A stretch of 64,000 nt of DNA from contig NZ_JACIJC010000002.1 in assembly GCF_014199215.1 (NCBI RefSeq), positions 186,001 through 250,000 on the forward strand. Direction: 5' to 3'. Both the position numbers and the translations under genes were made by a program. The notes under the pieces were generated by a model, which had not been told where the DNA came from, ran no database searches, and saw only the letters and a program-made list of their open reading frames with translations. Source of the stretch: Sphingobium boeckii. Lineage in GTDB: Bacteria; Pseudomonadota; Alphaproteobacteria; Sphingomonadales; Sphingomonadaceae. Positions 1 through 64,000 of this stretch are shown piece by piece (position 1 is the stretch's first letter; each line of letters opens with the position of its first letter).

Positions 1-1128
1 CTGCACCTCGATTTCGGCCTGCAGCGCACCTGCGCTGCGCAGCGCCTGAAGGATCGTGATCAGATCGCGCGGGCTCACGCCCAGCGTATTCAGGCCCGAG
101 ACCAGGGATTGAAGCGATGCACCGCCACCCACCATCGCGAGCGAGCGGCCGGAGCCATCGTCCACATCGATCTGCGTGCGCGGGAGAACCACCGTCTCCC
201 CTTCCGAAAATGGCGCGGGTTGCGAGGCCACGGGTGTTTCGGTGACGCTGATCGTCAGGCCACCCTGGGCGATCGCGACGGGGCTGATCCGCACGTCGCT
301 GCCCATCACCACCGTGCCCGACGATTCATTGATCACCACGCGCGCGGGCTGATCCACGAACACGGACAGATTTTCCACCTGCGCGACAAGATCGATCACT
401 GACCCTGAAAAGCCGCCCGCCGGCTTCAACTGCACCGTCGCCGGATCCAGCACTTCGGCCGAACCGGGAACCTGACCGTTGATCACATCGGCAATGCGGT
501 AAGCCGTCGTGAAATCTGGATTTTTCAGCGCAAGCTTCAGCGCGAGCGCGGATTTAAGCGCATAAGGCACTTCGCGTTCGACGATGCCGCCGCTGGCGAT
601 CCGCCCCGACGTGGAAACGCCGCGTGTCACGCTCGCCGCCTGCCCCTGCGCCTTGAAGCCGGACACCGCGAGCGATCCTTGCGCCACGGCATAGATCTCT
701 CCATCCAGCGCGCGCAGCGATGTCACGACCAGAACCCCGCCCTGCAGGCTGGTCGCGTCGCCGAGCGCAGAGACCTGCACGTCGATCTTCGATCCGGCGC
801 GCGCGAAGGGCGGCAGCGTGGCCGTGACCGAAACGGCCGCCACATTCTGCGTGCGCATCTGCGTGCCGCGGATATTGACGCCCATCCGCTCCAGCATCGC
901 CTGCATCGTTTCTTCGGTGAACGGGATATTGCGCGTCCGGTCCCCCGTCCCCGGCAGACCGACGACGAGGCCATAGCCGACGAGCTGGTTGGACCGGACA
1001 TTTTCGACGTCGACAATGTCCTTGATCCGCGAAGACGGCGCGGCCTGCACCGATGCGGTGCCGAGCAGCGCCAAGCAGACGGCAGCGATGGCCAGGGCTT
1101 TCGCCCGCAAATTCAGAAAGCGTTTCAT
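1..1128 (-). CDS. flgI: Flagellar P-ring protein FlgI (3' end at window edge)
   Basis: FlgI forms the periplasmic P-ring around the flagellar rod in the peptidoglycan layer. The 376 visible residues begin with a Sec signal peptide (about residues 1-29, ending SVQA) and continue with the family hallmark NQLVGYGLVVGLPGTGDR near residue 45, then repeated beta-rich segments. The protein ends QAEIEVQ at base 1, so essentially only the stop codon is missing. The ATG at 1128 directly precedes the signal peptide. A TCCTATAAG motif ends only 7 nt upstream of this ATG, so the transcript may be nearly leaderless. Family assignment is secure from the conserved N-terminus and the gene context. Confidence 0.95.
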   Translation of the reverse strand, partial: MKRFLNLRAKALAIAAVCLALLGTASVQAAPSSRIKDIVDVENVRSNQLVGYGLVVGLPGTGDRTRNIPFTEETMQAMLERMGVNIRGTQMRTQNVAAVSVTATLPPFARAGSKIDVQVSALGDATSLQGGVLVVTSLRALDGEIYAVAQGSLAVSGFKAQGQAASVTRGVSTSGRIASGGIVEREVPYALKSALALKLALKNPDFTTAYRIADVINGQVPGSAEVLDPATVQLKPAGGFSGSVIDLVAQVENLSVFVDQPARVVINESSGTVVMGSDVRISPVAIAQGGLTISVTETPVASQPAPFSEGETVVLPRTQIDVDDGSGRSLAMVGGGASLQSLVSGLNTLGVSPRDLITILQALRSAGALQAEIEVQ

Positions 1129-1135
1129 CTCTTAC

Positions 1136-1144
1136 CTTATAGGA
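1136..1144 (-). promoter_or_regulatory. Putative flagellar -10 motif (TCCTATAAG) before flgI
   Basis: The minus strand reads TCCTATAAG immediately upstream of flgI. The same 9-mer or a close variant precedes most flagellar operons here. It lies only 7 nt from the ATG, closer than any other copy, so it would give a transcript with almost no leader. Confidence 0.5.
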
Positions 1145-1188
1145 TGGAGGATGAGGCCGGCGCTGGCCGGTCCAGAATTTTGGGCGAT

Positions 1189-2256
1189 TCAGGCGGCACG
1201 GCGCGCGATCCGCATCACGAAGCCGATGATTTCCGCCACCGCGGCATAATGCTCCACGGGAATGGGCCGATCGATTTCGACCGCCGCGTAAAGCGCCCGG
1301 GCAAGGGGCGGACTTTCCACGATCGGAACGCCGTTCGCGTCCGCGATCTCGCGGATCTTGAGCGCAATCGTATCCATGCCCTTTGCCACCACCACCGGCG
1401 CGGCCATATTCCCATGCTCATACTTCAACGCGACGGCATAATGGGTCGGGTTGGTGATGATCACGCTGGCACCGGGCACGGCAAACATCATTCGGCGACG
1501 CGCGCGCTGCACCCGGATCGACCGGACGCGCGCCTTGATCTTTGGATCGCCGTCATTGTTCTTCATCTCGTCCTTCAATTCCTGCAGAGACATGCGCATC
1601 CGCCGGAGAAAGGCCCGGCGCTGATAGACGAAATCAGCCATGCCGAGCGCCAGAACGAGAATACCCACGGCCTTGACCAGATCGAATATCAAAGCGCCCG
1701 CCACCTTGCCGATCATCCATGTGTTCATGCCGACAAGCTGATCGAGCGCGATCGCCCTGGGCCACAAAACCACGACCGCGACCGTCACGATGATCGTGAA
1801 TTTCGCCAGCGTCTTGCCAAATTCCACCAAGGCCCGCTGGCCCAATAGCCGCTTGAATCCGCTCATGGGCGAGAGTTTGGACCATTTCGGAGCAACCCGG
1901 CTCCACGAGAGCGTCGGGCGCCCCTGAAGGAATAACGTCAGCAGCGCGCAGCCAAAGAGCAGTCCTGCGATCGGCGCGAGCGAGAGCGCGGTCTGCTTCA
2001 TGATGCCGGTTGCCAGGCTCTGCGCGCCCAGCGGCTGCAGCGCATAATCATCCGCATTCCCCCAAAGCCGGACAAACATGGTGCTGAGGCTGTCGATGGT
2101 CCATGTGCCAAGCCCGCCCGCGACCACGATCATGCCCGCAAACATCGTGGCGTGGCGGACTTCGGGCGCATTCGCGACTTCGCCGCGCGCGCGCGCATCG
2201 TCGAGCCGCTTCTGGGTCGGCTCCTCGGTTTTTTGGCTCTGGTCGGTCTCGGCCAC
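1189..2256 (-). CDS. flhB: Flagellar type III export switch protein FlhB
   Basis: FlhB is an inner-membrane component of the flagellar export gate that switches substrate specificity from rod/hook to filament proteins. The 355-residue protein starts with the typical KTEEPTQKRLDDARARGEV segment and has four membrane segments between about residues 37 and 210. The autocleavage motif NPTH lies at residues 269-272, followed by YAVALKYE. The GTG start at 2256 was chosen because it lies just inside the fliR stop (2261-2263) and gives the conserved N-terminus. An earlier in-frame start at 2301 would add 15 residues unlike the family. It is the last gene of the fliE-fliQ-fliR-flhB run. Confidence 0.95.
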   Translation of the reverse strand: MAETDQSQKTEEPTQKRLDDARARGEVANAPEVRHATMFAGMIVVAGGLGTWTIDSLSTMFVRLWGNADDYALQPLGAQSLATGIMKQTALSLAPIAGLLFGCALLTLFLQGRPTLSWSRVAPKWSKLSPMSGFKRLLGQRALVEFGKTLAKFTIIVTVAVVVLWPRAIALDQLVGMNTWMIGKVAGALIFDLVKAVGILVLALGMADFVYQRRAFLRRMRMSLQELKDEMKNNDGDPKIKARVRSIRVQRARRRMMFAVPGASVIITNPTHYAVALKYEHGNMAAPVVVAKGMDTIALKIREIADANGVPIVESPPLARALYAAVEIDRPIPVEHYAAVAEIIGFVMRIARRAA

Positions 2257-2260
2257 GGCG

Positions 2261-3016
2261 TCAGGCCTGCCAGCCGCTCTGGAGGAAAGCCGCCATCGCA
2301 TTGGCGAAGGCGGTCAGGCTCGCGCCGATGGTCACGGCGAACAAGGCGAAGCCCATCATGATATTGAGCGGCTGGGTGATGAAGAACACTTGGATCGCAG
2401 GGGCCATGCGCGCCGCCAGACCCAGCGCCACATTGAACACGATGCCATAGACGATGAGCGGTGCCGCCATACCGAGGCCAAGCCCCATGGCATGACCGAC
2501 CGCGCTGATCGCGAGCCGCGCGAAATCCTCCGCAGGCGGCAATCCGCCGACCGGAAACACCGTATAGGACTGGATCATCGAACCGATCCACAGATGGTGC
2601 ACGCCCATCGCGAGACACACGACCGTGGCCGCCACCGCCACGAAATGCGCGATCATCGGCGATTGCCCGCCGAGCGCCGGATCGGAGACGAGCGCTGAAG
2701 ACAGGCCGATCTGCATACTCACGATCCCGCCGGCAATCGCCGCGGCCTTGAAGACGATGCTGATGATCGAACCAATGGCCAGCCCCACCAGAAGTTCTGA
2801 GATGATGATCCCCGGCAATGCGGTGTCGGTCAGTTGCGCAGGCGTCAGGCGACCGTGCAGCAGACCGAACAGCCCGGCCGTGAAGCCCATGCCCAGCAAA
2901 AGCCGGATCTGCGCCGGGATCGCCTCTTCGGAAAAAGCGGGGAGCAGCATCAGCACCGCGCCGATCCTGGCGAACAGGATCAGGAAGCCCGTTACGTCGA
3001 ATGGCAGATCGGTCAT
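2261..3016 (-). CDS. fliR: Flagellar export gate protein FliR
   Basis: FliR is an integral membrane protein of the flagellar type III export gate, assembled with FliP and FliQ. The 251-residue sequence has about six hydrophobic segments, an N-terminal LILFARIGAVLMLLPAF segment typical of FliR, and the family's usual length of about 250-260. The start at 3016 overlaps the fliQ stop by four bases, which suggests translational coupling. It lies between fliQ and flhB, the common gene order. Confidence 0.93.
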   Translation of the reverse strand: MTDLPFDVTGFLILFARIGAVLMLLPAFSEEAIPAQIRLLLGMGFTAGLFGLLHGRLTPAQLTDTALPGIIISELLVGLAIGSIISIVFKAAAIAGGIVSMQIGLSSALVSDPALGGQSPMIAHFVAVAATVVCLAMGVHHLWIGSMIQSYTVFPVGGLPPAEDFARLAISAVGHAMGLGLGMAAPLIVYGIVFNVALGLAARMAPAIQVFFITQPLNIMMGFALFAVTIGASLTAFANAMAAFLQSGWQA

Positions 3017-3282
3017 GCTCCGCCCGTGATGATCATATCGGAGATGCGCGTCATGAAGGTGGACAGCGCTTGGCCGATCATCGGCAGGGACAGCAGCAGC
3101 ACCAGCCCCATGATCAGGATCTTCGGCACGAAGGTCAGCGTCATTTCCTGCACCTGCGTCAAAGCCTGAAGCAGGCCGATGGACACGCCCACGATCAGCG
3201 AGGTAATCAGCATCGGCCCGGCCACGGTCAGCACGAGCACCAGCCCCGCCCGCGCCAGATCAATCGCCTGTAGCGAATCCAT
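3013..3282 (-). CDS. fliQ: Flagellar export gate protein FliQ
   Basis: FliQ is a small two-helix membrane subunit of the flagellar export gate. The 89 residues contain two transmembrane segments (about residues 17-40 and 53-75). Between them is the family-typical stretch GLLQALTQVQEMTLTFVPK. The length matches the family (about 89). It is followed by fliR with a 4-nt overlap and preceded by fliE with a 6-nt gap. Confidence 0.93.
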   Translation of the reverse strand: MDSLQAIDLARAGLVLVLTVAGPMLITSLIVGVSIGLLQALTQVQEMTLTFVPKILIMGLVLLLSLPMIGQALSTFMTRISDMIITGGA

Positions 3283-3288
3283 GATCGT

Positions 3289-3609
3289 TCAGATCTGCAT
3301 ACGCATGATTTCGGAATAGGCGTTCACCACCCGATCCCGCACGGCGACCACGGTCTCCAGCGCGGTTTCGGCGGCGCCGATCGCAGTGACCATATCGATC
3401 ATGTCGCCCTTGCCCGCCACCTGCTTGGCGCTCTCGCTTTCGGCGGTGCGCAAGGATGCGGCGGCATCTGTGACCATGGTCTGGATCATGCCGCCAAAGC
3501 TGGCAGGATTGGCTGAAGGTTCGGCGACGGCGCTTTCTGCGGGCGGCGTCACCATGGTCTTGAGTGCACGGCTATAAGCGGTGGTGGCGTCGAGTGTTCC
3601 GATGGACAT
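3289..3609 (-). CDS. fliE: Flagellar hook-basal body complex protein FliE
   Basis: FliE sits at the junction between the MS ring and the rod. It is the first axial protein exported. The 106 residues match FliE length and carry the conserved C-terminal half with DMVTAIGAAETALETVVAVRD and the end AYSEIMRMQI. It follows flgC by 11 nt in the rod/export operon. Assignment rests on this C-terminal pattern and the neighbours. Confidence 0.9.
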   Translation of the reverse strand: MSIGTLDATTAYSRALKTMVTPPAESAVAEPSANPASFGGMIQTMVTDAAASLRTAESESAKQVAGKGDMIDMVTAIGAAETALETVVAVRDRVVNAYSEIMRMQI

Positions 3610-3620
3610 GATCTTGATCC

Positions 3621-4028
3621 TTATTTGAGCAGGTCGATGGTGCGCATGGTCAGGCCGCGCGCCGCTTCGATGGCGTTGATATTGGCTTCATAGGAGCGCT
3701 GCGCGGCCTTCATGTCGGCCGCTTCGATCAGGCTGTTGACGTTGGGCCGCTGCACATAGCCCTGCGCATCGGCTGCCGGATTGCCGGGTTGATAGACGCT
3801 CTGAAACGCCGATTTGTCGCCCTCGATCGATTTCACCGCGACCGAATTGGCACCCGTGGCGCGATCGACCTCGGTCTTGAACGTCGCCACGCGGCGGCGA
3901 TACGGATCGCCGCCCGGCGTGCGCGCCACGGAATCGGTATTGGCCAGATTTTCGGCGATGACGCGCATCCGCAGCGATTGCGCGCGCAGACCGGACGCCG
4001 AAACGTCGATCGAGGATTGCAGCTCCAT
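3621..4028 (-). CDS. flgC: Flagellar proximal rod protein FlgC
   Basis: FlgC is one of the proximal rod proteins of the flagellar axis. The 135-residue protein has the rod signature near its N-terminus (SASGLRAQSLRMRVIAENLANTDS) and a C-terminal helix AAQRSYEANINAIEAARGL. I place the start at the ATG at 4028; the open frame continues to 4073, but the extra 15 residues are unlike the family. FlgB, its usual partner, is encoded far away at 51523. The gene opens a minus-strand operon behind a GCCTATAAG motif. Confidence 0.93.
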   Translation of the reverse strand: MELQSSIDVSASGLRAQSLRMRVIAENLANTDSVARTPGGDPYRRRVATFKTEVDRATGANSVAVKSIEGDKSAFQSVYQPGNPAADAQGYVQRPNVNSLIEAADMKAAQRSYEANINAIEAARGLTMRTIDLLK

Positions 4029-4062
4029 GATGGTCTCCCGTCCGCTCCATGCAGACATTTCT

Positions 4063-4071
4063 CTTATAGGC
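4063..4071 (-). promoter_or_regulatory. Putative flagellar -10 motif (GCCTATAAG) of the flgC operon
   Basis: The minus strand reads GCCTATAAG about 35 nt before the flgC ATG. It overlaps one end of the palindrome at 4069-4081, so a protein bound there would cover this -10 element. Confidence 0.5.
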
Positions 4072-4081
4072 ATTTTTTGCC
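4069..4081. promoter_or_regulatory. GGCAA-N3-TTGCC type palindrome between flgC and the fliN paralogue
   Basis: GGCATTTTTTGCC is one mismatch from the palindrome GGCAA-N3-TTGCC found in three other flagellar promoter regions. It overlaps the -10 element of the divergent flgC promoter. Its centre is 34 bp upstream of the -10 element of the plus-strand operon. Confidence 0.5.
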
Positions 4082-4108
4082 TAGCTGCGGATCAATCCTG
4101 CAAATTAT

Positions 4109-4117
4109 TCCTATAAC
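4109..4117 (+). promoter_or_regulatory. Putative flagellar -10 motif (TCCTATAAC) of the fliN2-fliO-fliP operon
   Basis: TCCTATAAC lies 20 nt before the ATG at 4138, with an AAGGAG ribosome site between them. The spacing is ordinary for a -10 element followed by a short leader. Confidence 0.5.
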
Positions 4118-4137
4118 GACCTTGAAAGGAGACCAGC

Positions 4138-4371
4138 ATGTCTGTGCTCGAGGGAATACCGATCGATCTGTCGATCGTGCTTGGATCGACGAACATACCC
4201 ATTCGCCAGGTGCTCAAGATGAGCCGCGGCGCGATGATTCCGTTCGATTGCGATCATAATGATCCGACGCTCGTCTATGTGAATAACGAGCTCATCGCCA
4301 AGGGGCGGATCCTGGTCGACGGTGAAATGATGTCGCTCGAAATCACCGAAGTGATGCGGCGGGCCGGCTGA
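4138..4371 (+). CDS. Minimal FliN/SpoA-domain switch protein
   Basis: The 77-residue product is essentially one SpoA (FliN C-terminal) domain, the part that forms the cytoplasmic C-ring of the flagellar switch. Diagnostic stretches are RQVLKMSRGAMIPFD and VYVNNELIAKGRILV, near residues 22-36 and 45-59. A second, longer FliN is encoded at 44930-45310, so this is a paralogue without the N-terminal extension. An AAGGAG ribosome site precedes the ATG. It is followed directly by fliO and fliP. Whether it is built into the C-ring or serves export (as FliN does with FliH) cannot be told from sequence. Confidence 0.82.
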   Translation: MSVLEGIPIDLSIVLGSTNIPIRQVLKMSRGAMIPFDCDHNDPTLVYVNNELIAKGRILVDGEMMSLEITEVMRRAG

Positions 4372-4372
4372 G

Positions 4373-4681
4373 GTGGATATTCTCTCCATCCTGCGCACAT
4401 TGGGCGCTTTGGGCATCGTGCTGGGTCTGCTCGCCGGCGCGCTCTGGGCGGTCCGCCGCTATGATATCACGCTGGCGGGCGGATTGATGGGCAAGTTCAT
4501 GAATGCCGCGCCCGCCAAACGGCTCTCGCTGATAGAGCGTCTGCCGCTCGATGGCCGCCGTTCGATCGCGCTGATCCGCCGCGACAATCGCGAACATCTC
4601 GTGCTGATGGCCCCGGAAGGCGTGCTGTTGCTTGAAGCGCTCCCCGCCCGCAATCCGCCCAAGGGGAAGCCCGATGCGTAA
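4373..4681 (+). CDS. fliO: Flagellar export apparatus assembly protein FliO
   Basis: FliO is a small bitopic membrane protein that helps FliP assemble into the export gate. The 102-residue product has one N-terminal transmembrane segment (residues 5-28) followed by a cytoplasmic domain with LSLIERLPLDGRRSIALIRRDNREHLVL, the FliO pattern. It starts with GTG two bases after the preceding stop and overlaps the fliP start by 8 nt. Position just before fliP is diagnostic. Confidence 0.87.
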   Translation: MDILSILRTLGALGIVLGLLAGALWAVRRYDITLAGGLMGKFMNAAPAKRLSLIERLPLDGRRSIALIRRDNREHLVLMAPEGVLLLEALPARNPPKGKPDA

Positions 4682-5405
4682 ATTGCTGGCGGCTACCGCC
4701 TTTGCTTTGCTTCTGACATCGCCTCATGCGGCGCTGGCGCAGAGCATCTCCGCCGATCTGGGCGAAGGGTCGATCTCCGGCCGGGCCATCCAGCTCCTGA
4801 TCATGATGACCGTGCTCAGCCTCGCGCCGGGCATATTGATGACCGTCACATCCTTCACGCGCATCGTGGTGGCATTGTCCCTGCTGCGCACCGGCATCGG
4901 CGCGCCGGGCGTGCCGCCCAATCCCGTGATCATCAGCCTGGCGATGTTCCTGTCCTTCTTCGTGATGGCACCGACGTTCGAGACCGCGTGGAAAGATGGC
5001 ATCACGCCCTACAATCAGGGCAAGATCACCGAGACCGTCGCCTTCGAACGGACAGCCAAGCCTTTCCATGCTTTCATGCTCAAGCATGTGCGCGAAGAGG
5101 ATGTGCGCCTGTTCGTCGAGATGTCCGGCAAAAAGCCCGGCACCCGCGCGGATCTGCCGCTCACCACATTGATGCCCGCCTTCATGATCTCAGAACTGCG
5201 CCGCGCCTTCGAAATCGGATTTCTGCTGTTGCTGCCCTTTCTCGTAATCGATCTTGCGGTGGCCGCGGTGCTGATGGCGATGGGCATGATGATGCTGCCA
5301 CCCGCAACCATATCATTGCCGATGAAGATCATCTTCTTCGTGCTAGTGGACGGCTGGGCGCTGATCGCCGGATCGCTGGTGAAGAGTTTCGGCGGACCGG
5401 GTTAA
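4674..5405 (+). CDS. fliP: Flagellar export gate protein FliP
   Basis: FliP is the pentameric core of the flagellar export gate in the inner membrane. The 243-residue precursor has a cleavable signal peptide (residues 1-22, ending ALA-Q) and four membrane segments. Characteristic FliP sequences are SFTRIVVALSLLRTGIGAPGVPPNPV and the C-terminal PMKIIFFVLVDGW. The ATG at 4674 gives a clean signal peptide; an upstream in-frame start (4632) would mask it. It ends four bases into the convergent dioxygenase-like gene at 5402. Confidence 0.95.
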   Translation: MRKLLAATAFALLLTSPHAALAQSISADLGEGSISGRAIQLLIMMTVLSLAPGILMTVTSFTRIVVALSLLRTGIGAPGVPPNPVIISLAMFLSFFVMAPTFETAWKDGITPYNQGKITETVAFERTAKPFHAFMLKHVREEDVRLFVEMSGKKPGTRADLPLTTLMPAFMISELRRAFEIGFLLLLPFLVIDLAVAAVLMAMGMMMLPPATISLPMKIIFFVLVDGWALIAGSLVKSFGGPG

Positions 5406-6088
5406 ACACCAAGCCATTCCAGACACCCTGGCAGACTGTCTGCCGAAAAATCCACCTGAAGAACGCGTCTTCGCGATGGGTTCTTCGCGCGGTCCGAAGC
5501 ATGTAAGATTGGCGTGGAATAGAGCCAGACATCACCAGCCTCGGCGAAACACTTCCTGATCCCGGACTGATGCACGACTGCGTCAATCATGTCGATCGGG
5601 ACACGCCCCCTCCTGTGCGAGCCCAGCGCGATCAAAAGCGACGCGTTATTGGCAGACACATCGTCAAGATGGACCCGCAACGTGAGCATCCGGGCTATTA
5701 AGTCAAATGGCGGTTCCACATGCTGCATTCCAGCCTTGGTCGTCCAAGGGCCGAATTCGGCTATCTCAATTCTAAGTCTTACGCAGATCGTGCGGTCCTG
5801 ATGCCAAGCCAGAGACCAATTGGCTTCAGTCGTATTGTCGAACATAATAGCGCGGACGGGACGGCATGTCTGCCCAAGAATGTGGGCGGCGATCGAACCT
5901 ATCGGCCCATTATTGGAAAGCAAGGGCTTCAGTTTTTCTAGCCCATTGAGCCGGACACCAGCATGACCCTCAGGGAGATCGGAGAATATCGAATGGAGTT
6001 GTGCCAGATGCGCTGTAACGCCAGCGCGCAAATGCTGTGCGCCGTCTTTGATGAAAGAGTGCCGCTCGCGATCTGAAATTTCGGTCAT
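5402..6088 (-). CDS. PhyH-like 2-oxoglutarate/Fe(II) dioxygenase family protein
   Basis: The 228-residue product resembles the phytanoyl-CoA dioxygenase (PhyH) family of non-haem iron oxygenases. It shows an HxD pair at H96 and D98 (in AWHQDRT). A distal histidine at H196 (in STPILHASDR) is followed twelve residues later by R208, the usual 2-oxoglutarate-binding position. The substrate is unknown. It is not a standard flagellar gene, yet it lies inside the island, converging on fliP with a 4-nt overlap. Base composition looks more AT-rich than the neighbours, which suggests acquisition. Related enzymes hydroxylate lipids, small molecules or proteins, so a flagellin or surface modification role is only a guess. 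Confidence 0.7.
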   Translation of the reverse strand: MTEISDRERHSFIKDGAQHLRAGVTAHLAQLHSIFSDLPEGHAGVRLNGLEKLKPLLSNNGPIGSIAAHILGQTCRPVRAIMFDNTTEANWSLAWHQDRTICVRLRIEIAEFGPWTTKAGMQHVEPPFDLIARMLTLRVHLDDVSANNASLLIALGSHRRGRVPIDMIDAVVHQSGIRKCFAEAGDVWLYSTPILHASDRAKNPSRRRVLQVDFSADSLPGCLEWLGV

Positions 6089-6137
6089 AAGCCAGCTAGC
6101 TCATGCGTGAACTCCGAAGCAATGCCCGTTGCAATCT

Positions 6138-6560
6138 CTAAACCGGTGTCGCCTGAGTGATCGCCGCGCGGCCGATTACGCCGGGGCCGTAAACCTCTTG
6201 CGCCGCCTGCATGACCAGCGTGCGGAAGGCTTCGAGATTGGGCACCAGACCATCCGGCCCGCTCGCCATCGGTGTCCGGTGCGTCCGCATATTGATGGCG
6301 TTCAACAGCAGCGGCACCCGCTCCTTCACCATCGCATCCTCGCCGTTGATCACTTCGAGCTGCACCTCGAATGAGGCATAGCCCGCCAGACGGCCATCGG
6401 AGAAAACCAGCGGCGCGAGCACCGGCCCGGTCGGCACAAACACCGGATCCGCTGCCGGAAGAAGCGCCCCGTCCGTCAACCAGCCCGCGCTATAGGCGGT
6501 GGCGCCCCCGGCGCTCATCCCGAGCATCAGGCTGGCACCCCAGATGACGATCTTCTTCAT
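6138..6560 (-). CDS. FliL-like membrane-anchored protein downstream of motB
   Basis: The 140-residue product has an N-terminal membrane anchor or signal (residues 3-25) and a periplasmic part with LVFSDGRLAGYASFEVQLEV and VPLLLNAINMR followed by a C-terminal helix. This order of elements is like FliL, the stator-associated protein, although overall similarity seems weak. A clear FliL is encoded at 34982-35494 and a further FliL-like protein at 32384-32788. It is the last gene of the motB/chemotaxis run, 19 nt after motB, so a stator role is plausible. Confidence 0.5.
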   Translation of the reverse strand: MKKIVIWGASLMLGMSAGGATAYSAGWLTDGALLPAADPVFVPTGPVLAPLVFSDGRLAGYASFEVQLEVINGEDAMVKERVPLLLNAINMRTHRTPMASGPDGLVPNLEAFRTLVMQAAQEVYGPGVIGRAAITQATPV

Positions 6561-6579
6561 GGCGATACTCCCGCAGACA

Positions 6580-7452
6580 TCAGAATTTGAAGCTCACGTC
6601 GCGCGGCAGCACAGACGGATCACCCAGGATCACGATGGTGATCCGCCGGTTTTCCGGCCGATCCGGGCGATCGGGATAGATGGGCGCGGTGCCCGCCTTG
6701 GCCACCACTTCGGAGAAATGATCCACGGTCAGCCCGGCGGCCACCATCGCCGAACGCGCAGCCAGAGCGCGTTCGCTCGACAGCCGCCAATTGGCGTCGC
6801 TCTGCCCCCCGCTGGAGTCGGTATGCCCCTCGATCGCAATCTGCGCGCCCGATTTGATCAGACGGCGCGCGACCTTGCCGAGCAATTCGCGGGCATAGCC
6901 GTTCAGCTCGGCCGTGGGACCGCGAAACATCGTGCGATTGGCCGTATCCATCAGATTGATCCGCACGCCATTGCGTTGCTGATCGACACGCACCTGGCGC
7001 TGATCGACCGGCGTCGCCGGCGAAGCTTCGAGCGCCACCATCATCTCGTCTGCCAGCATCCGCATCGCGGCCTCGGGGATATCTGCCGTGCCGCCCCGCG
7101 CGGCACCCTTGGTGCCGGCTTCCGCTGTGGTTTCGCCCTTGGCCTCGACGGCGTCCGCCTGGGCGCGGCGGCGATGGCCGCCAAAGCCCGCTTCGTCACC
7201 CGGCATGTTGGTCAATGTCGGCACTGCCGGTGCGCCTTCGGAGGTGGCGGGAGAAAAATATTCGGCCAGCCCCTTCAGCCGTCCCTTGTCCGGCGTGGCA
7301 AGCAGCCAGAGCAGCATGAAAAACGCCATCATCGCGGTGACGAAATCGGCATAGGCCACCTTCCACGCACCGCCATGATGCGCCGCCGGTTTCTTGCGGT
7401 TCACCTTGCGGATCACGATGATCGGCTGGTCGTCCTGGCTGAACTGCACCAT
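6580..7452 (-). CDS. motB: Flagellar motor stator protein MotB
   Basis: MotB anchors the MotA/MotB proton channel to peptidoglycan. The 290-residue protein has the plug/transmembrane region AYADFVTAMMAFFMLLWLLA (residues 34-52) with the proton-binding aspartate D36. It ends in an OmpA-like domain containing IEGHTDSSGGQSDANWRLSSERA. Between them is a variable linker rich in Ala and Glu. Unusually, motA is about 6.5 kb away at the other end of the chemotaxis genes (13919-14803). Confidence 0.95.
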   Translation of the reverse strand: MVQFSQDDQPIIVIRKVNRKKPAAHHGGAWKVAYADFVTAMMAFFMLLWLLATPDKGRLKGLAEYFSPATSEGAPAVPTLTNMPGDEAGFGGHRRRAQADAVEAKGETTAEAGTKGAARGGTADIPEAAMRMLADEMMVALEASPATPVDQRQVRVDQQRNGVRINLMDTANRTMFRGPTAELNGYARELLGKVARRLIKSGAQIAIEGHTDSSGGQSDANWRLSSERALAARSAMVAAGLTVDHFSEVVAKAGTAPIYPDRPDRPENRRITIVILGDPSVLPRDVSFKF

Positions 7453-7454
7453 GC

Positions 7455-7748
7455 TTATTCTCCCGCCAGCGCGTTGTTCAGCCGATGCTGCATCACATTC
7501 AGCCTGATCCGGGCGAGCGCACCCGCTATGTCATGGCCATCGGCCACCCGGCCGAGCAGATCGGCACTCTCGTCCATATGCTGGATGATCAGGTCGAAGG
7601 CCTGCAAGGCGTCCAGATAATCGGTCACGAACCGTTCGTCGGAGACGAGTTGCGTTGCCAGACCCTCGATGAGGTCGCGCGCATGACGGATCTCGTCGGC
7701 CACCGCCGCACAAAGGGAGGCGCTGGTCTCGTCAATGCGTTTGGTCAT
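7455..7748 (-). CDS. Small helical protein, candidate CheZ-like CheY-P phosphatase
   Basis: This 97-residue, all-helical protein lies between cheD and motB. I know no firm family for it. Within YLDALQAFDLIIQHMDES it has an aspartate and a glutamine four residues apart (D52 and Q56). This matches the spacing of the catalytic pair in CheZ phosphatases (D143 and Q147 of E. coli CheZ). With cheY genes nearby and no other cheZ in the window, a phosphatase role is attractive but is inference. The ATG at 7748 was chosen; in-frame starts at 7760, 7763 and a GTG at 7769 are also possible and none has a strong ribosome site. Confidence 0.55.
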   Translation of the reverse strand: MTKRIDETSASLCAAVADEIRHARDLIEGLATQLVSDERFVTDYLDALQAFDLIIQHMDESADLLGRVADGHDIAGALARIRLNVMQHRLNNALAGE

Positions 7749-7775
7749 GGCTCGGCCCATCATAGTCACAGGATT

Positions 7776-8297
7776 TCAGAAAAGTTCGACATCGCCGTCC
7801 GCCTCGGCCAGCGCGGCACGCGCGATGACGGGCGGCGGCACGTCGCGCACCACCATCGATCGCACCCGGCCTTCATAGGGAATGAAATCCACGCGCCGGG
7901 CCAAGGTCCCACCCAGTTCGCAACGGCCGATCTCGATGCCTTCGGTTTCCATGAAGGCGCGCGCAAACTTCGCATTGCTCGTGCCGATTGCGGCGAGCCC
8001 GGCAATGATATTCGCCCCGCCATACAGATGCCCGCGCAACCGGTTGCGCATCGCGCCGTGCTGCATCATGCCGTTGATAAGCAATTCCATGGCGTGCACG
8101 CCATAGCGCTGCTCGTCCGAAGCGCTGAGCGGCCTGTTGCTCTCGGGCTGCACCAACAGGAAATGATTCATGCCGCCCACACGCGCAACGGGATCCTGGA
8201 GGCACACCGCTACGCAGGAGCCCAGCAACGTCGAAATCATGACGCCGGGTTCGGCGATCACGCTCAATTCGCCCTGAATGATGGGGACGCGCCGCAT
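7776..8297 (-). CDS. cheD: Chemoreceptor glutamine deamidase CheD
   Basis: CheD deamidates glutamines on chemoreceptors. The 173-residue protein carries the catalytic cysteine in LLGSCVAVCL (C28), the histidine in GGMNHFLL (H45) and the GGAN segment in LYGGANII. Length fits the family. It is positioned directly after cheY in the chemotaxis operon, with a gap of only two bases. Confidence 0.93.
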   Translation of the reverse strand: MRRVPIIQGELSVIAEPGVMISTLLGSCVAVCLQDPVARVGGMNHFLLVQPESNRPLSASDEQRYGVHAMELLINGMMQHGAMRNRLRGHLYGGANIIAGLAAIGTSNAKFARAFMETEGIEIGRCELGGTLARRVDFIPYEGRVRSMVVRDVPPPVIARAALAEADGDVELF

Positions 8298-8299
8298 GG

Positions 8300-8689
8300 C
8301 TATTCCAGCTCGCCGAAGACGCGTTCGATCTTTTCCTTCAGCGCGGCGGGCGCGAAGGGTTTGACCACATAGTTGTTGACGCCCAGCGCGGCCGCTTTCT
8401 GCACGATCTCGCGATCCGAAGATCCGGTGAGCATGATGAACACGGTTTTACCAATCACCGGATCCGCGCGCACGGCCTCCAGAAATTGAAGGCCGTCCAT
8501 ATCGGGCATGTTGAAATCGGAGATGATGAGGTGGACACGGTCGGACTTGATCGCGTTCAGTGCTTCGATCGCGCTGCCCTTGTCCCGTACATCCTTGAAG
8601 CCGATATCCTGAAGCGAGCGGCGGATCATCGCACGCATACTCGTCTGATCGTCGACCACCATAACCTTGATTGTTGCTGCTGCCGGCAT
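8300..8689 (-). CDS. cheY: Chemotaxis response regulator CheY
   Basis: A single-domain receiver of 129 residues. It has the acidic pair D13/D14, the phosphoacceptor D58 (in ISDFNMPDMDG), T88 (in MLTGSS) and K110 (in VVKPF), all at canonical positions. When phosphorylated by CheA it should bind the FliM/FliN switch. The ATG at 8689 gives a normal CheY start; the open frame reaches 8881 but that extension overlaps cheB out of frame. A second CheY-like protein is at 13256-13621, so one may act as a phosphate sink. Confidence 0.92.
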   Translation of the reverse strand: MPAAATIKVMVVDDQTSMRAMIRRSLQDIGFKDVRDKGSAIEALNAIKSDRVHLIISDFNMPDMDGLQFLEAVRADPVIGKTVFIMLTGSSDREIVQKAAALGVNNYVVKPFAPAALKEKIERVFGELE

Positions 8690-8705
8690 GACGATTTCCT
8701 GACCC

Positions 8706-9734
8706 TTACTGCGTTCTGCACGCGCCGAGGATCGCCTCGGGCATGGCAGACAAACTGACTTCCTTTTCGACCGCACCGCGCTCGAAGGCCGCCCGCGGCA
8801 TTCCATAAACCACGCAGCTCGCCTGGTTTTGACCGAACGTCCGTGCGCCCGCCTGCCGCATCGCGAGCAAACCCTCTGCACCGTCGCTCCCCATGCCCGT
8901 CAGGATCGCCCCGACGGCCGAAGCGCCCAGCGCGGAGACCGACCGGAACAGCACATCGACCGAAGGCCTGTGCCCGCCCACCAATTCGGAGGGACGCAGC
9001 CGGATATGGCCCGTCGTCCCGCCGGTCAGCTCCATATGGTTTGCGCCCCCGGGTGCTATATAGACGGTTCCACGCCTGATCTGCGTGCCGGCGATCGCTT
9101 CGACCACTGAAACCTGACACTCACGGTCCAGCCGCTCGGCAAATCCGCTCGTGAAGCTGGCCGGCATATGCTGCACCACCAGCACCGGCGGGCAATCGAG
9201 CGGCAGCGCGCCGATCAACGAGAAAAGCGCTTCCACACCGCCGGTCGATGCGCCGATGGCGATCAGCACATCGCGTTGCTTGCCCGGCAGCGCCGGAGCG
9301 ACCGGCTGGCGAATTTCGGGTGCCCTGCGCACCTCGAAGCGCGCGGCGTCCCTCACCATCTTGCGAAACAGCGCGCCATCCCGTTCGATCTGGCTCGGAT
9401 CGCCGGACGGCTTGGCGATGCAGTCCACCGCGCCCAGGCGCAGCGCCTCGATTGTTATTTCAGCCCCCTTGGCCGTCAATGTGGAACACATGATGACCGG
9501 CATCGGCCGCAGCCGCATGATCTTTTCCAGAAAGGAGAGACCATCCATGCCCGGCATTTCGACGTCCAGGGTCACCACATCGGGATTGAGCGACTTGATC
9601 ATCTCGCGCGCGGCATGGGGTTCGGGGGCCATGCCCACCACTTCGATCAGCGGATCGGACGACAGGATCCGGTTGAGCACAGCGCGCATGGACGCGCTAT
9701 CATCGACGATCAGCACGCGGGTCGGCGCGGTCAT
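8706..9734 (-). CDS. cheB: Chemotaxis methylesterase/deamidase CheB
   Basis: CheB removes methyl groups from chemoreceptors. The 342-residue protein has an N-terminal receiver with phosphoacceptor D57 (in TLDVEMPGMDGL) and a C-terminal methylesterase domain. Its catalytic features are visible: Ser in IGASTGG, His in VVQHMPASF and Asp in GMGSDGAEGL. It overlaps cheR by four bases at 9731-9734. Classical two-domain architecture, full length. Confidence 0.95.
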   Translation of the reverse strand: MTAPTRVLIVDDSASMRAVLNRILSSDPLIEVVGMAPEPHAAREMIKSLNPDVVTLDVEMPGMDGLSFLEKIMRLRPMPVIMCSTLTAKGAEITIEALRLGAVDCIAKPSGDPSQIERDGALFRKMVRDAARFEVRRAPEIRQPVAPALPGKQRDVLIAIGASTGGVEALFSLIGALPLDCPPVLVVQHMPASFTSGFAERLDRECQVSVVEAIAGTQIRRGTVYIAPGGANHMELTGGTTGHIRLRPSELVGGHRPSVDVLFRSVSALGASAVGAILTGMGSDGAEGLLAMRQAGARTFGQNQASCVVYGMPRAAFERGAVEKEVSLSAMPEAILGACRTQ

Positions 9735-10627
9735 TGGCCTGCGCTCCCTTCGATCTTGCCGTAGATCGTCTGCCCTGCGGAAAACATCTTTGCGATGCCG
9801 CGCGCGCTCAGCCGCTCCGAATGGCCGATATACAGATGACCACCCGGCGCGAGCATGTCGATCAATTTGGTTTCGAGTTCCGCCTTCGCCGCATCGTCGA
9901 AATAGATCATCACGTTGCGGCAGAAGATCACGTCATATTGCAGCTTCATCGGCCAGTGATCGAACAGATTGAGCACCCGTGGCGTGACCAGCGCGCGCAG
10001 CTCGTCCGCAATGATGAAGCCCTTTTCATGAGGCTTCACCCAATGCGCGCGATATGCCGGCGGAATCGGCTCGACCGTCGATTCCGCATAAACGCCTTCC
10101 GCCACGGAGGCGACCACATGCGGCGCGATATCCGTGGCGAGCAGACGCACGTCGCCGTTGCGCAGCCATGCCGCGCTCGCATGGCTCTCGCCCGCGATCG
10201 TCATGGCAATGGTGTAGACCTCCTCGCCGCTGGAGCAGCCCGCCGACCAGATCCGCACCGGCCTGCCCGCGCGGGCGCGCGCCTGCAGATCGGGCAGCAC
10301 GGCGCTGCGCAGATGATCGAAATGATGCGCCTCGCGGAAAAAATGGGTGTGGTTGGTCGTCAACGCCGTCACCATCGCCCGGCGCTCCGCCTCATCGCGG
10401 TTCACCAGCGCGACATAATCGCGGAAATTCGAAACGCCATGCTCGCGCAATCGTCTGGACAGACGCGAATGCACCAGCGTCAGCTTGCTTTCCACCAGAT
10501 GGATGCGTGCTTCACGCTGCATGATCACGGCGATCTCGCGAAACTCGGCCAGGCCAAGCTCCGCCGACGCGCCGAGTGCAGAGGAATCACCCCGCCTGTC
10601 TGCTGTCGTGATCAAATCGTGTTTCAC
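9731..10627 (-). CDS. cheR: Chemoreceptor methyltransferase CheR
   Basis: CheR methylates glutamates of chemoreceptors with S-adenosylmethionine. The 298-residue protein contains the SAM-binding loop IWSAGCSSGEEVYTIAM, the NLFDHWP segment, and YDVIFCRNVMIYFDDAAKAEL typical of CheR. The single chemoreceptor at 18826 ends in DWSDF, which fits the xWxxF tether pentapeptide for CheR. Four-base overlaps with cheB and cheW indicate a tightly coupled operon. Confidence 0.95.
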   Translation of the reverse strand: MKHDLITTADRRGDSSALGASAELGLAEFREIAVIMQREARIHLVESKLTLVHSRLSRRLREHGVSNFRDYVALVNRDEAERRAMVTALTTNHTHFFREAHHFDHLRSAVLPDLQARARAGRPVRIWSAGCSSGEEVYTIAMTIAGESHASAAWLRNGDVRLLATDIAPHVVASVAEGVYAESTVEPIPPAYRAHWVKPHEKGFIIADELRALVTPRVLNLFDHWPMKLQYDVIFCRNVMIYFDDAAKAELETKLIDMLAPGGHLYIGHSERLSARGIAKMFSAGQTIYGKIEGSAGQ

Positions 10628-11124
10628 GCGGCGATATCGGTCAGGTGCCGAGTCAGGCTCAGCGCATCGAGATCCAGCAGAAGCACCATGGTTTCCGCAT
10701 CTTCGGCATCCTTGGTGCGACGTTCGATCTTCACGAGACCCGCGATCACGCTTTCGTCATTGACGTCCACATCGGGTGCCGGCTGGATATCGCCGCCGTT
10801 GATGACCACGATATCGGCGACTTCATCGACCAGGAACCCGGCCTGCTTGCCCGCGATGCTCACCACCAGGATGCAGGAGCGCGAATGGATCTGGCTCGGT
10901 TCCCAGCCCAGCCGTTCGGCCAGGCCGACGACGGGCACCACCGATCCACGCAAATTGGTGACACCCTTGATATAGAGCGGCACGCTGGGCAGCGGGGTCG
11001 GCTCTTCCCATTCGCGGATTTCGATCAGCGCACGCATATCAATGCCGAACATCTGGTGGCCGAGGGTGAAGGTGACGATCTTGCGCTCGTCGGTTTCCGT
11101 TTCGGTTTCTTCGGCGATGGTCAT
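10624..11124 (-). CDS. cheW: Chemotaxis coupling protein CheW
   Basis: CheW couples chemoreceptors to the CheA kinase. The 166-residue protein has the typical beta-barrel fold markers: IVTFTLGHQMFGIDMRALIEI near the N-terminus, YIKGVTNLRGSVVPVVGL in the middle and the segment GFLVDEVADIV. It overlaps cheA by four bases. Standard length and position. Confidence 0.95.
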   Translation of the reverse strand: MTIAEETETETDERKIVTFTLGHQMFGIDMRALIEIREWEEPTPLPSVPLYIKGVTNLRGSVVPVVGLAERLGWEPSQIHSRSCILVVSIAGKQAGFLVDEVADIVVINGGDIQPAPDVDVNDESVIAGLVKIERRTKDAEDAETMVLLLDLDALSLTRHLTDIAA

Positions 11125-13259
11125 GCTGCAATACCCTTTTGTGTGAATTTGACCTGCATGGGGGGCGGCGCGACCAGCGCGTCGATATCCAGGATGAGCG
11201 CGATCGATCCGTCGCCCAGGATCGTGGCGCCGCCGAGCCCGCGGATCGGATGGAGATTGTCCTCAAGGCTCTTGATGACGACTTCACGGCGGTTATCGAT
11301 CGTATCGACCATCAGGCCGACATGACCGGCAGTTTCGCTTTCGACGATGATGATCACCGAATCCTCGGGATTGCGCCGGTCATTGGCTCCGATGCCAAAC
11401 AGTTCGCTGCCGCGCTTCACGGGGAGATAGCTGCCGCGCAATTCGATCACCTCGGTGGTGGGCGATGTCGCCTTCACCTGCCCGGGCTCCGGCCGGATCG
11501 TTTCGATCACATTGGCCAGCGGCAGCACGAAGCGCTGCTCTTCCAGCCGAACGATCATGCCGTCCAGAATGGCCAGCGTGAGCGGCAGGCCCATGATGAA
11601 GGTGGTCCCCTCACCCGGCACAGAATGGATTTCCACGCGTCCGCCCAGGGCTTCCACGTTGCTGCGCACCACATCCATGCCGACGCCGCGGCCCGAGATG
11701 TTCGAGATGCTCTCCGCGGTGGAAAAGCCCGGTGCGCAGATCAAAGCATCGATCTCTTCGTCCGAAAGCACGGCGTCGGCGCTGATGATGCCCTTTTCCA
11801 CCGCTTTGGCGCGCACCCGCACGCGATCGATCCCCTTGCCATCATCGCTCACGCTGACGATGATCCTGGCACCCTTCTGCTCGGCAGACAGGCGGATCGT
11901 GCCTTCGGGCGATTTTCCGGCCGCGATGCGTTCTTCCGGACTTTCGATGCCGTGATCCACCGCATTGCGGATCATGTGGGTCAGCGGATCGCCGATCTTC
12001 TCCAGCACGCCCTTGTCCACTTCGGTGGTCTCACCGATCGTTTCCAGAACGACCTTCTTGCCCGTCTCGCTCGCCAGATCGCGCAGCATCCGCGGAACCC
12101 GCGAAAAGGCCTGGCGGATCGGTTGCGCGCGCAGAGACATCACATTGTCCTGGATCTGCCGCGTCAGCCGCAAAAGATCCGGCAGTTCGACACGTTCCTG
12201 ATCGGGAAGCGACAAACGGTCCGCCAGGATCGAGTTGCGGATCACCAGTTCGCCGACGAGATTGAGCAACTGATCCAGCTTCGACAATTCGACCCGGATC
12301 GTCTGGGCCGCCGCTTCGGCCGGACGAACCTCGGGCGTCGGAGCGGACCGGGCCGATGGCGTTTCGGCTGCCACGGGCTTGGCCGGCGCGGCGACGGGTT
12401 CCACCGTGACTGGTGCCAGATCGACCAGGGCGGGCGGCGGCGCCGCCGCGGATCGCGCCACTTCGATCAGCGAGTCCGGCGCGACAAAATCGAAACAGTC
12501 TCTGATTGCCTGCTCGTCCATCTCGCCGGGCAAATCGAGGGTCCAGATGAAATAGCTGTCTTCGGGATCGAGATCGCGTAATTTGGGCAAAGCGGACACG
12601 TCCACCGCAGTCACGGTGCCGCCCATGGCCTCAAGCTCGCGGATCACCAGCAAGGGTTCGCCGCCATTGGCCAGCGCGCCGCGCGACGGGCCGAAGCGCA
12701 CCTGCCAAGGTGCGGCAACGTCCATCTCGATATCAAGCGATACGCTTACCGGTTCAAATCCGAACGGATCGAAATCCTCGATCGGCGCGACCACCGGCAC
12801 AAAGCCGAAATCGTCGGCGACTGGTGCCTCGGCCACCACGACAACCGGCGCTTCGGCCACGGCTCCTGCCTTATGCTCCAGCAGTGCATCCAGTTGCGCG
12901 AGCATGGCCGCATCGTTCGGCGGATCCGTCTTGAACTGCGCCGCCTTGACGTGATCCGAGAGCACATCGAACGCATTCAACATGGTCTGGGTGACCGCCT
13001 CATCGGGCGGTATCTTGCCCCCGCGCACTTCATCGAGCACATTTTCGAAACGGTGCGAAAAGGCGAGCAGCGCCGCATGGCCAAAGGCACCGGAGCCGCC
13101 CTTGATCGAATGCACAGCGCGAAACACACCGGCGATCACGTCCGCAGACACATCACCGGCGGCCATGGCCGACAGACCCTCTTCGGCGACGGTCAGACCT
13201 TCGGCGCATTCCTCGAAGAAGATGCCCTGAATTTCGTCCAGTTCGCTATCGCCGCTCAT
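11121..13259 (-). CDS. cheA: Chemotaxis histidine kinase CheA
   Basis: CheA is the histidine kinase that phosphorylates CheY and CheB. From the ATG at 13259 (712 residues) it has an Hpt domain with H50 in AVHSIKGGSGAFG and a long Ala/Pro/Val-rich linker. A dimerisation domain (VELSKLDQLLNLVGELVIRN) follows, then a HATPase domain (MIRNAVDHGIESPEER, DDGKGIDRVR, GRGVGMDVV) and a CheW-like C-terminus. The ATG overlaps the cheY2 stop (ATGA). A GTG two codons earlier at 13265 is possible. The P2 docking domain is unusual or poorly conserved. Confidence 0.95.
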   Translation of the reverse strand: MSGDSELDEIQGIFFEECAEGLTVAEEGLSAMAAGDVSADVIAGVFRAVHSIKGGSGAFGHAALLAFSHRFENVLDEVRGGKIPPDEAVTQTMLNAFDVLSDHVKAAQFKTDPPNDAAMLAQLDALLEHKAGAVAEAPVVVVAEAPVADDFGFVPVVAPIEDFDPFGFEPVSVSLDIEMDVAAPWQVRFGPSRGALANGGEPLLVIRELEAMGGTVTAVDVSALPKLRDLDPEDSYFIWTLDLPGEMDEQAIRDCFDFVAPDSLIEVARSAAAPPPALVDLAPVTVEPVAAPAKPVAAETPSARSAPTPEVRPAEAAAQTIRVELSKLDQLLNLVGELVIRNSILADRLSLPDQERVELPDLLRLTRQIQDNVMSLRAQPIRQAFSRVPRMLRDLASETGKKVVLETIGETTEVDKGVLEKIGDPLTHMIRNAVDHGIESPEERIAAGKSPEGTIRLSAEQKGARIIVSVSDDGKGIDRVRVRAKAVEKGIISADAVLSDEEIDALICAPGFSTAESISNISGRGVGMDVVRSNVEALGGRVEIHSVPGEGTTFIMGLPLTLAILDGMIVRLEEQRFVLPLANVIETIRPEPGQVKATSPTTEVIELRGSYLPVKRGSELFGIGANDRRNPEDSVIIIVESETAGHVGLMVDTIDNRREVVIKSLEDNLHPIRGLGGATILGDGSIALILDIDALVAPPPMQVKFTQKGIAA

Positions 13260-13621
13260 GGGCACACGCGGCGGATCGCCGCTCCCAATTTATCGGCATC
13301 GAACGGCTTGGTGATCCAGCCGGTCGCACCCGCCTCGCGGGCGCGGGTCTTCTTGTCCTCAGAAAATTCGGTGGACAGAACCAGGATGGGCGTGCCCCGG
13401 AATTCGGGCACGACCCGCACGGCTTCGATCAGTTCGAACCCGTCCATCTTGGGCATGTTGATGTCCGTGATCAGCAGATCCGGCATCACCTCGTGCATCC
13501 GCTCGAGCCCGTGCGCACCGTCATTCGCGCTTTCGATGCGAAATCCTTGGGCGGTGAGAGAGGCCTTCAGCAGCATCCTCATGCTGGCGGAGTCATCGAC
13601 GGTCAGGATTAACTTGCTCAC
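13256..13621 (-). CDS. Second CheY-like receiver protein
   Basis: A 121-residue stand-alone receiver with D9/D10, phosphoacceptor D53 (in ITDINMPKMDG), serine in place of threonine in VLSTEFS, and K in WITKPFD. It lies directly before cheA with an ATGA overlap and after the STAS protein. Such cheA-linked CheY proteins often act as phosphate sinks or adaptation regulators; which of the two CheYs binds the motor cannot be decided here. Confidence 0.88.
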   Translation of the reverse strand: MSKLILTVDDSASMRMLLKASLTAQGFRIESANDGAHGLERMHEVMPDLLITDINMPKMDGFELIEAVRVVPEFRGTPILVLSTEFSEDKKTRAREAGATGWITKPFDADKLGAAIRRVCP

Positions 13622-13935
13622 TGGACGGACTCCCCTTGAATATCCAGGCCAAGTGCAGCGCTCAGCATACAGGCCTTGGCGCGCTCGACGAACGCGCTGC
13701 TCGGATTGGTGATCGCAAATGGCTGATCATGCGTGATCGCTTCCTGCCGCGCGGCAACGAGAAGCTGCAGCACAGCCTGCCCCACGCTTTCCACCTGACT
13801 GCCATCGATGAGCATCTCGCCATCGAAATCGCTGCACAGGACGAGACGGACGCGCAGATCTTCTGCGGTGACCGTGGTGCCATGGCTTGGCAGCCGAAGC
13901 GCCCGATCTTCGGCTTGATCATACGGTTTGGGCAT
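13618..13935 (-). CDS. STAS-domain protein of the chemotaxis operon
   Basis: The 105-residue product looks like a single STAS domain (alternating strands and helices). The segment IDGSQVESVGQAVLQLLVAA lies where the helix after the regulatory serine sits in anti-anti-sigma-like proteins. It is the first gene after motA in the run motA-STAS-cheY2-cheA, with a 4-nt overlap to cheY2. Similar STAS proteins occur in other alphaproteobacterial chemotaxis operons, but their role is unclear. The ATG at 13935 is preferred over an in-frame start at 13956 because the latter would lie deeper inside motA. Confidence 0.7.
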   Translation of the reverse strand: MPKPYDQAEDRALRLPSHGTTVTAEDLRVRLVLCSDFDGEMLIDGSQVESVGQAVLQLLVAARQEAITHDQPFAITNPSSAFVERAKACMLSAALGLDIQGESVQ

Positions 13936-14803
13936 TGAGGCGATCCTTGGCTTCATCGAGAGCGATCTCGAGTTCGGTGAAGGTGGGGGCGTAGGTCGAC
14001 GGCGTCATGCGACGCGCGAGTTCGATCGCGACCTGGATCGGCAGCCGCTGGGTATAGGCCACGATCGCCGTCTTCACGATCGAATAGGGCTTGCAATCAG
14101 CGTCCACGATCTGGTGCAATTTCGAGGCGATCGGGCCGACAAAGCAATAAGAAAGCAGCACGCCGAGGAACGTGCCGACCAGAGCGCCGCCGATCATTGC
14201 ACCCAATATGTCGGTCGGCTGATCGATCGACGACATCGTCTTGATCACGCCCAGCACGGCCGCGACAATGCCCAGAGCGGGCAGACCATCGGCCATGATC
14301 TGAATCGCATGTTGCGGCAGCAGCTCTTCATCATGATGGCGTTCGATGTCGCGCTCCATGGCTTCCGCCATCTGGTGCGGATCTTCGAAATTCACCGTCA
14401 TCATGCGCAGATAATCGCAGATGAAATCGATCAGCGGCGGATCGGCCAGCAGGCGCGGATATTGCGAGAAGATCGCGCTCGTATCCGGCGCCTCCACATG
14501 CTGCTCGATCGCGGTCGCACCACCTTTGCGAAAGGTGGAGAGCAGCGTGAAAAGCAAGGCGAGGAGATCGCGATAATCGCCCTCGGTCCAGTGCGGACCA
14601 TCGAAGACCCGCTTGAAACCGGCCAGCGTCTTTTTGACGGTGCCCCCCGAATTGCCGAAGACGAACGCGCCGATTGCAGCGCCGGCGATCGCCAGCATCT
14701 CGTGCGGCAAGGCATGGAGGATCACCATTATGTTGCCGCCCGACATCAGGAAGCTTCCGAAGACGCATACCAATATGACGACGACACCAATTCCGTTGAG
14801 CAT
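13919..14803 (-). CDS. motA: Flagellar motor stator protein MotA
   Basis: MotA forms the proton channel with MotB and pushes on FliG. The 294-residue protein has four membrane segments: two near residues 3-25 and 35-55, and two near 170-215. The signature GLPALGIVAAVLGVIKTM marks the third. A cytoplasmic loop lies between them. The ATG at 14803 begins MLNGIGVVVILV; an in-frame upstream start at 14878 would add a non-membrane tail. It is the first gene of the operon leading into cheY2-cheA. Confidence 0.93.
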   Translation of the reverse strand: MLNGIGVVVILVCVFGSFLMSGGNIMVILHALPHEMLAIAGAAIGAFVFGNSGGTVKKTLAGFKRVFDGPHWTEGDYRDLLALLFTLLSTFRKGGATAIEQHVEAPDTSAIFSQYPRLLADPPLIDFICDYLRMMTVNFEDPHQMAEAMERDIERHHDEELLPQHAIQIMADGLPALGIVAAVLGVIKTMSSIDQPTDILGAMIGGALVGTFLGVLLSYCFVGPIASKLHQIVDADCKPYSIVKTAIVAYTQRLPIQVAIELARRMTPSTYAPTFTELEIALDEAKDRLNAQTV

Positions 14804-14846
14804 GGACAAAATCCAAAAAGCGGGGGGGCCTAGGCCGGGTTTCTTG

Positions 14847-14855
14847 ATTATAGGA
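14847..14855 (-). promoter_or_regulatory. Putative flagellar -10 motif (TCCTATAAT) of the motA-che operon
   Basis: The minus strand reads TCCTATAAT about 43 nt before the motA ATG. An A-rich run (GGAAAAAACGGG) lies roughly 30 bp further upstream, but it lacks the TTGCC arm of the palindrome found elsewhere. Confidence 0.5.
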
Positions 14856-14939
14856 TGCTCCGCCCTCTCCCGGCGCAAACCACCCGTTTTTTCCTGAAGA
14901 CCATGAAAAGCCGAAAAGGGTTCGGACTTGCTTCCGCTC

Positions 14940-14948
14940 TCCTACAAT
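14940..14948 (+). promoter_or_regulatory. Putative flagellar -10 motif (TCCTACAAT) of flaF
   Basis: TCCTACAAT lies 27 nt upstream of the flaF ATG at 14976, with GGAGGAAGC as the ribosome site. It is divergent from the motA motif about 90 bp away. Confidence 0.5.
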
Positions 14949-14975
14949 GGAGCCAGAAATTCCCACGGAGGAAGC

Positions 14976-15338
14976 ATGTCTTTGAATGCGTATCAGCGCG
15001 CGCGCGCCATCGCGGAAACACCGCGCGCCATGGAATATCGGTTGATGAGCCAGATCACCGGAGACATGATCGACGCGCATGACGCCGGGCTGCAGCACGC
15101 CGCGCTCATGCCCGCGCTTCACCGCAATCGCGAAGTCTGGAGCACATTTTCCAATTTATGCGCTTCGCCGGACAATCAGCTTCCAGCCGAGCTGCGCGCG
15201 CGCATCATCTCCATCGCCCTGTGGGTAGAACGCCACACCGGGCAGGTGGTGAGGGGGCAGGCCTCGATCGAGGATTTGATTTCAGTCAATCGCACGCTGA
15301 TCGAGGGACTCGCCCCCGAAAATGTCCCCGCGCGATAG
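14976..15338 (+). CDS. flaF: Flagellar biosynthesis regulator FlaF
   Basis: FlaF is a small alphaproteobacterial protein needed for flagellin secretion or translation, acting opposite to FlbT. The 120-residue sequence has the family pattern: AYQRARAIAETPRAMEYRLMSQIT at the N-terminus and ALWVERHTGQVVRG near residue 82. FlbT is encoded at 24837 in the same island. A GGAGGA ribosome site precedes the ATG at 14976. A promoter-like motif just upstream and the inverted repeat downstream suggest a monocistronic unit. Confidence 0.9.
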   Translation: MSLNAYQRARAIAETPRAMEYRLMSQITGDMIDAHDAGLQHAALMPALHRNREVWSTFSNLCASPDNQLPAELRARIISIALWVERHTGQVVRGQASIEDLISVNRTLIEGLAPENVPAR

Positions 15339-15389
15339 ATAGGATACTAAGCATTACCTCGAAGACAACTAAAGATACCGAACAGGGAA

Positions 15390-15412
15390 TTAACAATTAC
15401 TTGGATTGTTAA
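15390..15412. repeat. Perfect 8-bp inverted repeat TTAACAAT-N7-ATTGTTAA
   Basis: A perfect dyad in the 140-bp AT-rich gap between flaF and the histidine kinase gene. There is no U-tract, so it looks more like an operator than a terminator. Its arms contain TTAA, but the spacing (TTAA-N15-TTAA) does not match a CtrA box. Confidence 0.6.
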
Positions 15413-15431
15413 GTCCGATATACGCATTCCA

Positions 15432-15490
15432 ATGCAGAATCTCGTTACGCAATAAGCTTCTATAATATTGGAAAAAAAATGCAGAATCTC
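15432..15490 (+). repeat. Direct repeat ATGCAGAATCTC flanking the kinase start
   Basis: The 12-mer ATGCAGAATCTC occurs at 15432-15443 and again at 15479-15490, where it is the start codon and first codons of the kinase gene. Between the copies lies TTCTATAAT (15458-15466), a variant of the flagellar -10 motif, 12 nt before the ATG. Confidence 0.5.
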
Positions 15491-17962
15491 CCTCTGCATC
15501 AGCGTGATTCGGTGAAAATGGTTTTATGGGAAACGCGATCCCTGCCAATTTTCTCGCTCGTTGTCGCCATCCTGTGCTGCCTGATCAGTGGCTGGCACTC
15601 CCATGTGCTGCTGACCCAAGAGGCTGACGGCGCGGCATTTTCGGTGCAGCCGGCCGTCGCGGCGGCCTATGGCATGATTGCGTTGGCGCTCTTCGTGTTG
15701 ATCCATGAGCGCCCCTTGCCGGCGGCGCTTTTGCTGCTGCTTCCATCGCTGATCGGCGCGGCGACCCTGTCTCAGGAAACGTGGCAGGTCGATCGCCACT
15801 GGGGTCCGAGAACCTTGGGCAGTCCGATGTCTGGAACGACCATCTTGCTGCTCGCGCTGGTCACGGGCCTGCTGATGATAAGAGACCGCCAAGCCACCAG
15901 GATGGCGCGCATCGTCGCCGGCGTGACGATCGGGATCGCGGCGTGGTCGATATCGGCTTTTCCATCACGCTATGCCGCGCCAGCCGAGTTTCAGCTTTTC
16001 ATACCCGCCGGCGCTGGTCTGATCACAGGCCTGATCGCGATGGCCGCCATTGTCTGGAGCCAGAGCAAAGCCTGGCCCGGGCGCTTTTCCAGATCGCTCG
16101 CGACACGGACCAGGCTGATCGGCGCATTGGATTCCGCCACGATCGCCATCACCGATCCCGATGGCCGGATCCTGCATTGGTCCAGGGGTTGCGAGCAGCT
16201 TTATCAATGGTCAGCCGCCGATGCCGTCGGCCGGATCAAGCATGAATTGCTCCGCTCCAGCGCGGGTCCATCCGCAACGCCGATCGCCGTGAAAGGCGAG
16301 TGCGAGCGGGAAATCACGGAGCATAAGCAGGATGGTTCACCGGTCGAGATCCTGGAACAATCAAGACCGATTCAAGGCGCCACGAAAGCAGAAGGCATCA
16401 TCGTATTGACGATGACCGACATCACCGCGCGCAAGCAGATCGAACAAGCCTTGCGCGAGAGCGACGCGCGACTGGCGTTGGCCGTTGAGGCCCATGAAAT
16501 CGGCATATTCGAATGGACAATCGGATCCGATCTCGTTTCCTATTCAACTCAGGCCCAACGCCTTCTGGGATTTCCACCCGACACGGCATCCCTTGATACC
16601 GAGCGCGCCGAAAAGCTGATCCTCTCAAGCTTCCACAGGGAGTTTATTCCGCCGCTCGACGTCGCGCGTGAGAACCGGATTTCAAGGGTCAAATTTCAAC
16701 TGCGCACGATAGCCCCTGTCGCCATGCCGCAGGTCATCGAAGGATCGACGCATTGTTTTTACACGGATGACGGCCTGATTTCACGAATGCTGGGGGTGTT
16801 GCTCGATACGTCGGAACATGAACATCGCGCCACGATGCTGGAGATACGCGAGTCCGCGCTGAAAGCCATTCTCAAGACGGTGCCGGAAGCGCTCATCACG
16901 ATTGATATCACGGGCAAGGTTGGATCATTCAACGCCAATGCGGAAAAGCTGTTTGGACATCCGGCGCAGGATGTGATCGGACGCGATGTCGCGATGCTGA
17001 TGCCCAGAAAGTTTCGGCGCATCTATCATCGCTTTATAGATCGTTATCTTGAGACTGGGGAATATCCCCCGGTTGGCCCGGGCAATTACTGGATAGCGCT
17101 GCATCGCGACGGGAAGGAAATACCCGTCAAACTGTCGGTCGGGAAAGCGCAATCGGGGCCGGACTCCATTCTCACCTTATTTGTCAGCGATCTGACCGAC
17201 CAGATTGCTGATCAGACGCGACTGGCCAAGTTGCGGGATGAATTGCTCCATGTCTCCAGGCTGAGCGCGATGGGCGAAATGGCTGCCGGCCTGGCGCATG
17301 AATTGAATCAGCCGCTGGCCGCCATGAGCAATTTCGTGGGTGCGGCCGATCTCATCCTTGCCAATGACCGGTTCGACAAGAGCCGCGTCACGGAATTGCT
17401 GCGGCTCACCGCCTCTCAAGCGATGCGCGCCGGCGAAATCATTCAGCGCGTTCGCACTTTCGCATCCAAGGGCGAAGTGGAATTCCAGGCACAGCGCCTC
17501 GATGAAATCATTGCGGATTCGATTGATCTCGCGCTGACCAGTGCGGAAAGGAAGATCATCGACATCAAGACTGAAATCGATCCCCGCCATGCCTTCATCT
17601 TCGCGGATCGCGTCCAGATCCAGCAGGTTCTGGTCAACATGACGCGCAACGCCATCGAAGCGATGACGGACGCCAAGACGTATCACCCCCAGATTCATTT
17701 CGTCACGCGGGGAACAGAGGACAATATGGTGGAAATCGCCGTGAATGATAATGGACCCGGCATTCCGCTCGATGTGCTCAATCGGCACCACGAACATTTC
17801 GTTTCGTCCAAGGCGCATGGCATGGGGATTGGCCTTTCCATCTGCCGGCGGATCGTCGAAGCACATCGCGGCCGGCTGTCCACGGAAAACCTGCCGGGCG
17901 TGGGTGCCGTCGTGCGCTTTACGGTGCCGGCATTCGGAGACATCGAGCGCAGGGCATCATGA
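15479..17962 (+). CDS. FixL-like membrane sensor histidine kinase with PAS domains
   Basis: An 827-residue sensor kinase. The N-terminal 200 residues hold about six hydrophobic segments. Three PAS-like regions follow (about residues 215-320, 325-450 and 460-575); the last, with EALITIDITGKVGSFNANAEKLFG, is the FixL/TodS type. The HisKA domain carries the phospho-acceptor histidine near residue 606 (GLAHELNQPLAAMSNF). The HATPase domain ends in KAHGMGIGLSICRRIVEAHRG. The haem-binding histidine of true FixL is not evident, so the signal is unknown. It overlaps the FixJ-like regulator by four bases. It sits between flaF and the chemoreceptor, which suggests motility control. The ATG at 15479 has only a weak GGA ribosome site. 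Confidence 0.88.
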   Translation: MQNLPLHQRDSVKMVLWETRSLPIFSLVVAILCCLISGWHSHVLLTQEADGAAFSVQPAVAAAYGMIALALFVLIHERPLPAALLLLLPSLIGAATLSQETWQVDRHWGPRTLGSPMSGTTILLLALVTGLLMIRDRQATRMARIVAGVTIGIAAWSISAFPSRYAAPAEFQLFIPAGAGLITGLIAMAAIVWSQSKAWPGRFSRSLATRTRLIGALDSATIAITDPDGRILHWSRGCEQLYQWSAADAVGRIKHELLRSSAGPSATPIAVKGECEREITEHKQDGSPVEILEQSRPIQGATKAEGIIVLTMTDITARKQIEQALRESDARLALAVEAHEIGIFEWTIGSDLVSYSTQAQRLLGFPPDTASLDTERAEKLILSSFHREFIPPLDVARENRISRVKFQLRTIAPVAMPQVIEGSTHCFYTDDGLISRMLGVLLDTSEHEHRATMLEIRESALKAILKTVPEALITIDITGKVGSFNANAEKLFGHPAQDVIGRDVAMLMPRKFRRIYHRFIDRYLETGEYPPVGPGNYWIALHRDGKEIPVKLSVGKAQSGPDSILTLFVSDLTDQIADQTRLAKLRDELLHVSRLSAMGEMAAGLAHELNQPLAAMSNFVGAADLILANDRFDKSRVTELLRLTASQAMRAGEIIQRVRTFASKGEVEFQAQRLDEIIADSIDLALTSAERKIIDIKTEIDPRHAFIFADRVQIQQVLVNMTRNAIEAMTDAKTYHPQIHFVTRGTEDNMVEIAVNDNGPGIPLDVLNRHHEHFVSSKAHGMGIGLSICRRIVEAHRGRLSTENLPGVGAVVRFTVPAFGDIERRAS

Positions 17963-18576
17963 CGGATCGCGCGCTCTATATCGTCGATGATAATGATGAC
18001 GTCCGGCTGTCTCTGCACAGCTTGATGGCGACACAGACCGGTTTCGCCATCCGCTGTTTCAGTTCCGGCGACGAATTTCTGAAAAATGCCCCCGATCTTG
18101 CGCCGGGATGTATACTGCTGGACCTCAACATGCCCGGCGCCAATGGGCTTGAAGTGCTCAAGGAGATCGCGGGGCCGCCATCGCGCTTCGCCGCAATCAT
18201 CCTGACCGGACAGGGTGACATCACGCTGGCAGTCCATGCCATGAAGCTGAACGCGATCGATTTCCTGGAAAAGCCCTGCGATCCGCTCAGCCTGATTCAG
18301 GCCGTCGATCGCGCTTTCCTCTGGCTTGAAAAGCACAATGAGATTTCCTCCAAGGAGGCCGACGCGCGTGTGAAGCTGGCGCGCCTGTCTCCGCGTGAGC
18401 GCGATGTACTGCGCGGGCTTATCGATGGCTTGTCCAACAAGGTGATCGCACATCAACTGGATATCAGCCCGAGAACGGTGGAAATCTATCGCGCCAAGGT
18501 GATGGAAAAGCTCGACGTCAGAAGTTTGTCCGAAGCCTTGCGCGTCGCTTTCGCCAGCGGATTGTTTCCTGACTGA
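17959..18576 (+). CDS. FixJ-family response regulator (receiver + LuxR-type HTH)
   Basis: A 205-residue response regulator. The receiver has D10/D11, phosphoacceptor D55 (in ILLDLNMPGANG), T in LTGQGD and K in LEKPCDP. The LuxR-type helix-turn-helix spans about residues 140-195 (LSPRERDVLRGLIDGLSNKVIAHQLDIS). It shares an ATGA overlap with the FixL-like kinase, so the two form a cognate pair. Its targets are unknown. The arrangement is typical FixLJ/TodST, and regulation of motility is inferred only from position. Confidence 0.92.
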   Translation: MTDRALYIVDDNDDVRLSLHSLMATQTGFAIRCFSSGDEFLKNAPDLAPGCILLDLNMPGANGLEVLKEIAGPPSRFAAIILTGQGDITLAVHAMKLNAIDFLEKPCDPLSLIQAVDRAFLWLEKHNEISSKEADARVKLARLSPRERDVLRGLIDGLSNKVIAHQLDISPRTVEIYRAKVMEKLDVRSLSEALRVAFASGLFPD

Positions 18577-18825
18577 AGCGGTCTAACACCGCTGATGCCG
18601 CTGCAATAAGGCGTAGGCCAAAAAAATCCTATAATATGATGTAAGCGATTATGAGGCGCTGGCTCGCATGGCGCGCGATCGCGATGCTCATCCCAGCGGC
18701 ACCCTTTCGATCGCGGGGAACAGCGACACCGGCTTCCGGCATCGCCTTCGAACAGGACCGCCGGTTCCGAGACGGGCTTTCTGCGCGAACGCGGCATGGG
18801 GCATTTGACATTCAAGGATCAAGCC
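18577..18825 (+). other. Gap with promoter and long leader before the chemoreceptor
   Basis: Directly after the FixJ-like stop is a weak hairpin (AGCGGT-CTAAC-ACCGCT, 18577-18593) without a U-tract. A TCCTATAAT motif follows, leaving about 190 nt of leader before the chemoreceptor ATG. Open frames in this leader run into the chemoreceptor in the wrong frame and I do not consider them genes. Confidence 0.5.
18627..18635 (+). promoter_or_regulatory. Putative flagellar -10 motif (TCCTATAAT) of the chemoreceptor gene
   Basis: TCCTATAAT preceded directly by TAGGCCAAAAAAA, a context very like that of the flgC promoter (TAGGCAAAAAAT before GCCTATAAG on the minus strand at 4063). Confidence 0.5.
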
Positions 18826-20697
18826 ATGCAGAATTTGCACATACAAAGGAAGTTCATGGTCGTCTTCGGCGGTCTCATGATCCTGATCACCGGCATTTGC
18901 GTGCTTGCCATCGTGGCGCTGTCCAGCGTCAATACCGAAGCCACTGCGCTGGTCGAACGGCGCATCCCCAATTTGAGCAATGCGATGGAATTGAAGACCG
19001 CGGTCGCCAATATCCGTGCCGGTGAATATAATCACATTCTATCCAGCACACTCCACGCATTGAGGGAGGCAGACGCCGATCTCGATGTGCACCGCAAGGC
19101 GCTCTCCGCCGTCATCGCCAAATATAGCAAGACCCTCGCCCGCCCCGAAACCTTGACCAATTTCAGCGAATTCAAGGCACGGCTGGAAAGCTATTATCGT
19201 GATGACGCCAGAGTATTGGAATTGTCTCGGGCGCTGAGAAAGGATGAAGCGCTGGCCGTCGCCAGAGACGCCGAAACACGGTTCGACGCCGTGCTCGCCA
19301 GCGCCGATCAAGCCGTCGAGATTCAACGCGATCTGGCCAAGGAAGTCAGCAATTCGGTGTCCACGACCGAGTCCAGATCCCGCGTGACGCTGATTGTCGC
19401 GCTCGTCATAGGCGTCGCCGGCGTGCTTGGTGGCCTGATCATGCTCACACGGCTGATCGCCAGGCCGCTGAGCGAGCTCTCCCGCGCCACGGGTATTCTC
19501 GCCGCCGGTGGCAAGGCAGACGTCCCGCACCGGGATCGCGGCGATGAAATCGGTGATGTGGCCAAAGCGGTCGAGCAATTCCGCATGGCAGCGGTGGACC
19601 GTGCGGGGAGTGACGCGCGCGCCGCTGCCGAGCAACAGATCGTCACGACGACACTGGCGGAAGGGCTTGTTCTTCTGACCGAGGGTGATCTGACCGCCGA
19701 GATCAGCGTCGAATTTCCGCGTCACTATGCGGCACTCAAAACCAATTTCAACGATGCTGTCGTGCGTCTGCGCACAATGATCGGATCGGTTTCCGAAAGC
19801 GCCGCCGGCATCCGAACCGGCTCATCCGAAATTGCTCAGGCCTCGGACGATCTGGCCCGCCGCACCGAAGGCAATGCCGCCAGCCTGGAACAGACATCGG
19901 CTGCGCTGGTGCAGATCGACGGCCGCCTGAAAGCCACCGCATCCGCGGCTGGCCGCACGGTGGCGCGCGCCGATCAGGCCATCGCAACGGTCAGCGGCGG
20001 ACGCACCATGGCCGATGAAGCGGTGCAGGCGATGGAACGCGTGCGCGAGAGTGCCACAGGAATCGATTCGGTCATCCAGGGCGTCGACAAGATCGCATTT
20101 CAAACGCGCGTGCTCGCGATGAATGCTGCGGTGGAAGCCGGTCGCGCCGGTGACGCGGGCCGCGGTTTTGCGGTCGTCGCGGATCTGGTCAGTTCGCTGG
20201 CAATGCGCGCCGAAGAGGAAGCCAAGCGCGCACGCGACCAATTGACCGTCACGCAAACCGATATCGTGACCGCTGTGGAAGCAGTGCAGCGGGTGGATGG
20301 CGCGCTTGCCAACATTTCGGGCGACGTAGGCGAAGTGCACACCTTGCTCGGTACGATGGCGGCCGACAATCAGGCGCAGTCGTCCGCGATTACGCAGATC
20401 AGCGTGGCCGTCAGCGCGATGGATCAATCGACCCAGCAGAATGCGGCCATGGTCGAGCAAACGTCTGCGGCGGCGCGCAATTTGACCAACGAAGTCACCG
20501 CGCTCGCGGATCAGGCCGCGCTCTTCAAGGTGGACAATGGCGCTGTCCGGAAAGTGCGCAAGGTCGCCAAGGCGGCGCCCGCCAAGATCGGTGCTGTGCC
20601 CTATACCTCCCCCGTCAAAGCCCTTCCCGTTTCGGTGATGGCCAAGGCGAATGGTGTGGCGCACGGCATTGAAAGCAAGGACTGGTCGGACTTCTAA
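18826..20697 (+). CDS. Methyl-accepting chemotaxis protein with CheR tether
   Basis: A 623-residue chemoreceptor. A first membrane segment lies at about residues 10-33, a four-helix periplasmic sensor of about 150 residues follows, and a second membrane segment lies near 185-210. Then come HAMP (RPLSELSRATGILAAGG) and a methyl-accepting coiled coil. The signalling tip reads IAFQTRVLAMNAAVEAGRAGDAGRGFAVVADLV; it departs from the common form in several places, for instance DLV in place of DEV. The C-terminus is DWSDF, fitting the xWxxF pentapeptide that recruits CheR/CheB. The ATG at 18826 has AAGGA upstream; another start at 18796 is less likely. It is the only chemoreceptor in the window. Confidence 0.93.
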   Translation: MQNLHIQRKFMVVFGGLMILITGICVLAIVALSSVNTEATALVERRIPNLSNAMELKTAVANIRAGEYNHILSSTLHALREADADLDVHRKALSAVIAKYSKTLARPETLTNFSEFKARLESYYRDDARVLELSRALRKDEALAVARDAETRFDAVLASADQAVEIQRDLAKEVSNSVSTTESRSRVTLIVALVIGVAGVLGGLIMLTRLIARPLSELSRATGILAAGGKADVPHRDRGDEIGDVAKAVEQFRMAAVDRAGSDARAAAEQQIVTTTLAEGLVLLTEGDLTAEISVEFPRHYAALKTNFNDAVVRLRTMIGSVSESAAGIRTGSSEIAQASDDLARRTEGNAASLEQTSAALVQIDGRLKATASAAGRTVARADQAIATVSGGRTMADEAVQAMERVRESATGIDSVIQGVDKIAFQTRVLAMNAAVEAGRAGDAGRGFAVVADLVSSLAMRAEEEAKRARDQLTVTQTDIVTAVEAVQRVDGALANISGDVGEVHTLLGTMAADNQAQSSAITQISVAVSAMDQSTQQNAAMVEQTSAAARNLTNEVTALADQAALFKVDNGAVRKVRKVAKAAPAKIGAVPYTSPVKALPVSVMAKANGVAHGIESKDWSDF

Positions 20698-20715
20698 TCC
20701 TCCACCGATCAGTCC

Positions 20716-20744
20716 GGCCGCCCGGCGCAATCCGCCGGGCGGCC
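20716..20744 (+). terminator. Strong GC hairpin after the chemoreceptor gene
   Basis: GGCCGCCCGGCG-CAATC-CGCCGGGCGGCC is a perfect 12-bp stem 19 nt after the stop codon. The following U-tract is poor, so termination efficiency is uncertain. Confidence 0.65.
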
Positions 20745-20848
20745 ATCCTTATGCGTGAACGAGTGGCGATCGCGCCCGAGGATCGCCGCGGATCAACGAT
20801 CCTTCCCGCTCAGGCGTATCGCTTCCGCGCAATCCGCATTGAGACGCG

Positions 20849-20883
20849 AAAAGGGCTCCCCTGCATCAAGCAGCGGAGCCCCT
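20849..20883 (-). terminator. Terminator after the sigma factor gene
   Basis: On the minus strand a hairpin with GGGCTCC and GGAGCCC arms around GCTGCTTGATGCAG is followed by TTTT. It lies about 40 nt after the sigma factor stop. Plus-strand transcripts also form the stem. Confidence 0.65.
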
Positions 20884-20924
20884 TCCCTGTTGGCCGGTGC
20901 GAGCGGGCTTGGCCCGCTTGTCGC

Positions 20925-21977
20925 TCAATGGCGCATGTTGGATTGCGGCCCCGCCAGATGACCACGATCGGCGATGGCCATATCGAGCATCTGTGCTTCG
21001 CTCAGCATGGGCAACAGCCGCCCATTGTGCTGCGGCTCGGGCAGGATGACGCAAAGAGGCATTTCGCCGTCCATCATGGTTTCCGTTTCGGTCTTCGGTG
21101 TCTTTCTGCGGATCATGCCGATCTTGCGATAATTCGCCATAAGCTGGAATTTCGGATCGCTTCCGGCCAGTTCGCCGATGGTCTTGGCTGCGCGCTTCGC
21201 AATCTGGCGGACCCGCTCCTTGGTGATCCCGGCATCATCCTCGATCACATCGCTGCCGGGCAGTTCGAACAGGCGGCTTTCCACGATCTCGCGGTTGCGC
21301 TTCAGCCGCAGATCGAGCTTCAGCAATTCTTCTGGATCGATATTGTGGAGCGCCGTGCGCGGACGCGATGCCATGCCGCCGCCGATTTCGCAGGGACGCG
21401 CTGGCGTTCTGGGACGGGGACGGCGCTTGAGCTGGCCGATCGCCGTGGTGCGCAGATGATCAATGTAGCTGTCGACCAGCGACTTCATGGCTGAAGATGC
21501 CAGATAATCGGCGGCGGCGGCTTCGGTCAGAGCCGTTGCGCTTTCGTCTTCGATCAGCGATTCCAGAGAAGTTTCTTCGCCTTCCGGTCCGCGGGTCGTC
21601 GCATGGAGAGACACCGTGGTGGCATCCACCTTTTTCGCAGATGGCCTCTGGTCGGTCATCAGACGAAAGCGAAGACCCTGTAATTCCCCCCGGATCTGCC
21701 AGTTTACGAATGTCGTGAATTGCGCTTTTTCCGGGTCATAGCCCTGGATCGCCCGATGCACTCCGATGGCGCAGACCTGTTCAGCATCGTCCCAATGTGC
21801 GGCCAATCCATATTGGCGGATGAAGTGGCGAATGCGCGGTGCGATCAATTTCAGGATATGGGCAAAGGCGCGATCGGTATCGACGCGTTGCCGTGCAGTC
21901 TGCTTCTCTCCGTCCTTAGGCTTATTGGCGATGACCAAGGCCACCGCTGATTCCAGCGCAATCGTGATTTTCGACAT
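20925..21977 (-). CDS. Divergent sigma-70 family factor of the flagellar island
   Basis: A 350-residue protein with recognisable sigma regions but unlike FliA or RpoH overall. Region 2 lies at about residues 35-105; YDPEKAQFTTFVNWQIRGEL covers 2.3-2.4, the part that reads the -10 element. Residues 110-150 include an acidic stretch, and residues 183-212 are Arg/Pro-rich. A region-4 HTH follows at 228-270 with ITKERVRQIAKRAAKTIG. An 80-residue tail without known features ends the protein. It has a GGAGGG ribosome site and a CtrA-like box upstream. No fliA or flgM is present, so this is the best candidate for the sigma factor reading the TCCTATAAT promoters; that function is inference. Confidence 0.8.
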   Translation of the reverse strand: MSKITIALESAVALVIANKPKDGEKQTARQRVDTDRAFAHILKLIAPRIRHFIRQYGLAAHWDDAEQVCAIGVHRAIQGYDPEKAQFTTFVNWQIRGELQGLRFRLMTDQRPSAKKVDATTVSLHATTRGPEGEETSLESLIEDESATALTEAAAADYLASSAMKSLVDSYIDHLRTTAIGQLKRRPRPRTPARPCEIGGGMASRPRTALHNIDPEELLKLDLRLKRNREIVESRLFELPGSDVIEDDAGITKERVRQIAKRAAKTIGELAGSDPKFQLMANYRKIGMIRRKTPKTETETMMDGEMPLCVILPEPQHNGRLLPMLSEAQMLDMAIADRGHLAGPQSNMRH

Positions 21978-22043
21978 TTTGAACCCTCCAGCTCAAGGCG
22001 CCGCGCCCACCGCGTGCCCCCTGAGACAGGGTTTACGGGAACA

Positions 22044-22062
22044 ATGGTTAACAACCCGTTAT
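22044..22062 (-). promoter_or_regulatory. CtrA-like box upstream of the sigma factor gene
   Basis: The minus strand reads ATAA-CGGGTTG-TTAACCAT. This matches the CtrA consensus TTAA-N7-TTAA (extended half TTAACCAT) with a single mismatch. It lies about 67 nt upstream of the sigma factor ATG. CtrA sits at the top of the flagellar hierarchy in many alphaproteobacteria. Confidence 0.6.
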
Positions 22063-22083
22063 TCCTATATTTAATAAAATTAT

Positions 22084-22104
22084 TATCCTATAATTTTTAG
22101 GATA
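22084..22104. repeat. AT-rich inverted repeat at the transglycosylase stop codon
   Basis: TATCCTA-N7-TAGGATA on the minus strand, including the TAA stop of the upstream gene and followed by ATAATTTTATT. It may be a weak terminator. Its plus strand contains TCCTATAAT, but no gene follows in that direction, so I do not call a promoter. Confidence 0.45.
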
Positions 22105-23095
22105 CTCGCCCGGGGCCGACGGGCTGAAGCGCCGCAAAACGCGCCGGGCGGATATTGCGTCCTACAAAGCCGAGCAGCCAATTGCGGTGTGCGCTGACAG
22201 CGTCTCCGGTCTCGGCGATGCGCCGATTGGCCGCCCCATTGCCGATCTGCGCGTCCAGGAGGCGGCGCGCACGCCCGGCCTGAAGGCCACCCTTCATGAA
22301 TTTGATCGCGTCGCCAATCCCCAGATGATGGCCGAAATAAGCAGCCTGGGCGATGTCATCCAGGCCTTGGCCCACATGGACACCGGCAGAGCGCAGGCGG
22401 TCGAGATTGCCCTTGGCATAGTCCGCAATGGCGTTGATCGATGCCTCGGGATCATAGCGCAGCGCCAGCAATTGGGATCGCGCCTCCTTGATCACCTTTC
22501 CCCGTCCATCAACCCAGCCCCGCGCGATGCACAGGCTGTTGAGCCAGGTGCCTGACCGCTCGGCCTCTCCGCGCCAAGTGCCGCTCAGAAACTGTCCCAG
22601 TCCGGCGGCGCTGGATCGCGGATTGCGGGAATAGACGCGCCAGCGCCCGTCCTCGTCCTTGGCGGCTTCCGCATTGACGATCGCCGCGAGCGCAGGTGCC
22701 GGAATGCCCGTTCGCACTGCCGATGCCTGGAGGATATTGGTAAAACCGGCATTGACCCCAAGCCCCGCGGGTCGCTCAGCCGCAACAGCGCGAGCGGCAG
22801 GCACAACGGGCTCTGCTTTTGTCGGTATTGCCAATGGTTCGGCCTTTGTCTGTGACGCCCGCCGCGCTGGCGCTGCATCATCGGCATCGCGCGCCATCAT
22901 CAGCGCCATGAGTGAGTCCAGCGATACGCCTTGTGCGCTGCGCTCCATCTTAGGCGTGCGGGCATAGCTGCCATCACCCGCGCCGAGCGCCGCCTGCCAT
23001 AAGCGCGTGGAAAGCTCACTCCGCGCCTGGGCATAGATCAGCTCCGCGCGCCGCATCGCGGCTTCCTGCGCATGATCGACGCGCCCGATCATCAT
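22097..23095 (-). CDS. Lytic transglycosylase-like protein (FlgJ substitute)
   Basis: A 332-residue protein. Its C-terminal two thirds resemble SLT-type lytic transglycosylases: a probable catalytic Glu in AAIVNAEAAKDEDGRW, then SSAAGLGQFLSGTW, then repeated helices up to AYFGHHLGIGDAIKFM. The first 110 residues are low-complexity (Ala, Pro, Lys) and show no FlgJ rod-binding domain or signal peptide. Lacking a Sec signal, it may be exported through the flagellar apparatus to open peptidoglycan for the rod. Its start overlaps the fliJ stop (ATGA), so it belongs to the fliI-fliJ operon. Confidence 0.78.
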   Translation of the reverse strand: MMIGRVDHAQEAAMRRAELIYAQARSELSTRLWQAALGAGDGSYARTPKMERSAQGVSLDSLMALMMARDADDAAPARRASQTKAEPLAIPTKAEPVVPAARAVAAERPAGLGVNAGFTNILQASAVRTGIPAPALAAIVNAEAAKDEDGRWRVYSRNPRSSAAGLGQFLSGTWRGEAERSGTWLNSLCIARGWVDGRGKVIKEARSQLLALRYDPEASINAIADYAKGNLDRLRSAGVHVGQGLDDIAQAAYFGHHLGIGDAIKFMKGGLQAGRARRLLDAQIGNGAANRRIAETGDAVSAHRNWLLGFVGRNIRPARFAALQPVGPGRVS

Positions 23096-23514
23096 CCCCA
23101 CCTGCGCAGGCGGCGCACGACGGCGGTGGCCGCCATATCGTCCATATGTCCCTGCTCGCCATTCGCCGCTTTGCGGGTTTCATCGTCCCGATAAGTGTCG
23201 GCGGCGGATTCGATGGCCTTGAAATCGCCATAAGCGGCCAGCGCCGTCGTCCGCAGCCGGCCAAGCCTGACATCGGCCTCGTCGCGCTCCGCGGCCAGGC
23301 GCTCGCGCAGCATTCGCATCCGTTCCATATAGGCATGGGAACTCAGTGCATGATCGCCCGCGGCGATTTCGGCTTCTTTGGCGAGCGTGTGGTCGACATC
23401 GCTGTGGTGACTTTCGATCTGCACCAATTGATTGATCTGGATATTGATGGCCACCTGCGCGGTGTCGATCTCGCGTCGGCGGATGCGCATCGCAGCGTCA
23501 TACGGGGTCTTCAT
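23092..23514 (-). CDS. fliJ: Flagellar export chaperone-like protein FliJ
   Basis: A 140-residue, highly charged helical protein. Its two long coiled-coil segments (about residues 5-60 and 70-125) match FliJ, the stalk-like subunit that sits in the FliI ATPase ring. Sequence conservation in FliJ is low, so the call rests on position directly after fliI (17-nt overlap), length and coiled-coil character. The frame stays open to 23745, but that part overlaps fliI; the ATG at 23514 gives the normal length. Confidence 0.75.
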   Translation of the reverse strand: MKTPYDAAMRIRRREIDTAQVAINIQINQLVQIESHHSDVDHTLAKEAEIAAGDHALSSHAYMERMRMLRERLAAERDEADVRLGRLRTTALAAYGDFKAIESAADTYRDDETRKAANGEQGHMDDMAATAVVRRLRRWG

Positions 23515-24835
23515 CATGCACCTCCACCAGCGCGGCCAGCGCCGCAAAGCCGTCTTCGGAAAATCTGCGGGCATCCTTGGCCTGATTGAGCAGCGCCTCG
23601 ATTTGTGGTGCCAGGCGCACCGCGCGATCCACCTCTTCGCTCGATCCGGCACGATAGGCACCGAGCCGGACCATTTCCTCCATATCGCCATAGGTGGACA
23701 GGATGCGGCGCGCAGCGAGGCAGATCCGGTTCTGCTCGGGCTCATGCGCCCGCGGCAAGGTGCGCGATATGGATTTCAGGACGTCGATCGCGGGATAGCG
23801 TCCGCGCTCCGCGATCCGCCGCGTGATCACCACATGGCCATCCAATATCCCGCGCACCGCATCGGCCACCGGCTCGTTATGATCATCGCCATCCACCAGC
23901 ACGGTGAAGAGCCCCGTGATCGAGCCCTGCCCCACGACGCCTGGCCCGGCGCGCTCCAGCAGCCGGGGCAATTCGGCGAAAACCGTCGGTGTATAGCCCT
24001 TGGTGGCGGGCGGTTCGCCGCTCGCCAGACCAATCTCGCGCTGCGCCATGGCGAAGCGCGTGACCGAATCCATCAGGCACAGCACATGCAGACCCTGATC
24101 GCGGAAATGCTCCGCCACCGCCATGGTCGTCCACGCCGCCTGCCGCCGCATCAGTGCAGGTTCGTCCGACGTCGCGACCACAACGACGCTGCGCGCCATG
24201 CCTTCGGGGCCGAGATCATCTTCCACGAATTCCTGAACTTCGCGGCCGCGTTCGCCGATCAGCCCGATCACGGCGACATCGCATTCCGTCCACCGCGCGA
24301 TCATCGAAAGCAAGGTCGATTTGCCCACGCCCGAGCCGGCGAAGAGGCCAAGCCTTTGCCCCTCGCACAGCGGCGCAAAGATATCGAGTGCGGCCACGCC
24401 TGTCTCGATTTTCCGACCGACCCGCGCGCGCGCCGAAGCATGAGGCGGCATACCCCGGATGAGGCGGGACTGCCCGCCTGCCGGCAACGGGCGGCTCCCG
24501 TCGATCGGCCGGCCAAGACCGTCGATCATGCGGCCCAGCCATGCCGAAGAAGGCTTAATGGCAAAGGCACCGCCCACCAGGTCTGCGCGCGTGCCCGATG
24601 CGATGCCCTGCGGATAGCTGAACGGCAGGCAATGCGCGATTCCGCGGTCCAGCCCGATCACCTCGGCGTCCACGGCGCCGCCCACCCGGATGCGCGATCC
24701 GATCTGCGCCGCACCCGCCAGTCCTTCGATTTCGATCAGCGCGCCGCGCACCGCAACCACACGGCCATAGCGGCGGTCGGGCTCCAGCGCGCGCAATCCA
24801 TCGGCCGTCGCGGCCAGCGTCTGCATCATGCGCAT
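23498..24835 (-). CDS. fliI: Flagellum-specific export ATPase FliI
   Basis: FliI is the F1-beta-like ATPase of the flagellar export apparatus. The 445-residue protein has Walker A in GLFAGSGVGKSTLLSM, Walker B in LHVLCLMDSVTRFAMAQREI, and the FliI/FliH-binding features GQGSITGLFTVLVDGDDHNEPVADAVRGILDGH. The ATG at 24835 begins MRMMQTL, one base after the flbT stop (24837-24839); an in-frame upstream start at 24880 would overlap flbT. The operon order is flbT-fliI-fliJ-transglycosylase. Confidence 0.95.
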   Translation of the reverse strand: MRMMQTLAATADGLRALEPDRRYGRVVAVRGALIEIEGLAGAAQIGSRIRVGGAVDAEVIGLDRGIAHCLPFSYPQGIASGTRADLVGGAFAIKPSSAWLGRMIDGLGRPIDGSRPLPAGGQSRLIRGMPPHASARARVGRKIETGVAALDIFAPLCEGQRLGLFAGSGVGKSTLLSMIARWTECDVAVIGLIGERGREVQEFVEDDLGPEGMARSVVVVATSDEPALMRRQAAWTTMAVAEHFRDQGLHVLCLMDSVTRFAMAQREIGLASGEPPATKGYTPTVFAELPRLLERAGPGVVGQGSITGLFTVLVDGDDHNEPVADAVRGILDGHVVITRRIAERGRYPAIDVLKSISRTLPRAHEPEQNRICLAARRILSTYGDMEEMVRLGAYRAGSSEEVDRAVRLAPQIEALLNQAKDARRFSEDGFAALAALVEVHDEDPV

Positions 24836-24836
24836 G

Positions 24837-25241
24837 CTATTGCACCGTCTCTGAAAGGCGGGCGAGCGCGGTGGCTTCATAGGCGATCAGCCAGCGACAA
24901 TCCGCCAATGCACTATAGAAATCCAGCGCGGCCACCTTTTCGGCAAACGCGATGCACACCGATCGCGCTTCGGCCGATCCCAGCGCCGTGATGAGATCGC
25001 CCAGCCCTGCCAGGATAGTCTCCTGATGCCGGGCGACATGCGCCGGATCGATATAGGCCATCATGCACGCCAGATAGAGGCATTTCGCGGCGGTATCCGC
25101 ATCAGCGGGAGACATGACGTCGCGCCCACGCAGGATCGCCGCGCCGTTTTCCACATAGAGATTGGTCCGTCCTTCGGAACGTAACACCGCGCCGTTCACG
25201 ACACATTTCTCGCCATCGCGCAGCGAAATTCGCAGGGACAT
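24837..25241 (-). CDS. flbT: Flagellin post-transcriptional regulator FlbT
   Basis: FlbT binds the 5' untranslated region of flagellin mRNA in Caulobacter and lowers its stability until the hook is finished. The 134-residue protein begins MSLRISLRDGEKCVVNG and contains AAILRGRDVMSP and LYLACMMAYID, the family signature. The ATG at 25241 has GGAG six bases upstream; the open frame continues to 25310 but lacks family similarity there. Together with flaF at 14976 and a hairpin in the flagellin leader (38546-38564), it suggests the same checkpoint exists here. Confidence 0.93.
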   Translation of the reverse strand: MSLRISLRDGEKCVVNGAVLRSEGRTNLYVENGAAILRGRDVMSPADADTAAKCLYLACMMAYIDPAHVARHQETILAGLGDLITALGSAEARSVCIAFAEKVAALDFYSALADCRWLIAYEATALARLSETVQ

Positions 25242-25280
25242 TGCCTTCTCCATCCGGGACCGCCATTGGCCATTTCCAAT

Positions 25281-25289
25281 ATTATAGGA
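25281..25289 (-). promoter_or_regulatory. Putative flagellar -10 motif (TCCTATAAT) of the flbT-fliI operon
   Basis: The minus strand reads TCCTATAAT about 39 nt before the flbT ATG. The palindrome at 25317-25329 is centred 34 bp upstream of it. Confidence 0.55.
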
Positions 25290-25316
25290 TGATGCAGGAT
25301 TCGCGGTCATCGACTG

Positions 25317-25329
25317 GGCAAATTTTGCC
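25317..25329. promoter_or_regulatory. Perfect GGCAA-N3-TTGCC palindrome between flbT and flgE
   Basis: GGCAAATTTTGCC sits midway between two divergent promoters. Its centre is 34 bp from the flbT -10 motif and 31 bp from the flgE -10 motif. This symmetric position fits one regulator dimer acting on both operons. Confidence 0.6.
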
Positions 25330-25353
25330 TATCTTTGGTTCTGCACAGCCCCC

Positions 25354-25362
25354 TCCTACAAT
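25354..25362 (+). promoter_or_regulatory. Putative flagellar -10 motif (TCCTACAAT) of the flgE-flgK-flgL operon
   Basis: TCCTACAAT, 52 nt before the GTG start of flgE and 31 bp from the centre of the shared palindrome. Confidence 0.55.
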
Positions 25363-25414
25363 GAAAATGGAACTTGGCAGGGCGCAGCGCCCGTGCCGCA
25401 CATGGGAGACAATC

Positions 25415-26719
25415 GTGAGCCTCTATTCCGCCCTTTACGCCGGTGTTTCCGGCCTCAGCGCGCAAGCCAGCGCCATGGCCACCGTGGCCGACAACATCAC
25501 CAACGTGAACACCGTGGGCTATAAGGGTGTCGCCGCCGAATTCCGTACGCTGGTCACCGATGGCCGCGTGCGAAGCAACTATTCCGCAGGCGGCGTCGTC
25601 GCCGCGCCCCAGGCGATGATTTCGAAGCAGGGTCTGCTTCAGGCTTCCTCCAGCCTCACCGATATCGGCGTCGATGGCGCCGGTTTCTTCGTGGTCCGCG
25701 CCGGCCTGGGCGCAGACAGCGAAATCGCCTTCACGCGCGCCGGATCGTTCAAGCCGGATTCGCAGGGTTTCCTGCGCAACACCTCGCAATATTATCTGCA
25801 AGGCTGGCCGCTCGATGCGCAGGGCAATTTCGTCAACACCGGCAATCTCGATCAGCTCGAACCGATCCGCCCATCCGCGCTGACCGGTTCGGCTTCGCCC
25901 ACATCGCGTCTTCAGGCGCGCATCAATCTCAAATCGACCACCGCGGACTTCGTGGGTGCCTATGCTGCAGGTGATATGGCCGCTGGCACGGCCGCCGCGC
26001 AATTCGCGCGCTCGATGGACATCTATGACGCCCAGGGCAGCCCGCACCGTATCACCATGGGTTTCGTCAAGACTGCGCCCAATGAATGGCAGGCGGAAAT
26101 CTATGCCGTGCCCGCCGCCGATGTCACCGGCGCGCCCGGTGGCTTGCTCGCTAGCGGCACGGTGCAGTTCAATGGCGACGGCAGCCTGGATCTCCCCGGA
26201 TCGACCGCGGCTCTGTTCGCCGATCTCAACATCACCTGGGCCAATGGCGCAGGGTCCGATCCGATCACGCTGCAATTGGGCACCGATGGCGCGCTTGATG
26301 GACTGACGTCCTTCGACGATGACTCCGCTTTGCTCAGCTCGTTCGTCGATGGCGGCACGCTGGGCACGGTCGCCTCGGTCGAAATTTCGGACACCGGCAT
26401 CGTCAGCGCCATTTTCGAGGATGGCTCGTCGAAGAAGATCTACCAGCTTCCGCTGGCCACGGTCCAGAATCCGGATGGCATGACGCGGCTTTCGGGCAAT
26501 GCCTACGCCATCTCCCAGGATAGCGGCAACGTCGCGATCAACATTCCCGGCTCGCTGGGTTCGGGCAATATCTCGGCCAGTTCGCTCGAAGCCTCCAACG
26601 TCGATCTAGCGCAGGAATTCACCAACATGATCCGCTTTCAGCGTGCGTATAGCGCGTCGTCGAAGATCATCACCACGGTGGACGACATGCTTCAGGAAAT
26701 CAGCAACCTGAAACGCTGA
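25415..26719 (+). CDS. flgE: Flagellar hook protein FlgE
   Basis: FlgE polymerises into the flagellar hook. The 434-residue protein has the N-terminal axial motif (SLYSALYAGVSGLSAQASAMATVADNITNVNTVGYKG) and the C-terminal axial helix (SNVDLAQEFTNMIRFQRAYSASSKIITTVDDMLQEI). The GTG at 25415 has GGGAGA seven bases upstream; earlier in-frame codons lie inside the promoter region. It heads the hook operon flgE-flgK-flgL. Confidence 0.93.
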   Translation: MSLYSALYAGVSGLSAQASAMATVADNITNVNTVGYKGVAAEFRTLVTDGRVRSNYSAGGVVAAPQAMISKQGLLQASSSLTDIGVDGAGFFVVRAGLGADSEIAFTRAGSFKPDSQGFLRNTSQYYLQGWPLDAQGNFVNTGNLDQLEPIRPSALTGSASPTSRLQARINLKSTTADFVGAYAAGDMAAGTAAAQFARSMDIYDAQGSPHRITMGFVKTAPNEWQAEIYAVPAADVTGAPGGLLASGTVQFNGDGSLDLPGSTAALFADLNITWANGAGSDPITLQLGTDGALDGLTSFDDDSALLSSFVDGGTLGTVASVEISDTGIVSAIFEDGSSKKIYQLPLATVQNPDGMTRLSGNAYAISQDSGNVAINIPGSLGSGNISASSLEASNVDLAQEFTNMIRFQRAYSASSKIITTVDDMLQEISNLKR

Positions 26720-26756
26720 TCCCCCAGCCGCCCCCGCCCGCCAAAGGAACACCACC

Positions 26757-28847
26757 GTGTCACTGAACGAAATCCTCCATACCGCCACGTCCGGCCTCGC
26801 CGCCTCGCAAGCGGGAATGCGTTCGGTGTCCAACAATATCGCCAATGTGGGTGTGTCCGGTTATGCGCGGGAGCGCACGACGATCAGCACCGCCACCACG
26901 GCGGGGCGGGTCACCGGTGTCCTCATCGGCCAGCCGGAACGCGTGGCGGACAGTTTCCTGGAAAATGCGGTGTTCCGCCGGGGCGGCGACATGGGCCGGT
27001 CGGAAGCCGTGGCGAGCTATCTCGATCGTCTTCAGGCGCTGCTCGGCGCGCCGGGCGCTGAATCCGGCATCGCCGGGCGCATCGACGCCATCGCGGCGTC
27101 GGCGGCGACGATGACGGGCGCGTCGGGATCGCCGGAAACCATCGCGCAATTCACGGGCAATGTGCAGGATGCACTATTGTCGATCAAGCAGCTCGACGGC
27201 GACGTGAAAAACCTGCGCGCCGACGTGGAGACCGAGCTGGGCTACACCGTGGACCGGATCAATGTCCTGCTCGATCAGATCCATGATCTCAACGATCAGA
27301 TCGCGCAGACCGGCGGGCAGAGCGCCAATGGCGCTGAGAACCGGCGCGTCGCGGCGGTGGACGAACTCAGCACGCTGATGAAGGTCAATGTCCGCCAGCA
27401 GCAGGATGGTCGCGTCACGATCGAAACCGGATCGGGACAGGTTCTGCTCGATCGCCGGCTGCGATTGCTGAGCTATCCCGCGGGGCCGGGCGCGTCTCAG
27501 CCGACCTATCCGCCCATCGACATCCGCTTTGCCGACGCCGCGGGAATGCCCGGCGCGGCGACAGGCGACAGGATCGATTCCTCTGCGATCGGCGGCAAGC
27601 TGGGCGGCCTGATCGACACGCGGGATCGCACTCTGCCCGATTTCACCGAGAAACTGGGCGTGCTGTTCACCGGCCTGGCCGACACGCTGAACGCCGCTTC
27701 GAATGCGGGGACGGCCGTGCCCGCCCCCGCCACGCTCACGGGACGAGAGAGCGGCCTGGTCGGCACAGACCGGCTCGGCTTTACCGGCGCTGCTGTGTTC
27801 GCCGTTCTCGCCGCGGATGGCACGCTGGTGGCTACCACCACCGTCGATTTCGACGCGCTCGGCCCTGCGGCAACGGTGGATGATGCAATCGCCGCGATCA
27901 ATGCCGGCCTGGCCCCGGAGGCCACCGCCCAGATGATCGACGGCGTGCTTTCGATCAGCGCCACGGGTGCCGGCAACGGCATTGCCGTCGCGCAAAGCGA
28001 CACCGCGCCCAGCGACCGCGCCGGCATCGGCTTCTCGCATCATTTCGGCCTGAATGATCTGGTCCGCAGCGAGACCAGCGCGCTTGCCCCTTCAGGGTTT
28101 ATCCCGGCCGATCCCCATGGCTTCGCGCCCGGCCAGACCGCGCAGATCACGCTGCGGGATCTCTCCGGCCGCACGCTGACAAGCGATACGCTCACCGGCT
28201 CCGTCGGCCCGACATTCGGTGATCTGCTCACCGAATTGAACACCAGCCCGCTCGGCGGCTTCGGTGTCTTCTCGATGGACGACAAGGGCCGGATCGCTTT
28301 CGCGCCCGGCGCGGCATCGACCGGCTCCACCATCTCCATCCCTTCGGATTCCACCGATCGCATGGGCACGGGCCGCACCTTCTCGTCCCTGTCGGGCCTT
28401 ACCGGCAATGCCAGTGGTTCGCGCAGCGCCAATGTGATCCCAGGCATATTGGGCGATCCAAAGAAGCTCCCGCTCGCCCGGCTTCAGCTTGATGCCGCCA
28501 TCGGGGAGAAGGCCGTGGGCACGGGCGATATCCGCGGTGCCGAGGATTTCGTCGAAAATCTGGCCAATGCGGTCGATCTCGGCAAGGATGGCGATTCCAC
28601 GCTCGACAGCTTCGCCAGCCTGCTGCTCGGCAAGGCCGGTGCGGAATCGGCGCAGGCACGCAGCGCCTATGATGACGCCGCCGCCCGGCGCGAGGATGCA
28701 ACCATTCGCCGCGACAATTTCGCGGGCGTCAATATCGACGAGGAACTGGCCCAGATGGTCGTTCTGCAAAACAGCTATTCCGCGTCAGCGCGCGTCATCA
28801 CCACGGCGAGCGATATGTATGACACGCTCCTCGCCATGCTCAATTAA
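26757..28847 (+). CDS. flgK: Hook-filament junction protein FlgK (HAP1)
   Basis: FlgK is the first hook-filament junction protein. The 696-residue sequence begins with the typical LHTATSGLAASQAGMRSVSNNIANVGVSGYARERT and ends with GVNIDEELAQMVVLQNSYSASARVITTASDMYDTLLAMLN. The middle is Ala/Gly-rich and variable as usual. It starts with GTG behind AAAGGA, 38 nt after flgE, and is followed closely by flgL. Confidence 0.93.
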   Translation: MSLNEILHTATSGLAASQAGMRSVSNNIANVGVSGYARERTTISTATTAGRVTGVLIGQPERVADSFLENAVFRRGGDMGRSEAVASYLDRLQALLGAPGAESGIAGRIDAIAASAATMTGASGSPETIAQFTGNVQDALLSIKQLDGDVKNLRADVETELGYTVDRINVLLDQIHDLNDQIAQTGGQSANGAENRRVAAVDELSTLMKVNVRQQQDGRVTIETGSGQVLLDRRLRLLSYPAGPGASQPTYPPIDIRFADAAGMPGAATGDRIDSSAIGGKLGGLIDTRDRTLPDFTEKLGVLFTGLADTLNAASNAGTAVPAPATLTGRESGLVGTDRLGFTGAAVFAVLAADGTLVATTTVDFDALGPAATVDDAIAAINAGLAPEATAQMIDGVLSISATGAGNGIAVAQSDTAPSDRAGIGFSHHFGLNDLVRSETSALAPSGFIPADPHGFAPGQTAQITLRDLSGRTLTSDTLTGSVGPTFGDLLTELNTSPLGGFGVFSMDDKGRIAFAPGAASTGSTISIPSDSTDRMGTGRTFSSLSGLTGNASGSRSANVIPGILGDPKKLPLARLQLDAAIGEKAVGTGDIRGAEDFVENLANAVDLGKDGDSTLDSFASLLLGKAGAESAQARSAYDDAAARREDATIRRDNFAGVNIDEELAQMVVLQNSYSASARVITTASDMYDTLLAMLN

Positions 28848-28859
28848 GGGAGTTCGACC

Positions 28860-29768
28860 ATGAACCGCGTCGCCACCGGACCCGTGCAATATTCCATGAA
28901 AACCGCCATGCAGACCGCACAGCAGCGCTTGGCCAACAGCCTTCACCAGCTCGAAACGCAGAAGAAGGCGACCGACTACGCCGGCATCGGCATCGATACG
29001 TCACGCCTGCTATCCGCCCGCTCGGTGCTCGCGCGCCAGGAAGCGCACAAGACCGTGGCGTCGCATGTGTCGACCACGCTCGAATATTATGACACCGGCC
29101 TGAATGCGATCGACACGCAGACCGAAGATCTGCGCAAGGCGCTGCTGGAGGTGATCGGCACTGGCAATGGCCCGGGCCTTCAGGCGGACATCGAAAGCAA
29201 TTTCGATAGCCTGCGCGCCACGCTCAACACCGTTTCCGCCGGCAATGCGATTTTCGCCGGATCGCAGACCAATACCAAGCCGTTCATTCCCCAGCAGCTT
29301 TCGGATATGGTCGGTCTCGCATCCGCCGATGCCTTTGCCAATGATCAGATTCTGCGCTCCGCCCAGATGGCCGATGGCGTCAATGTGGAATTCGGCATCG
29401 TGGCAAGCGATGTGGCGGGCAATCTCGTCAAGGCCTATCGCACGCTGGCGGAGGCCGGTCCCTTCGGCGACAAGCCGACGGCGGTGCAATTGGACGCGAT
29501 GAAGCAGGCGATCAGCGAACTCGAAATCGGCTTGAAGGATATCCGCAGCAACAATGCGCATAATGGCGCGAAGCAGAATCAGGTGGAAACACTCGGCCTG
29601 CGCGCCGACGAACGCGCGCTGATGCTGGAAAAGGTGATCGGCGACGCCGAGGATGCGGACATGGGCCAGGTCGCGCTGGACATCGAAAACAACCGCGCGA
29701 TCCTCACCGCATCCTATTCGGTCTTCGCGCAGATATCAGGACTGTCGCTGGCGAATTATCTGCGCTGA
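28860..29768 (+). CDS. flgL: Hook-filament junction protein FlgL (HAP3)
   Basis: FlgL is the second junction protein and resembles flagellin at both ends. The 302-residue protein starts with AMQTAQQRLANSLHQLETQKKATDYAG and ends with QVALDIENNRAILTASYSVFAQISGLSLANYL. It follows flgK by 12 nt with a GGGAG ribosome site. No FliD cap or FliS chaperone follows it. Confidence 0.9.
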   Translation: MNRVATGPVQYSMKTAMQTAQQRLANSLHQLETQKKATDYAGIGIDTSRLLSARSVLARQEAHKTVASHVSTTLEYYDTGLNAIDTQTEDLRKALLEVIGTGNGPGLQADIESNFDSLRATLNTVSAGNAIFAGSQTNTKPFIPQQLSDMVGLASADAFANDQILRSAQMADGVNVEFGIVASDVAGNLVKAYRTLAEAGPFGDKPTAVQLDAMKQAISELEIGLKDIRSNNAHNGAKQNQVETLGLRADERALMLEKVIGDAEDADMGQVALDIENNRAILTASYSVFAQISGLSLANYLR

Positions 29769-29872
29769 GCGTCGGAACGATCCGGATAGCAGAAAGACAG
29801 GTGCCCCGCGCTTGCTGTCGAGCGCCTTCTTCCGTCATAGCGGAATATGGCCGACGTTAGCGGAAGACCGAC

Positions 29873-30049
29873 ATGCGCACCAAGCTCAGCATCTGCCTGA
29901 AAAAGGCGCGCTACCCATCCGAACACCACGCGATGCTGGCCGCCCAGGCCGCCAGCATCGCGCTCAGACATTATCGCTGCGACCGCTGCCAGCAATTCCA
30001 TTTGACCAGCCGGACCAAGGGGAAATGGACGGCAGGGCTTCGTGGGTGA
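29873..30049 (+). CDS. Small zinc-ribbon-like protein (58 residues)
   Basis: A short open frame after flgL encodes a basic 58-residue protein with one CxxC pair (RCDRCQQFHLTSRTKG) near residues 34-49. A nearby histidine and an earlier cysteine at position 8 could complete a metal site. A GGAAGACC stretch precedes the ATG. Small sphingomonad proteins with a CxxCxxFHLTS-like motif are familiar to me as unnamed hypotheticals, but I cannot give a function. It may be a single gene not belonging to the hook operon, about 100 nt after flgL. Confidence 0.55.
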   Translation: MRTKLSICLKKARYPSEHHAMLAAQAASIALRHYRCDRCQQFHLTSRTKGKWTAGLRG

Positions 30050-30255
30050 GGCTCGCTGTTGCCGATTATTTTTGGCCATTCGTCCGGCCATTTGCAGGTC
30101 TTCCAAGTTGATGGAACACCTCATTGTCTTATATTTTCCACTAGCGCTTGAGCTAGCTTATTAAGCGACTTTTTGACAACCCTGCGTCGCCTGTCAGGTC
30201 GGAATGGTGGCTCACCCTTCTAAGTGAATCGAGAACCTTCGGTCCGCTATCCCCC

Positions 30256-32016
30256 CTATTTCCGCGCCACATCGAACAGCGCCGCCATTTCGCCTGCCGG
30301 GCTGGCTGTGGGGAGCGAGGCCATGGCGCGGGCGATGGCTCCGGGGTTCACGGTGTCGGCAGACGCCGTCAGCATCTCGAAGACGGGCGCGGTTGGAAGC
30401 CGTGCAAAGACTGCGGCATAACGGCTGTGCAAGGCGGCCAGTGCGTCTTCATGCCCCAGCATGGCCAGCGCGATCGCGTGGCGCAGGATGATCGCCTGAT
30501 CCACATCGCTCAGCGCGCCGCCCGACGGCAGCGCATGGCCGGTCTCGGCAATCAGCCCGGACCAATCCCGTTTGTTCCAAAGAATTTCGGCGCGCAAAGC
30601 GCCGGCGTCCGGCACCTCCTGCAAGACGGCAAAGGCTTCGGGGATCTTGCCGGCCTGGCTGAGCGCCGCCGCCTCCACGCGTTTGCGCGCATGGATCATC
30701 TCGTCGGTATAGCCATCCTGCGCTGTGCGATTGAGCGCTGAGAGCGCGCGATCGGAATGCCCCGCCAGAATATGGAGAGACGCCACGCGGACCGACAGCG
30801 GCCCCCGAGCCAGATCCTGCGCGCGCACGAACAGCAGATGTTCGAACAATTCGGCGGCGCGATCATAGAGCCCCGCCTCCTGCAGCCGCGCGCCAAGGCT
30901 GCTCGCCAGCTTGTCGCCCTCCGCGCCGCTGGGCATCAGATCGCGATGATCCCAGAAAATGCCCGCTGCCTGATCCAGCGGCAATGTGTTGCTGGCGTTG
31001 AGCACGGCGGTCAGATGCGCCTGCAATCCGCTCACGAACCCCGGCCCCTGCGCCGCGGGATCGAAGAAGCGGAACAATATGGCGCCCGTCGCGAGCGCAC
31101 CGCCCGAATCCTTGGCTTCGCCTGAAAGCCGGTAACTCAGGCGCAGCGCGCGCTCCTCGATATGATCGCCGCGCCATATGAAGCGCAGATCGGCCAGCTG
31201 CTTCAGCGCGGCTGCGGGGGCCAGCGCGTGCGTGGCCAGGCCCAGTTCGATGCCCGTGAGTTGCGCATCCATGCGCTCGGTCATGGATCCCCTTTGCCCC
31301 GCGCGATCCAGTCGCGCTCTGGCCTCTTCGGGTCGTCCGAGCGCGAGATAGGCGCGGGCGCGGTAAATATCCGCCTGCATATCCCGGTCCGAAACGCCGG
31401 CGAGCCAGCCCAGCGCATCGTCGGGTTGGCCGGTCTCGATCGCCGCCCGCGCCGCCGCCAGCACGAAAGGCAAGCGCGCACGTCCGCCCCGCGCATTCAC
31501 GGCTGGCAGCGCGCATCGCCCTTCGCCCAGCGCCTGCGCCGCATAGCCGGCCTCGGCCAGTGCCCGCATTCGCCATGCGCACCCTTCGGGATTGTCCGCC
31601 AGTCCATTGCCGCCCAGCACATCAAGCGCATCCGATGGCCGCCCCGTGAGCACATAGGCCGCGCCCCGCGCCAGGCGGAATGCGGCCACCATCGCCAGAT
31701 CGGGATCATCCTGCTGCATCACGCTCAGCACGCCATGCGCCTCCGCACCGCGGCGTTGCGCGATCAGGCTGCGCGCATAAGCCCAGCGCGCACCCTGCCG
31801 CCCCGCATCGCCGGCGCGGGACAGCGCCGTCCAGGCCTCCGCTTCAGATAGCGCCTTCCAGCCGGCAGGTGCGGCGATCGCCGGCTGCTGCGCAAGCAGG
31901 GCCGCAAAACCCGGCAAACGCGCAGGCGACAGGGCGATCGTATCCGCGCCAAGGACCATGGCCGCGGGAAGCGGCAGGACGATCATCGCCGCGGCCCACA
32001 AAAAGCGGCTTTTCAT
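30256..32016 (-). CDS. TPR-repeat exported protein of the flagellar island
   Basis: A 586-residue Ala-rich protein with an N-terminal signal or membrane anchor (residues 4-24). The rest consists almost wholly of helix pairs resembling tetratricopeptide repeats (for example ARAYLALGRPEEARARLDRAG and ALSQAGKIPEAFAVLQEVPDAGALRAEILW). I do not recognise a named family. The ATG at 32016 overlaps the stop of the small membrane protein gene (ATGA), so the two form an operon behind a TTCTATAAT motif. Location suggests a flagellar accessory or stator scaffold in the periplasm, which is inference. Confidence 0.75.
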   Translation of the reverse strand: MKSRFLWAAAMIVLPLPAAMVLGADTIALSPARLPGFAALLAQQPAIAAPAGWKALSEAEAWTALSRAGDAGRQGARWAYARSLIAQRRGAEAHGVLSVMQQDDPDLAMVAAFRLARGAAYVLTGRPSDALDVLGGNGLADNPEGCAWRMRALAEAGYAAQALGEGRCALPAVNARGGRARLPFVLAAARAAIETGQPDDALGWLAGVSDRDMQADIYRARAYLALGRPEEARARLDRAGQRGSMTERMDAQLTGIELGLATHALAPAAALKQLADLRFIWRGDHIEERALRLSYRLSGEAKDSGGALATGAILFRFFDPAAQGPGFVSGLQAHLTAVLNASNTLPLDQAAGIFWDHRDLMPSGAEGDKLASSLGARLQEAGLYDRAAELFEHLLFVRAQDLARGPLSVRVASLHILAGHSDRALSALNRTAQDGYTDEMIHARKRVEAAALSQAGKIPEAFAVLQEVPDAGALRAEILWNKRDWSGLIAETGHALPSGGALSDVDQAIILRHAIALAMLGHEDALAALHSRYAAVFARLPTAPVFEMLTASADTVNPGAIARAMASLPTASPAGEMAALFDVARK

Positions 32017-32264
32017 AATCCGGGAACCTGGAGGAGGTTGCGCGCGGCGACGAGCAGCCCGCCCAACGCAAATCCCGCGGCGAACAGTGACGCGGGGACC
32101 ACCCAACGACGTCGGTCGGGCGTGGTGGACTCGCCGGGCGAAGGCGCTGCGTTGCGACCGCTTTTGCCCGCGCTTTGCGCATCGTCATGCCGACGGTTTC
32201 TGGGGAGTGTTGCCCGAGGATCGGAAACGATCCTGACCGTGCCGGGCCGCTGATCGCGGGACAT
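32013..32264 (-). CDS. Small single-span membrane protein
   Basis: An 83-residue protein with a long basic, Ser/Pro-rich cytoplasmic N-terminus (residues 1-53) and one C-terminal membrane segment (WVVPASLFAAGFALGGLLVAA, residues 54-74). No family is recognised. It is coupled to the TPR-repeat protein by an ATGA overlap, so the two probably work together at the membrane. GGAAGG precedes the ATG. Confidence 0.65.
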   Translation of the reverse strand: MSRDQRPGTVRIVSDPRATLPRNRRHDDAQSAGKSGRNAAPSPGESTTPDRRRWVVPASLFAAGFALGGLLVAARNLLQVPGL

Positions 32265-32293
32265 GCTTTACCTTCCGTTCAATCTTTAATCCT

Positions 32294-32302
32294 ATTATAG
32301 AA
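32294..32302 (-). promoter_or_regulatory. Variant flagellar -10 motif (TTCTATAAT) before the small membrane protein
   Basis: The minus strand reads TTCTATAAT 29 nt before the ATG at 32264. It differs from the consensus only at the second base. The plus strand (TCCTATTAT at 32290-32298) could serve the divergent gene at 32384, but the match is weaker. Confidence 0.4.
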
Positions 32303-32383
32303 TGAGATTGCCCCATAGGACCGATTCTCTCGGCGTTATGACCATCCGGCGATCGCACCTTTGTTGCCCGGAGATCGCCTAAA

Positions 32384-32788
32384 ATGCGCATGATCGTGAT
32401 AACCGCCGCCGCTGCGCTCTCGTCTTTGGCCGGGGGCGGCATGGCGGCTGTGGGCAGCCCTGCCCCGAGCGGCGATTCGGCATCTTTCCTCAACGTCAGC
32501 GATATAACCACGCCGATCTTCTCGCCCAGCGGGATCGATGGCTCGCTCAGCGTATCGGTGGCCATTCAGGCCAGAGACGCCAGCATGATCAACGATCTCC
32601 GGGAAAAGATGCCGGAATTGCGCGCGGCACTGCTCACGACCACGCTGGAATTTTCACGTCTCTACGCCTCGGGTTTCCAGCCGGTGGATGCCGAGCGTCT
32701 GGATGAACAGCTTACAGCGGCGCTGCAACGCGTGCATCCCGGTGCGGAACGCGCCTTGATCTTGAAATTATCAGCGGATCCCGCCTGA
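32384..32788 (+). CDS. Exported FliL-like protein
   Basis: A 134-residue protein with a signal-like N-terminus (residues 1-22). The domain that follows has a layout like FliL: ITTPIFSPSGIDGSLSVSVAIQARD, a loop MINDLREKMPELRAALLTTTLEF, and a C-terminal helix with strand (LDEQLTAALQRVHPGAERALILKL). It is a single gene facing the motE-like gene and sharing a terminator hairpin with it. It may be a stator accessory protein. FliL-like assignment is from pattern only. Confidence 0.5.
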   Translation: MRMIVITAAAALSSLAGGGMAAVGSPAPSGDSASFLNVSDITTPIFSPSGIDGSLSVSVAIQARDASMINDLREKMPELRAALLTTTLEFSRLYASGFQPVDAERLDEQLTAALQRVHPGAERALILKLSADPA

Positions 32789-32792
32789 TCCG

Positions 32793-32828
32793 CCGCCGGA
32801 CCTTGTCTATATCGACAGGGTCCGGCGG
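32793..32828. terminator. Bidirectional hairpin between convergent genes
   Basis: CCGCCGGACC ... GGTCCGGCGG, a perfect 10-bp stem extended by an inner GTC/GAC pair. It lies between the stops of the FliL-like (plus) and MotE-like (minus) genes. There is no clear U-tract on either strand. Confidence 0.55.
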
Positions 32829-32839
32829 TGCTGCCGCGT

Positions 32840-33541
32840 CTAGGGCGTGGTACCGATGGCCTTGGGCGCGCGCGCGCCTGCCTGCCTGACATCAGGGGCG
32901 CCTTTCTTGACCGGATCGACGCGCGGTGCCGATGCCGGCACAGCCGCCGGCGTCGGCTTGATCCGATGCCCCGCCAGCGCCATGCTGAGCTGTACCGCGG
33001 CATTGGGCGACATGCTGGAGAGGATGAGCGCGGTCGATCGCTCGCGCATCCGGCGCGCGATCTGCAACTGCACATCGAGATCGAGCCGTTCGAAGATCGG
33101 CGCGGCCTTCCCCGGCTTCATCGTCTGATAGATGCGGGCGAGATCGTCGAACGGCTGGGCATTTTCCTCCAGTGCCGCGGCTTGCGCCTGCGCTGCGAGC
33201 GCAGGATTTTCGGCGTTGGCCGCAGTTGTCTTGCGGGCTTCCACGCTCGCTTTCAGGCGCGCCTCAGCCGCCCGCGTCGCCTGTTCACGCAATTCCAGGC
33301 CGCGCTTTTGCTTGGCCAGGGCCTGATCCCGCTCGCCCATACTTTGCTGGATCGAAACCCCCATCCGCGTCGGCGCAGGATCGGCACCGGCGGCCATGGC
33401 GTTGGCGAAAGCGGTGAGCCCCGCAAAGCCGGCGGTGATCGCCAGCAGAGAGGGGCGCTTGGCAAAGGCCCGCGCCCGAGACGCCATCACCAGCATTTGC
33501 GCGCCGCATGAAAGCCTGGGCAGGATCGCGCCGTTTTTCAT
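32840..33541 (-). CDS. MotE-like flagellar protein
   Basis: A 233-residue protein with a hydrophobic N-terminal segment (residues 30-50), a coiled-coil region (about 65-125) and a compact helical domain ([32 protein letters not shown] ... [16 protein letters not shown]). This last domain resembles the MgtE-N/FliG-like fold of MotE, a periplasmic partner of the stator that prevents proton leakage in rhizobia. A Pro/Ala-rich tail follows. It ends the fliL-fliM-DUF6468-motE run and starts with an ATGA overlap. Confidence 0.75.
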
Positions 33542-33969
33542 TGCACGGTGCCGACAGCAAGGCCGTTGGTCGCATCCGCAGCGCGCGCACGCCGCTTATG
33601 CGCCGGCGCGCGTGGCACTGGCTTGCGGGTCACCGCCTTTTCATCCCGTTGCGGGCTCGCCGCGCCAGCCGCATCCATGATCCGTTCGGCCACGGCATTG
33701 CCGATCCCGACCATCACCGAAAGCTCTTCGCGCAAGCTGGCACCCGATGCGATGGTGCGCGCGTTCGCCGCTCCGTCGACCGAGAGAATATCCTTCAATT
33801 CGCCAAGAACCGCGCGCGCCTGCGCCGTGGCGCGATCGAGCGATTTGACGGTTTCGGCGAGATCGCCCGATTTGATCATGCGGAAACTGTAAAGCAGCCG
33901 CGCGCTCTGTATCAGCACGGCGACACAAAGGATGATCAGCACCAGATTGGTCAGGGTCGCGAATATCAT
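33538..33969 (-). CDS. DUF6468-like membrane protein of the fliL-fliM operon
   Basis: A 143-residue protein with one N-terminal membrane segment ([24 protein letters not shown], residues 5-28), followed by [26 protein letters not shown] and a basic Ala/Arg-rich tail. This layout fits the DUF6468 proteins found between fliM and motE in alphaproteobacteria; I recall the family from context and have not verified it. The ATG at 33969 overlaps the fliM stop (ATGA). Role unknown, perhaps stator or C-ring related. Confidence 0.65.
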
Positions 33970-34985
33970 CGTGAAAATCCTTTTGAAATGTCCGTCACCA
34001 TCTTGATGGCGATATTGTTGCAGCGCTGACCGATATAGGCCCGGCCGAGCGCGATCCCGCCGCAATGCACTTCAAGCGCATCGTCCGGCCCGCGATTGAC
34101 GCCGATCGTCTGGCCCACCTGAAGGTTCATCACGTCGCGCAGCCGCATCTGCTTGTCACCCAGCACGACATCCATGATGATCTCGGTCTGGGAGAGTTCG
34201 GATGCCATGTGCAATTCCCAGATCCTGTCGCGGCCCAGCTTTTCGCCCATGAAGCGCTGAAGCAGCTTTTCGCGCACCGGTTCGATCGTGGCATAGGGCA
34301 GGATGATGCTGAAACGCCCGCCGCGCCCTTCCATATCAACGCTGAAAGTGGCCACTGCGGCGATGTTGCTCGGCCCCGCAATCGCCGCGAAGCGCGGGCT
34401 GGTCTCGACGCGCTCAAGCTCCATGTTCACTACCTCGATCGCTTCGAACGATGCCGCGAAATCATTGAGCGCAAGCTGCACCATCTTGGAGACCAGGCTG
34501 GTCTCGATCGTGGTGAAGGCGCGCCCTTCGATCCGCTGGGAGACATTGCCCTTGCGGCCGCCCAGCAGCGCATCGACAACCGCGTAGATCAGCCCGGAAT
34601 CGACCGCGACGACGCCATAATTTTCCCATTCATGCACCTGGAATACCCCGAGCATCGCGGGCAGCGAAACGCGGTTCATGAATTCGCCGAAGCGTGTGGA
34701 TGTCACCTGCTCCAGATTGACGTCGATCGAATCCGACGTGAGATTGCGCATACTGGTGGCAAAGGTGCGCACCATCCGCTCGCATACCACCTCAAGCATC
34801 GGCAGTCGTTCATGGCTGATGACGTCGGATTCGATGACCGCCTTGAGTCCGCTTTTCTGCGTCGTCTGGTTGCCGCCATCGAAGCCAAACAGCGCGTCTA
34901 TGCCCGCCTGATCGAAAATGCCTTCCCCGCCTGGCTCCATCTTGGGCGGATCGGGGAGCGCGAAATTGTCGAAATCGTCGCTCAT
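33966..34985 (-). CDS. fliM: Flagellar motor switch protein FliM
   Basis: FliM forms the middle of the C-ring and binds CheY-P. The 339-residue protein has an N-terminal acidic segment with IFDQAGIDALFG, a central GGG-less CheC-like domain (GLIYAVVDALLGGRKGNV) and a C-terminal SpoA domain (VVLGDKQMRLRDVMNLQVGQTIGV). The usual EIDALL-type CheY-binding peptide at the very N-terminus is replaced by this internal QAGIDALFG stretch. It overlaps fliL by four bases. Confidence 0.93.
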   Translation of the reverse strand: MSDDFDNFALPDPPKMEPGGEGIFDQAGIDALFGFDGGNQTTQKSGLKAVIESDVISHERLPMLEVVCERMVRTFATSMRNLTSDSIDVNLEQVTSTRFGEFMNRVSLPAMLGVFQVHEWENYGVVAVDSGLIYAVVDALLGGRKGNVSQRIEGRAFTTIETSLVSKMVQLALNDFAASFEAIEVVNMELERVETSPRFAAIAGPSNIAAVATFSVDMEGRGGRFSIILPYATIEPVREKLLQRFMGEKLGRDRIWELHMASELSQTEIIMDVVLGDKQMRLRDVMNLQVGQTIGVNRGPDDALEVHCGGIALGRAYIGQRCNNIAIKMVTDISKGFSR

Positions 34986-35494
34986 TGCTGCACCAGATCC
35001 TGGATAAGGATATCGCGCACCATGCCTGAACCGAAGGTGGCGTGGGCGCGAACCATCATTTCCTCCTTCACGCGGAACACCGCGGCCGAACCATTCAGAT
35101 CCTCGGGACGCAGCTCGCGTAAAAAGGGCTGGAGCGCATCGAGCAACATCGGGATCTTCGTCCTGATGGTCTCGCTTTGCGCGGCATTGGCGGCAACGAT
35201 GATGAAGCGTAGCTTCAAGAAGCGCGCCTGTCCGCCCGGCACACGCAAATTCACCGTCATCGGCGGCACCTCGACATAGGCATCCACCGCATTCTCGGGC
35301 GCAATCGCGGTGTTTTCAGCGTCGCGGGTCATAAAGATATAGCCTCCGCCTGCTGCGCCGGTCAGCAGAACCGCGGCGATGCCACCCCATAAGAGCTTGC
35401 GCCCCTTGGGCTTTGCTCGCGTCTGCGGCTGAATTTCTTCAGGGACGGAGACCGTGTCCTCCGGCTCCATCTCCAACGCCATTTCGTTTGCCAT
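34982..35494 (-). CDS. fliL: Flagellar basal body-associated protein FliL
   Basis: FliL surrounds the stator in the inner membrane. The 170-residue protein has a cytoplasmic acidic N-terminus, one membrane segment (about residues 38-58) and the periplasmic FliL domain with PPMTVNLRVPGGQARFLKLRFIIVA, IPMLLDALQPFLRELRPEDLNGS and the end VRDILIQDLVQQ. The ATG at 35494 has GGGGG five bases upstream; the frame stays open to 35617 through the promoter. It heads the fliL-fliM-DUF6468-motE operon. Confidence 0.93.
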   Translation of the reverse strand: MANEMALEMEPEDTVSVPEEIQPQTRAKPKGRKLLWGGIAAVLLTGAAGGGYIFMTRDAENTAIAPENAVDAYVEVPPMTVNLRVPGGQARFLKLRFIIVAANAAQSETIRTKIPMLLDALQPFLRELRPEDLNGSAAVFRVKEEMMVRAHATFGSGMVRDILIQDLVQQ

Positions 35495-35569
35495 ATTACC
35501 CCCATCTGGATGCCTCGTTGCGGCTGCGGAATTCACTATGCCGGCAACCGCTTTCGCCATTTCGTTTCT

Positions 35570-35578
35570 ATTATAGGA
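35570..35578 (-). promoter_or_regulatory. Putative flagellar -10 motif (TCCTATAAT) of the fliL operon
   Basis: The minus strand reads TCCTATAAT 75 nt before the fliL ATG. The nearby palindrome (35588-35600) is centred 16 bp upstream of it, closer than in the flbT and flgE promoters. Confidence 0.5.
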
Positions 35579-35587
35579 CGGACACAG

Positions 35588-35600
35588 GGAAAATTTTGCC
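35588..35600. promoter_or_regulatory. GGCAA-N3-TTGCC type palindrome between fliL and flgF
   Basis: GGAAAATTTTGCC, one mismatch from the consensus. It lies between the divergent fliL and flgF operons. No TCCTATAAT motif is seen on the flgF side. Confidence 0.5.
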
Positions 35601-35638
35601 TGGTGCCAATCGATCATCGTTTTTTTGGAGTGGTGGAA

Positions 35639-36379
35639 ATGGACGTCTCATCCTTTGTGCTGCTGAGCCACGAACAGGCGCTGCGCCGCCAGCTTGACGT
35701 CACCGCCAACAATATGGCGAACAGCAGCACGGTGGGTTTCAAGCGGGAACAGCCGCTGTTTCACGAATATGTGGAGAAGGTGCAGGAGGCACCGGTGGAT
35801 GACGCCAAGAAGACGTCGTTCGTGCTCGATTTCGGGGCGGTCCATGACGCCGCACAGGGGGCGTTTCAGGCGACCGGCAATCCGCTCGACGTGATGATCG
35901 ATGGCTCTGGCTATCTCAATGTCGAAGCGCCGGGCGGCGGCGTCGCCTATACCCGCGCCGGCTTCATCAAGGTTTTGGAAACGGGTGAACTGGCCACTGC
36001 GGGCGGCCAGCGCTTGCTCGACGCCAATGGCCGGCCGATCACCGTTCCCCGCGAGCAGATCAGCAGCATCACGATCGCGCAGGACGGCACGGTGATGGCG
36101 GCCGATGGCCCGGTCGGCCGCATCGCGATCAGCGCTTTTGCCAGCGAAACCCAGGTCGATCCACGCGGCGACGGCCTGATGAACGGATCGAACGGCCGCT
36201 TTCTCGCCCCCACCGAAGCCCGGCTGAAAATCGGCGGCGTCGAGGCGTCCAACGTCCAGCCCATCGTGGAGACCACGAAAATGGTCGAAATCCTGCGCGC
36301 CTATCAAACCAGCGTCGCCATATCGGACAGCATGAATTCGATGCGGCAACGCGCGATCGAACGGCTCGGCAAGATGTAA
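35639..36379 (+). CDS. flgF: Flagellar proximal rod protein FlgF
   Basis: FlgF is a rod protein. The 246-residue protein has the rod N-terminus (SHEQALRRQLDVTANNMANSSTVGFKREQ) and the C-terminal axial helix with VEASNVQPIVETTKMVEILRAYQTSVAISDSMNSMRQRAIERL. The ATG at 35639 is preceded by GGAGTGGTGGAA. An in-frame upstream start at 35510 would run back across the promoter region. It heads flgF-flgG-flgA-flgH. Confidence 0.92.
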   Translation: MDVSSFVLLSHEQALRRQLDVTANNMANSSTVGFKREQPLFHEYVEKVQEAPVDDAKKTSFVLDFGAVHDAAQGAFQATGNPLDVMIDGSGYLNVEAPGGGVAYTRAGFIKVLETGELATAGGQRLLDANGRPITVPREQISSITIAQDGTVMAADGPVGRIAISAFASETQVDPRGDGLMNGSNGRFLAPTEARLKIGGVEASNVQPIVETTKMVEILRAYQTSVAISDSMNSMRQRAIERLGKM

Positions 36380-36426
36380 CTTCTCCCCCTTCCCTTTTCT
36401 AAAACCTCACCAAAAGGACCAAATAC

Positions 36427-37212
36427 ATGCGCTCACTGTCCATCTCCGCCACGGGTATGCTGGCCCAGCAAACCAATGTCGATGTGATCTCGAACAACAT
36501 CGCCAACATGAACACCACGGCCTTCAAGCGCCAGCGCGCAGAGTTTCAGGATCTGCTCTATCAACAGGTTTCACGCCCGGGCGCGACGACCAGTGCGGAC
36601 GGCACCCGCGTACCCTCCGGCATTCAGATCGGCGCAGGTGTGCGCACCGGCGGCGTCTACCGCATCGTCGAACAGGGTGCCTTCACCAAGACCGACGCCA
36701 CTTATGACATCGCGGTGGACGGCAAGGGCTATTTCCGGATCGAGCTGCCTAATGGCGAGACCGCCTATACCCGCGCGGGATCCTTCCAGCCGTCCGATCA
36801 GGGTGAACTGGTCACCAATGACGGCTATCGCGTCCAGCCCGGCATCATCGTGCCGCAAGGTGCGATCGACGTGGTCATTTCGAAGACCGGCGAAGTGCAG
36901 GTAAAGCTGGCCGATCAGGTGGAAATGCAGACGATCGGACAGCTCGAAATCGCGACCTTCGTCAATGAAGCAGGTCTCGAAGCCATCGGATCGAACATGC
37001 TGCTGGAGACGTCCGCATCGGGCCAGCCCACCGTCGCTCTGCCTGGCGAGCCAGGCTTCGGCACGCTGAACCAGGGCTTCCTGGAAGCGTCGAACGTCAA
37101 CCCCGTATCCGAAATCACGGCACTCATCAGCGCACAGCGCGCCTATGAGATGAACAGCCGCGTCGTGAAGACGGCGGACGAAATGCTCGCCACCAGTTCA
37201 CAATTGCGCTGA
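36427..37212 (+). CDS. flgG: Flagellar distal rod protein FlgG
   Basis: FlgG forms the distal rod. The 261-residue protein is closely consensus: RSLSISATGMLAQQTNVDVISNNIANMNTTAFKRQRAEFQDLLYQ at the start, the FlgG-specific insert PSGIQIGAGVRT, and SNVNPVSEITALISAQRAYEMNSRVVKTADEMLATSSQLR at the end. It follows flgF by 47 nt with AAAGGA as ribosome site, and its stop overlaps the flgA start. Confidence 0.96.
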   Translation: MRSLSISATGMLAQQTNVDVISNNIANMNTTAFKRQRAEFQDLLYQQVSRPGATTSADGTRVPSGIQIGAGVRTGGVYRIVEQGAFTKTDATYDIAVDGKGYFRIELPNGETAYTRAGSFQPSDQGELVTNDGYRVQPGIIVPQGAIDVVISKTGEVQVKLADQVEMQTIGQLEIATFVNEAGLEAIGSNMLLETSASGQPTVALPGEPGFGTLNQGFLEASNVNPVSEITALISAQRAYEMNSRVVKTADEMLATSSQLR

Positions 37213-37679
37213 TGTCCATGCGCTGCCTCATCGCCACGGCGCTCCTGGCGGCGTCACCAGCCTATGCGGAACCATCGGGTTCGGCGCTGGTCGAGACGCC
37301 CGTGCTTATCCGCGCCATCGAGCGCGGCGAGCCGCTCGCCGCCTCCGATTTCGAGATGAAACCGGCATCGCGCGCGATCGCGCGCGGCGCGCTGACGCCG
37401 CCAGACGCCGCAGGCAAGGAAGCCGCGCGACGGTTGCTGCCCGGATCCGTGGTGCGCCAGGGCGATCTGGTCCGTCCCCAGGTCGTGCGTCGGGGCGATG
37501 CCATCTTGTTGACGGTCCGTTCGGACGGCCTGTCCATCACCACGGCAGGGCGCGCGCTTTCGGGCGGCGGCGTCGGTGAGGCGGTGCGCGTCGTCAATCT
37601 CCAGTCAAACCGCACGCTCAACGGAATCATCGAACACAAGGGGCGCGTGCGCATCGCAGCGCTTTGGGAGGACAAATGA
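37212..37679 (+). CDS. flgA: P-ring assembly chaperone FlgA
   Basis: FlgA is the periplasmic chaperone for FlgI. The 155-residue precursor has a signal peptide (residues 1-19, ending AYA) and the SAF-like domain with VLIRAIERGEPLAASDFEM, RRLLPGSVVRQGDLV and VRVVNLQSNRTLNGII. It is shorter than enterobacterial FlgA because the N-terminal domain is absent, a common alphaproteobacterial form. It overlaps the flgG stop (TGATG) and the flgH start (ATGA). Confidence 0.9.
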   Translation: MSMRCLIATALLAASPAYAEPSGSALVETPVLIRAIERGEPLAASDFEMKPASRAIARGALTPPDAAGKEAARRLLPGSVVRQGDLVRPQVVRRGDAILLTVRSDGLSITTAGRALSGGGVGEAVRVVNLQSNRTLNGIIEHKGRVRIAALWEDK

Positions 37680-38434
37680 TGTTGAAACAGATGGGATCGG
37701 CGCTCGCCCTTGGGGCCATGCTCTCTGGGTGCGGTGCGGTCGGCCGCCTTTCCAATGTCGGCAAGGCGCCCAAGATGAGCGCGGTAGAACGACCGGACTC
37801 CCCTCTTCTCGAGCCATCACTCGGCTCCCAGGCGGCGGCGCATCGTTCGGGCCAGATAGCCGATCCAGGGCCGGTCACCGCATCGCTTTTCCGGACAGGT
37901 GCGGGCGCTTTCCTGCGCGGCCAACGCGCCGCGCGCATAGGTGATATCGTGACCATACGGATCAACATCTCCGATCGCGCGGTCGTCGGCAATTCGACGA
38001 CGCGCTCACGATCGGGCGACGAGAAGGCCGGCCTTTCCGCGCTGCTCGGAATCGAGAGTGTTATCGACAAGATCCTTCCCGGCAAACCAGATCCATCCAA
38101 CCTGGTGGATACCAACTCCTCCTCCCAGACGAGCGGGGCAGGCAATATCGCGCGCAGCGAACAGATCAATCTGACGATCGCCGCTGTGGTGACCGACGTG
38201 CTGCCCAATGGCAATCTGATGATCCGCGGGCGGCAAGAGACGCGGGTGAACTTCGAGCTGCGCGAGCTCGTCGTTTCAGGCGTCATCCGCCCCGAGGATA
38301 TCGCGCGGGACAACAGCATACAGCACAGCCAGATCGCCGAAGCGCATATCAGCTATGGCGGCCGCGGGCAGCTTACCGATGCGCAGCAAGCGCGTTGGGG
38401 GCAGCAAATCTATGATGCGCTTTTCCCGTTTTAG
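37676..38434 (+). CDS. flgH: Flagellar L-ring lipoprotein FlgH
   Basis: FlgH forms the outer-membrane L-ring. The 252-residue precursor has a lipoprotein signal with lipobox LSGC (cysteine near residue 19), then the FlgH pattern RAARIGDIVTIRINISDRAVVGNSTTRSR and LMIRGRQETRVNFELRELVVSGVIRPEDIARDNSI and ends QQIYDALFPF. The start at 37676 overlaps the flgA stop; an alternative ATG is one codon later. Confidence 0.95.
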   Translation: MMLKQMGSALALGAMLSGCGAVGRLSNVGKAPKMSAVERPDSPLLEPSLGSQAAAHRSGQIADPGPVTASLFRTGAGAFLRGQRAARIGDIVTIRINISDRAVVGNSTTRSRSGDEKAGLSALLGIESVIDKILPGKPDPSNLVDTNSSSQTSGAGNIARSEQINLTIAAVVTDVLPNGNLMIRGRQETRVNFELRELVVSGVIRPEDIARDNSIQHSQIAEAHISYGGRGQLTDAQQARWGQQIYDALFPF

Positions 38435-38446
38435 CGTCTGATATAG

Positions 38447-38461
38447 TTAATGCGGGATTAG
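38447..38461 (+). promoter_or_regulatory. Possible CtrA-like box upstream of the flagellin gene
   Basis: TTAA-TGCGGGA-TTAG matches TTAA-N7-TTAA with one mismatch, about 145 bp before the flagellin ATG. It is weaker than the box near the sigma factor gene and could be chance in this AT-rich gap. Confidence 0.35.
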
Positions 38462-38545
38462 GGATAAATAAATCCGCCGCGTGTGTTTGGAGGCCCAATA
38501 TTTCTTCCCAGAATAAGGGGCGGGCTGAAATATCTGGACCGTCGA

Positions 38546-38564
38546 GAACCAGCGTTTCTGGTTC
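38546..38564 (+). promoter_or_regulatory. Hairpin in the flagellin leader (candidate FlbT target)
   Basis: GAACCAG-CGTTT-CTGGTTC is a perfect 7-bp stem with a 5-nt loop, 39 nt before the flagellin start codon. FlbT binds a leader structure of flagellin mRNA in Caulobacter, and flbT is present in this island. Confidence 0.45.
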
Positions 38565-38603
38565 AGGTCGAAGAATTGACCTTTATCCTAGAAGGAAAAT
38601 ACC

Positions 38604-39449
38604 ATGGCACTTTCAGTAAACACCAATGTTGGCGCAATGATGGCGCTGCAGACGCTCGGCGGCACCAACCGTAGCCTCGAGACGACGCAGAACCGCATCA
38701 ACACTGGCCTCAACGTGGCGTCCACCAAGGATGATTCCGCAAAATACACGATCGCTCAGCAGCTCCGCGGCGATCTCGGCGGTCTTTCGGCAGTGACATC
38801 TTCGCTCAACAACGCAAAAAGCGCCACGGACGTTGCTGTGTCGGGCGTCGAGCAGATCTCGGACATCATCAACAAGATGAAGACCAAGGCTCTGGAAGCC
38901 AGCGATGTCGGCGTCGATGCTGCAGCGCGCGCCAAGATCGACAAGGATTACGTGGCGTATCAGGCTCAGGTCGAGAACATCGTGATCTCATCCAACTTCA
39001 ACGGCGTCAATCTGTTGAACACCGGCGGCGGCAGCGTTTCGGCGCTGATGTCGCTGCAGGACGGCACCGACACCGATTCCACGACTTGGGAAGCGGCTAC
39101 TTTGGTCGTCGCCAACCAGGCGCTGGACGCGTTGACGGTGATCGGCGGTGCCACGCTGACCGACGCTGCGACCTCGCTGACGGCACTGGCCGAGCTGGAA
39201 GCCGACACGATCACCGTCGGAACGGCCCTGTCCGATCTGGGCTCGGCTTCGCGCCGGATCGACGATCAGATCATCTTCACCAGCAAGCTGTCTGACTCGA
39301 TCACGAGCGGCATCGGCAATCTGGTCGACGCTGATCTTGCCAAGGAATCGGCGAACCTTCAGTCGCTTCAGGTCAAGCAGCAGCTTGGCGTGCAGGCGCT
39401 GTCGATCGCCAACCAGGCTCCTCAGACGCTGCTTTCGCTGTTCCGTTAA
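38604..39449 (+). CDS. Flagellin
   Basis: The 281-residue protein is a short flagellin consisting mainly of the D0/D1 helices. The N-terminus has VNTNVGAMMALQTLGGTNRSLETTQNRINTGLNVASTKDDSAKYTIAQQLRG. The C-terminus has SDSITSGIGNLVDADLAKESANLQSLQVKQQLGVQALSIANQAPQTLLSLFR. The variable middle is only about 90 residues, typical of Caulobacter-type flagellins. It is the only flagellin in the window. AGAAGGA precedes the ATG and a strong terminator follows. FlbT/FlaF control through the leader is likely. Confidence 0.96.
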   Translation: MALSVNTNVGAMMALQTLGGTNRSLETTQNRINTGLNVASTKDDSAKYTIAQQLRGDLGGLSAVTSSLNNAKSATDVAVSGVEQISDIINKMKTKALEASDVGVDAAARAKIDKDYVAYQAQVENIVISSNFNGVNLLNTGGGSVSALMSLQDGTDTDSTTWEAATLVVANQALDALTVIGGATLTDAATSLTALAELEADTITVGTALSDLGSASRRIDDQIIFTSKLSDSITSGIGNLVDADLAKESANLQSLQVKQQLGVQALSIANQAPQTLLSLFR

Positions 39450-39495
39450 TAACGGCGAAACATGCCCCTTCCCTGGTGGCATAAGTCTGATGGAT

Positions 39496-39536
39496 GACAC
39501 CCGTGTTACGTGTCCCCACCTCGACGCACGGGTGTC
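39496..39536 (+). repeat. 10-bp inverted repeat after the flagellin stop
   Basis: GACACCCGTG and CACGGGTGTC, perfect arms separated by 21 nt, just before the terminator. It could stabilise the 3' end of flagellin mRNA. Confidence 0.5.
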
Positions 39537-39543
39537 AAAAGAG

Positions 39544-39581
39544 AAGAACCGGAATGATTGTTCATTCCGGTTCTTTTTTTT
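39544..39581 (+). terminator. Rho-independent terminator of the flagellin gene
   Basis: AAGAACCGGAATGA-TTGT-TCATTCCGGTTCTT is a perfect 14-bp stem followed by a run of T. A textbook terminator 95 nt after the flagellin stop. Confidence 0.92.
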
Positions 39582-39620
39582 GGCGGAAATTGTTCATACA
39601 GCGGCGTCATATTATTGAGC

Positions 39621-39731
39621 CTAAGGGAAAACCCTTAGTTGGTAAAAATTTACCATTGATCGATGATTTGAAAAGCATTTCGGTAGTGGGGGCCATCTTG
39701 CAGTGAGAGAGGATAATAGGGGTTCAACCCC
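39621..39731 (+). repeat. Three tandem short hairpins upstream of an unknown gene
   Basis: CTAAGGG-AAAA-CCCTTAG (39621-39638), TGGTAAA-AA-TTTACCA (39640-39655) and GGGGTT-C-AACCCC (39719-39731) are each perfect. They fill the region ahead of the gene at 39756. The last is close to its GAGG ribosome site and could control translation. Confidence 0.55.
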
Positions 39732-39755
39732 CATATTTTATTTACGAGGTGCTCA

Positions 39756-40214
39756 ATGGTTTCTAGCATTGGATCCGCTACGGGGGACGAACCCAGACAT
39801 GATATTACCGATTTTCAGATTGTCCTGACAGTCTCGGTCGAAAATGCAGATGCGTTGTGGTGTGCAGCGCTTCGTCGCCATCATCAGATGGCGGAAGAAC
39901 TGACGCTTGATGACATCGCGGAGTCCATCGGCCCGCGCGAAGACCCAGTGATCGAGGATTGTCTCACCACGATCGCCCTATCCACTGCGTTCGATGGCTG
40001 CCTAGTGAATGATATCAAGGTGCATTCGAGCGAGGTGATGATCCTCAAGCCCGAGCAGATCCACATGCCGATAGCGCTGCCCGCGCTGCCACCCGCGTTC
40101 GATCGCGCCAGTCATCATTATCAGATCAGCCCGCTCGGCAGCGAGCCGACCGTTCGGACAGCACCGCATATTGCGAGCGACCAAGGAGGCGGCTTCAGCG
40201 CATCGCCGCGGTAA
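39756..40214 (+). CDS. Unknown protein downstream of flagellin
   Basis: A 152-residue soluble protein of no family known to me. The N-terminal part alternates strand and helix (FQIVLTVSVENADALWCAALRRHHQ, LTLDDIAESIGPREDPVIEDCL). A Pro/Ala-rich stretch (PIALPALPPAFDRA) and a polar tail follow. GAGG lies six bases before the ATG. It stands alone between the flagellin terminator and the convergent flgD, and its leader has three short hairpins. No membrane or signal segment is seen. Confidence 0.6.
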   Translation: MVSSIGSATGDEPRHDITDFQIVLTVSVENADALWCAALRRHHQMAEELTLDDIAESIGPREDPVIEDCLTTIALSTAFDGCLVNDIKVHSSEVMILKPEQIHMPIALPALPPAFDRASHHYQISPLGSEPTVRTAPHIASDQGGGFSASPR

Positions 40215-40256
40215 CGCTTTGAACCGTGAAGCGTATCGGCATCAGCGACGTCGATA

Positions 40257-40297
40257 TGAAAAATCCAGCGTCCGGGCCAAGGGTCCGGACGCTGGAT
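40257..40297 (-). terminator. Terminator after flgD
   Basis: On the minus strand ATCCAGCGTCCGG and CCGGACGCTGGAT form a 13-bp stem followed by TTTTT. It lies about 20 nt after the flgD stop and may also stop transcripts from the unknown gene at 39756. Confidence 0.85.
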
Positions 40298-40319
40298 CAT
40301 TGCTGAACTCTACGATCGG

Positions 40320-40985
40320 TCAGGCTGCGGTGTTGTTCGCTACCGCCACCAGGCCTTCGATGGCAAACCGCACGCCATTGATATTGAGCACGACATTGCT
40401 GCCGTCCGTCACGACTTCCTTGACGATGCCCACCGAGTTGATGGCGACCGAAACCGCCTTGCCGCTGCTATCCAACGCGTCGATTTTCAACGTGTAAGCG
40501 CCCTTGGCCGCCTGCGTGCCATCGTCCTTGGTTCCATCCCAGGAATAGCGCCCCTGCGTCTCGGGATCCAGGGTCTGCGTGCGCACGACAGCGCCGCTTG
40601 CATCCAATACGCTCACTTTGAGCGAGGCCGGTTCAACCCCGGCCACATAGGTCCAGGTGGCTGGCGCATCGCCCAGGCCGGCAATGGGCGTGTCGAACCG
40701 CGCTTCGCGGCCGATATAGTTGGAGGCCTGCGCCATATCCTGCGCGTCGAGCCGTCCCAGAATATCCTTGAGCGCATTGGTCTGTTGCAGCGATTGCTCC
40801 ACCTGCGAAAATTGCACGAGCTGCTGGGTATATTCCGAAGAATCCATTGGATCGAGCGGATCCTGATTCTGCATCTGCGTCGTCAGCAAAGTCAGAAACA
40901 TGTTGAAATCGGCGCTGATCCCGGTTGTTGCGGTTGTCGTGGCCGTCGCAGTCTTTGCGCTTATATCGCCAGAAATCAAAGTCAT
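40320..40985 (-). CDS. flgD: Flagellar hook cap protein FlgD
   Basis: FlgD is the scaffold that caps the growing hook. The 221-residue protein carries the FlgD N-terminal signature (FNMFLTLLTTQMQNQDPLDPMDSSEYTQQLVQFSQVEQ) and a C-terminal Ig-like region (GRYSWDGTKDDGTQAAKGAYTLKI). It follows fliK by 11 nt, as in many alphaproteobacteria, and ends at a terminator. Confidence 0.95.
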   Translation of the reverse strand: MTLISGDISAKTATATTTATTGISADFNMFLTLLTTQMQNQDPLDPMDSSEYTQQLVQFSQVEQSLQQTNALKDILGRLDAQDMAQASNYIGREARFDTPIAGLGDAPATWTYVAGVEPASLKVSVLDASGAVVRTQTLDPETQGRYSWDGTKDDGTQAAKGAYTLKIDALDSSGKAVSVAINSVGIVKEVVTDGSNVVLNINGVRFAIEGLVAVANNTAA

Positions 40986-40996
40986 GATCTTGCTCC

Positions 40997-42289
40997 TTAT
41001 GCCATCAAATCAACGCGGCCGCTAACGCGCAACGCCTGATATACGGGTTGGTCCAGCGCAGGATCGCCCGTGAGGGCAGCCGCGCTGCGTTCACTCTCGC
41101 CAGGCTGCCGCTGTGGTGTCTGATGCCCGGAATCGCGGCCTCGGCTGTCAAAGCGGAAGGACTGCGCATCGGATCGAACGCCTGCATCGGCGAGCGCGCG
41201 TGTGAGGTCGCTGGTTTCCTTACGCAGCATATCCAGCGCACCGGCGCTGTCGGCCGCGATCACGCCGCGCACGGCACCGTCGCGATCGAAGGAGAGGCGG
41301 ATATCCACCCGGCCCATTTCGGGCGGATCGAGCCGCACCGTGATTTCATCGCGCCCAGCAGCCACATGACGGGCGATTTCCACGCCCATCTCGCGTCCGA
41401 TCCTGCCCGGCTGCGCCGCTATCACCGGCTCGGCCGCCGCATGAGCGGGGCGATGAGCGCCATAGATTTCGCTGAAACTCTGTGAACGCGGCGTGACCGC
41501 GCCGGCCAGCGCGCTGGGCAGTGCGGATGCGCCTTCCGCTTGCACAGCGCCATCGATCTGCATGGGGACGTCGGGAAGCGCCTTGGGCGCGTGCCCGTTG
41601 ATCGCCAGGGCGTGACCCGCCTGCGCCGTGACATCTATAGCGCTTTTGGACTCCCCCGGTGCGGCGTCGACCGGCTTGGTGATGATTACGCCCTGCGCCA
41701 CCGGAGCGATAGCGGACAACGAAAGATCTGGCGTATCGGTCGCTGACGCAGCTTCGACCGGAACGTCCGTGTCGGGCGCATCGTTCTGAATTTCCGGCGG
41801 CGGTGCAGCGGGAAGCGCGAGATTGTTCGGCACCGATACCAGTGCGATCTTTTGCCCTTCAAGCGGCAGTGCGCCGGTGGGGACCATCATCGGCATGTCG
41901 ACCGGGGGCTTGGCCGCCGTCAACTGCAACTCGGACTTTGTCCGACCTGGCGTGGGATGCGGAAGATCGGCCTTTGGAACGGTTGCCAGTTCGCCTTGCG
42001 CATCGGGCGATGTGACCTCATCAGGCACGGGTTTTGCGACATTCTCGGCCACCGGCGGATTCTGCCCGTCTTCCGAGAGAACGTCGGTCGGCGGCGAGGC
42101 CGGAATTACGGGCGTGACTGTCACTATGGCCGCCGTCGTGACAGCAGTTGCGGAGAATTGCGGCCCAGTTGGTTCAGACAAGGACGGTGCGCCGATCGCG
42201 AGCAGCGCGCCAAAGCCGCTCGACGCTTCGGGCGACGCTCCGGCGAAGCTGAGTGGCGTCACGGCACCGGCGATGTTCGCAATGTTCAT
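40997..42289 (-). CDS. fliK: Flagellar hook-length control protein FliK
   Basis: FliK measures the hook and triggers the FlhB switch. The 430-residue protein has a long Ala/Pro/Val-rich N-terminal ruler region (residues 1-300). The C-terminal Flg_hook domain contains EITVRLDPPEMGRVDIRLSFDRDGAVRGVIAAD and LRKETSDLTRALADAGV. Its ATG overlaps the flhA stop. A separate TCCTATAAT motif lies inside the 3' end of flhA. Confidence 0.9.
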   Translation of the reverse strand: MNIANIAGAVTPLSFAGASPEASSGFGALLAIGAPSLSEPTGPQFSATAVTTAAIVTVTPVIPASPPTDVLSEDGQNPPVAENVAKPVPDEVTSPDAQGELATVPKADLPHPTPGRTKSELQLTAAKPPVDMPMMVPTGALPLEGQKIALVSVPNNLALPAAPPPEIQNDAPDTDVPVEAASATDTPDLSLSAIAPVAQGVIITKPVDAAPGESKSAIDVTAQAGHALAINGHAPKALPDVPMQIDGAVQAEGASALPSALAGAVTPRSQSFSEIYGAHRPAHAAAEPVIAAQPGRIGREMGVEIARHVAAGRDEITVRLDPPEMGRVDIRLSFDRDGAVRGVIAADSAGALDMLRKETSDLTRALADAGVRSDAQSFRFDSRGRDSGHQTPQRQPGESERSAAALTGDPALDQPVYQALRVSGRVDLMA

Positions 42290-44478
42290 GCTGCTTCCCT
42301 TGAGGCATTAGCCCGATCATATTCATTATAGGATGAATCCAGGATATCCGGCGCGCAGATCACACCGAGCGTCCTGATCCGCGATCGCGCGTGGATTTCA
42401 TTCTGAGACAGGATGACGGTCGCAGGGCGCACCCGCTCGATGATCGAACGGACGAAGGGACGGATCGACGGGCTGGTCATCAGGCACGGGATTTCGCCCT
42501 GCGCCGCCAGCGCATCGAACGTCTCGCGCACCGCAGCGATGAAGCCCTGGAGGCTGGACGGTGCCATCGCCAGATGTCGGTCATCGCCCTGCCCTACGAT
42601 GCTCTCGGCAAACGCATCATCCCAATAAGCCGACATCGTCACGATCGGAATGGCACCGTCGCGCGTCTGCTGCGCCGAAATCTGCCGCGCGAGGCGACTG
42701 CGGACATGTTCGGTCATTTGCGTCAGATTCTGGGTGAAGCCCGCGGCTTCTGCGACACCCTCCAATATGGTGGGGATATCCCGGATCGAAACGCTTTCGG
42801 CGAGCAAATTCTGCAAGATGCGCTGCACGCCCGAGACCGAAATCTTGGATGGGATGATATCCGCGATCAGCTTGTCGGAATCCTTGTGCACATCGGTCAG
42901 CAGCTTTTGCGTTTCGCTATAGGAAAGCAGATCGGCGATATTGTCCTTCACGATTTCGGTCAGATGCGTGGTGATGATCGTGCCGCTATTGACCACGGTC
43001 AGCCCGCGCAGTCCGGCCTCGTCACGCAGGCTGCGATCGATCCACAGTGCCGGCAGATCGAACACCGGCTCCCGCGTTTCCTCTCCGGCAATGCCGATGT
43101 TGCCGCCGCCGGGGTTTATCACCATCAGCTTGTCGATCCGGATTTCGCCGCGCGCGGCCTCCGTTTCCTTCACGAACACCACATATTCATTCGCGTGAAG
43201 CGACATATTGTCGAGGATGCGAACCGAGGGCAGCACGAAGCCGTAATCCATCGCCATCTGCCGCCGCAGCGCGCGCACCTGATCGTCAAGCCGCGGTTCG
43301 GCATTGCTGTCGTTGATCAACGGCAGCAGCGCATAACCCAGTTCGATCCGCACGGTATCGATCGCCAGCGTGCGCGCGATCGGCTCGTCCACCTGCTCGG
43401 CCTGCTGCTGCGCCATCGCCTTTTCGAGCCGTTCCTTGACGGCCTCGGCCTCGGCCTTGCGGCCCATCTGCCAGGCGAAATAGCCGCAAAGGCCGCCAAG
43501 CGAGACGAAGGGCAGAAATGGCAGTCCGGGCATCAGCGCCAGCGCCAGCATCAGCACCGCCACCATGCCAAAGGCCTTGGGATAGCGCCCGAGCTGCTCA
43601 CCCAACGCCGCACCGGTCTTGCCCGTCACGCCGCCCTTGGACACCAGCAGGCCCGCCGCGATCGAGACGATCAGCGCGGGGATCTGGCTGACCAGACCAT
43701 CGCCGACCGTGAGGATCGTATAGCTGTGAAAAGCCTCGCCAAAGGGCACGCCATGGATCGCCACACCAATGATCAGGCCGACGATGACGTTGATGGCCGT
43801 GATGATCAGACAGGCGACGGCGTCGCCCTTCACGAATTTGGAGGCACCATCCATTGCGCCGTAAAAGCCGCTCTCCGCTTCGATCTCCGCGCGGCGCTCC
43901 CGCGCCTGGATTTCGCTGATCATACCCGCAGACATATCCGCGTCGATCGCCATCTGCTTGCCGGGCATGGCATCGAGGCTGAAGCGCGCGGCCACTTCGG
44001 CGATGCGCCCCGCGCCCTTGGTGATGACGACGAAATTGATTACCACCAGGATCATGAAGATGGTGAGGCCGATCACGGTCTGCCCGCCCATCAGGAATTC
44101 GCCGAAAGCCGCGATCACGCCGCCTGCTGCCTGATGCCCCTCATGGCCATGGCCCAGGATCAGCCGCGTGGACGCCAGGTTGAGGCCCAGCCGCAGCATG
44201 GTCGTGATCAGGAGAATCGTCGGAAAGCTCGAAAGCTGGAGTGGCTTGTCGATGAAGAGTGACGTCATCAGGATCAGCACGGAGGCGGTGATCGAGAGCG
44301 CCAGGCCGAAATCCAGCATCCATGCCGGCATCGGCAGGATCAGCATCGCGATGATCGCGATCACGCCGCCCGCCAGCGCCAGATCCCGTCCGGGGCCGAA
44401 GCTCTGCAAAACGCGCGTTATCTGCGCAGGTATGAAGCTGGATGGCATGATCTGGTTCCGGACCTGGGACATGGACAT
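42286..44478 (-). CDS. flhA: Flagellar export gate protein FlhA
   Basis: FlhA is the large membrane subunit of the flagellar export gate. The protein (730 residues from the ATG at 44478) has eight membrane segments in the first half, with FPTILLITTMLRLGLNLASTRLIL and the FHIPEP-type loop (ITKGAGRIAEVAARFSLDAMPGKQMAIDADMSAGMI). The C-terminal cytoplasmic domain binds chaperone-substrate complexes. The start overlaps the FlbD-like stop (TGATG); an ATG at 44448 would also be acceptable. The 3' end contains the fliK promoter motif. Confidence 0.95.
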   Translation of the reverse strand: MSMSQVRNQIMPSSFIPAQITRVLQSFGPGRDLALAGGVIAIIAMLILPMPAWMLDFGLALSITASVLILMTSLFIDKPLQLSSFPTILLITTMLRLGLNLASTRLILGHGHEGHQAAGGVIAAFGEFLMGGQTVIGLTIFMILVVINFVVITKGAGRIAEVAARFSLDAMPGKQMAIDADMSAGMISEIQARERRAEIEAESGFYGAMDGASKFVKGDAVACLIITAINVIVGLIIGVAIHGVPFGEAFHSYTILTVGDGLVSQIPALIVSIAAGLLVSKGGVTGKTGAALGEQLGRYPKAFGMVAVLMLALALMPGLPFLPFVSLGGLCGYFAWQMGRKAEAEAVKERLEKAMAQQQAEQVDEPIARTLAIDTVRIELGYALLPLINDSNAEPRLDDQVRALRRQMAMDYGFVLPSVRILDNMSLHANEYVVFVKETEAARGEIRIDKLMVINPGGGNIGIAGEETREPVFDLPALWIDRSLRDEAGLRGLTVVNSGTIITTHLTEIVKDNIADLLSYSETQKLLTDVHKDSDKLIADIIPSKISVSGVQRILQNLLAESVSIRDIPTILEGVAEAAGFTQNLTQMTEHVRSRLARQISAQQTRDGAIPIVTMSAYWDDAFAESIVGQGDDRHLAMAPSSLQGFIAAVRETFDALAAQGEIPCLMTSPSIRPFVRSIIERVRPATVILSQNEIHARSRIRTLGVICAPDILDSSYNEYDRANASREAA
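42325..42333 (-). promoter_or_regulatory. Putative flagellar -10 motif (TCCTATAAT) for fliK inside flhA
   Basis: The minus strand reads TCCTATAAT 35 nt before the fliK ATG, within the last codons of flhA (SSYNE). The preceding ATCCTGGATTCA resembles ATCCTGCATCA before the flbT motif. Confidence 0.45.
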
Positions 44479-44930
44479 CAGTGCGCCGGGGAAACGGCGA
44501 TGCCGTCCTCGATGAAGCTGCGCAGCTTGTTGCGCATCGTGCGTACGGAAATGCCCAGCATATGCGCGGCCGAGGTGCGGTTGCCGCGACAATGCGCCAG
44601 CGTCCCCAGGATCAGCGCCCGCTCTACCTCGGCGACGGTGCGACCGACCAGAGCATCCACGGGCAATCCCGATGACGGCCATCCGCCATTCTGCCCGCGC
44701 AGCCGCGCAAGCAGATCAGGCACATCGACCGAGATTTCGATCATCACCATCGCTTCAGTCGCTTCCCGCATCCAATCGATCGTCTCGGCATTCGGCAAGC
44801 GGATGGCGAGTTCCCGTCGTGAGATGCGCGCCAGTTCGCGTGCCAGGTCGCGGGTATTGCGCAGATCGCCGAGCAGCATGAGCGGCGTTGCATCCGCCGC
44901 CGTGAGCCGGCTTGAAGAGGCCATATCCAT
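44478..44930 (-). CDS. FlbD-like regulator lacking the AAA+ domain
   Basis: A 150-residue protein. Its C-terminal 60 residues (LVGRTVAEVERALILGTLAHCRGNRTSAAHMLGISVRTMRNKLRSF) are the Fis-type DNA-binding domain of FlbD, the sigma54-dependent flagellar regulator. The N-terminal 85 residues correspond at most to a shortened receiver-like part. The entire central AAA+ domain, including Walker A, Walker B and GAFTGA, is absent, so it cannot activate sigma54 polymerase. It lies between fliN and flhA with overlapping starts and stops, so it is expressed with the export operon. It probably binds DNA as a dimer. Confidence 0.82.
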   Translation of the reverse strand: MDMASSSRLTAADATPLMLLGDLRNTRDLARELARISRRELAIRLPNAETIDWMREATEAMVMIEISVDVPDLLARLRGQNGGWPSSGLPVDALVGRTVAEVERALILGTLAHCRGNRTSAAHMLGISVRTMRNKLRSFIEDGIAVSPAH

Positions 44931-45310
44931 CAACGGTCCTGCCGCACGATCTCGGTGAGGGTCACGCCCAGCGCGCTGTCGATCAGCACCACTTCGCCGC
45001 GTGCGATCAGCCGGTTATTGACAAAAATATCCACAGGCTCGCCGACGCGGCGATCCAGTTCGACCACATCGCCCGTCTTCAGGCGCATGAGATGCCCGAT
45101 ATCCATCCGCGAGCGGCCCAGCACCGCCTGCACCTTCACGGGCACATCGAATACGGCCTGCAGATCGGCGGCCGATGGCGGCACATGAGGAATGTCGGCA
45201 GCGGGTTGCTCTTCTGCCTGGGCGGGTTCAGCCGACTGTTCTTCGGCATCGAAATGGACGGGGGCGAGCTGACGGGGTTCGACTTCGTCGTTCATGATCT
45301 TTTCTTTCAT
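44930..45310 (-). CDS. fliN: Flagellar motor switch protein FliN
   Basis: FliN forms the base of the C-ring. The 126-residue protein has an acidic, Gln/Ala-rich N-terminus (about residues 1-45) and a SpoA domain: FDVPVKVQAVLGRSRMDIGHLMRLKTGDVVELDRRVGEPVDIFVNNRLIARGEVVLID. The ATG at 45310 overlaps the fliF stop; ATGs at 45295 and 45322 are alternatives. A short paralogue lacking the N-terminal part is at 4138. Confidence 0.92.
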   Translation of the reverse strand: MKEKIMNDEVEPRQLAPVHFDAEEQSAEPAQAEEQPAADIPHVPPSAADLQAVFDVPVKVQAVLGRSRMDIGHLMRLKTGDVVELDRRVGEPVDIFVNNRLIARGEVVLIDSALGVTLTEIVRQDR

Positions 45311-46911
45311 GCGTTCATCCATTGACGGATCACCGAGACGGACTCGGCGGGGCTAGCGGCGATGGTGTCGCCAATGCGCTTGAGCGCGGAGAGACGGATG
45401 CGGCCATCGACCTGCGCCAGCGCGATCTCCTGATCGAGCAGCGGAATTTCGTCCCGCATCGTCTCGAGCATCTGGATGGCTTCGGGATCGCCCTCTGCAG
45501 CGCGATCTTCCAGCGCGGCCTGTTCGGGATCAATCTCTTCGGCCAGAAGCGCTGGCGCGACATCGGGCACGATCGCCTTGGGCCTGAACATGCGGACCGC
45601 AAACAGCGCAGCACCGATCAGCACGAGCAATTCGACCAGGTTCAGGATATTGCCCGGAGTCAGGCCGAGAGGCAGGCCGTCGCTTTCGCCATCGACATCG
45701 CCCGGTGCTGCGAAGGGCATAGTTTCGACCACCACGCTATCGCCCCGCTCCGCATCGAAGCCGACTGCATTCTCGACCAGGCGGGTCAGTCGCTGGATCT
45801 GGGGCGGGGGAAGGCCTTTGGCCCCGCCGTCCACCATCACAGCAACCGTCACCCGATCGATCTTGCCCGGCGCGCTGACGCTGACAGTGTGCGTCCGGCT
45901 GTTCTGGAAGGTGGTGTCTTCCGAGGATTCATTGCGGGCGGAGCGCCGCGTTTCGCCGCCGGTGCCGGCGATATCGCCTTCATTGTCGGGCAATTGCGCG
46001 CCCACGGTGACGCCCTCGGCACCAGCGCCATTCTCATCATTCTGGTCGCTCGATTCCACGGTGACCTGATGCGCGATCACCTGCGTATCAGGATCGAACA
46101 CCTCGGCTTCCTTGCGGGTCTGCTCGCGATCGAGCACGACGGCGACTTCGGCGCGCACCTTGCCCTGGCCGACGATCGGTTCGATCATCGCTTCGATCTG
46201 CGAGCGCAGCCGCGCTTCGGATGCCGCCTGGCGCTCTTCCACGTCGGATGCGCCGGCGCTGCCTTCATCACCGGCGCGGGCCAGAAGATTGCCCGCCTGA
46301 TCGACGATGGAGACGCTTTCCGGGGAGAGCTCTGGAACCGCCGCCGCCACCAGATAGCGGATCGACTGGATCGCTTCGCGCGGCAGCTTGCCTCGGGTAT
46401 TCAATGTGATGGAAGCCGTCGCTTTGCGGGCTTCGGCGGCGAACATCGCGCGTTCGGGCATCACGATATGGACGCGCGCCTTGTTGACCCGTTCCAGGCT
46501 TTCGATCGAGCGGGACAATTCGCCTTCGATCGCGCGGGTTTCGTTCATTCGCGCGCGGGATGAGGAGACCCCGAAAGGCTCCTCGGCATCCAGCACGCCA
46601 TAGCCGATCTTGCCGCCCAGCCGCTCCGACGCCAAGGCCATGCGCAATTCGGGGAGCTTGTCCACCGGGGCCGTGATCGCCGTGCCATCGGATGACAGCT
46701 CGAAAGGAACGCCCTGCCCCTTCAGCTTCTCGGTAATGGTCTTGGCTGAATCCGGATCGAGATCCGTATAGAGGAAGCCCATTTCCGACGATGAAGACGA
46801 TGCCTGCATCGCGAGCGCACCGATACCAAGCAGCAGCGCCAATGCGACCCCACCCATGATCATCAGCCGCCGCGGTCCGAGCGCAGCGATCAAATTCCGC
46901 AATCCGTTCAA
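45307..46911 (-). CDS. fliF: Flagellar MS-ring protein FliF
   Basis: FliF forms the MS ring in the inner membrane, the base on which the flagellum is built. The protein (534 residues) has an N-terminal membrane segment (IMGGVALALLLGIGALAM), the secretin-like ring-building domains with VPFELSSDGTAITAPVDKLPELRMALASERL and a C-terminal membrane segment (LVELLVLIGAALFAVRMF). A cytoplasmic FliG-binding tail ends the protein. I chose the TTG at 46911 because GAGG lies six bases upstream; another TTG at 46938 is in frame. Confidence 0.93.
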   Translation of the reverse strand: MNGLRNLIAALGPRRLMIMGGVALALLLGIGALAMQASSSSSEMGFLYTDLDPDSAKTITEKLKGQGVPFELSSDGTAITAPVDKLPELRMALASERLGGKIGYGVLDAEEPFGVSSSRARMNETRAIEGELSRSIESLERVNKARVHIVMPERAMFAAEARKATASITLNTRGKLPREAIQSIRYLVAAAVPELSPESVSIVDQAGNLLARAGDEGSAGASDVEERQAASEARLRSQIEAMIEPIVGQGKVRAEVAVVLDREQTRKEAEVFDPDTQVIAHQVTVESSDQNDENGAGAEGVTVGAQLPDNEGDIAGTGGETRRSARNESSEDTTFQNSRTHTVSVSAPGKIDRVTVAVMVDGGAKGLPPPQIQRLTRLVENAVGFDAERGDSVVVETMPFAAPGDVDGESDGLPLGLTPGNILNLVELLVLIGAALFAVRMFRPKAIVPDVAPALLAEEIDPEQAALEDRAAEGDPEAIQMLETMRDEIPLLDQEIALAQVDGRIRLSALKRIGDTIAASPAESVSVIRQWMNA

Positions 46912-46962
46912 AGGAAGCCTCGCAACTTGAAAAAGCAAGGACTTCAGTGACCTTGCAATTCC

Positions 46963-46971
46963 ATTATAGGA
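46963..46971 (-). promoter_or_regulatory. Putative flagellar -10 motif (TCCTATAAT) of the fliF operon
   Basis: The minus strand reads TCCTATAAT 51 nt before the fliF start. The palindrome at 46984-46996 is centred 19 bp upstream. Confidence 0.55.
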
Positions 46972-46983
46972 GGGTTGCGGCTA

Positions 46984-46996
46984 GGCAATTCTTGCC
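46984..46996. promoter_or_regulatory. Perfect GGCAA-N3-TTGCC palindrome upstream of fliF
   Basis: GGCAATTCTTGCC, between the fliH stop and the fliF promoter. In Caulobacter the fliF promoter is controlled by FlbD, and the FlbD-like gene here is in the same operon. Confidence 0.55.
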
Positions 46997-47010
46997 GGGG
47001 CGATTTCTTT

Positions 47011-47682
47011 TCAATCGGCCGAATTTTGCCCCAGAAGCGGCGCGATTTCATCGATTACCGCCTGGCGACGGGCTGCCGCATCGATCGCCAGGCCACCTTC
47101 ATCCCAGTTGATCCGGGCGTCCCCCGCCGCGATCGTCTCATCGGGGAGGACGGTGATCGAAAGCTTACGGCGCTCCTGACCCTTGCGCGCCTCCACGCAC
47201 CGCTCCACCTCATCGACCAGCGTGGGATTCACACGGATATCCAGCCGCGTCCCTCGCGCCACCTGACGCAGAACGCGGCCAAGCGCATCGCTGATCGCCA
47301 GCGCGGGCGCGGTGGCCACGGCATGACCAGCCAGCGCCTCCGCGGCGATCAGCGCCACATCGGCAGCATCTTCCTTCATCGCATCCGCCGCGTCGATCAG
47401 ATGCTCTTCGATATCATCCAGCGCGCCATGCAAGGCATCGACCGCCGCCAGCAACGCGGCGTTGCGCTCGGTGCGCGCCTGATGAAGCCCGGCTTCGAAG
47501 CCATCGGCGCGGGCTTGTGACAGTTCCACCTCATGCAGGTCCATGAGCCGCGCGATTTCGCGCTGCAGCCCTGCAATTTCTGCCGCGGCTTCGGCATCTT
47601 CGGCCTTGGCGGCGAGGTCCGCCGTGGCGAAGTGAAACACGCGATCGAAGCCGAACGGCCTCACCTGGATCACCCGCTCCAT
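47011..47682 (-). CDS. fliH: Flagellar export ATPase regulator FliH
   Basis: FliH binds FliI and links it to the C-ring. The 223-residue protein has a helical N-terminal half (ADLAAKAEDAEAAAEIAGLQREIARLMDLHEVELSQARADGFEAGLHQA) and a C-terminal domain with VTVLP-like ITVLPDETIAAGDARINWDEGGLAID, the FliH/V-ATPase E pattern. It follows fliG with a TGATG overlap. Similarity within FliH is low, so position supports the call. Confidence 0.85.
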   Translation of the reverse strand: MERVIQVRPFGFDRVFHFATADLAAKAEDAEAAAEIAGLQREIARLMDLHEVELSQARADGFEAGLHQARTERNAALLAAVDALHGALDDIEEHLIDAADAMKEDAADVALIAAEALAGHAVATAPALAISDALGRVLRQVARGTRLDIRVNPTLVDEVERCVEARKGQERRKLSITVLPDETIAAGDARINWDEGGLAIDAAARRQAVIDEIAPLLGQNSAD

Positions 47683-48716
47683 CAGTAGATCACGGATTCA
47701 TCGCTGCGCGGATCGACCAGCATGATTTCGCCGCGATCGCCCAGGGATTTGGCGAGGATGACCAGATTGGCTTGTGCGTCTTCGCAATCGCGCGCGCGCA
47801 CCGGCCCCATCGCCGCCATATCGTCGCGCATCAGCTTGGCGGCGCGCTGGGTCATGCCAGACATGAAGAGCTGCTTGGTTTCCTCGGGGGTTCCCTTCAG
47901 CGCCAGCGCCAGCTCGCGCTTGTTGCAATTGCGCACGATCGTCTGGATCGCGGCAGGCAGCAACTTGCTCAAATCCTCGAACGTGAACATGAGCGCGCGG
48001 ATGCGTTCGGCGGATTCCGGCGCGCGTTCTTCCAGCGCGGATAGCATCGCTTCCTCGGTCGATCGATCGAGCGCGTTGAACACTTCGGCCATCGCCTCAT
48101 GCGGATCACGGCGTTGCGCGCGGGAGAGGTTGCTCATGAATTCGCTCTTGAGCGTCTGCTCTACCTGGTAGATCACATCCTTTTGCACCGTATCCATCCG
48201 CAACATGCGCAGCACGACATCGGTCGCCAGATCCTTGGGCAGTTCGGACAGCACGCGCGCCGCATGATCGGGCTTCAGCTTGTGCAGGATCACCGCCACC
48301 GTCTGGGGATATTCATTCTTGAGATAGGAGGCGAGGACGGTTTCGCTGACGTTGGACAGCTTGTCCCACATCGTGCGACCGGAAGGTCCGCGGATATCCT
48401 CCATGATCTCCTTCACGCGCTCGAGCGGCAAAATGCCTTCGAGCAGACGTTCGGTCGTTTCGAACGAGCCATGCAAGGTGGCCATGCTGGCGACTTCGCC
48501 GGAAAATTGGACGAGAAGATGTTCGACCACAACGGCGGGCACGCGGCCAAGCTGCGCGATCGTCGACGACAGTTCCTTGATCTCATCATTGGTGAGCTGT
48601 TCCCAGATCGGCGCGCCATGATCCTGGCCAAGCGCCAGCATCAGGGCCGCGGCGCGCTGGAGCCCGGAAAACTTCTTCATCTCCGGCGGTTCGCCGATCG
48701 GCGCCATCAAACTCAT
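47682..48716 (-). CDS. fliG: Flagellar motor switch protein FliG
   Basis: FliG is the C-ring protein touched by the stator. The 344-residue protein contains the three armadillo-like domains. Recognisable parts are LQRAAALMLALGQDHGAPIWEQL, the EHPQ-like stretch EYPQTVAVILHKLKPDHAARVLSELP, and the C-terminal torque helix FTFEDLSKLLPAAIQTIVRNCNKRELALALKG. The ATG at 48716 has GGGGAAA upstream; the frame extends to 48818 across the promoter. It heads fliG-fliH, followed by fliF with its own promoter. Confidence 0.94.
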   Translation of the reverse strand: MSLMAPIGEPPEMKKFSGLQRAAALMLALGQDHGAPIWEQLTNDEIKELSSTIAQLGRVPAVVVEHLLVQFSGEVASMATLHGSFETTERLLEGILPLERVKEIMEDIRGPSGRTMWDKLSNVSETVLASYLKNEYPQTVAVILHKLKPDHAARVLSELPKDLATDVVLRMLRMDTVQKDVIYQVEQTLKSEFMSNLSRAQRRDPHEAMAEVFNALDRSTEEAMLSALEERAPESAERIRALMFTFEDLSKLLPAAIQTIVRNCNKRELALALKGTPEETKQLFMSGMTQRAAKLMRDDMAAMGPVRARDCEDAQANLVILAKSLGDRGEIMLVDPRSDESVIY

Positions 48717-48773
48717 GCCATTTCCCCAAATAAATCCGCGAAAGCGTGCCTGAAGCGGCCGCCGTCCGTCTAT

Positions 48774-48782
48774 CTTATAGGA
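48774..48782 (-). promoter_or_regulatory. Putative flagellar -10 motif (TCCTATAAG) of the fliG-fliH operon
   Basis: The minus strand reads TCCTATAAG 57 nt before the fliG ATG. A different palindrome (GGCCGATCGGCC) lies just upstream instead of GGCAA-N3-TTGCC. Confidence 0.5.
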
Positions 48783-48818
48783 GAAGGCAGGCCGATCGGC
48801 CGATGAGGGAGCGCGCAA

Positions 48819-51521
48819 ATGGTAAATATCTCCGGCAGCCTGATCGGGCTGAGCATCCTTTCGGGAAGCAACACGCTGGCACCCGGAACATTTGCGGCGA
48901 TTGAATCATCCGCCGTGCGGCTCGCCAGGGCGCGCTTCACCACACCCGCGACCACGCCCCCCTGGAAAGAACCCGCGCCCAAGGCCTCGGTCTCGTCTCA
49001 GATCGAAGCGATCAAGCGTATGCGCACGATCATCGAGACGAGCACCAATCCCAAATTGGCCGGTCTGCCGGATGTCCAAACCAGCTTTACCGCCTTCAAG
49101 GCGCTCGAAAAATTGCGTCTGCTTGCCGAAACCGCCGCCAAGCCGGGAACCCCCGAAAGCGATCGAAAGACACTTCAAACCGCTTTCGCCAAGGGTATGG
49201 CCGATTTGCAGGCCTTTCTGAGCAAAGCACCGGGCAATTTGCTGAGCCTGCATTTCGATCAGCCGTCGCGCGCCGTGCAGAGCATCGGCGTTGCTGCCGA
49301 CAATAGCAGTGGCGAAGTGGCGGGCACGGGCGTCTCCGCGGCGCGGGATGCCCCATTGGCCGGCCTCACCGGCAATGAAATCCTGCGGATCGACCTTTCC
49401 AAATACAATCTGAGCGCCAGCGTCACCGTCGATCTCTCTCAGACGCCGCAGCCGCCCACGCTTGATTCCGTGGCCTCAGCGCTCAATGCCGCCATCGCCT
49501 CGCTGCCGATGCTTGATGCAGGCGGCAATCCCGTGCTCGATGGCGATGGCAATGTGCGCCCGCGCTGGAATTCGAGCTTCACGGTCGGCAAGACGGACGG
49601 CCAATGGGGTCTCAATTTCCAGGCCGCAGGCGTGGAGAATGTGGCGATCGATCAGATAGGCGCGCCCGATCGGCTGATCGTCGTCAGCGGCCAGACCTAT
49701 GACGATGTGCCGGGCACGGTCAAAGTGATGCGCTTCGATGATCTCTTGGGAACGCCAGTGCATCAGACGGTCGCCACCATCGGCGGGATCGACCGCGCCG
49801 CCACCGCTGCCGCCGTTGCAGGAACAAAGGCCAGCACCGACAAGGACGCCCCGGTTCAGGGCGATGTCTATGCGCAAACCGAGGCGCGGGCGATCGCGAC
49901 CGATGCCCAGGGCTTCAGCTATGTCGTCGGCACCACGGCGGGCGATCTGGGCTATAGCCGCTCCGATGGCGAGGATGACCTGTTTCTCACCAAGCTGGAC
50001 AGCGAAGGCAAGATCGTGTGGCAGCGGACCCTGGGAGCCGCGGGCGAAGCCAAGGGCGCCGCGATCAGCCTGGCCGCCAATGGCGATGTGATCGTGGCTG
50101 GCACCGTAAAGGGACCATTTAACGGCAGCACCAGCGACGACACCGATATGCTGGTCGTGCGGTTCAGCGCCAATGGCGACGAGCAATTCGCGACCTCACT
50201 GGGCGGTTTGGGCGACGATTCCGCCAATGCCGTCACCGTGGGAGCCGATGGCTCCATTTATGTGGCGGGCAAGACCTCCACGGGCGGCAGCGACGGCTAT
50301 GTCGCCCGGCTTGACGCCGCTGGCAAGGTGCAGGAGCGGCGCGTGATCGACAGTGGCGGGGCCGACACGATCTCCGCGCTGGCGATCGATGCGTCCGGCA
50401 ATCTGCTCATGCTGACCCGCGAAGGCACGAATGCGAAGATCCGCAGCCTCGACGCCGCTGCGCTGTCGATCGACCTTGGCAGCTTCGATCTAGGCACCGT
50501 GGATGCCCGCGCCATCGCCGTTTCAGCCAGCGGCCAGATCGCCGTCGCCGGATCGACAAGCATGACGGTGACGGGCGCGCAGGTGAATGCGATCAACGGC
50601 GGGCGTGACGGCTTCGTCACCCGGATCGATGCCGGGCTGACCAGCGCCAGCACCACCTATATCGGCTCTGCCGCGGACGATCAGGTCGACAGCATCGGCT
50701 TCACCGGGGATATGCTCTATGTCGGCGGCCGTACCACGGGCGCGTTGAACGGGGCTCTGCGCGGCATCGTCGATGGCTTCGTCAGCCGGATCGACGGGCT
50801 GACGGGTGCGCTTGGTGCCACATCGCAATTCGGCATCAGCGGCGTGGAAACCGAACCCGTCCGCATGGCCGTCTCGATCGGCGGCGGCGGCATCACGGGC
50901 GCTCTGGGGCTGCACCGCGGCACCATGAACGCGCCGGATTCGAGCAGTCTCACGGCGCGCACCAACATGCGCGCCGGTGACAGTTTCAGCATCCGCATGG
51001 ATGGCGGGCTGCCGCGCACCGTCACGATCGAGGCCGGGGAAACGCTGGAGACCCTCGCCGACAAGATCCGCCGGATCACCGGAGCCAAGGCCGTGATCAC
51101 CACACCCAAATTGAACGGCCTGACCACGCTCAAGATCGAGGCAAAGGGCGTCTATACGCTGGAGCTGATCGCCGGGAGCACCAGCGTGGACGCGCTCGAA
51201 AAGCTCAATCTCAAACCCGGCAAGATTGCGATCCCGAAAAGCCCGGGACCGAAGGATCCCAAAGTGCTCCCAGGCGGCAGCTATGGGCTGGGGCTGGGCG
51301 CGACATTCTCGCTCATGTCCACCGAAAGCGCAGGGATCGCGGCGAAGAAGATCAACAGCGCCATTTCCATGACGCAGACCGCCTACCGCTCGCTTTATTG
51401 GGACGAGAGCAAGGCGGCTTTGGTGGACGGCAGCATATCCGGCCGGGGATCCGCCTATCAGCAGGCACAATTGGCGCAATATAAGGCCGCGCTCAGCCGC
51501 CTCACCGGCGTGTCGCAATAA
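48819..51521 (+). CDS. FlaEY-like protein with SBBP repeats and a hook-IN-like motif
   Basis: A 900-residue protein without an obvious signal peptide. Residues about 360-670 form repeating beta-strand units of SBBP (beta-propeller) type, for example AIATDAQGFSYVVGTTAGDLG, ISLAANGDVIVAGTVKGPFNG and VTVGADGSIYVAGKTSTGGSDGYVARLDAAGKV. Near residue 730 there is FSIRMDGGLPRTVTIEAGETLETLADKIRRITGAKAVIT, which resembles the flagellin hook-IN motif. The C-terminus is helical (TQTAYRSLYW ... QYKAALSRLTGV), as in axial proteins. The architecture fits FlaEY, a Caulobacter protein affecting flagellin assembly. The gene runs directly into flgB. Secretion through the flagellar apparatus is likely but inferred. 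Confidence 0.7.
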   Translation: MVNISGSLIGLSILSGSNTLAPGTFAAIESSAVRLARARFTTPATTPPWKEPAPKASVSSQIEAIKRMRTIIETSTNPKLAGLPDVQTSFTAFKALEKLRLLAETAAKPGTPESDRKTLQTAFAKGMADLQAFLSKAPGNLLSLHFDQPSRAVQSIGVAADNSSGEVAGTGVSAARDAPLAGLTGNEILRIDLSKYNLSASVTVDLSQTPQPPTLDSVASALNAAIASLPMLDAGGNPVLDGDGNVRPRWNSSFTVGKTDGQWGLNFQAAGVENVAIDQIGAPDRLIVVSGQTYDDVPGTVKVMRFDDLLGTPVHQTVATIGGIDRAATAAAVAGTKASTDKDAPVQGDVYAQTEARAIATDAQGFSYVVGTTAGDLGYSRSDGEDDLFLTKLDSEGKIVWQRTLGAAGEAKGAAISLAANGDVIVAGTVKGPFNGSTSDDTDMLVVRFSANGDEQFATSLGGLGDDSANAVTVGADGSIYVAGKTSTGGSDGYVARLDAAGKVQERRVIDSGGADTISALAIDASGNLLMLTREGTNAKIRSLDAAALSIDLGSFDLGTVDARAIAVSASGQIAVAGSTSMTVTGAQVNAINGGRDGFVTRIDAGLTSASTTYIGSAADDQVDSIGFTGDMLYVGGRTTGALNGALRGIVDGFVSRIDGLTGALGATSQFGISGVETEPVRMAVSIGGGGITGALGLHRGTMNAPDSSSLTARTNMRAGDSFSIRMDGGLPRTVTIEAGETLETLADKIRRITGAKAVITTPKLNGLTTLKIEAKGVYTLELIAGSTSVDALEKLNLKPGKIAIPKSPGPKDPKVLPGGSYGLGLGATFSLMSTESAGIAAKKINSAISMTQTAYRSLYWDESKAALVDGSISGRGSAYQQAQLAQYKAALSRLTGVSQ

Positions 51522-51522
51522 G

Positions 51523-51960
51523 ATGGGTAATCCGATGACCTCCACGCCGCCGCTGATCGCGGGCATCACCCGATCGATGAAGCATCTGTCCGAACGCCAG
51601 CGCGTGATCGCAGAGAATATCGCGAATGGCGAGACACCGAAGTTCAAGGCGCGCGAGGTGGAGAAACCCGATTTCTCAGCGTTGCTCGAAGCCCATGGCG
51701 GCGGCCGCGGCGCACCCCATGTCACGCGCCCGCGGATCAGCCTGACCGCCGGCATGGCAGCCATGGGTGCCAGCCCGCCGCGCGGCACCGGCGGGATCAT
51801 TCTGGACAAGGACACCAGCGAGACCAAGCCGGACGGCAATAACGTCACGCTCGAAGATCAGCTTTTGAAGATGGGCGGTGTCCAGTCCGATTTCGCGGCG
51901 ATGACCAATCTTTACCGCAAGCAGATGGGGCTGATCAAATCGGCGCTCGGTCGCAACTGA
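51523..51960 (+). CDS. flgB: Flagellar proximal rod protein FlgB
   Basis: FlgB is the first proximal rod protein. The 145-residue protein has the short rod signature (MKHLSERQRVIAENIANGETPKFKAREV) and a C-terminal segment typical of FlgB (GNNVTLEDQLLKMGGVQSDFAAMTNLYRKQMGLIKSALGRN). It follows the FlaEY-like gene by one base. The ATG at 51523 or the one four codons later could be the start. flgC and fliE, usual neighbours, are 48 kb away. Confidence 0.93.
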   Translation: MGNPMTSTPPLIAGITRSMKHLSERQRVIAENIANGETPKFKAREVEKPDFSALLEAHGGGRGAPHVTRPRISLTAGMAAMGASPPRGTGGIILDKDTSETKPDGNNVTLEDQLLKMGGVQSDFAAMTNLYRKQMGLIKSALGRN

Positions 51961-52023
51961 TGATAATTTTAACATGTGATGCGCAACGCTCGCCGGCAGG
52001 CGGATGGAAAGACTGCCGATCTT

Positions 52024-52935
52024 TCACACCATCATCGCGCCCATGCCTCTGACCGCGGCGAAATAGCGAGTCACGCCGTCTGCCGCGGGATCCGACAATT
52101 CGATGAAGATGCGCCGGCCATCCAGCGGGTCGGCGCGGCGGATAAACAGCCCGGCTTCGGTCATGGTGCGGATCCAGCGCAAAGCCGTGGTGGGCGGCAC
52201 AACGGCGGCGATGCACAGGCTGGAAACCGCGACCCCCTCCCCCTCGATCCGCGCCGCCATCAGATCGAGCAACATGTCCCAGGCCGGGTCGGCGAACAAA
52301 TGGGCGTCGAAAAATCGCTCGCGCATCCGCCGCGCGCGCAGGGCGGTGCGCAGCGTTTCCGCAGACAAGGGCAGCGCGGGTTCGGCAGCATAGTCGCGCG
52401 TGCGGTCATGCACCTGCCCGCTATCCCGGCCCAGCGCCTCTGACGACAGGCTCGCCAGCGCTGCCGCGATCCGCGCCACCTCCTCGCCCAGATGCTGGAG
52501 CCGGTCGTCCCCATCCTTCGCGCTGTCACTGAACCACGGCCCGCGCTTCGAAAGCGCCATCGCCAGCGCTGCGGCGCGCTCCACCGGATCGGGATCGCAC
52601 AGCAAGGCGATATCGGGATGCGCGATCCGCGCGGTCACCGCATCGATCGCCTCGGGCGGAAAGACGATAATCGCGCGGTAAAGGCTCGCCCGCGCATCGC
52701 GCTCGATCCGGTCTAGCAAGGCATCCAGCACGCCATTGCCTTCTCCGTCCAGTTCGACCAGCACGGCGTCCATCCCGGCCTGCAGATCAAGCCGGTCCGG
52801 CGCGCCCGCCAGATCGAGGCTGCACCCCAGCCGCCATCCCGCCGCGGCCGCCGCCATCTCGCCCCGCGCGCGGGATCCCGGCGTATCGCCAAACACCAGC
52901 ACCACCGGCTGTTCCCTGAAATCCCCTGTGCTCAC
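52024..52935 (-). CDS. Regulator with receiver-like N-terminus and winged-helix C-terminus
   Basis: A 303-residue protein. The N-terminal 130 residues have receiver-like alternation (VVLVFGDTPGS, MDAVLVELDGEGNG, RAIIVFPPEAID, IALLCDPDPVERA) but without an intact phospho-acceptor pocket. The C-terminal 100 residues are a MarR-like winged helix (RERFFDAHLFADPAWDMLLDLMAARIEGEGVAVSSLCIAAVVPPTTALRWIRTMTEAGLFIRRADPLDGRRIFIELS). The GTG at 52935 has GGAGG upstream. It lies alone after flgB on the opposite strand. Target unknown. Confidence 0.72.
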   Translation of the reverse strand: MSTGDFREQPVVLVFGDTPGSRARGEMAAAAAGWRLGCSLDLAGAPDRLDLQAGMDAVLVELDGEGNGVLDALLDRIERDARASLYRAIIVFPPEAIDAVTARIAHPDIALLCDPDPVERAAALAMALSKRGPWFSDSAKDGDDRLQHLGEEVARIAAALASLSSEALGRDSGQVHDRTRDYAAEPALPLSAETLRTALRARRMRERFFDAHLFADPAWDMLLDLMAARIEGEGVAVSSLCIAAVVPPTTALRWIRTMTEAGLFIRRADPLDGRRIFIELSDPAADGVTRYFAAVRGMGAMMV

Positions 52936-53051
52936 CCGGCCCTCCGTTCGTGATATGTTCCGCATCTTCTAATACGAAACCGGCGCGAGGGAAGAGTGAT
53001 GATTGGTCCGATATGGCGCGTTTTGGGACGGCGTGCGCTTCCCGCCTATAG

Positions 53052-53123
53052 CCGTTTGTCCCGAGCGTCGTCGAGGGACGTGGCATCAAGCACACGTCCC
53101 TCGACGACGCTCGGAACAAACGG
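53052..53123. repeat. Palindromic repeat (family 1), 3' of pntB
   Basis: A long imperfect inverted repeat beginning CCGTTTGTCCCGAGCG and ending in ACAAACGG, with arms of about 30 nt around a short loop. The same family occurs at 58415-58488 and 61130-61202, with a half copy at 54890-54908. Confidence 0.8.
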
Positions 53124-53168
53124 ATCAGGGGATGAGCAGGCGTTAAGACCCGCTCATCCCCACCTCCA

Positions 53169-54584
53169 TCAATGATTCAGAGACTTCACGATATCCTCGA
53201 CCATCTTCTTTGCGTCCGCCAGCAGCATCATCGTCTGGTCCATGTAGAACACGTCGTTATCGACGCCCGCATAGCCCACGCCGCCCATGCTGCGCTTGAC
53301 GAACAGCACGGTCTTGGCCTTTTCCACGTCGAGAATCGGCATCCCGTAAATCGGCGATGTCTTGTCGGTCTTGGCCGCGGGATTGGTCACGTCATTCGCG
53401 CCGATCACAAAGGCCACATCGGTCTGCGCGAATTCGCCATTGATGTCTTCCAGCTCGAACACCTCGTCATAAGGCACGTTCGCCTCGGCCAGCAGCACGT
53501 TCATATGCCCCGGCATACGCCCTGCGACCGGATGGATGGCGTATTTCACCTTCACGCCCTGGGCCTTCAGTATGTCGCCCATTTCGCGCAACGCGTGCTG
53601 CGCCTGGGCAACCGCCATGCCGTAACCGGGCACGATGATCACCTGTTCGGCCTGCGCCATCAGGAAGGCCGCATCCTCGGCCGATCCGCGCTTCCACGGA
53701 CGATCGCTCTTGGCCGCGCCGCCGCCGGCTTCGGGGGCCGCGCCGAAACCGCCCGCGATCACGCTGATGAAGCTGCGGTTCATCGCCTTGCACATGATAT
53801 ACGACAGGATCGCGCCCGACGAACCCACCAAAGCGCCGGTGATGATCATCGCGCTATTGCCCAGCGTGAAGCCCATCGCCGCCGCGGCCCAGCCCGAATA
53901 GCTGTTCAGCATGGAGACGACCACGGGCATGTCCGCGCCGCCGATCGGGATGATCAGCAGGAAGCCGATCAGGAAAGCGAGGCCCGTGATCGTCCAGAAT
54001 ACCCAGGGGCTCTGGTCGGTCAGGAAATAGGCGATCAGGCCCAGGATCGCGGCCAGCGTGCCGAGGTTGATCACATGCCGACCCGGCAGCATGATCGGCG
54101 CGCCGCTCATATTCCCGTTCAGTTTCAGGAAGGCGATGACCGATCCGGAGAAGGTGATCGCGCCGATCGCGATGCCAAGCCCCATTTCGATCCGGCTGAC
54201 CGCGAAGATCTGCCCCGCCCCATCCGCGATGCCGAACGCTGTAGGATTGAGGAACGCCGCGGCCGCCACGAGCACGGCGGCCATGCCGACGAGCGAGTGA
54301 AACGCCGCCACGAGCTGCGGCATATCCGTCATCGCGATCTTGCGCGCGGTGACGAGGCCGATCGCCCCGCCGATTGCGATGGCGATCACGATTTCCACGA
54401 TCCCGGCGGTGTGGTGCATCAGCAAGGTGGTGACCACCGCGATGAGCATCCCCGCCATGCCATAACGATTGCCCTTGCGGCTGGTCGACGGGCTGGAAAG
54501 CCCGCGCAGCGCAATGATGAAGCAGACGCCCGAGATCAGATAGGCGAGCGCAAACCAGGGATTGATAGGGGTGACCTCGTGCAT
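53169..54584 (-). CDS. pntB: NAD(P) transhydrogenase subunit beta PntB
   Basis: PntB is the membrane and NADP(H)-binding subunit of proton-translocating transhydrogenase, which makes NADPH from NADH. The 471-residue protein has about nine membrane segments in the first 270 residues. The NADP-binding domain contains VIIVPGYGMAVAQAQHALREM, PVAGRMPGHMNVLLAEANVPYDEVFELEDIN and VIGANDVTNPAAK. It is the last gene of pntAA-pntAB-pntB. Confidence 0.95.
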   Translation of the reverse strand: MHEVTPINPWFALAYLISGVCFIIALRGLSSPSTSRKGNRYGMAGMLIAVVTTLLMHHTAGIVEIVIAIAIGGAIGLVTARKIAMTDMPQLVAAFHSLVGMAAVLVAAAAFLNPTAFGIADGAGQIFAVSRIEMGLGIAIGAITFSGSVIAFLKLNGNMSGAPIMLPGRHVINLGTLAAILGLIAYFLTDQSPWVFWTITGLAFLIGFLLIIPIGGADMPVVVSMLNSYSGWAAAAMGFTLGNSAMIITGALVGSSGAILSYIMCKAMNRSFISVIAGGFGAAPEAGGGAAKSDRPWKRGSAEDAAFLMAQAEQVIIVPGYGMAVAQAQHALREMGDILKAQGVKVKYAIHPVAGRMPGHMNVLLAEANVPYDEVFELEDINGEFAQTDVAFVIGANDVTNPAAKTDKTSPIYGMPILDVEKAKTVLFVKRSMGGVGYAGVDNDVFYMDQTMMLLADAKKMVEDIVKSLNH

Positions 54585-54585
54585 C

Positions 54586-54867
54586 TCAGCGATCCTTCTT
54601 CTTATACATCGCCAACATGCGCGCGGTGACCGCGAAGCCGCCGAAGATGTTCACGCTGGCGAACACCACGGCGATCAGCCCCAGCCATTTGGAGGAAACG
54701 GACCCGCCCGCCGCAGACGCGATCAGCGCGCCCACGATGATCACGGACGAAATCGCATTGGTGACGGCCATCAGCGGCGTATGCAGCGCGGGCGTGACCG
54801 ACCACACCACATAATAACCCACGAAACAGGCCAATGCGAAGATGGATAGAATTGAGATGAAATCCAT
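54586..54867 (-). CDS. pntAB: NAD(P) transhydrogenase subunit alpha part 2 (PntAB)
   Basis: A 93-residue membrane subunit with three hydrophobic segments (about 3-22, 31-50 and 60-80) containing [34 protein letters not shown], the family signature. In alphaproteobacteria the alpha subunit is split, with this part encoding the membrane segments. It is one base from pntB. Confidence 0.95.
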
Positions 54868-54889
54868 GATGTTCCTACCCCGTTCGTCC

Positions 54890-54908
54890 CAAGCGCAGTC
54901 GAGGGACG
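54890..54908 (+). repeat. Half copy of palindromic repeat family 1, 3' of pntAA
   Basis: CCGTTCGTCCCAAGCGCAG and the following CGAGGGACG match the left arm of the repeat at 58415 with a few changes; the right arm is missing. Confidence 0.6.
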
Positions 54909-54957
54909 TTGTACCGTCCGCACATCGCTGAAACGCGAGGCGGACGGCTGTTATTGA

Positions 54958-56079
54958 TCACCCCAGCAGCCGTGCGTTCACGACCTTGCCGTCTTTCGTC
55001 AGCCGGATCGCGTCGCCAATCTCCTCGTCCAGCACGGGCTTGCCCGTTTCCTTGTCCCAGAAGGCGCTGAGGAAATTGAACAGATTGCGTGAGAATAGCG
55101 CCGACGTATCCGCCGCCAGACGGCCCGGCACGTTGCGATGACCGACGATCTTCACGCCGTGCTTCACCACGACTTCGCCCGCGACCGACCCCTCGACATT
55201 GCCGCCCTGCTCCACCGCGAGATCGACGATCACCGATCCCGGCCTCATGCTGGCGATTTGCGCGTCGCTGATCAATCGCGGCGCGGGACGCCCCGGAATG
55301 AGCGCGGTGGTGATCACGATATCCTGCTTGGCGATGTGCGCGGAGACCAGAGCCGCCTGCGCCGCCTTATATTCATCGGACATTTCGGTGGCATAGCCGC
55401 CCGAGCCTTCGCCCTCGATGCCCTTCACGTCTTCCACGAAGATCGCCTTGGCACCGAGCGACTCGATCTGCTCCTTGGTGGCGGAGCGCACGTCGGTCGC
55501 GGAGACCTGCGCACCCAGACGCCGCGCGGTCGCGATTGCCTGCAGCCCGGCGACGCCGACACCCATGATGAAGGCACGCGCGGCCGAAACCGTGCCCGCC
55601 GCGGTCATCATCATCGGAAACGCGCGGCCATATTCGCCCGCCGCATCCAGCACGGCCTTATAACCGCTCAGATTGGACTGGGATGACAGGATATCCATCG
55701 ATTGCGCGCGAGTGATGCGCGGCATGAATTCCATCGCCAGCGCTTCGATGCCAAGCGCGGCATAGTCGTCCACGCGCGCGCGTTCGCCAAAGGGGTTGAG
55801 CCCCGCCGCCAGCCATGCGCCGGGCTTCACGCCCGCCAAACTCTTGGGATCCGGCCCCGATACGCCGAGCAGGATATCGGCATCCTTCAGCACCGCGGCG
55901 CGCGCGCAGACCGTGGCGCCTGCCGCCGCATAAGCCGCGTCGTCCACGGACGCGCCGATGCCGGCCCCCGCTTCCACGGATACGTCTGCGCCCAGCGCGA
56001 TGAACTTCTTCACCGTTTCGGGGGAGGCCGAGACTCGCGTCTCGCCCGCTGCGGTTTCCTTGAGGACCGCGATTTTCAT
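54958..56079 (-). CDS. pntAA: NAD(P) transhydrogenase subunit alpha part 1 (PntAA)
   Basis: The soluble NAD(H)-binding subunit of transhydrogenase. The 373-residue protein begins MKIAVLKETAAGETRVSASPETVKKFIALGADVSVE, like alanine dehydrogenase/PntA. It contains the NAD-binding MGVGVAGLQAIATARRLGAQVSATDVR and TTALIPGRPAPRLI. It is preceded by a 41-residue cytochrome-oxidase-subunit-IV-like gene and followed by pntAB. Confidence 0.95.
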   Translation of the reverse strand: MKIAVLKETAAGETRVSASPETVKKFIALGADVSVEAGAGIGASVDDAAYAAAGATVCARAAVLKDADILLGVSGPDPKSLAGVKPGAWLAAGLNPFGERARVDDYAALGIEALAMEFMPRITRAQSMDILSSQSNLSGYKAVLDAAGEYGRAFPMMMTAAGTVSAARAFIMGVGVAGLQAIATARRLGAQVSATDVRSATKEQIESLGAKAIFVEDVKGIEGEGSGGYATEMSDEYKAAQAALVSAHIAKQDIVITTALIPGRPAPRLISDAQIASMRPGSVIVDLAVEQGGNVEGSVAGEVVVKHGVKIVGHRNVPGRLAADTSALFSRNLFNFLSAFWDKETGKPVLDEEIGDAIRLTKDGKVVNARLLG

Positions 56080-56086
56080 GGCCGGA

Positions 56087-56212
56087 TCAGCTCGCGAGGA
56101 GAGCGATAACGATGGCCACGACCACGGCGGTCGCCACGGAACCCCATTTCATCAGGCCGATAAAGCCTTCATAAGTGCCGCTATGCGCAGTCATGTCGCC
56201 GTTTTCGGCCAT
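56087..56212 (-). CDS. aa3-type cytochrome c oxidase subunit IV-like small protein
   Basis: A 41-residue protein with a short polar N-terminus containing SGTYEGFIGLMKWGSVAT and one membrane segment (VATAVVVAIVIALLA). The YxGFIxLMKWG pattern is that of the small subunit IV of bacterial aa3 oxidases. It lies 7 nt before pntAA and probably is cotranscribed with it, although no oxidase genes are near. GGGGATGAACC precedes the ATG. It may be a small membrane subunit of the transhydrogenase, which is inference. Confidence 0.72.
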   Translation of the reverse strand: MAENGDMTAHSGTYEGFIGLMKWGSVATAVVVAIVIALLAS

Positions 56213-56392
56213 GGTTCATCCCCTGAATATTGGACCCGTTCAGCCGCTGCCTTAGCCAGCATTGGCGGGCTGCTCAAGTGTCCATCATCGCGGGTGTGAT
56301 CTGTGTCACCGCAACTTTCTGCCGGGCCTTTAAGTCTGTCTTTACCGTCGGGCATCTAAAGCGTGCCTCTTCGGGACAGAATCGGGGCAGGC

Positions 56393-57838
56393 ATGACACC
56401 GAACGGCACACGCATTCTGATGTTGATCGACGATGAACCGGCGCAGCGTCGGCTGATCTCTGCACTCGCCACCCGTGCGGGCTGGCGCACCATCTTTGCG
56501 TCCGACTCTGAAACCGCGATCGCCACATTGGGCACGCAGGACGGCATGATGCTCGATGCGATCATCCTCGATCATTGGGTGCCGGGCACCGACGCCAGCG
56601 CGCTGATCGCCGAAATCCGCGTGCGTCGCCCCGCGCTGCCGATCCTGATGCTGACGGCCGTCACCACCGTGAACACCGCGGTCGAATCGATGCGTGCCGG
56701 GGCCACCGATTTCCTGGTCAAGCCGATCGCGCCTGATCGCCTGCTCGCAGCGCTCGACGCCGCCGTCTCCAGCGCCGCCGGCGCGGGCGAACTCCGCCCG
56801 CTTACGGAAAAGATCTCCCAGGTGCTGGGCTTTGGCGAAATCGTCGGCTCCGCGCCCGATTTTCGCGCCGCGCTCGCCATCGCCGCCAAGGCCGCGCGCG
56901 CGCGCGTGCCCGTGCTGATCGAAGGCGAAAGCGGGGCCGGCAAGGAAGTGGTGGCCGAGGCCATCCACGCCGCCTCGCCGCGCGCCAAGAAAAAGATGAT
57001 CGCGGTCAATTGCGGCGCGATTCCCGCCAATCTCGTCGAATCCGAATTGTTCGGTCATGAAAAAGGCGCGTTCACCGGCGCATTCGAACGGCATATCGGC
57101 AAATTCCAGGATGCCGATGGCGGCACGCTGTTTCTCGATGAAGTCGGCGAACTGCCGCTGGACGCGCAGGTGAAATTGCTCCGCGTGCTGCAATCGGGCG
57201 AAATCCAGCTAGTCGGCGGCCGCGCCACACGCGATGTCGATGTCCGCGTGATCGCCGCCACCAACAAGCGCCTGATCGAAGAGGTCGCCGCCGGCCGCTT
57301 CCGCGAGGATCTCTATTATCGCCTGAACGTGGTGCAGGTCACCATCCCGCCGCTGCGCGCGCGCAAGGCCGATATTCCTGAACTCGCGCGCCATCTGCTC
57401 GCCCGCATCGCGCAACAGCCCGGGATGCGCGGGCTTGGCATCACTGATGAGGCGCTGCGCCTGCTGATGACCTATGACTGGCCCGGCAACGTCCGCCAGC
57501 TTCAGAACGCCTTGTTCCGCGCCGCCGTGCTGTGTGACGATCATGCGCTCACGCGGGAGGATTTTCCGCAGATCGCGGCGCAATCCGAAATGCCAGCACG
57601 GATCCCTTCTTATCCCGGCCAGGCCAATGGCCCCAGCGGCATCGCCAGTGGCGCGGGCGTCACGCTTTATCGCCCGGATGGACATCTGCGTGCGCTTGAG
57701 GATATCGAAGCGGATGTGATCCGGCTCGCCATCGGCCACTACCGCGGCCGCATGACCGAAGTGGCCCGCCGTCTCGGCATCGGCCGCTCCACCCTCTACC
57801 GCAAATTGGGCGAACTCGGCATCGACAGCGCGGCCTGA
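56393..57838 (+). CDS. NtrC-family sigma54-dependent response regulator
   Basis: A 482-residue three-domain regulator. The receiver (residues 5-120) has phosphoacceptor D60 (in [10 protein letters not shown]), T in LTAVTT and K in LVKPI. The AAA+ domain has Walker [11 protein letters not shown], the sigma54-contact motif GAFTGA in [13 protein letters not shown], and [10 protein letters not shown] Fis-type HTH ends the protein ([23 protein letters not shown]). Length and order are complete. Its kinase and targets are unknown. The ATG at 56393 is preceded by GGGGCAGGC. Confidence 0.93.
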
Positions 57839-57874
57839 TTGACCGCGCGCGCGCCGTCATGCGATGGCCCGCGC

Positions 57875-58393
57875 ATGGGGCGTCGGGGCATCATCTTTCT
57901 GGGCGTCGCGGCCCTTTTGTCGGGCTGCTCCAAAGGCGGCACGCCCGAGGATCAGCCGCCCATCCCGCTGGCGACCATGGCCGAGCGCGATGCGGTGAAG
58001 CTGGAAGGCGCCGGCGACCAGCCGCTGACTGGTTACACCAATGACAAATACGGCTTCACCATCATGGTGCCGCCCGGCTGGGGCGATTACCGCACCGATG
58101 TGACCGCGGACGGCGCGAGCTTCACCAATCCGGCATTCGGATCCGTGCTGCGCGTCCAGGGCGACGCCGGAAACACTCTCGAAAATGTGCAGGAAGACCT
58201 GCCCGGCGGCACGATGAGCAAAACCGAATATCGCGGCATCCGTGCCGACGCCGATGATCACCAGACCGCCTATCGCGCGATCAAGACCGCGCAGGGCACG
58301 ACCATCGCCCGCCTCCGCTATCCTGCGCGCCATGCCGCCGCGTTGATGCCGGTGGCCAAGGCGGTGTTGGATTCCTTGGTGGTCAAAAGGTGA
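57875..58393 (+). CDS. Exported lipoprotein of unknown function
   Basis: A 172-residue protein starting with a lipoprotein signal (lipobox LSGC, cysteine near residue 18). The mature part contains GYTNDKYGFTIMVPPGWGDYRTD and YRAIKTAQGTTIARLRYPARHAAALMPVAKAVLDSLVV, a pattern like PsbP/DUF1795-type single domains, but I cannot name a family. It lies 36 nt after the NtrC-like gene and converges on folP with a palindromic repeat between them. Confidence 0.68.
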   Translation: MGRRGIIFLGVAALLSGCSKGGTPEDQPPIPLATMAERDAVKLEGAGDQPLTGYTNDKYGFTIMVPPGWGDYRTDVTADGASFTNPAFGSVLRVQGDAGNTLENVQEDLPGGTMSKTEYRGIRADADDHQTAYRAIKTAQGTTIARLRYPARHAAALMPVAKAVLDSLVVKR

Positions 58394-58414
58394 ATATGAT
58401 GGCAACCCTTTAGC

Positions 58415-58488
58415 CCGTTTGTCCCGAGCGAAGTCGAGGGACGTCTGTCATGTCACCAGCGTCCCTCGACTTCGCTCGGGACAAACGG
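58415..58488. repeat. Palindromic repeat (family 1) forming the end of folP
   Basis: CCGTTTGTCCCGAGCGAAG ... reversed in CTTCGCTCGGGACAAACGG, arms of about 30 nt. The right arm is translated as the last codons of folP (PFVPSEVEGRW), including its stop at 58453. Confidence 0.85.
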
Positions 58489-59616
58489 TGTTTTGGTACA
58501 CGCTACCGGCATCAACGCCGCATCCCGCAGCCCACGCCATACGTGCACCGCCTGTGCGGTCTCGCGCACGTCATGCACGCGCAGCATCTGAACGCCCTGA
58601 TCCGCCCCGCGACACGCCAGCGCGATCGATCCGCCCAGCCGTTTGTCAGCGGTCACTTCATTGGACAGCGCGCCGATCAGCCGTTTCCGGCTCGCGCCCA
58701 GCAATATCGGGCAGCCCAGCCCCTGAAAGATCGAAAGCCCGTTCAGCAGATGCAGATTGTGCTGGATCCCCTTGCCAAAGCCGATGCCGGGATCAGCAAT
58801 AATCTTGTCGCGTGGCACGCCCGCGGCCACCACCGCGTCGATCCGCGCTTCCAGCCAGTCGAACACCTCGATCAGCGGATCGGCATAGCCGGGTTCGCCA
58901 TGCGGTCCGCTCTTGGGATCGGGCGAGTGCATCAGCACCACCGGGCATCCGGCATTCACCACCACGTCCAATGCACGATCGTCCCACAGCAACGCACCGA
59001 CATCGTTGACCAAATGCGCACCGGCAGCCAGCGCCGCCTGCATCACCTCGGCCTTGCGCGTGTCGATCGAGATTGCGGCCCCCGTCGCGGCGAGCTTTTC
59101 GATCACCGGCACCACGCGGGCAATCTCGTCACGCTCCCACACGGTCTCGGCACCCGGTCGCGTCGACTCCCCGCCCACATCGATCAGCGCAGCGCCTGCC
59201 GCGGTCATCGCAAAGCCCGCATCCGCTGCGCTTTGCGGATCATCCTGATGTCCACCGCCATCGGAGAAGCTGTCCGGCGTCACGTTCAATATGCCCATGA
59301 TCTGCGGCTGTTCGAACCGCAGCACGCGCTCACCCAGTTTCAGCGGCGTGCGTGCGCTTTCGATCCGGCCGCGCAGGGCTTTCACCGCCATCCGGTGTTC
59401 GTCGGATACCCCCGCCAGCGCATCGTCCAGCCGCTCGATCGGCACCATATGCCGCGCGACCCTTTTGCCTTTTTCGGACGCGATGATCTCATAAGCCCCG
59501 AACCACACCATCCCGCCACCCAGCCGCGCGACTTGTCCGTCCAGATCGACGGGCGAATCCACGAATTGCACGGGCCGCAGGTGAATTTTGGCGGAAGGCG
59601 GGATGGCGATCGTCAT
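58453..59616 (-). CDS. folP: Dihydropteroate synthase FolP with repeat-derived tail
   Basis: FolP condenses p-aminobenzoate with dihydropterin pyrophosphate in folate synthesis. The 387-residue protein has an N-terminal extension of about 110 residues, then the catalytic barrel with PQIMGILNVTPDSFSDGG, LIDVGGESTRPGAE, HLVNDVGAL, VVLMHS, IIADPGIGFGKG and ILLGASRKRLIG. The last eleven residues (PFVPSEVEGRW) come from an intergenic palindromic repeat. The ATG at 59616 was chosen; the frame extends upstream to 59658. Confidence 0.93.
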   Translation of the reverse strand: MTIAIPPSAKIHLRPVQFVDSPVDLDGQVARLGGGMVWFGAYEIIASEKGKRVARHMVPIERLDDALAGVSDEHRMAVKALRGRIESARTPLKLGERVLRFEQPQIMGILNVTPDSFSDGGGHQDDPQSAADAGFAMTAAGAALIDVGGESTRPGAETVWERDEIARVVPVIEKLAATGAAISIDTRKAEVMQAALAAGAHLVNDVGALLWDDRALDVVVNAGCPVVLMHSPDPKSGPHGEPGYADPLIEVFDWLEARIDAVVAAGVPRDKIIADPGIGFGKGIQHNLHLLNGLSIFQGLGCPILLGASRKRLIGALSNEVTADKRLGGSIALACRGADQGVQMLRVHDVRETAQAVHVWRGLRDAALMPVACTKTPFVPSEVEGRW

Positions 59617-59657
59617 GGTCTTGGTCCTCGCATCGGCTCCGAATTGAGCCCCAAACA

Positions 59658-59746
59658 CCGTTCAGGCTGAGCCTGTCGAAGCCTCTTCCTTCTTCTGGCT
59701 CAGCGCACAAAGAAAGAAAAGGCTTCGACAGGCTCAGCCCGAACGG
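59658..59746. repeat. Palindromic repeat (family 2), 3' of ccrM
   Basis: CCGTTCAGGCTGAGCCTGTC ... reversed in GACAGGCTCAGCCCGAACGG, arms of about 27 nt separated by about 34 nt. It is unrelated in sequence to family 1 but has the same placement between genes. Confidence 0.8.
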
Positions 59747-59761
59747 AAGTGTGGAAACGGA

Positions 59762-61074
<1,313 letters not shown>

Positions 61075-61129
61075 GGGGATTATGACAAAAGGAAAAAAGT
61101 GCGATCGAGATAAATCGCAAACCAAAAAC

Positions 61130-61202
61130 CCGTTTGTCTCGAGCGAAGTCGAGAGACATGGTGGCACGACCGAGGTCCCTCGACTTCGCTCGGGACAAAC
61201 GG
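61130..61202. repeat. Palindromic repeat (family 1), 3' of rnhB
   Basis: CCGTTTGTCTCGAGCGAAG with the matching arm CTTCGCTCGGGACAAACGG, a few mismatches between the arms. It ends 8 nt before the rnhB stop codon. Confidence 0.8.
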
Positions 61203-61209
61203 ATTGCGA

Positions 61210-61791
61210 TCAGCCGCCCTGAAAATCAAACAGCGTCCGCTGCACCGGCCCAAACGATCGCCGGTGCCAAGGCGTTGCCCCCAGCCTCTCCAGCCCCTCC
61301 AGATGCACCTTCGCACCATAGCCCTTGTTCGAGGCCCAGCCATAGCCCGGAAAACGCGCATCGGCCTCGATCATGATCCGGTCGCGCGTCACTTTCGCAA
61401 TGATCGAGGCGGCCGAGATGCACGGCTCGATCGCATCGCCGCCGATGATCGCGCGCGAACGGTAGCGCCATTTCGGGCAGCGATTGCCATCCACCAGCAC
61501 CTCGCGCGGCTCCATCCCCCCCCTGCTTTCACACAGCGCCTCGACCGCGCGGGTCATCGCCAGCATCGTCGCCCACAGGATATTGAGTTCGTCGATCTCC
61601 TCGACGCTCGCCATGCCCACGCCAAAGGTGCAGCGTTCGGCGATCAGCGCATAGAGGTCGTCACGCTTTTTCGCGCTCAATTTCTTGCTGTCATCCAGCC
61701 CCAAAATCCCGTCGGGGCACAGCACCACCGCGGCGGCCACCACCGGCCCGGCCAATGGCCCCCGCCCCGCTTCGTCAACGCCTGCGATCAT
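61210..61791 (-). CDS. rnhB: Ribonuclease HII
   Basis: RNase HII removes RNA from RNA-DNA hybrids, including single ribonucleotides. The 193-residue protein starts [24 protein letters not shown], carrying the first two catalytic acids (DE), and has [18 protein letters not shown] and the later aspartate in [13 protein letters not shown]. The ATG at 61791 overlaps the thiD stop (ATGA); the frame upstream is a shadow. Confidence 0.94.
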
Positions 61792-62543
61792 GCGAAAAAA
61801 TCCGTCACATTCTGATGCCCCATCGGGCCATGCCCCTGCCCCAGCCCCGGTGCCTCGATCAGCGCGATACGAACAAAGGAGATCGCGCGTGCGATCGCAT
61901 CCTCTATCCCCATGCCCTGCCCCAGGCCGGCGGCAATGGCGCTCGCCAGCGTGCAGCCCGTGCCATGCGTGCTGGTCGTCTCGATCCTCTTGCCTTCCCA
62001 ATGGCGGTTTTCGCCATGCGGCCAATACAGCCGGTCGATGACGATCGGCCCTTCGGCATGACCGCCCTTGAGCAGCACATGCCCCCCATAATGCAGGATC
62101 GCTTCCATCCCGCCCAGCGCCTCGCATTCAGGCAGATTGGGCGTCACCAGCGAAGCGACTTCCATCAGCCGGCCGAAGGCTGCGATCGTCGCCGCATCCG
62201 CCAGCACCGACCCGCTGGTGGCGACCATCACCGGATCGAGCACGATCGGCACGGTCAAGGCTTCAAGCCGTTGCGCCACCGCAATGGCGGTCTCCGCGCT
62301 GCCGATCATGCCGATCTTCACCGCATCGACGCCGATATCGCTGATCACCGCATCCATCTGCGCGATCACCATTGCGGTCGGCACCGGATACACCCCGGTA
62401 ACGCCCAGCGTGTTCTGCGCGGTGATCGCAGTAACCGCGGTCATGGCATGGCCGCCCAGCATCGTCACCGTCTTGATATCCGCCTGGATACCCGCGCCGC
62501 CGCCCGAATCCGATCCGGCAATGATCAGGATGCGTGCGGTCAT
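61788..62543 (-). CDS. thiD: Hydroxymethylpyrimidine kinase/phosphomethylpyrimidine kinase ThiD
   Basis: ThiD phosphorylates hydroxymethylpyrimidine twice for thiamine synthesis. The 251-residue protein has the family motifs [21 protein letters not shown] at the start, [32 protein letters not shown] and [20 protein letters not shown] with the catalytic cysteine. It overlaps both the DUF1272-like gene upstream and rnhB downstream by four bases. Confidence 0.94.
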
Positions 62544-62764
62544 GGCTTATACTGGCGCACCACCGACTGCGGGAATTTCACCAGAAGTTCGGGCGCGCGC
62601 GTCGGGCGGAAGCTCAATATGCCGCTGCAATTGGGGCAGATGCCGTCCATGTGCGCCGCGCATTGCGCGCAGAAGGTGCATTCGAACGAGCAGATGGCGG
62701 CACCGCCCTCGTCCGCCGGCAGGCTCTTGCCGCAGCGTTCGCAATCGGGCCGCATTTCCAGCAT
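62540..62764 (-). CDS. DUF1272-like small zinc-binding protein
   Basis: A 74-residue protein with paired CxxC motifs (PDCERCGKSLP, CSFECTFCAQCA and ICPNCSG), and a Pro/Arg tail. This is the DUF1272 pattern, a small zinc-ribbon family of unknown role. It overlaps thiD by four bases and glmM by one base, so it is part of a compact operon. Confidence 0.85.
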   Translation of the reverse strand: MLEMRPDCERCGKSLPADEGGAAICSFECTFCAQCAAHMDGICPNCSGILSFRPTRAPELLVKFPQSVVRQYKP

Positions 62765-64000
62765 CAGCCGGCCGCCTCTTTTACCGCATCGCAGATCCGG
62801 TCGACCACCGCCTCTACTTCGCCCGCATCATCGCCTTCGGCCATCACGCGGATCACGGGTTCGGTGCCAGACGGCCGGATCACGAGACGCCCACTGCCCC
62901 GAAGCGCCGCTTCGGCGTCGGCGATGATCGCCTTGACCCGCGCATCCTCCAGCGGCTTGCCGCCCGCAAAGCGCACATTCTTCAACAATTGGGGCACGGG
63001 ATCGAACAGATGCAGCAATTCGCTCGCGGGCTTGCCGGATTCCACCAACGCCGCCAAAATCTGCAGCGCGGCCACCAGCCCGTCGCCTGTGGTGGCGTAA
63101 TCGGTCAGGATGATATGCCCCGATTGCTCGCCGCCGGCATTGAAGCCGCCTGCGCGCATCCGCTCCAGCACATAGCGATCGCCGACGCTGGTACGCTCCA
63201 GCGACAGCCCCTGCCCGTTCAGATAGCGCTCCAACCCCAGGTTCGACATCACCGTGGCCACAATCCCGTCGCCGCGCAGCTTTCCCGCGCGCGCGAAGGT
63301 CGTCCCGATCAGCGCCATGAGCTGATCGCCATCCACCACCTTGCCCTGTTCATCTACCACGATCAGCCGGTCCGCATCGCCGTCCAGCGCGATGCCGATC
63401 TGTGCCCCCGAAGCGACCACGGTTTCCTGCAGCAATTGCGGCGCGGTCGATCCGCATTCGTGATTGATGTTGAGGCCGTTGGGCTCCACGCCCAACGAGA
63501 TCACCTCGGCACCCAATTCCCACAGCGCGAGCGGCGCGGTGTTGTAAGCCGCGCCATTGGCACAATCGACCACCACCTTCAGCCCGTCGAGCCGCAGATG
63601 ATCCGGAAAGGTGGATTTGGCGAAATGGATATAGCGGCCACGAGCATCCTCCACGCGGCGGGCGCGGCCGATCTCGGCGGCATTCGCAAGTTTGGCGGGC
63701 ACGTCGATCAGTGCCTCGATCGCCAGTTCGTCGCTGTCCGAGAGTTTGAAACCATCGGGACCGAAGAGCTTGATGCCATTGTCAGCGAAGGGATTATGGC
63801 TGGCGGAGATCATCACGCCCAGATCGGCGCGCATCGATTGGGTGAGCATCGCCACCGCCGGGGTCGGCATCGGGCCGACCATAATTACATCCATGCCCAC
63901 GCTCGTGAAGCCCGCCACCAGCGCCGATTCCATCATATAGCCCGAAACGCGCGTATCCTTGCCGATCACCACGCGATGCTTGTGATCCCCGCGCAGGAAA
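62764..64000 (-). CDS. glmM: Phosphoglucosamine mutase GlmM (5' part beyond window)
   Basis: GlmM converts glucosamine-6-phosphate to glucosamine-1-phosphate for peptidoglycan and lipopolysaccharide precursors. The visible part has the phosphoserine motif ISASHNPF, the metal-binding DGDADR in [27 protein letters not shown] and [12 protein letters not shown] near the C-terminus. The reading frame continues to base 64000 ([21 protein letters not shown]), so only some 40 N-terminal residues are missing. This segment precedes the DUF1272-like gene in the same operon. Confidence 0.95.

Follow-up and report, generated by a model that had tools for sequence, protein, structure and literature searches.

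A candidate flagellar -10 element, TCCTATAAT, a sigma-70-family gene and a motorless FlbD in a sphingomonad flagellar island

Introduction

What reads the nine-base element TCCTATAAT, which recurs 5' of flagellar operons in this 64-kb stretch of DNA (the whole of which we call the window), and how does the answer bear on the sigma54/FlbD circuit known from Caulobacter? According to PMC8921679, flagellar control in sphingomonads is little known, Sphingomonas sp. WG is read as Caulobacter-like with FlbD as a sigma54 activator, and strain S2M10 has a gene order similar to that of WG.

Results

When one mismatch is allowed, TCCTATAAT occurs 17 times in the window, and seven of these copies are exact. 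Shuffled windows held 2.26 copies on average (2.3 expected) and none of 100 shuffles reached 17. Thirteen copies lie on the coding strand a short distance 5' of a motility gene; the other four are at 5909 (-), within an ORF, at 32290 (+), the overlapping palindromic partner of the copy at 32294 (-), and at 22063 (+) and 22086 (+). The motif scan gave the following sites.

1136..1144, minus strand: TCCTATAAG, candidate -10 of a gene that, from its N-terminus, we take to be flgI
4109..4117, plus strand: TCCTATAAC, 5' of fliN2-fliO-fliP
14847..14855, minus strand: TCCTATAAT, 5' of the motA-che genes
14940..14948, plus strand: TCCTACAAT, 5' of flaF
15458..15466, plus strand: TTCTATAAT, 5' of the FixL-like kinase gene
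18627..18635, plus strand: TCCTATAAT, 5' of the chemoreceptor gene
25281..25289, minus strand: TCCTATAAT, 5' of flbT-fliI
25354..25362, plus strand: TCCTACAAT, 5' of flgE-flgK-flgL
32294..32302, minus strand: TTCTATAAT, 5' of the gene for an 83-aa protein (start 32264)
35570..35578, minus strand: TCCTATAAT, 5' of fliL-fliM
42325..42333, minus strand: TCCTATAAT, 5' of fliK-flgD
46963..46971, minus strand: TCCTATAAT, 5' of fliF
48774..48782, minus strand: TCCTATAAG, 5' of fliG

The initial annotation had placed the element upstream of 12 flagellar loci. Eleven of these carry it on the right strand with at most one mismatch, but flgC has only the two-mismatch GCCTATAAG; the copies that it had also noted before the FixL-like kinase and the small protein are both present. 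Its statement that no correctly placed copy precedes the non-flagellar genes at 52-64 kb agrees with our scan of 48.8-64 kb, where there is no copy at this threshold. No sense copy with at most one mismatch was found in the window for flgF, flgD or flagellin. Genome-wide (4,031,522 bp) there are 13 exact copies, seven of which fall inside the 48-kb flagellar island (binomial 5.5e-11), and 227 copies with at most one mismatch, giving the window's 17 a density about five times that elsewhere. The motif read backwards occurs 334 times in the genome; TCCTATAAT is therefore concentrated in the window rather than generally common. No exact copy lies in the genome's second flagellar island, which is of the FliA type.

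Related sphingomonad islands conserve the motif, and in a seed-free 7-mer count 5' of their flagellar operons CCTATAA ranks first. At operon starts it was found for fliF in 9/9, fliN2 in 9/11 and motA in 19/23 regions, and the same upstream count gave flaF 10/22, flgF 0/18, flgC 1/9 and fliC 1/8. The values for flgE (0/21), fliG (1/9), fliL (0/1) and flbT (19/55) are underestimates, because the gene starts used (for flbT, part of them) lie too far upstream, and a separate site collection was used in their place. Upstream of 29 operon-internal genes there were six copies in 498 regions (fliI 3/55, flgG 2/10, fliE 1/9, the other 26 genes 0/424). In a permutation control the motif scored 56 against a mean of 0.88 for permuted words; TTCCTATAA (31) and TATCCTATA (21) score high because they overlap the motif by a shift, and the best unrelated permutation reached 22. 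Exact copies are missing from three islands that share the FlhA type but do not have the sigma gene described below. They are also missing from G094, where a sigma relative (45%) is present, and 20 of 52 named loci lack an exact copy within the stretch examined, some having a looser GCTATAAG-like site.

Base patterns were derived from 94 sites, near-copies having been dropped from 107. Among the collected sites TCC is kept as strictly as TATAAT, within a 9-mer whose conservation (not that of its flanks) is biased upward because sites were chosen by at most one mismatch with TA fixed. The third base of the hexamer is variable, some promoter copies are palindromic (TCCTATAATAGGA), and flagellin promoters keep TCC-A-AAT without TATAAT. 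In some promoters, among them 11/21 flgE and 6/8 flagellin promoters, TTTGG or TTGGG stands 17-18 nt upstream of the hexamer; in one of these flagellin promoters the distance is 18-19 nt. No -35 is seen in most early promoters. Sites of this kind in the window, together with the flgC candidate, are these.

4063..4071, minus strand: GCCTATAAG, candidate flgC -10 with two mismatches; overlaps the palindrome at 4069-4081
25334..25339, plus strand: TTTGGT, -35-like, with a 17-nt spacer to the flgE hexamer
38486..38491, plus strand: TTTGGA, -35-like, 5' of flagellin
38506..38514, plus strand: TCCCAGAAT, candidate flagellin -10 with two mismatches

In base pattern and in the spacing of TTTGG/TTGGG, these sites look like sigma-70-type promoters. 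Strand, position, conservation and base pattern all agree with the earlier suggestion that the element looks like the extended -10 of a dedicated flagellar regulon; a -10 of such a regulon is the reading that has the best computational support. Sigma28, sigma54 and CtrA were rejected as its readers: simple counts give neither sigma28 nor sigma54 any support, the annotation having held that the element does not match their signatures, and a scored sigma54 scan 5' of flagellar genes is uninformative because 21-33% of random sequences reached its threshold. Among the literature matches listed for the motif letters, all are unrelated.

The motif is often preceded, at a distance of 9-13 or 23-30 nt, by an ftr-like palindrome, GGCAnnnnnTGCC. 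Over all 107 motif sites, related copies included, this palindrome occurs 57 times upstream and six times downstream (5.6 expected); a few of the promoters of these operons lack it. Examples in the window are these.

4069..4081: ftr-like palindrome GGCATTTTTTGCC, 27 nt upstream of the fliN2 motif
25317..25329: ftr-like palindrome GGCAAATTTTGCC, common to the divergent flbT and flgE promoters
35588..35600: palindrome GGCAAAATTTTCC, 7/8 letters, 9 nt upstream of the fliL motif
46984..46996: ftr-like palindrome GGCAAGAATTGCC, 12 nt upstream of the fliF motif

The same palindrome is found 5' of fliF and flgK in G036, whose FlbD is intact, and the flgK copy there lies 128 nt past a sigma54-like site. 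A FixJ-like regulator (17959-18576) was set aside as its binder because no match for it was found in the G006 island, which nevertheless has the palindrome.

Two proteins of the island may bear on these sites.

20925..21977, minus strand: divergent sigma-70-family protein P0001, 350 aa, proposed reader of the element
22044..22051, minus strand: TTAACCAT, CtrA-type half-site 5' of the sigma gene
22063..22094, plus strand: TCCTATATT and TCCTATAAT, direct copies 23 nt apart, 5' of the sigma gene in antisense orientation
44478..44930, minus strand: mini-FlbD, 150 aa, flanked by fliN and flhA

P0001 matches TIGR02937 with E 2e-8, at 34.1 bits against a curated cut-off of 42.9, and Sigma70_r2 with E 9e-5, at 22.6 against 24 bits. 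Sigma70_r2 is detected in 24/25 members (E<=0.01), region 2 being nearly invariant among relatives; Sigma70_r4 is detected in 10/25 members, P0001 not among them, and a KER-RQI motif is kept. Sigma chains head the Foldseek list, with whole-chain TM-scores of about 0.2. By its similarity in region 2, which serves core binding and -10 recognition, the island protein is a putative divergent member of the sigma-70 family; similarity in region 4, which serves -35 recognition, is seen in part of the members. In a search with close-relative sensitivity its relatives occur only in sphingomonads; G035 has a close one and no flagella. ATAGGA is present upstream of the sigma gene in 23/32 non-redundant regions, against an expectation of 0.76. 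Frequently these copies form tandems, at 9, 15 or 21-24 nt, and face away from the gene. The CtrA consensus used for the half-site combines that of PMC8921679 with general background. No FliA over the cut-off was found in G018, G125 or G094. The sigma-like gene, the palindrome and the FlbD remnant are absent from the initial annotation.

In sigma-bearing genomes all 24 full-length FlbDs lack both the sigma54-contact loop (GAFTGA) and the Walker-B Asp, and ten further genomes have a mini-FlbD without the ATPase; this tally leaves out G117. The disarmed proteins include that of S2M10 (L131). FlbD is intact in 3/3 related islands without the sigma gene and in 30/30 class-wide relatives, 33/33 in total, the 30 being presumed to lack the sigma gene. 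In the window's mini-FlbD the start of a receiver-like domain is fused to the FlbD DNA-binding domain, the AAA+ domain is missing, the C-terminal DNA-binding domain is 68% identical to G006 FlbD over 62 residues, and the protein is under purifying selection. By this DNA-binding domain and its place beside flhA, it is of FlbD descent. FlbD at first seemed excluded as the palindrome binder because a PF00158 search beside flhA in the G000 group gave nothing; an HTH_8 search found the stub. G018 has no FlbD-type ATPase and G166 has neither FlbD nor stub.

Discussion

We consider it probable that the island sigma reads TCCTATAAT as a -10 element, with disarmed FlbD as a DNA-binding cofactor, in replacement of the Caulobacter-type sigma54/FlbD circuit. 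On this model the element, in its broader form TCC-[T/C]A-n-AAT, would be the -10 of flagellar promoters and would be read by RNA polymerase carrying the island sigma factor. FlbD, here the ATPase-less remnant, would bind the palindrome (GGCAnnnnnTGCC) just upstream and aid transcription as a DNA-binding cofactor, not as a sigma54-activating ATPase. The CtrA-type box 5' of the sigma gene suggests that CtrA may control that gene, in the order CtrA, sigma, flagellar operons. The shared promoter, the neighbouring sigma gene and the loss of the FlbD motor in many sphingomonads suggest that one control system replaced another. Slightly better than even, in our estimate, is the chance of a fuller history in which one sphingomonad lineage exchanged the sigma54/FlbD circuit for a hitherto unrecognised sigma-70-family factor encoded in the island, while FlbD was first disarmed and later, on two or more occasions in the sigma tree, cut to a DNA-binding stub that keeps working at ftr sites beside the new -10.

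TATAAT is also the general housekeeping -10 consensus, and the housekeeping sigma might read it, specificity coming from FlbD or mini-FlbD at the palindrome and from a TCC-preferring protein, with the island sigma-like protein doing something else. The palindrome sits at an activator position and most early promoters lack a -35, as such a scheme would have it, and enhancer-binding proteins without GAFTGA, the NtrCs of Rhodobacter capsulatus and Caulobacter, are reported at sigma70 promoters in PMC10274813. We nevertheless regard this scheme as unlikely: TCC is as strict as TATAAT (in sites picked by at most one mismatch), flagellin holds TCC-A-AAT and no TATAAT, and the motif tracks the sigma gene across islands. 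Less likely still is that TCCTATA is mainly the operator of a regulator, overlapping the -10 and also controlling the sigma gene. The outward-facing ATAGGA copies before that gene and the palindromic promoter copies would suit an operator, but the element keeps its strand and distance at flagellar genes, the -35-like TTTGG and the variation at the third base of the hexamer fit a promoter, and no candidate regulator was found. Short AT-rich words are conspicuous in DNA of 62% G+C; chance or base composition is nonetheless refuted by the shuffle, permutation, seed-free and conservation controls, and we give it next to no weight.

Several observations go against reading TCCTATAAT as the -10 of the island sigma, namely G094, the 20 of 52 loci, the antisense and often tandem copies 5' of the sigma gene, the sigma scores under their cut-offs, the low whole-chain TM-scores, the few promoters lacking the palindrome, G035, and the housekeeping character of TATAAT. 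If that reading is true, replacement of the sigma factor running a whole organelle would be traceable through intermediate states still alive (intact FlbD, disarmed full-length FlbD, stub), sphingomonads would have a testable flagellar regulator, and annotation of a gene as flbD need not imply sigma54 control.

The closest known system is the Caulobacter circuit of CtrA, FlbD/FliX at ftr, and sigma54, with which the island shares the alphaproteobacterial flagellar set that includes FlbT and FlaF, an FlbD-type gene beside flhA, ftr-like palindromes and a CtrA-type box upstream in the hierarchy. It differs in that its FlbD has lost the sigma54 loop together with the Walker-B Asp, or the ATPase altogether, in that the palindromes lie 9-30 nt from TCCTATAAT, and in having a sigma-70-type gene in the island. 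FliA (sigma28), too, belongs to the sigma-70 family and is associated with flagellar genes, but P0001 scores 26.2 bits against the 189.6 of the curated FliA/WhiG cut-off, GCCGATAA is not enriched (two exact copies in the window, one in a random control), the island sigma is proposed for early as well as late operons, and the genome's own FliA goes with its second flagellar set. With the NtrC proteins that lack GAFTGA there is a common loss of the sigma54 contact loop in an NtrC-type protein; here, in contrast, the protein is FlbD, the Walker-B Asp is changed to Arg, ten genomes have dropped the ATPase domain, and the loss accompanies the island sigma gene.

A nine-base element ahead of flagellar operons

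The initial annotation had proposed TCCTATAAT as the extended −10 of a dedicated flagellar regulon. At no more than one mismatch the element matches the window 17 times, versus 2.26 in shuffles (227 matches genome-wide), and 13 of the 17 copies lie on the coding strand ahead of motility genes; of the other four, one is internal to an ORF, one overlaps its palindromic partner, and two lie antisense ahead of the sigma-like gene. The flgC copy is two mismatches away. Exact copies number 13 in the genome, seven of them in the island (binomial 5.5e-11); none of the six outside it was recognised on inspection as a motility promoter, and two (L001 and L009) sit inside long ORFs.

Operon-leading genes carry the element upstream (fliF 9/9, fliN2 9/11, motA 19/23), while 498 regions upstream of 29 operon-internal genes hold six copies. 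A seed-free 7-mer ranking of 136 upstream regions placed CCTATAA in 64 of them, versus 1.39 expected, and also returned TCCTATA, CTATAAT and pieces of the palindrome GGCAAAATTTGCC. Named loci surrounding sigma relatives, 52 in all and from Sphingomonas, Novosphingobium, Sphingobium, Sphingosinicella and Stakelama, hold 56 exact copies, versus a mean of 0.88 for 1260 letter permutations; the 56 are spread over 32 loci, and 20 have none. The flagellin block TCCCAGAAT is exact in four of eight islands, one base off in three and two off in G094.

In aligned sites T-C-A is favoured directly ahead of TCCTATAAT. TTTGG or TTGGG begins 19-21 nt ahead of TCC in 11/21 flgE promoters and 20-22 nt ahead in 6/8 flagellin promoters; all aligned sites taken together give no clear −35. 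The ftr-like palindrome GGCAnnnnnTGCC, scored at seven or more of eight letters around 107 motif sites, turns up within 80 nt, 57 times on the upstream side and 6 times on the downstream side (5.6 expected); the upstream cases have gaps of 9-13 nt (16 cases), 23-30 nt (32) or other lengths (9). In S2M10-like loci the flbT promoter has GCTATAAG, preceded by the same palindrome.

The sigma-like protein and its distribution

20925-21977 (-), divergent sigma-70-family protein, predicted reader of the element
22097-23101 (-), conserved gene adjoining it, whose product has no match in NCBIfam or Pfam and by eye looks like a lytic transglycosylase
15479-18576 (+), FixL-like kinase and FixJ-like regulator within the flagellar island

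The protein matches TIGR02937 weakly (E 2e-8, 34.1 bits, cut-off 42.9), and among 25 relatives Sigma70_r2 was found in 24 and Sigma70_r4 in 10. Block-mean pLDDT of its structure model exceeds 90 across residues 1-100. The top Foldseek matches are solved sigma A chains, with a best E of 7.4e-4 and a whole-chain TM of ~0.2; SigC and SigE structures consisting of region 2 alone reach a target TM of 0.72-0.75, but with E >1. We rejected its identification as FliA: the genome's own FliA (210.5 bits) accompanies a second flagellar set. That unrelated set (C4:134-140 kb, L072) also has its own sigma54 activator, and contains no exact TCCTATAAT. A FliA search in G018, G125 and G094 gave nothing above cut-off. 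PMC8921679 reports flagellar clusters of Sphingomonas sp. WG as lacking fliA.

Relatives were matched in 25 of 149 family genomes (10 close) and FlhA-type proteins in 105. The best-scoring FlhA group, that of the window, comprises 12 genomes; nine have a close sigma relative within ~26 kb of flhA, and G048, G052 and G036 have none in that range. G035 has a sigma relative, no FlhA, and a counterpart of 22097-23101. Sigma relatives in FlhA-less genomes include this one (L022) and weaker matches (L024-L038).

Exact TCCTATAAT copies, stretch taken as island/whole genome
Sigma-bearing: G000 (own genome) 7/13, G018 5/8, G102 7/11, G067 6/11, G039 5/5, G117 5/6, G006 2/4, G125 2/4, G094 0/3
Without sigma: G048 0/2, G052 0/4 (island readable only as a 16-kb contig), G036 0/9
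Sigma relative, no FlhA: G035 0/2

Copies just beyond the islands of G125, G006 and G102 precede genes that by eye are chemoreceptor-like, unnamed (common to G006 and G125) or GGDEF-type.

Loss of FlbD motifs and of its ATPase domain

44478-44930 (-), ATPase-less FlbD remnant (stub)
56363-57838 (+), sigma54 activator of the response-regulator type, distinct from FlbD; GAFTGA is intact and the gene lies beyond the flagellar island

Beside flhA in G000, G018, G102, G067 and G039 the PF00158 profile found no FlbD ATPase; an HTH_8 domain is present. The 150-aa ORF of G000 retains a receiver-like domain start and the DNA-binding end, and across the five stub HTH regions 235/344 codon changes fall at position 3. 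Full-length FlbDs of sigma-bearing genomes (G006, G125, G094 and 21 from a search of 27 named genomes) have lost both the loop threonine and the Walker-B aspartate in 24/24 cases. Among the remaining six of those 27, five carry the stub, between fliN and flhA; in the sixth, G166, neither form was seen. FlbD is intact in sigma-less G048, G052 and G036, as in 30/30 class-wide relatives (the best 30 of a longer list). The stub requires at least two changes on the sigma tree. FliX, the partner of FlbD, was found in 6/7 disarmed-FlbD, 1/9 stub and 2/3 sigma-less genomes. G036 has GGCAAAATTTGCC ahead of fliF and, upstream of flgK, a sigma54-like site followed by GGCAATTATTGCC; this layout of palindrome and sigma54-like site is a plausible ancestral state.

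Regions upstream of the sigma gene, and known systems

TCCTATA might instead, less probably, be mainly the operator of some regulator, overlapping the −10 and also controlling the sigma gene. Of 32 non-redundant regions ahead of that gene, 23 contain ATAGGA, frequently as tandem copies, versus 0.76 expected. TATAGGA, antisense TCCTATA, is present there in one to three copies in many genomes (window 22063-22094 and L077-L128), often spaced 9, 15 or 21-24 nt. The tandem copies, which face away from the sigma gene, are the best argument for an operator. As for a −10 read by the sigma-like protein, region 2 is nearly invariant in the family and region 4 variable, a combination that would go well with promoters whose −10 is strict and whose −35 is loose. 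Position three of the hexamer is variable (flgE has TCCTACAAT, flaF has TCCTAGAAT or TCCTAAAAT), as it is in sigma-70 −10 elements.

In searches of titles and abstracts that left most subscription papers out of reach, no description of this sigma factor, the element or a disarmed FlbD came up; an earlier description is possible. Caulobacter FlbD carries GAFTGA, and enhancer-binding proteins without it are reported at sigma70 promoters (PMC10274813); FlbD, ftr, FliX and CtrA of Caulobacter are treated in PMC3930126, and CtrA is the master regulator of S. melonis motility (PMC8921679, citing Francez-Charlot 2015). Ahead of the sigma gene TTAACC occurs in 10/32 regions (0.23 expected) and TTAAAG in 9/32 (0.14 expected), both resembling CtrA-type boxes.
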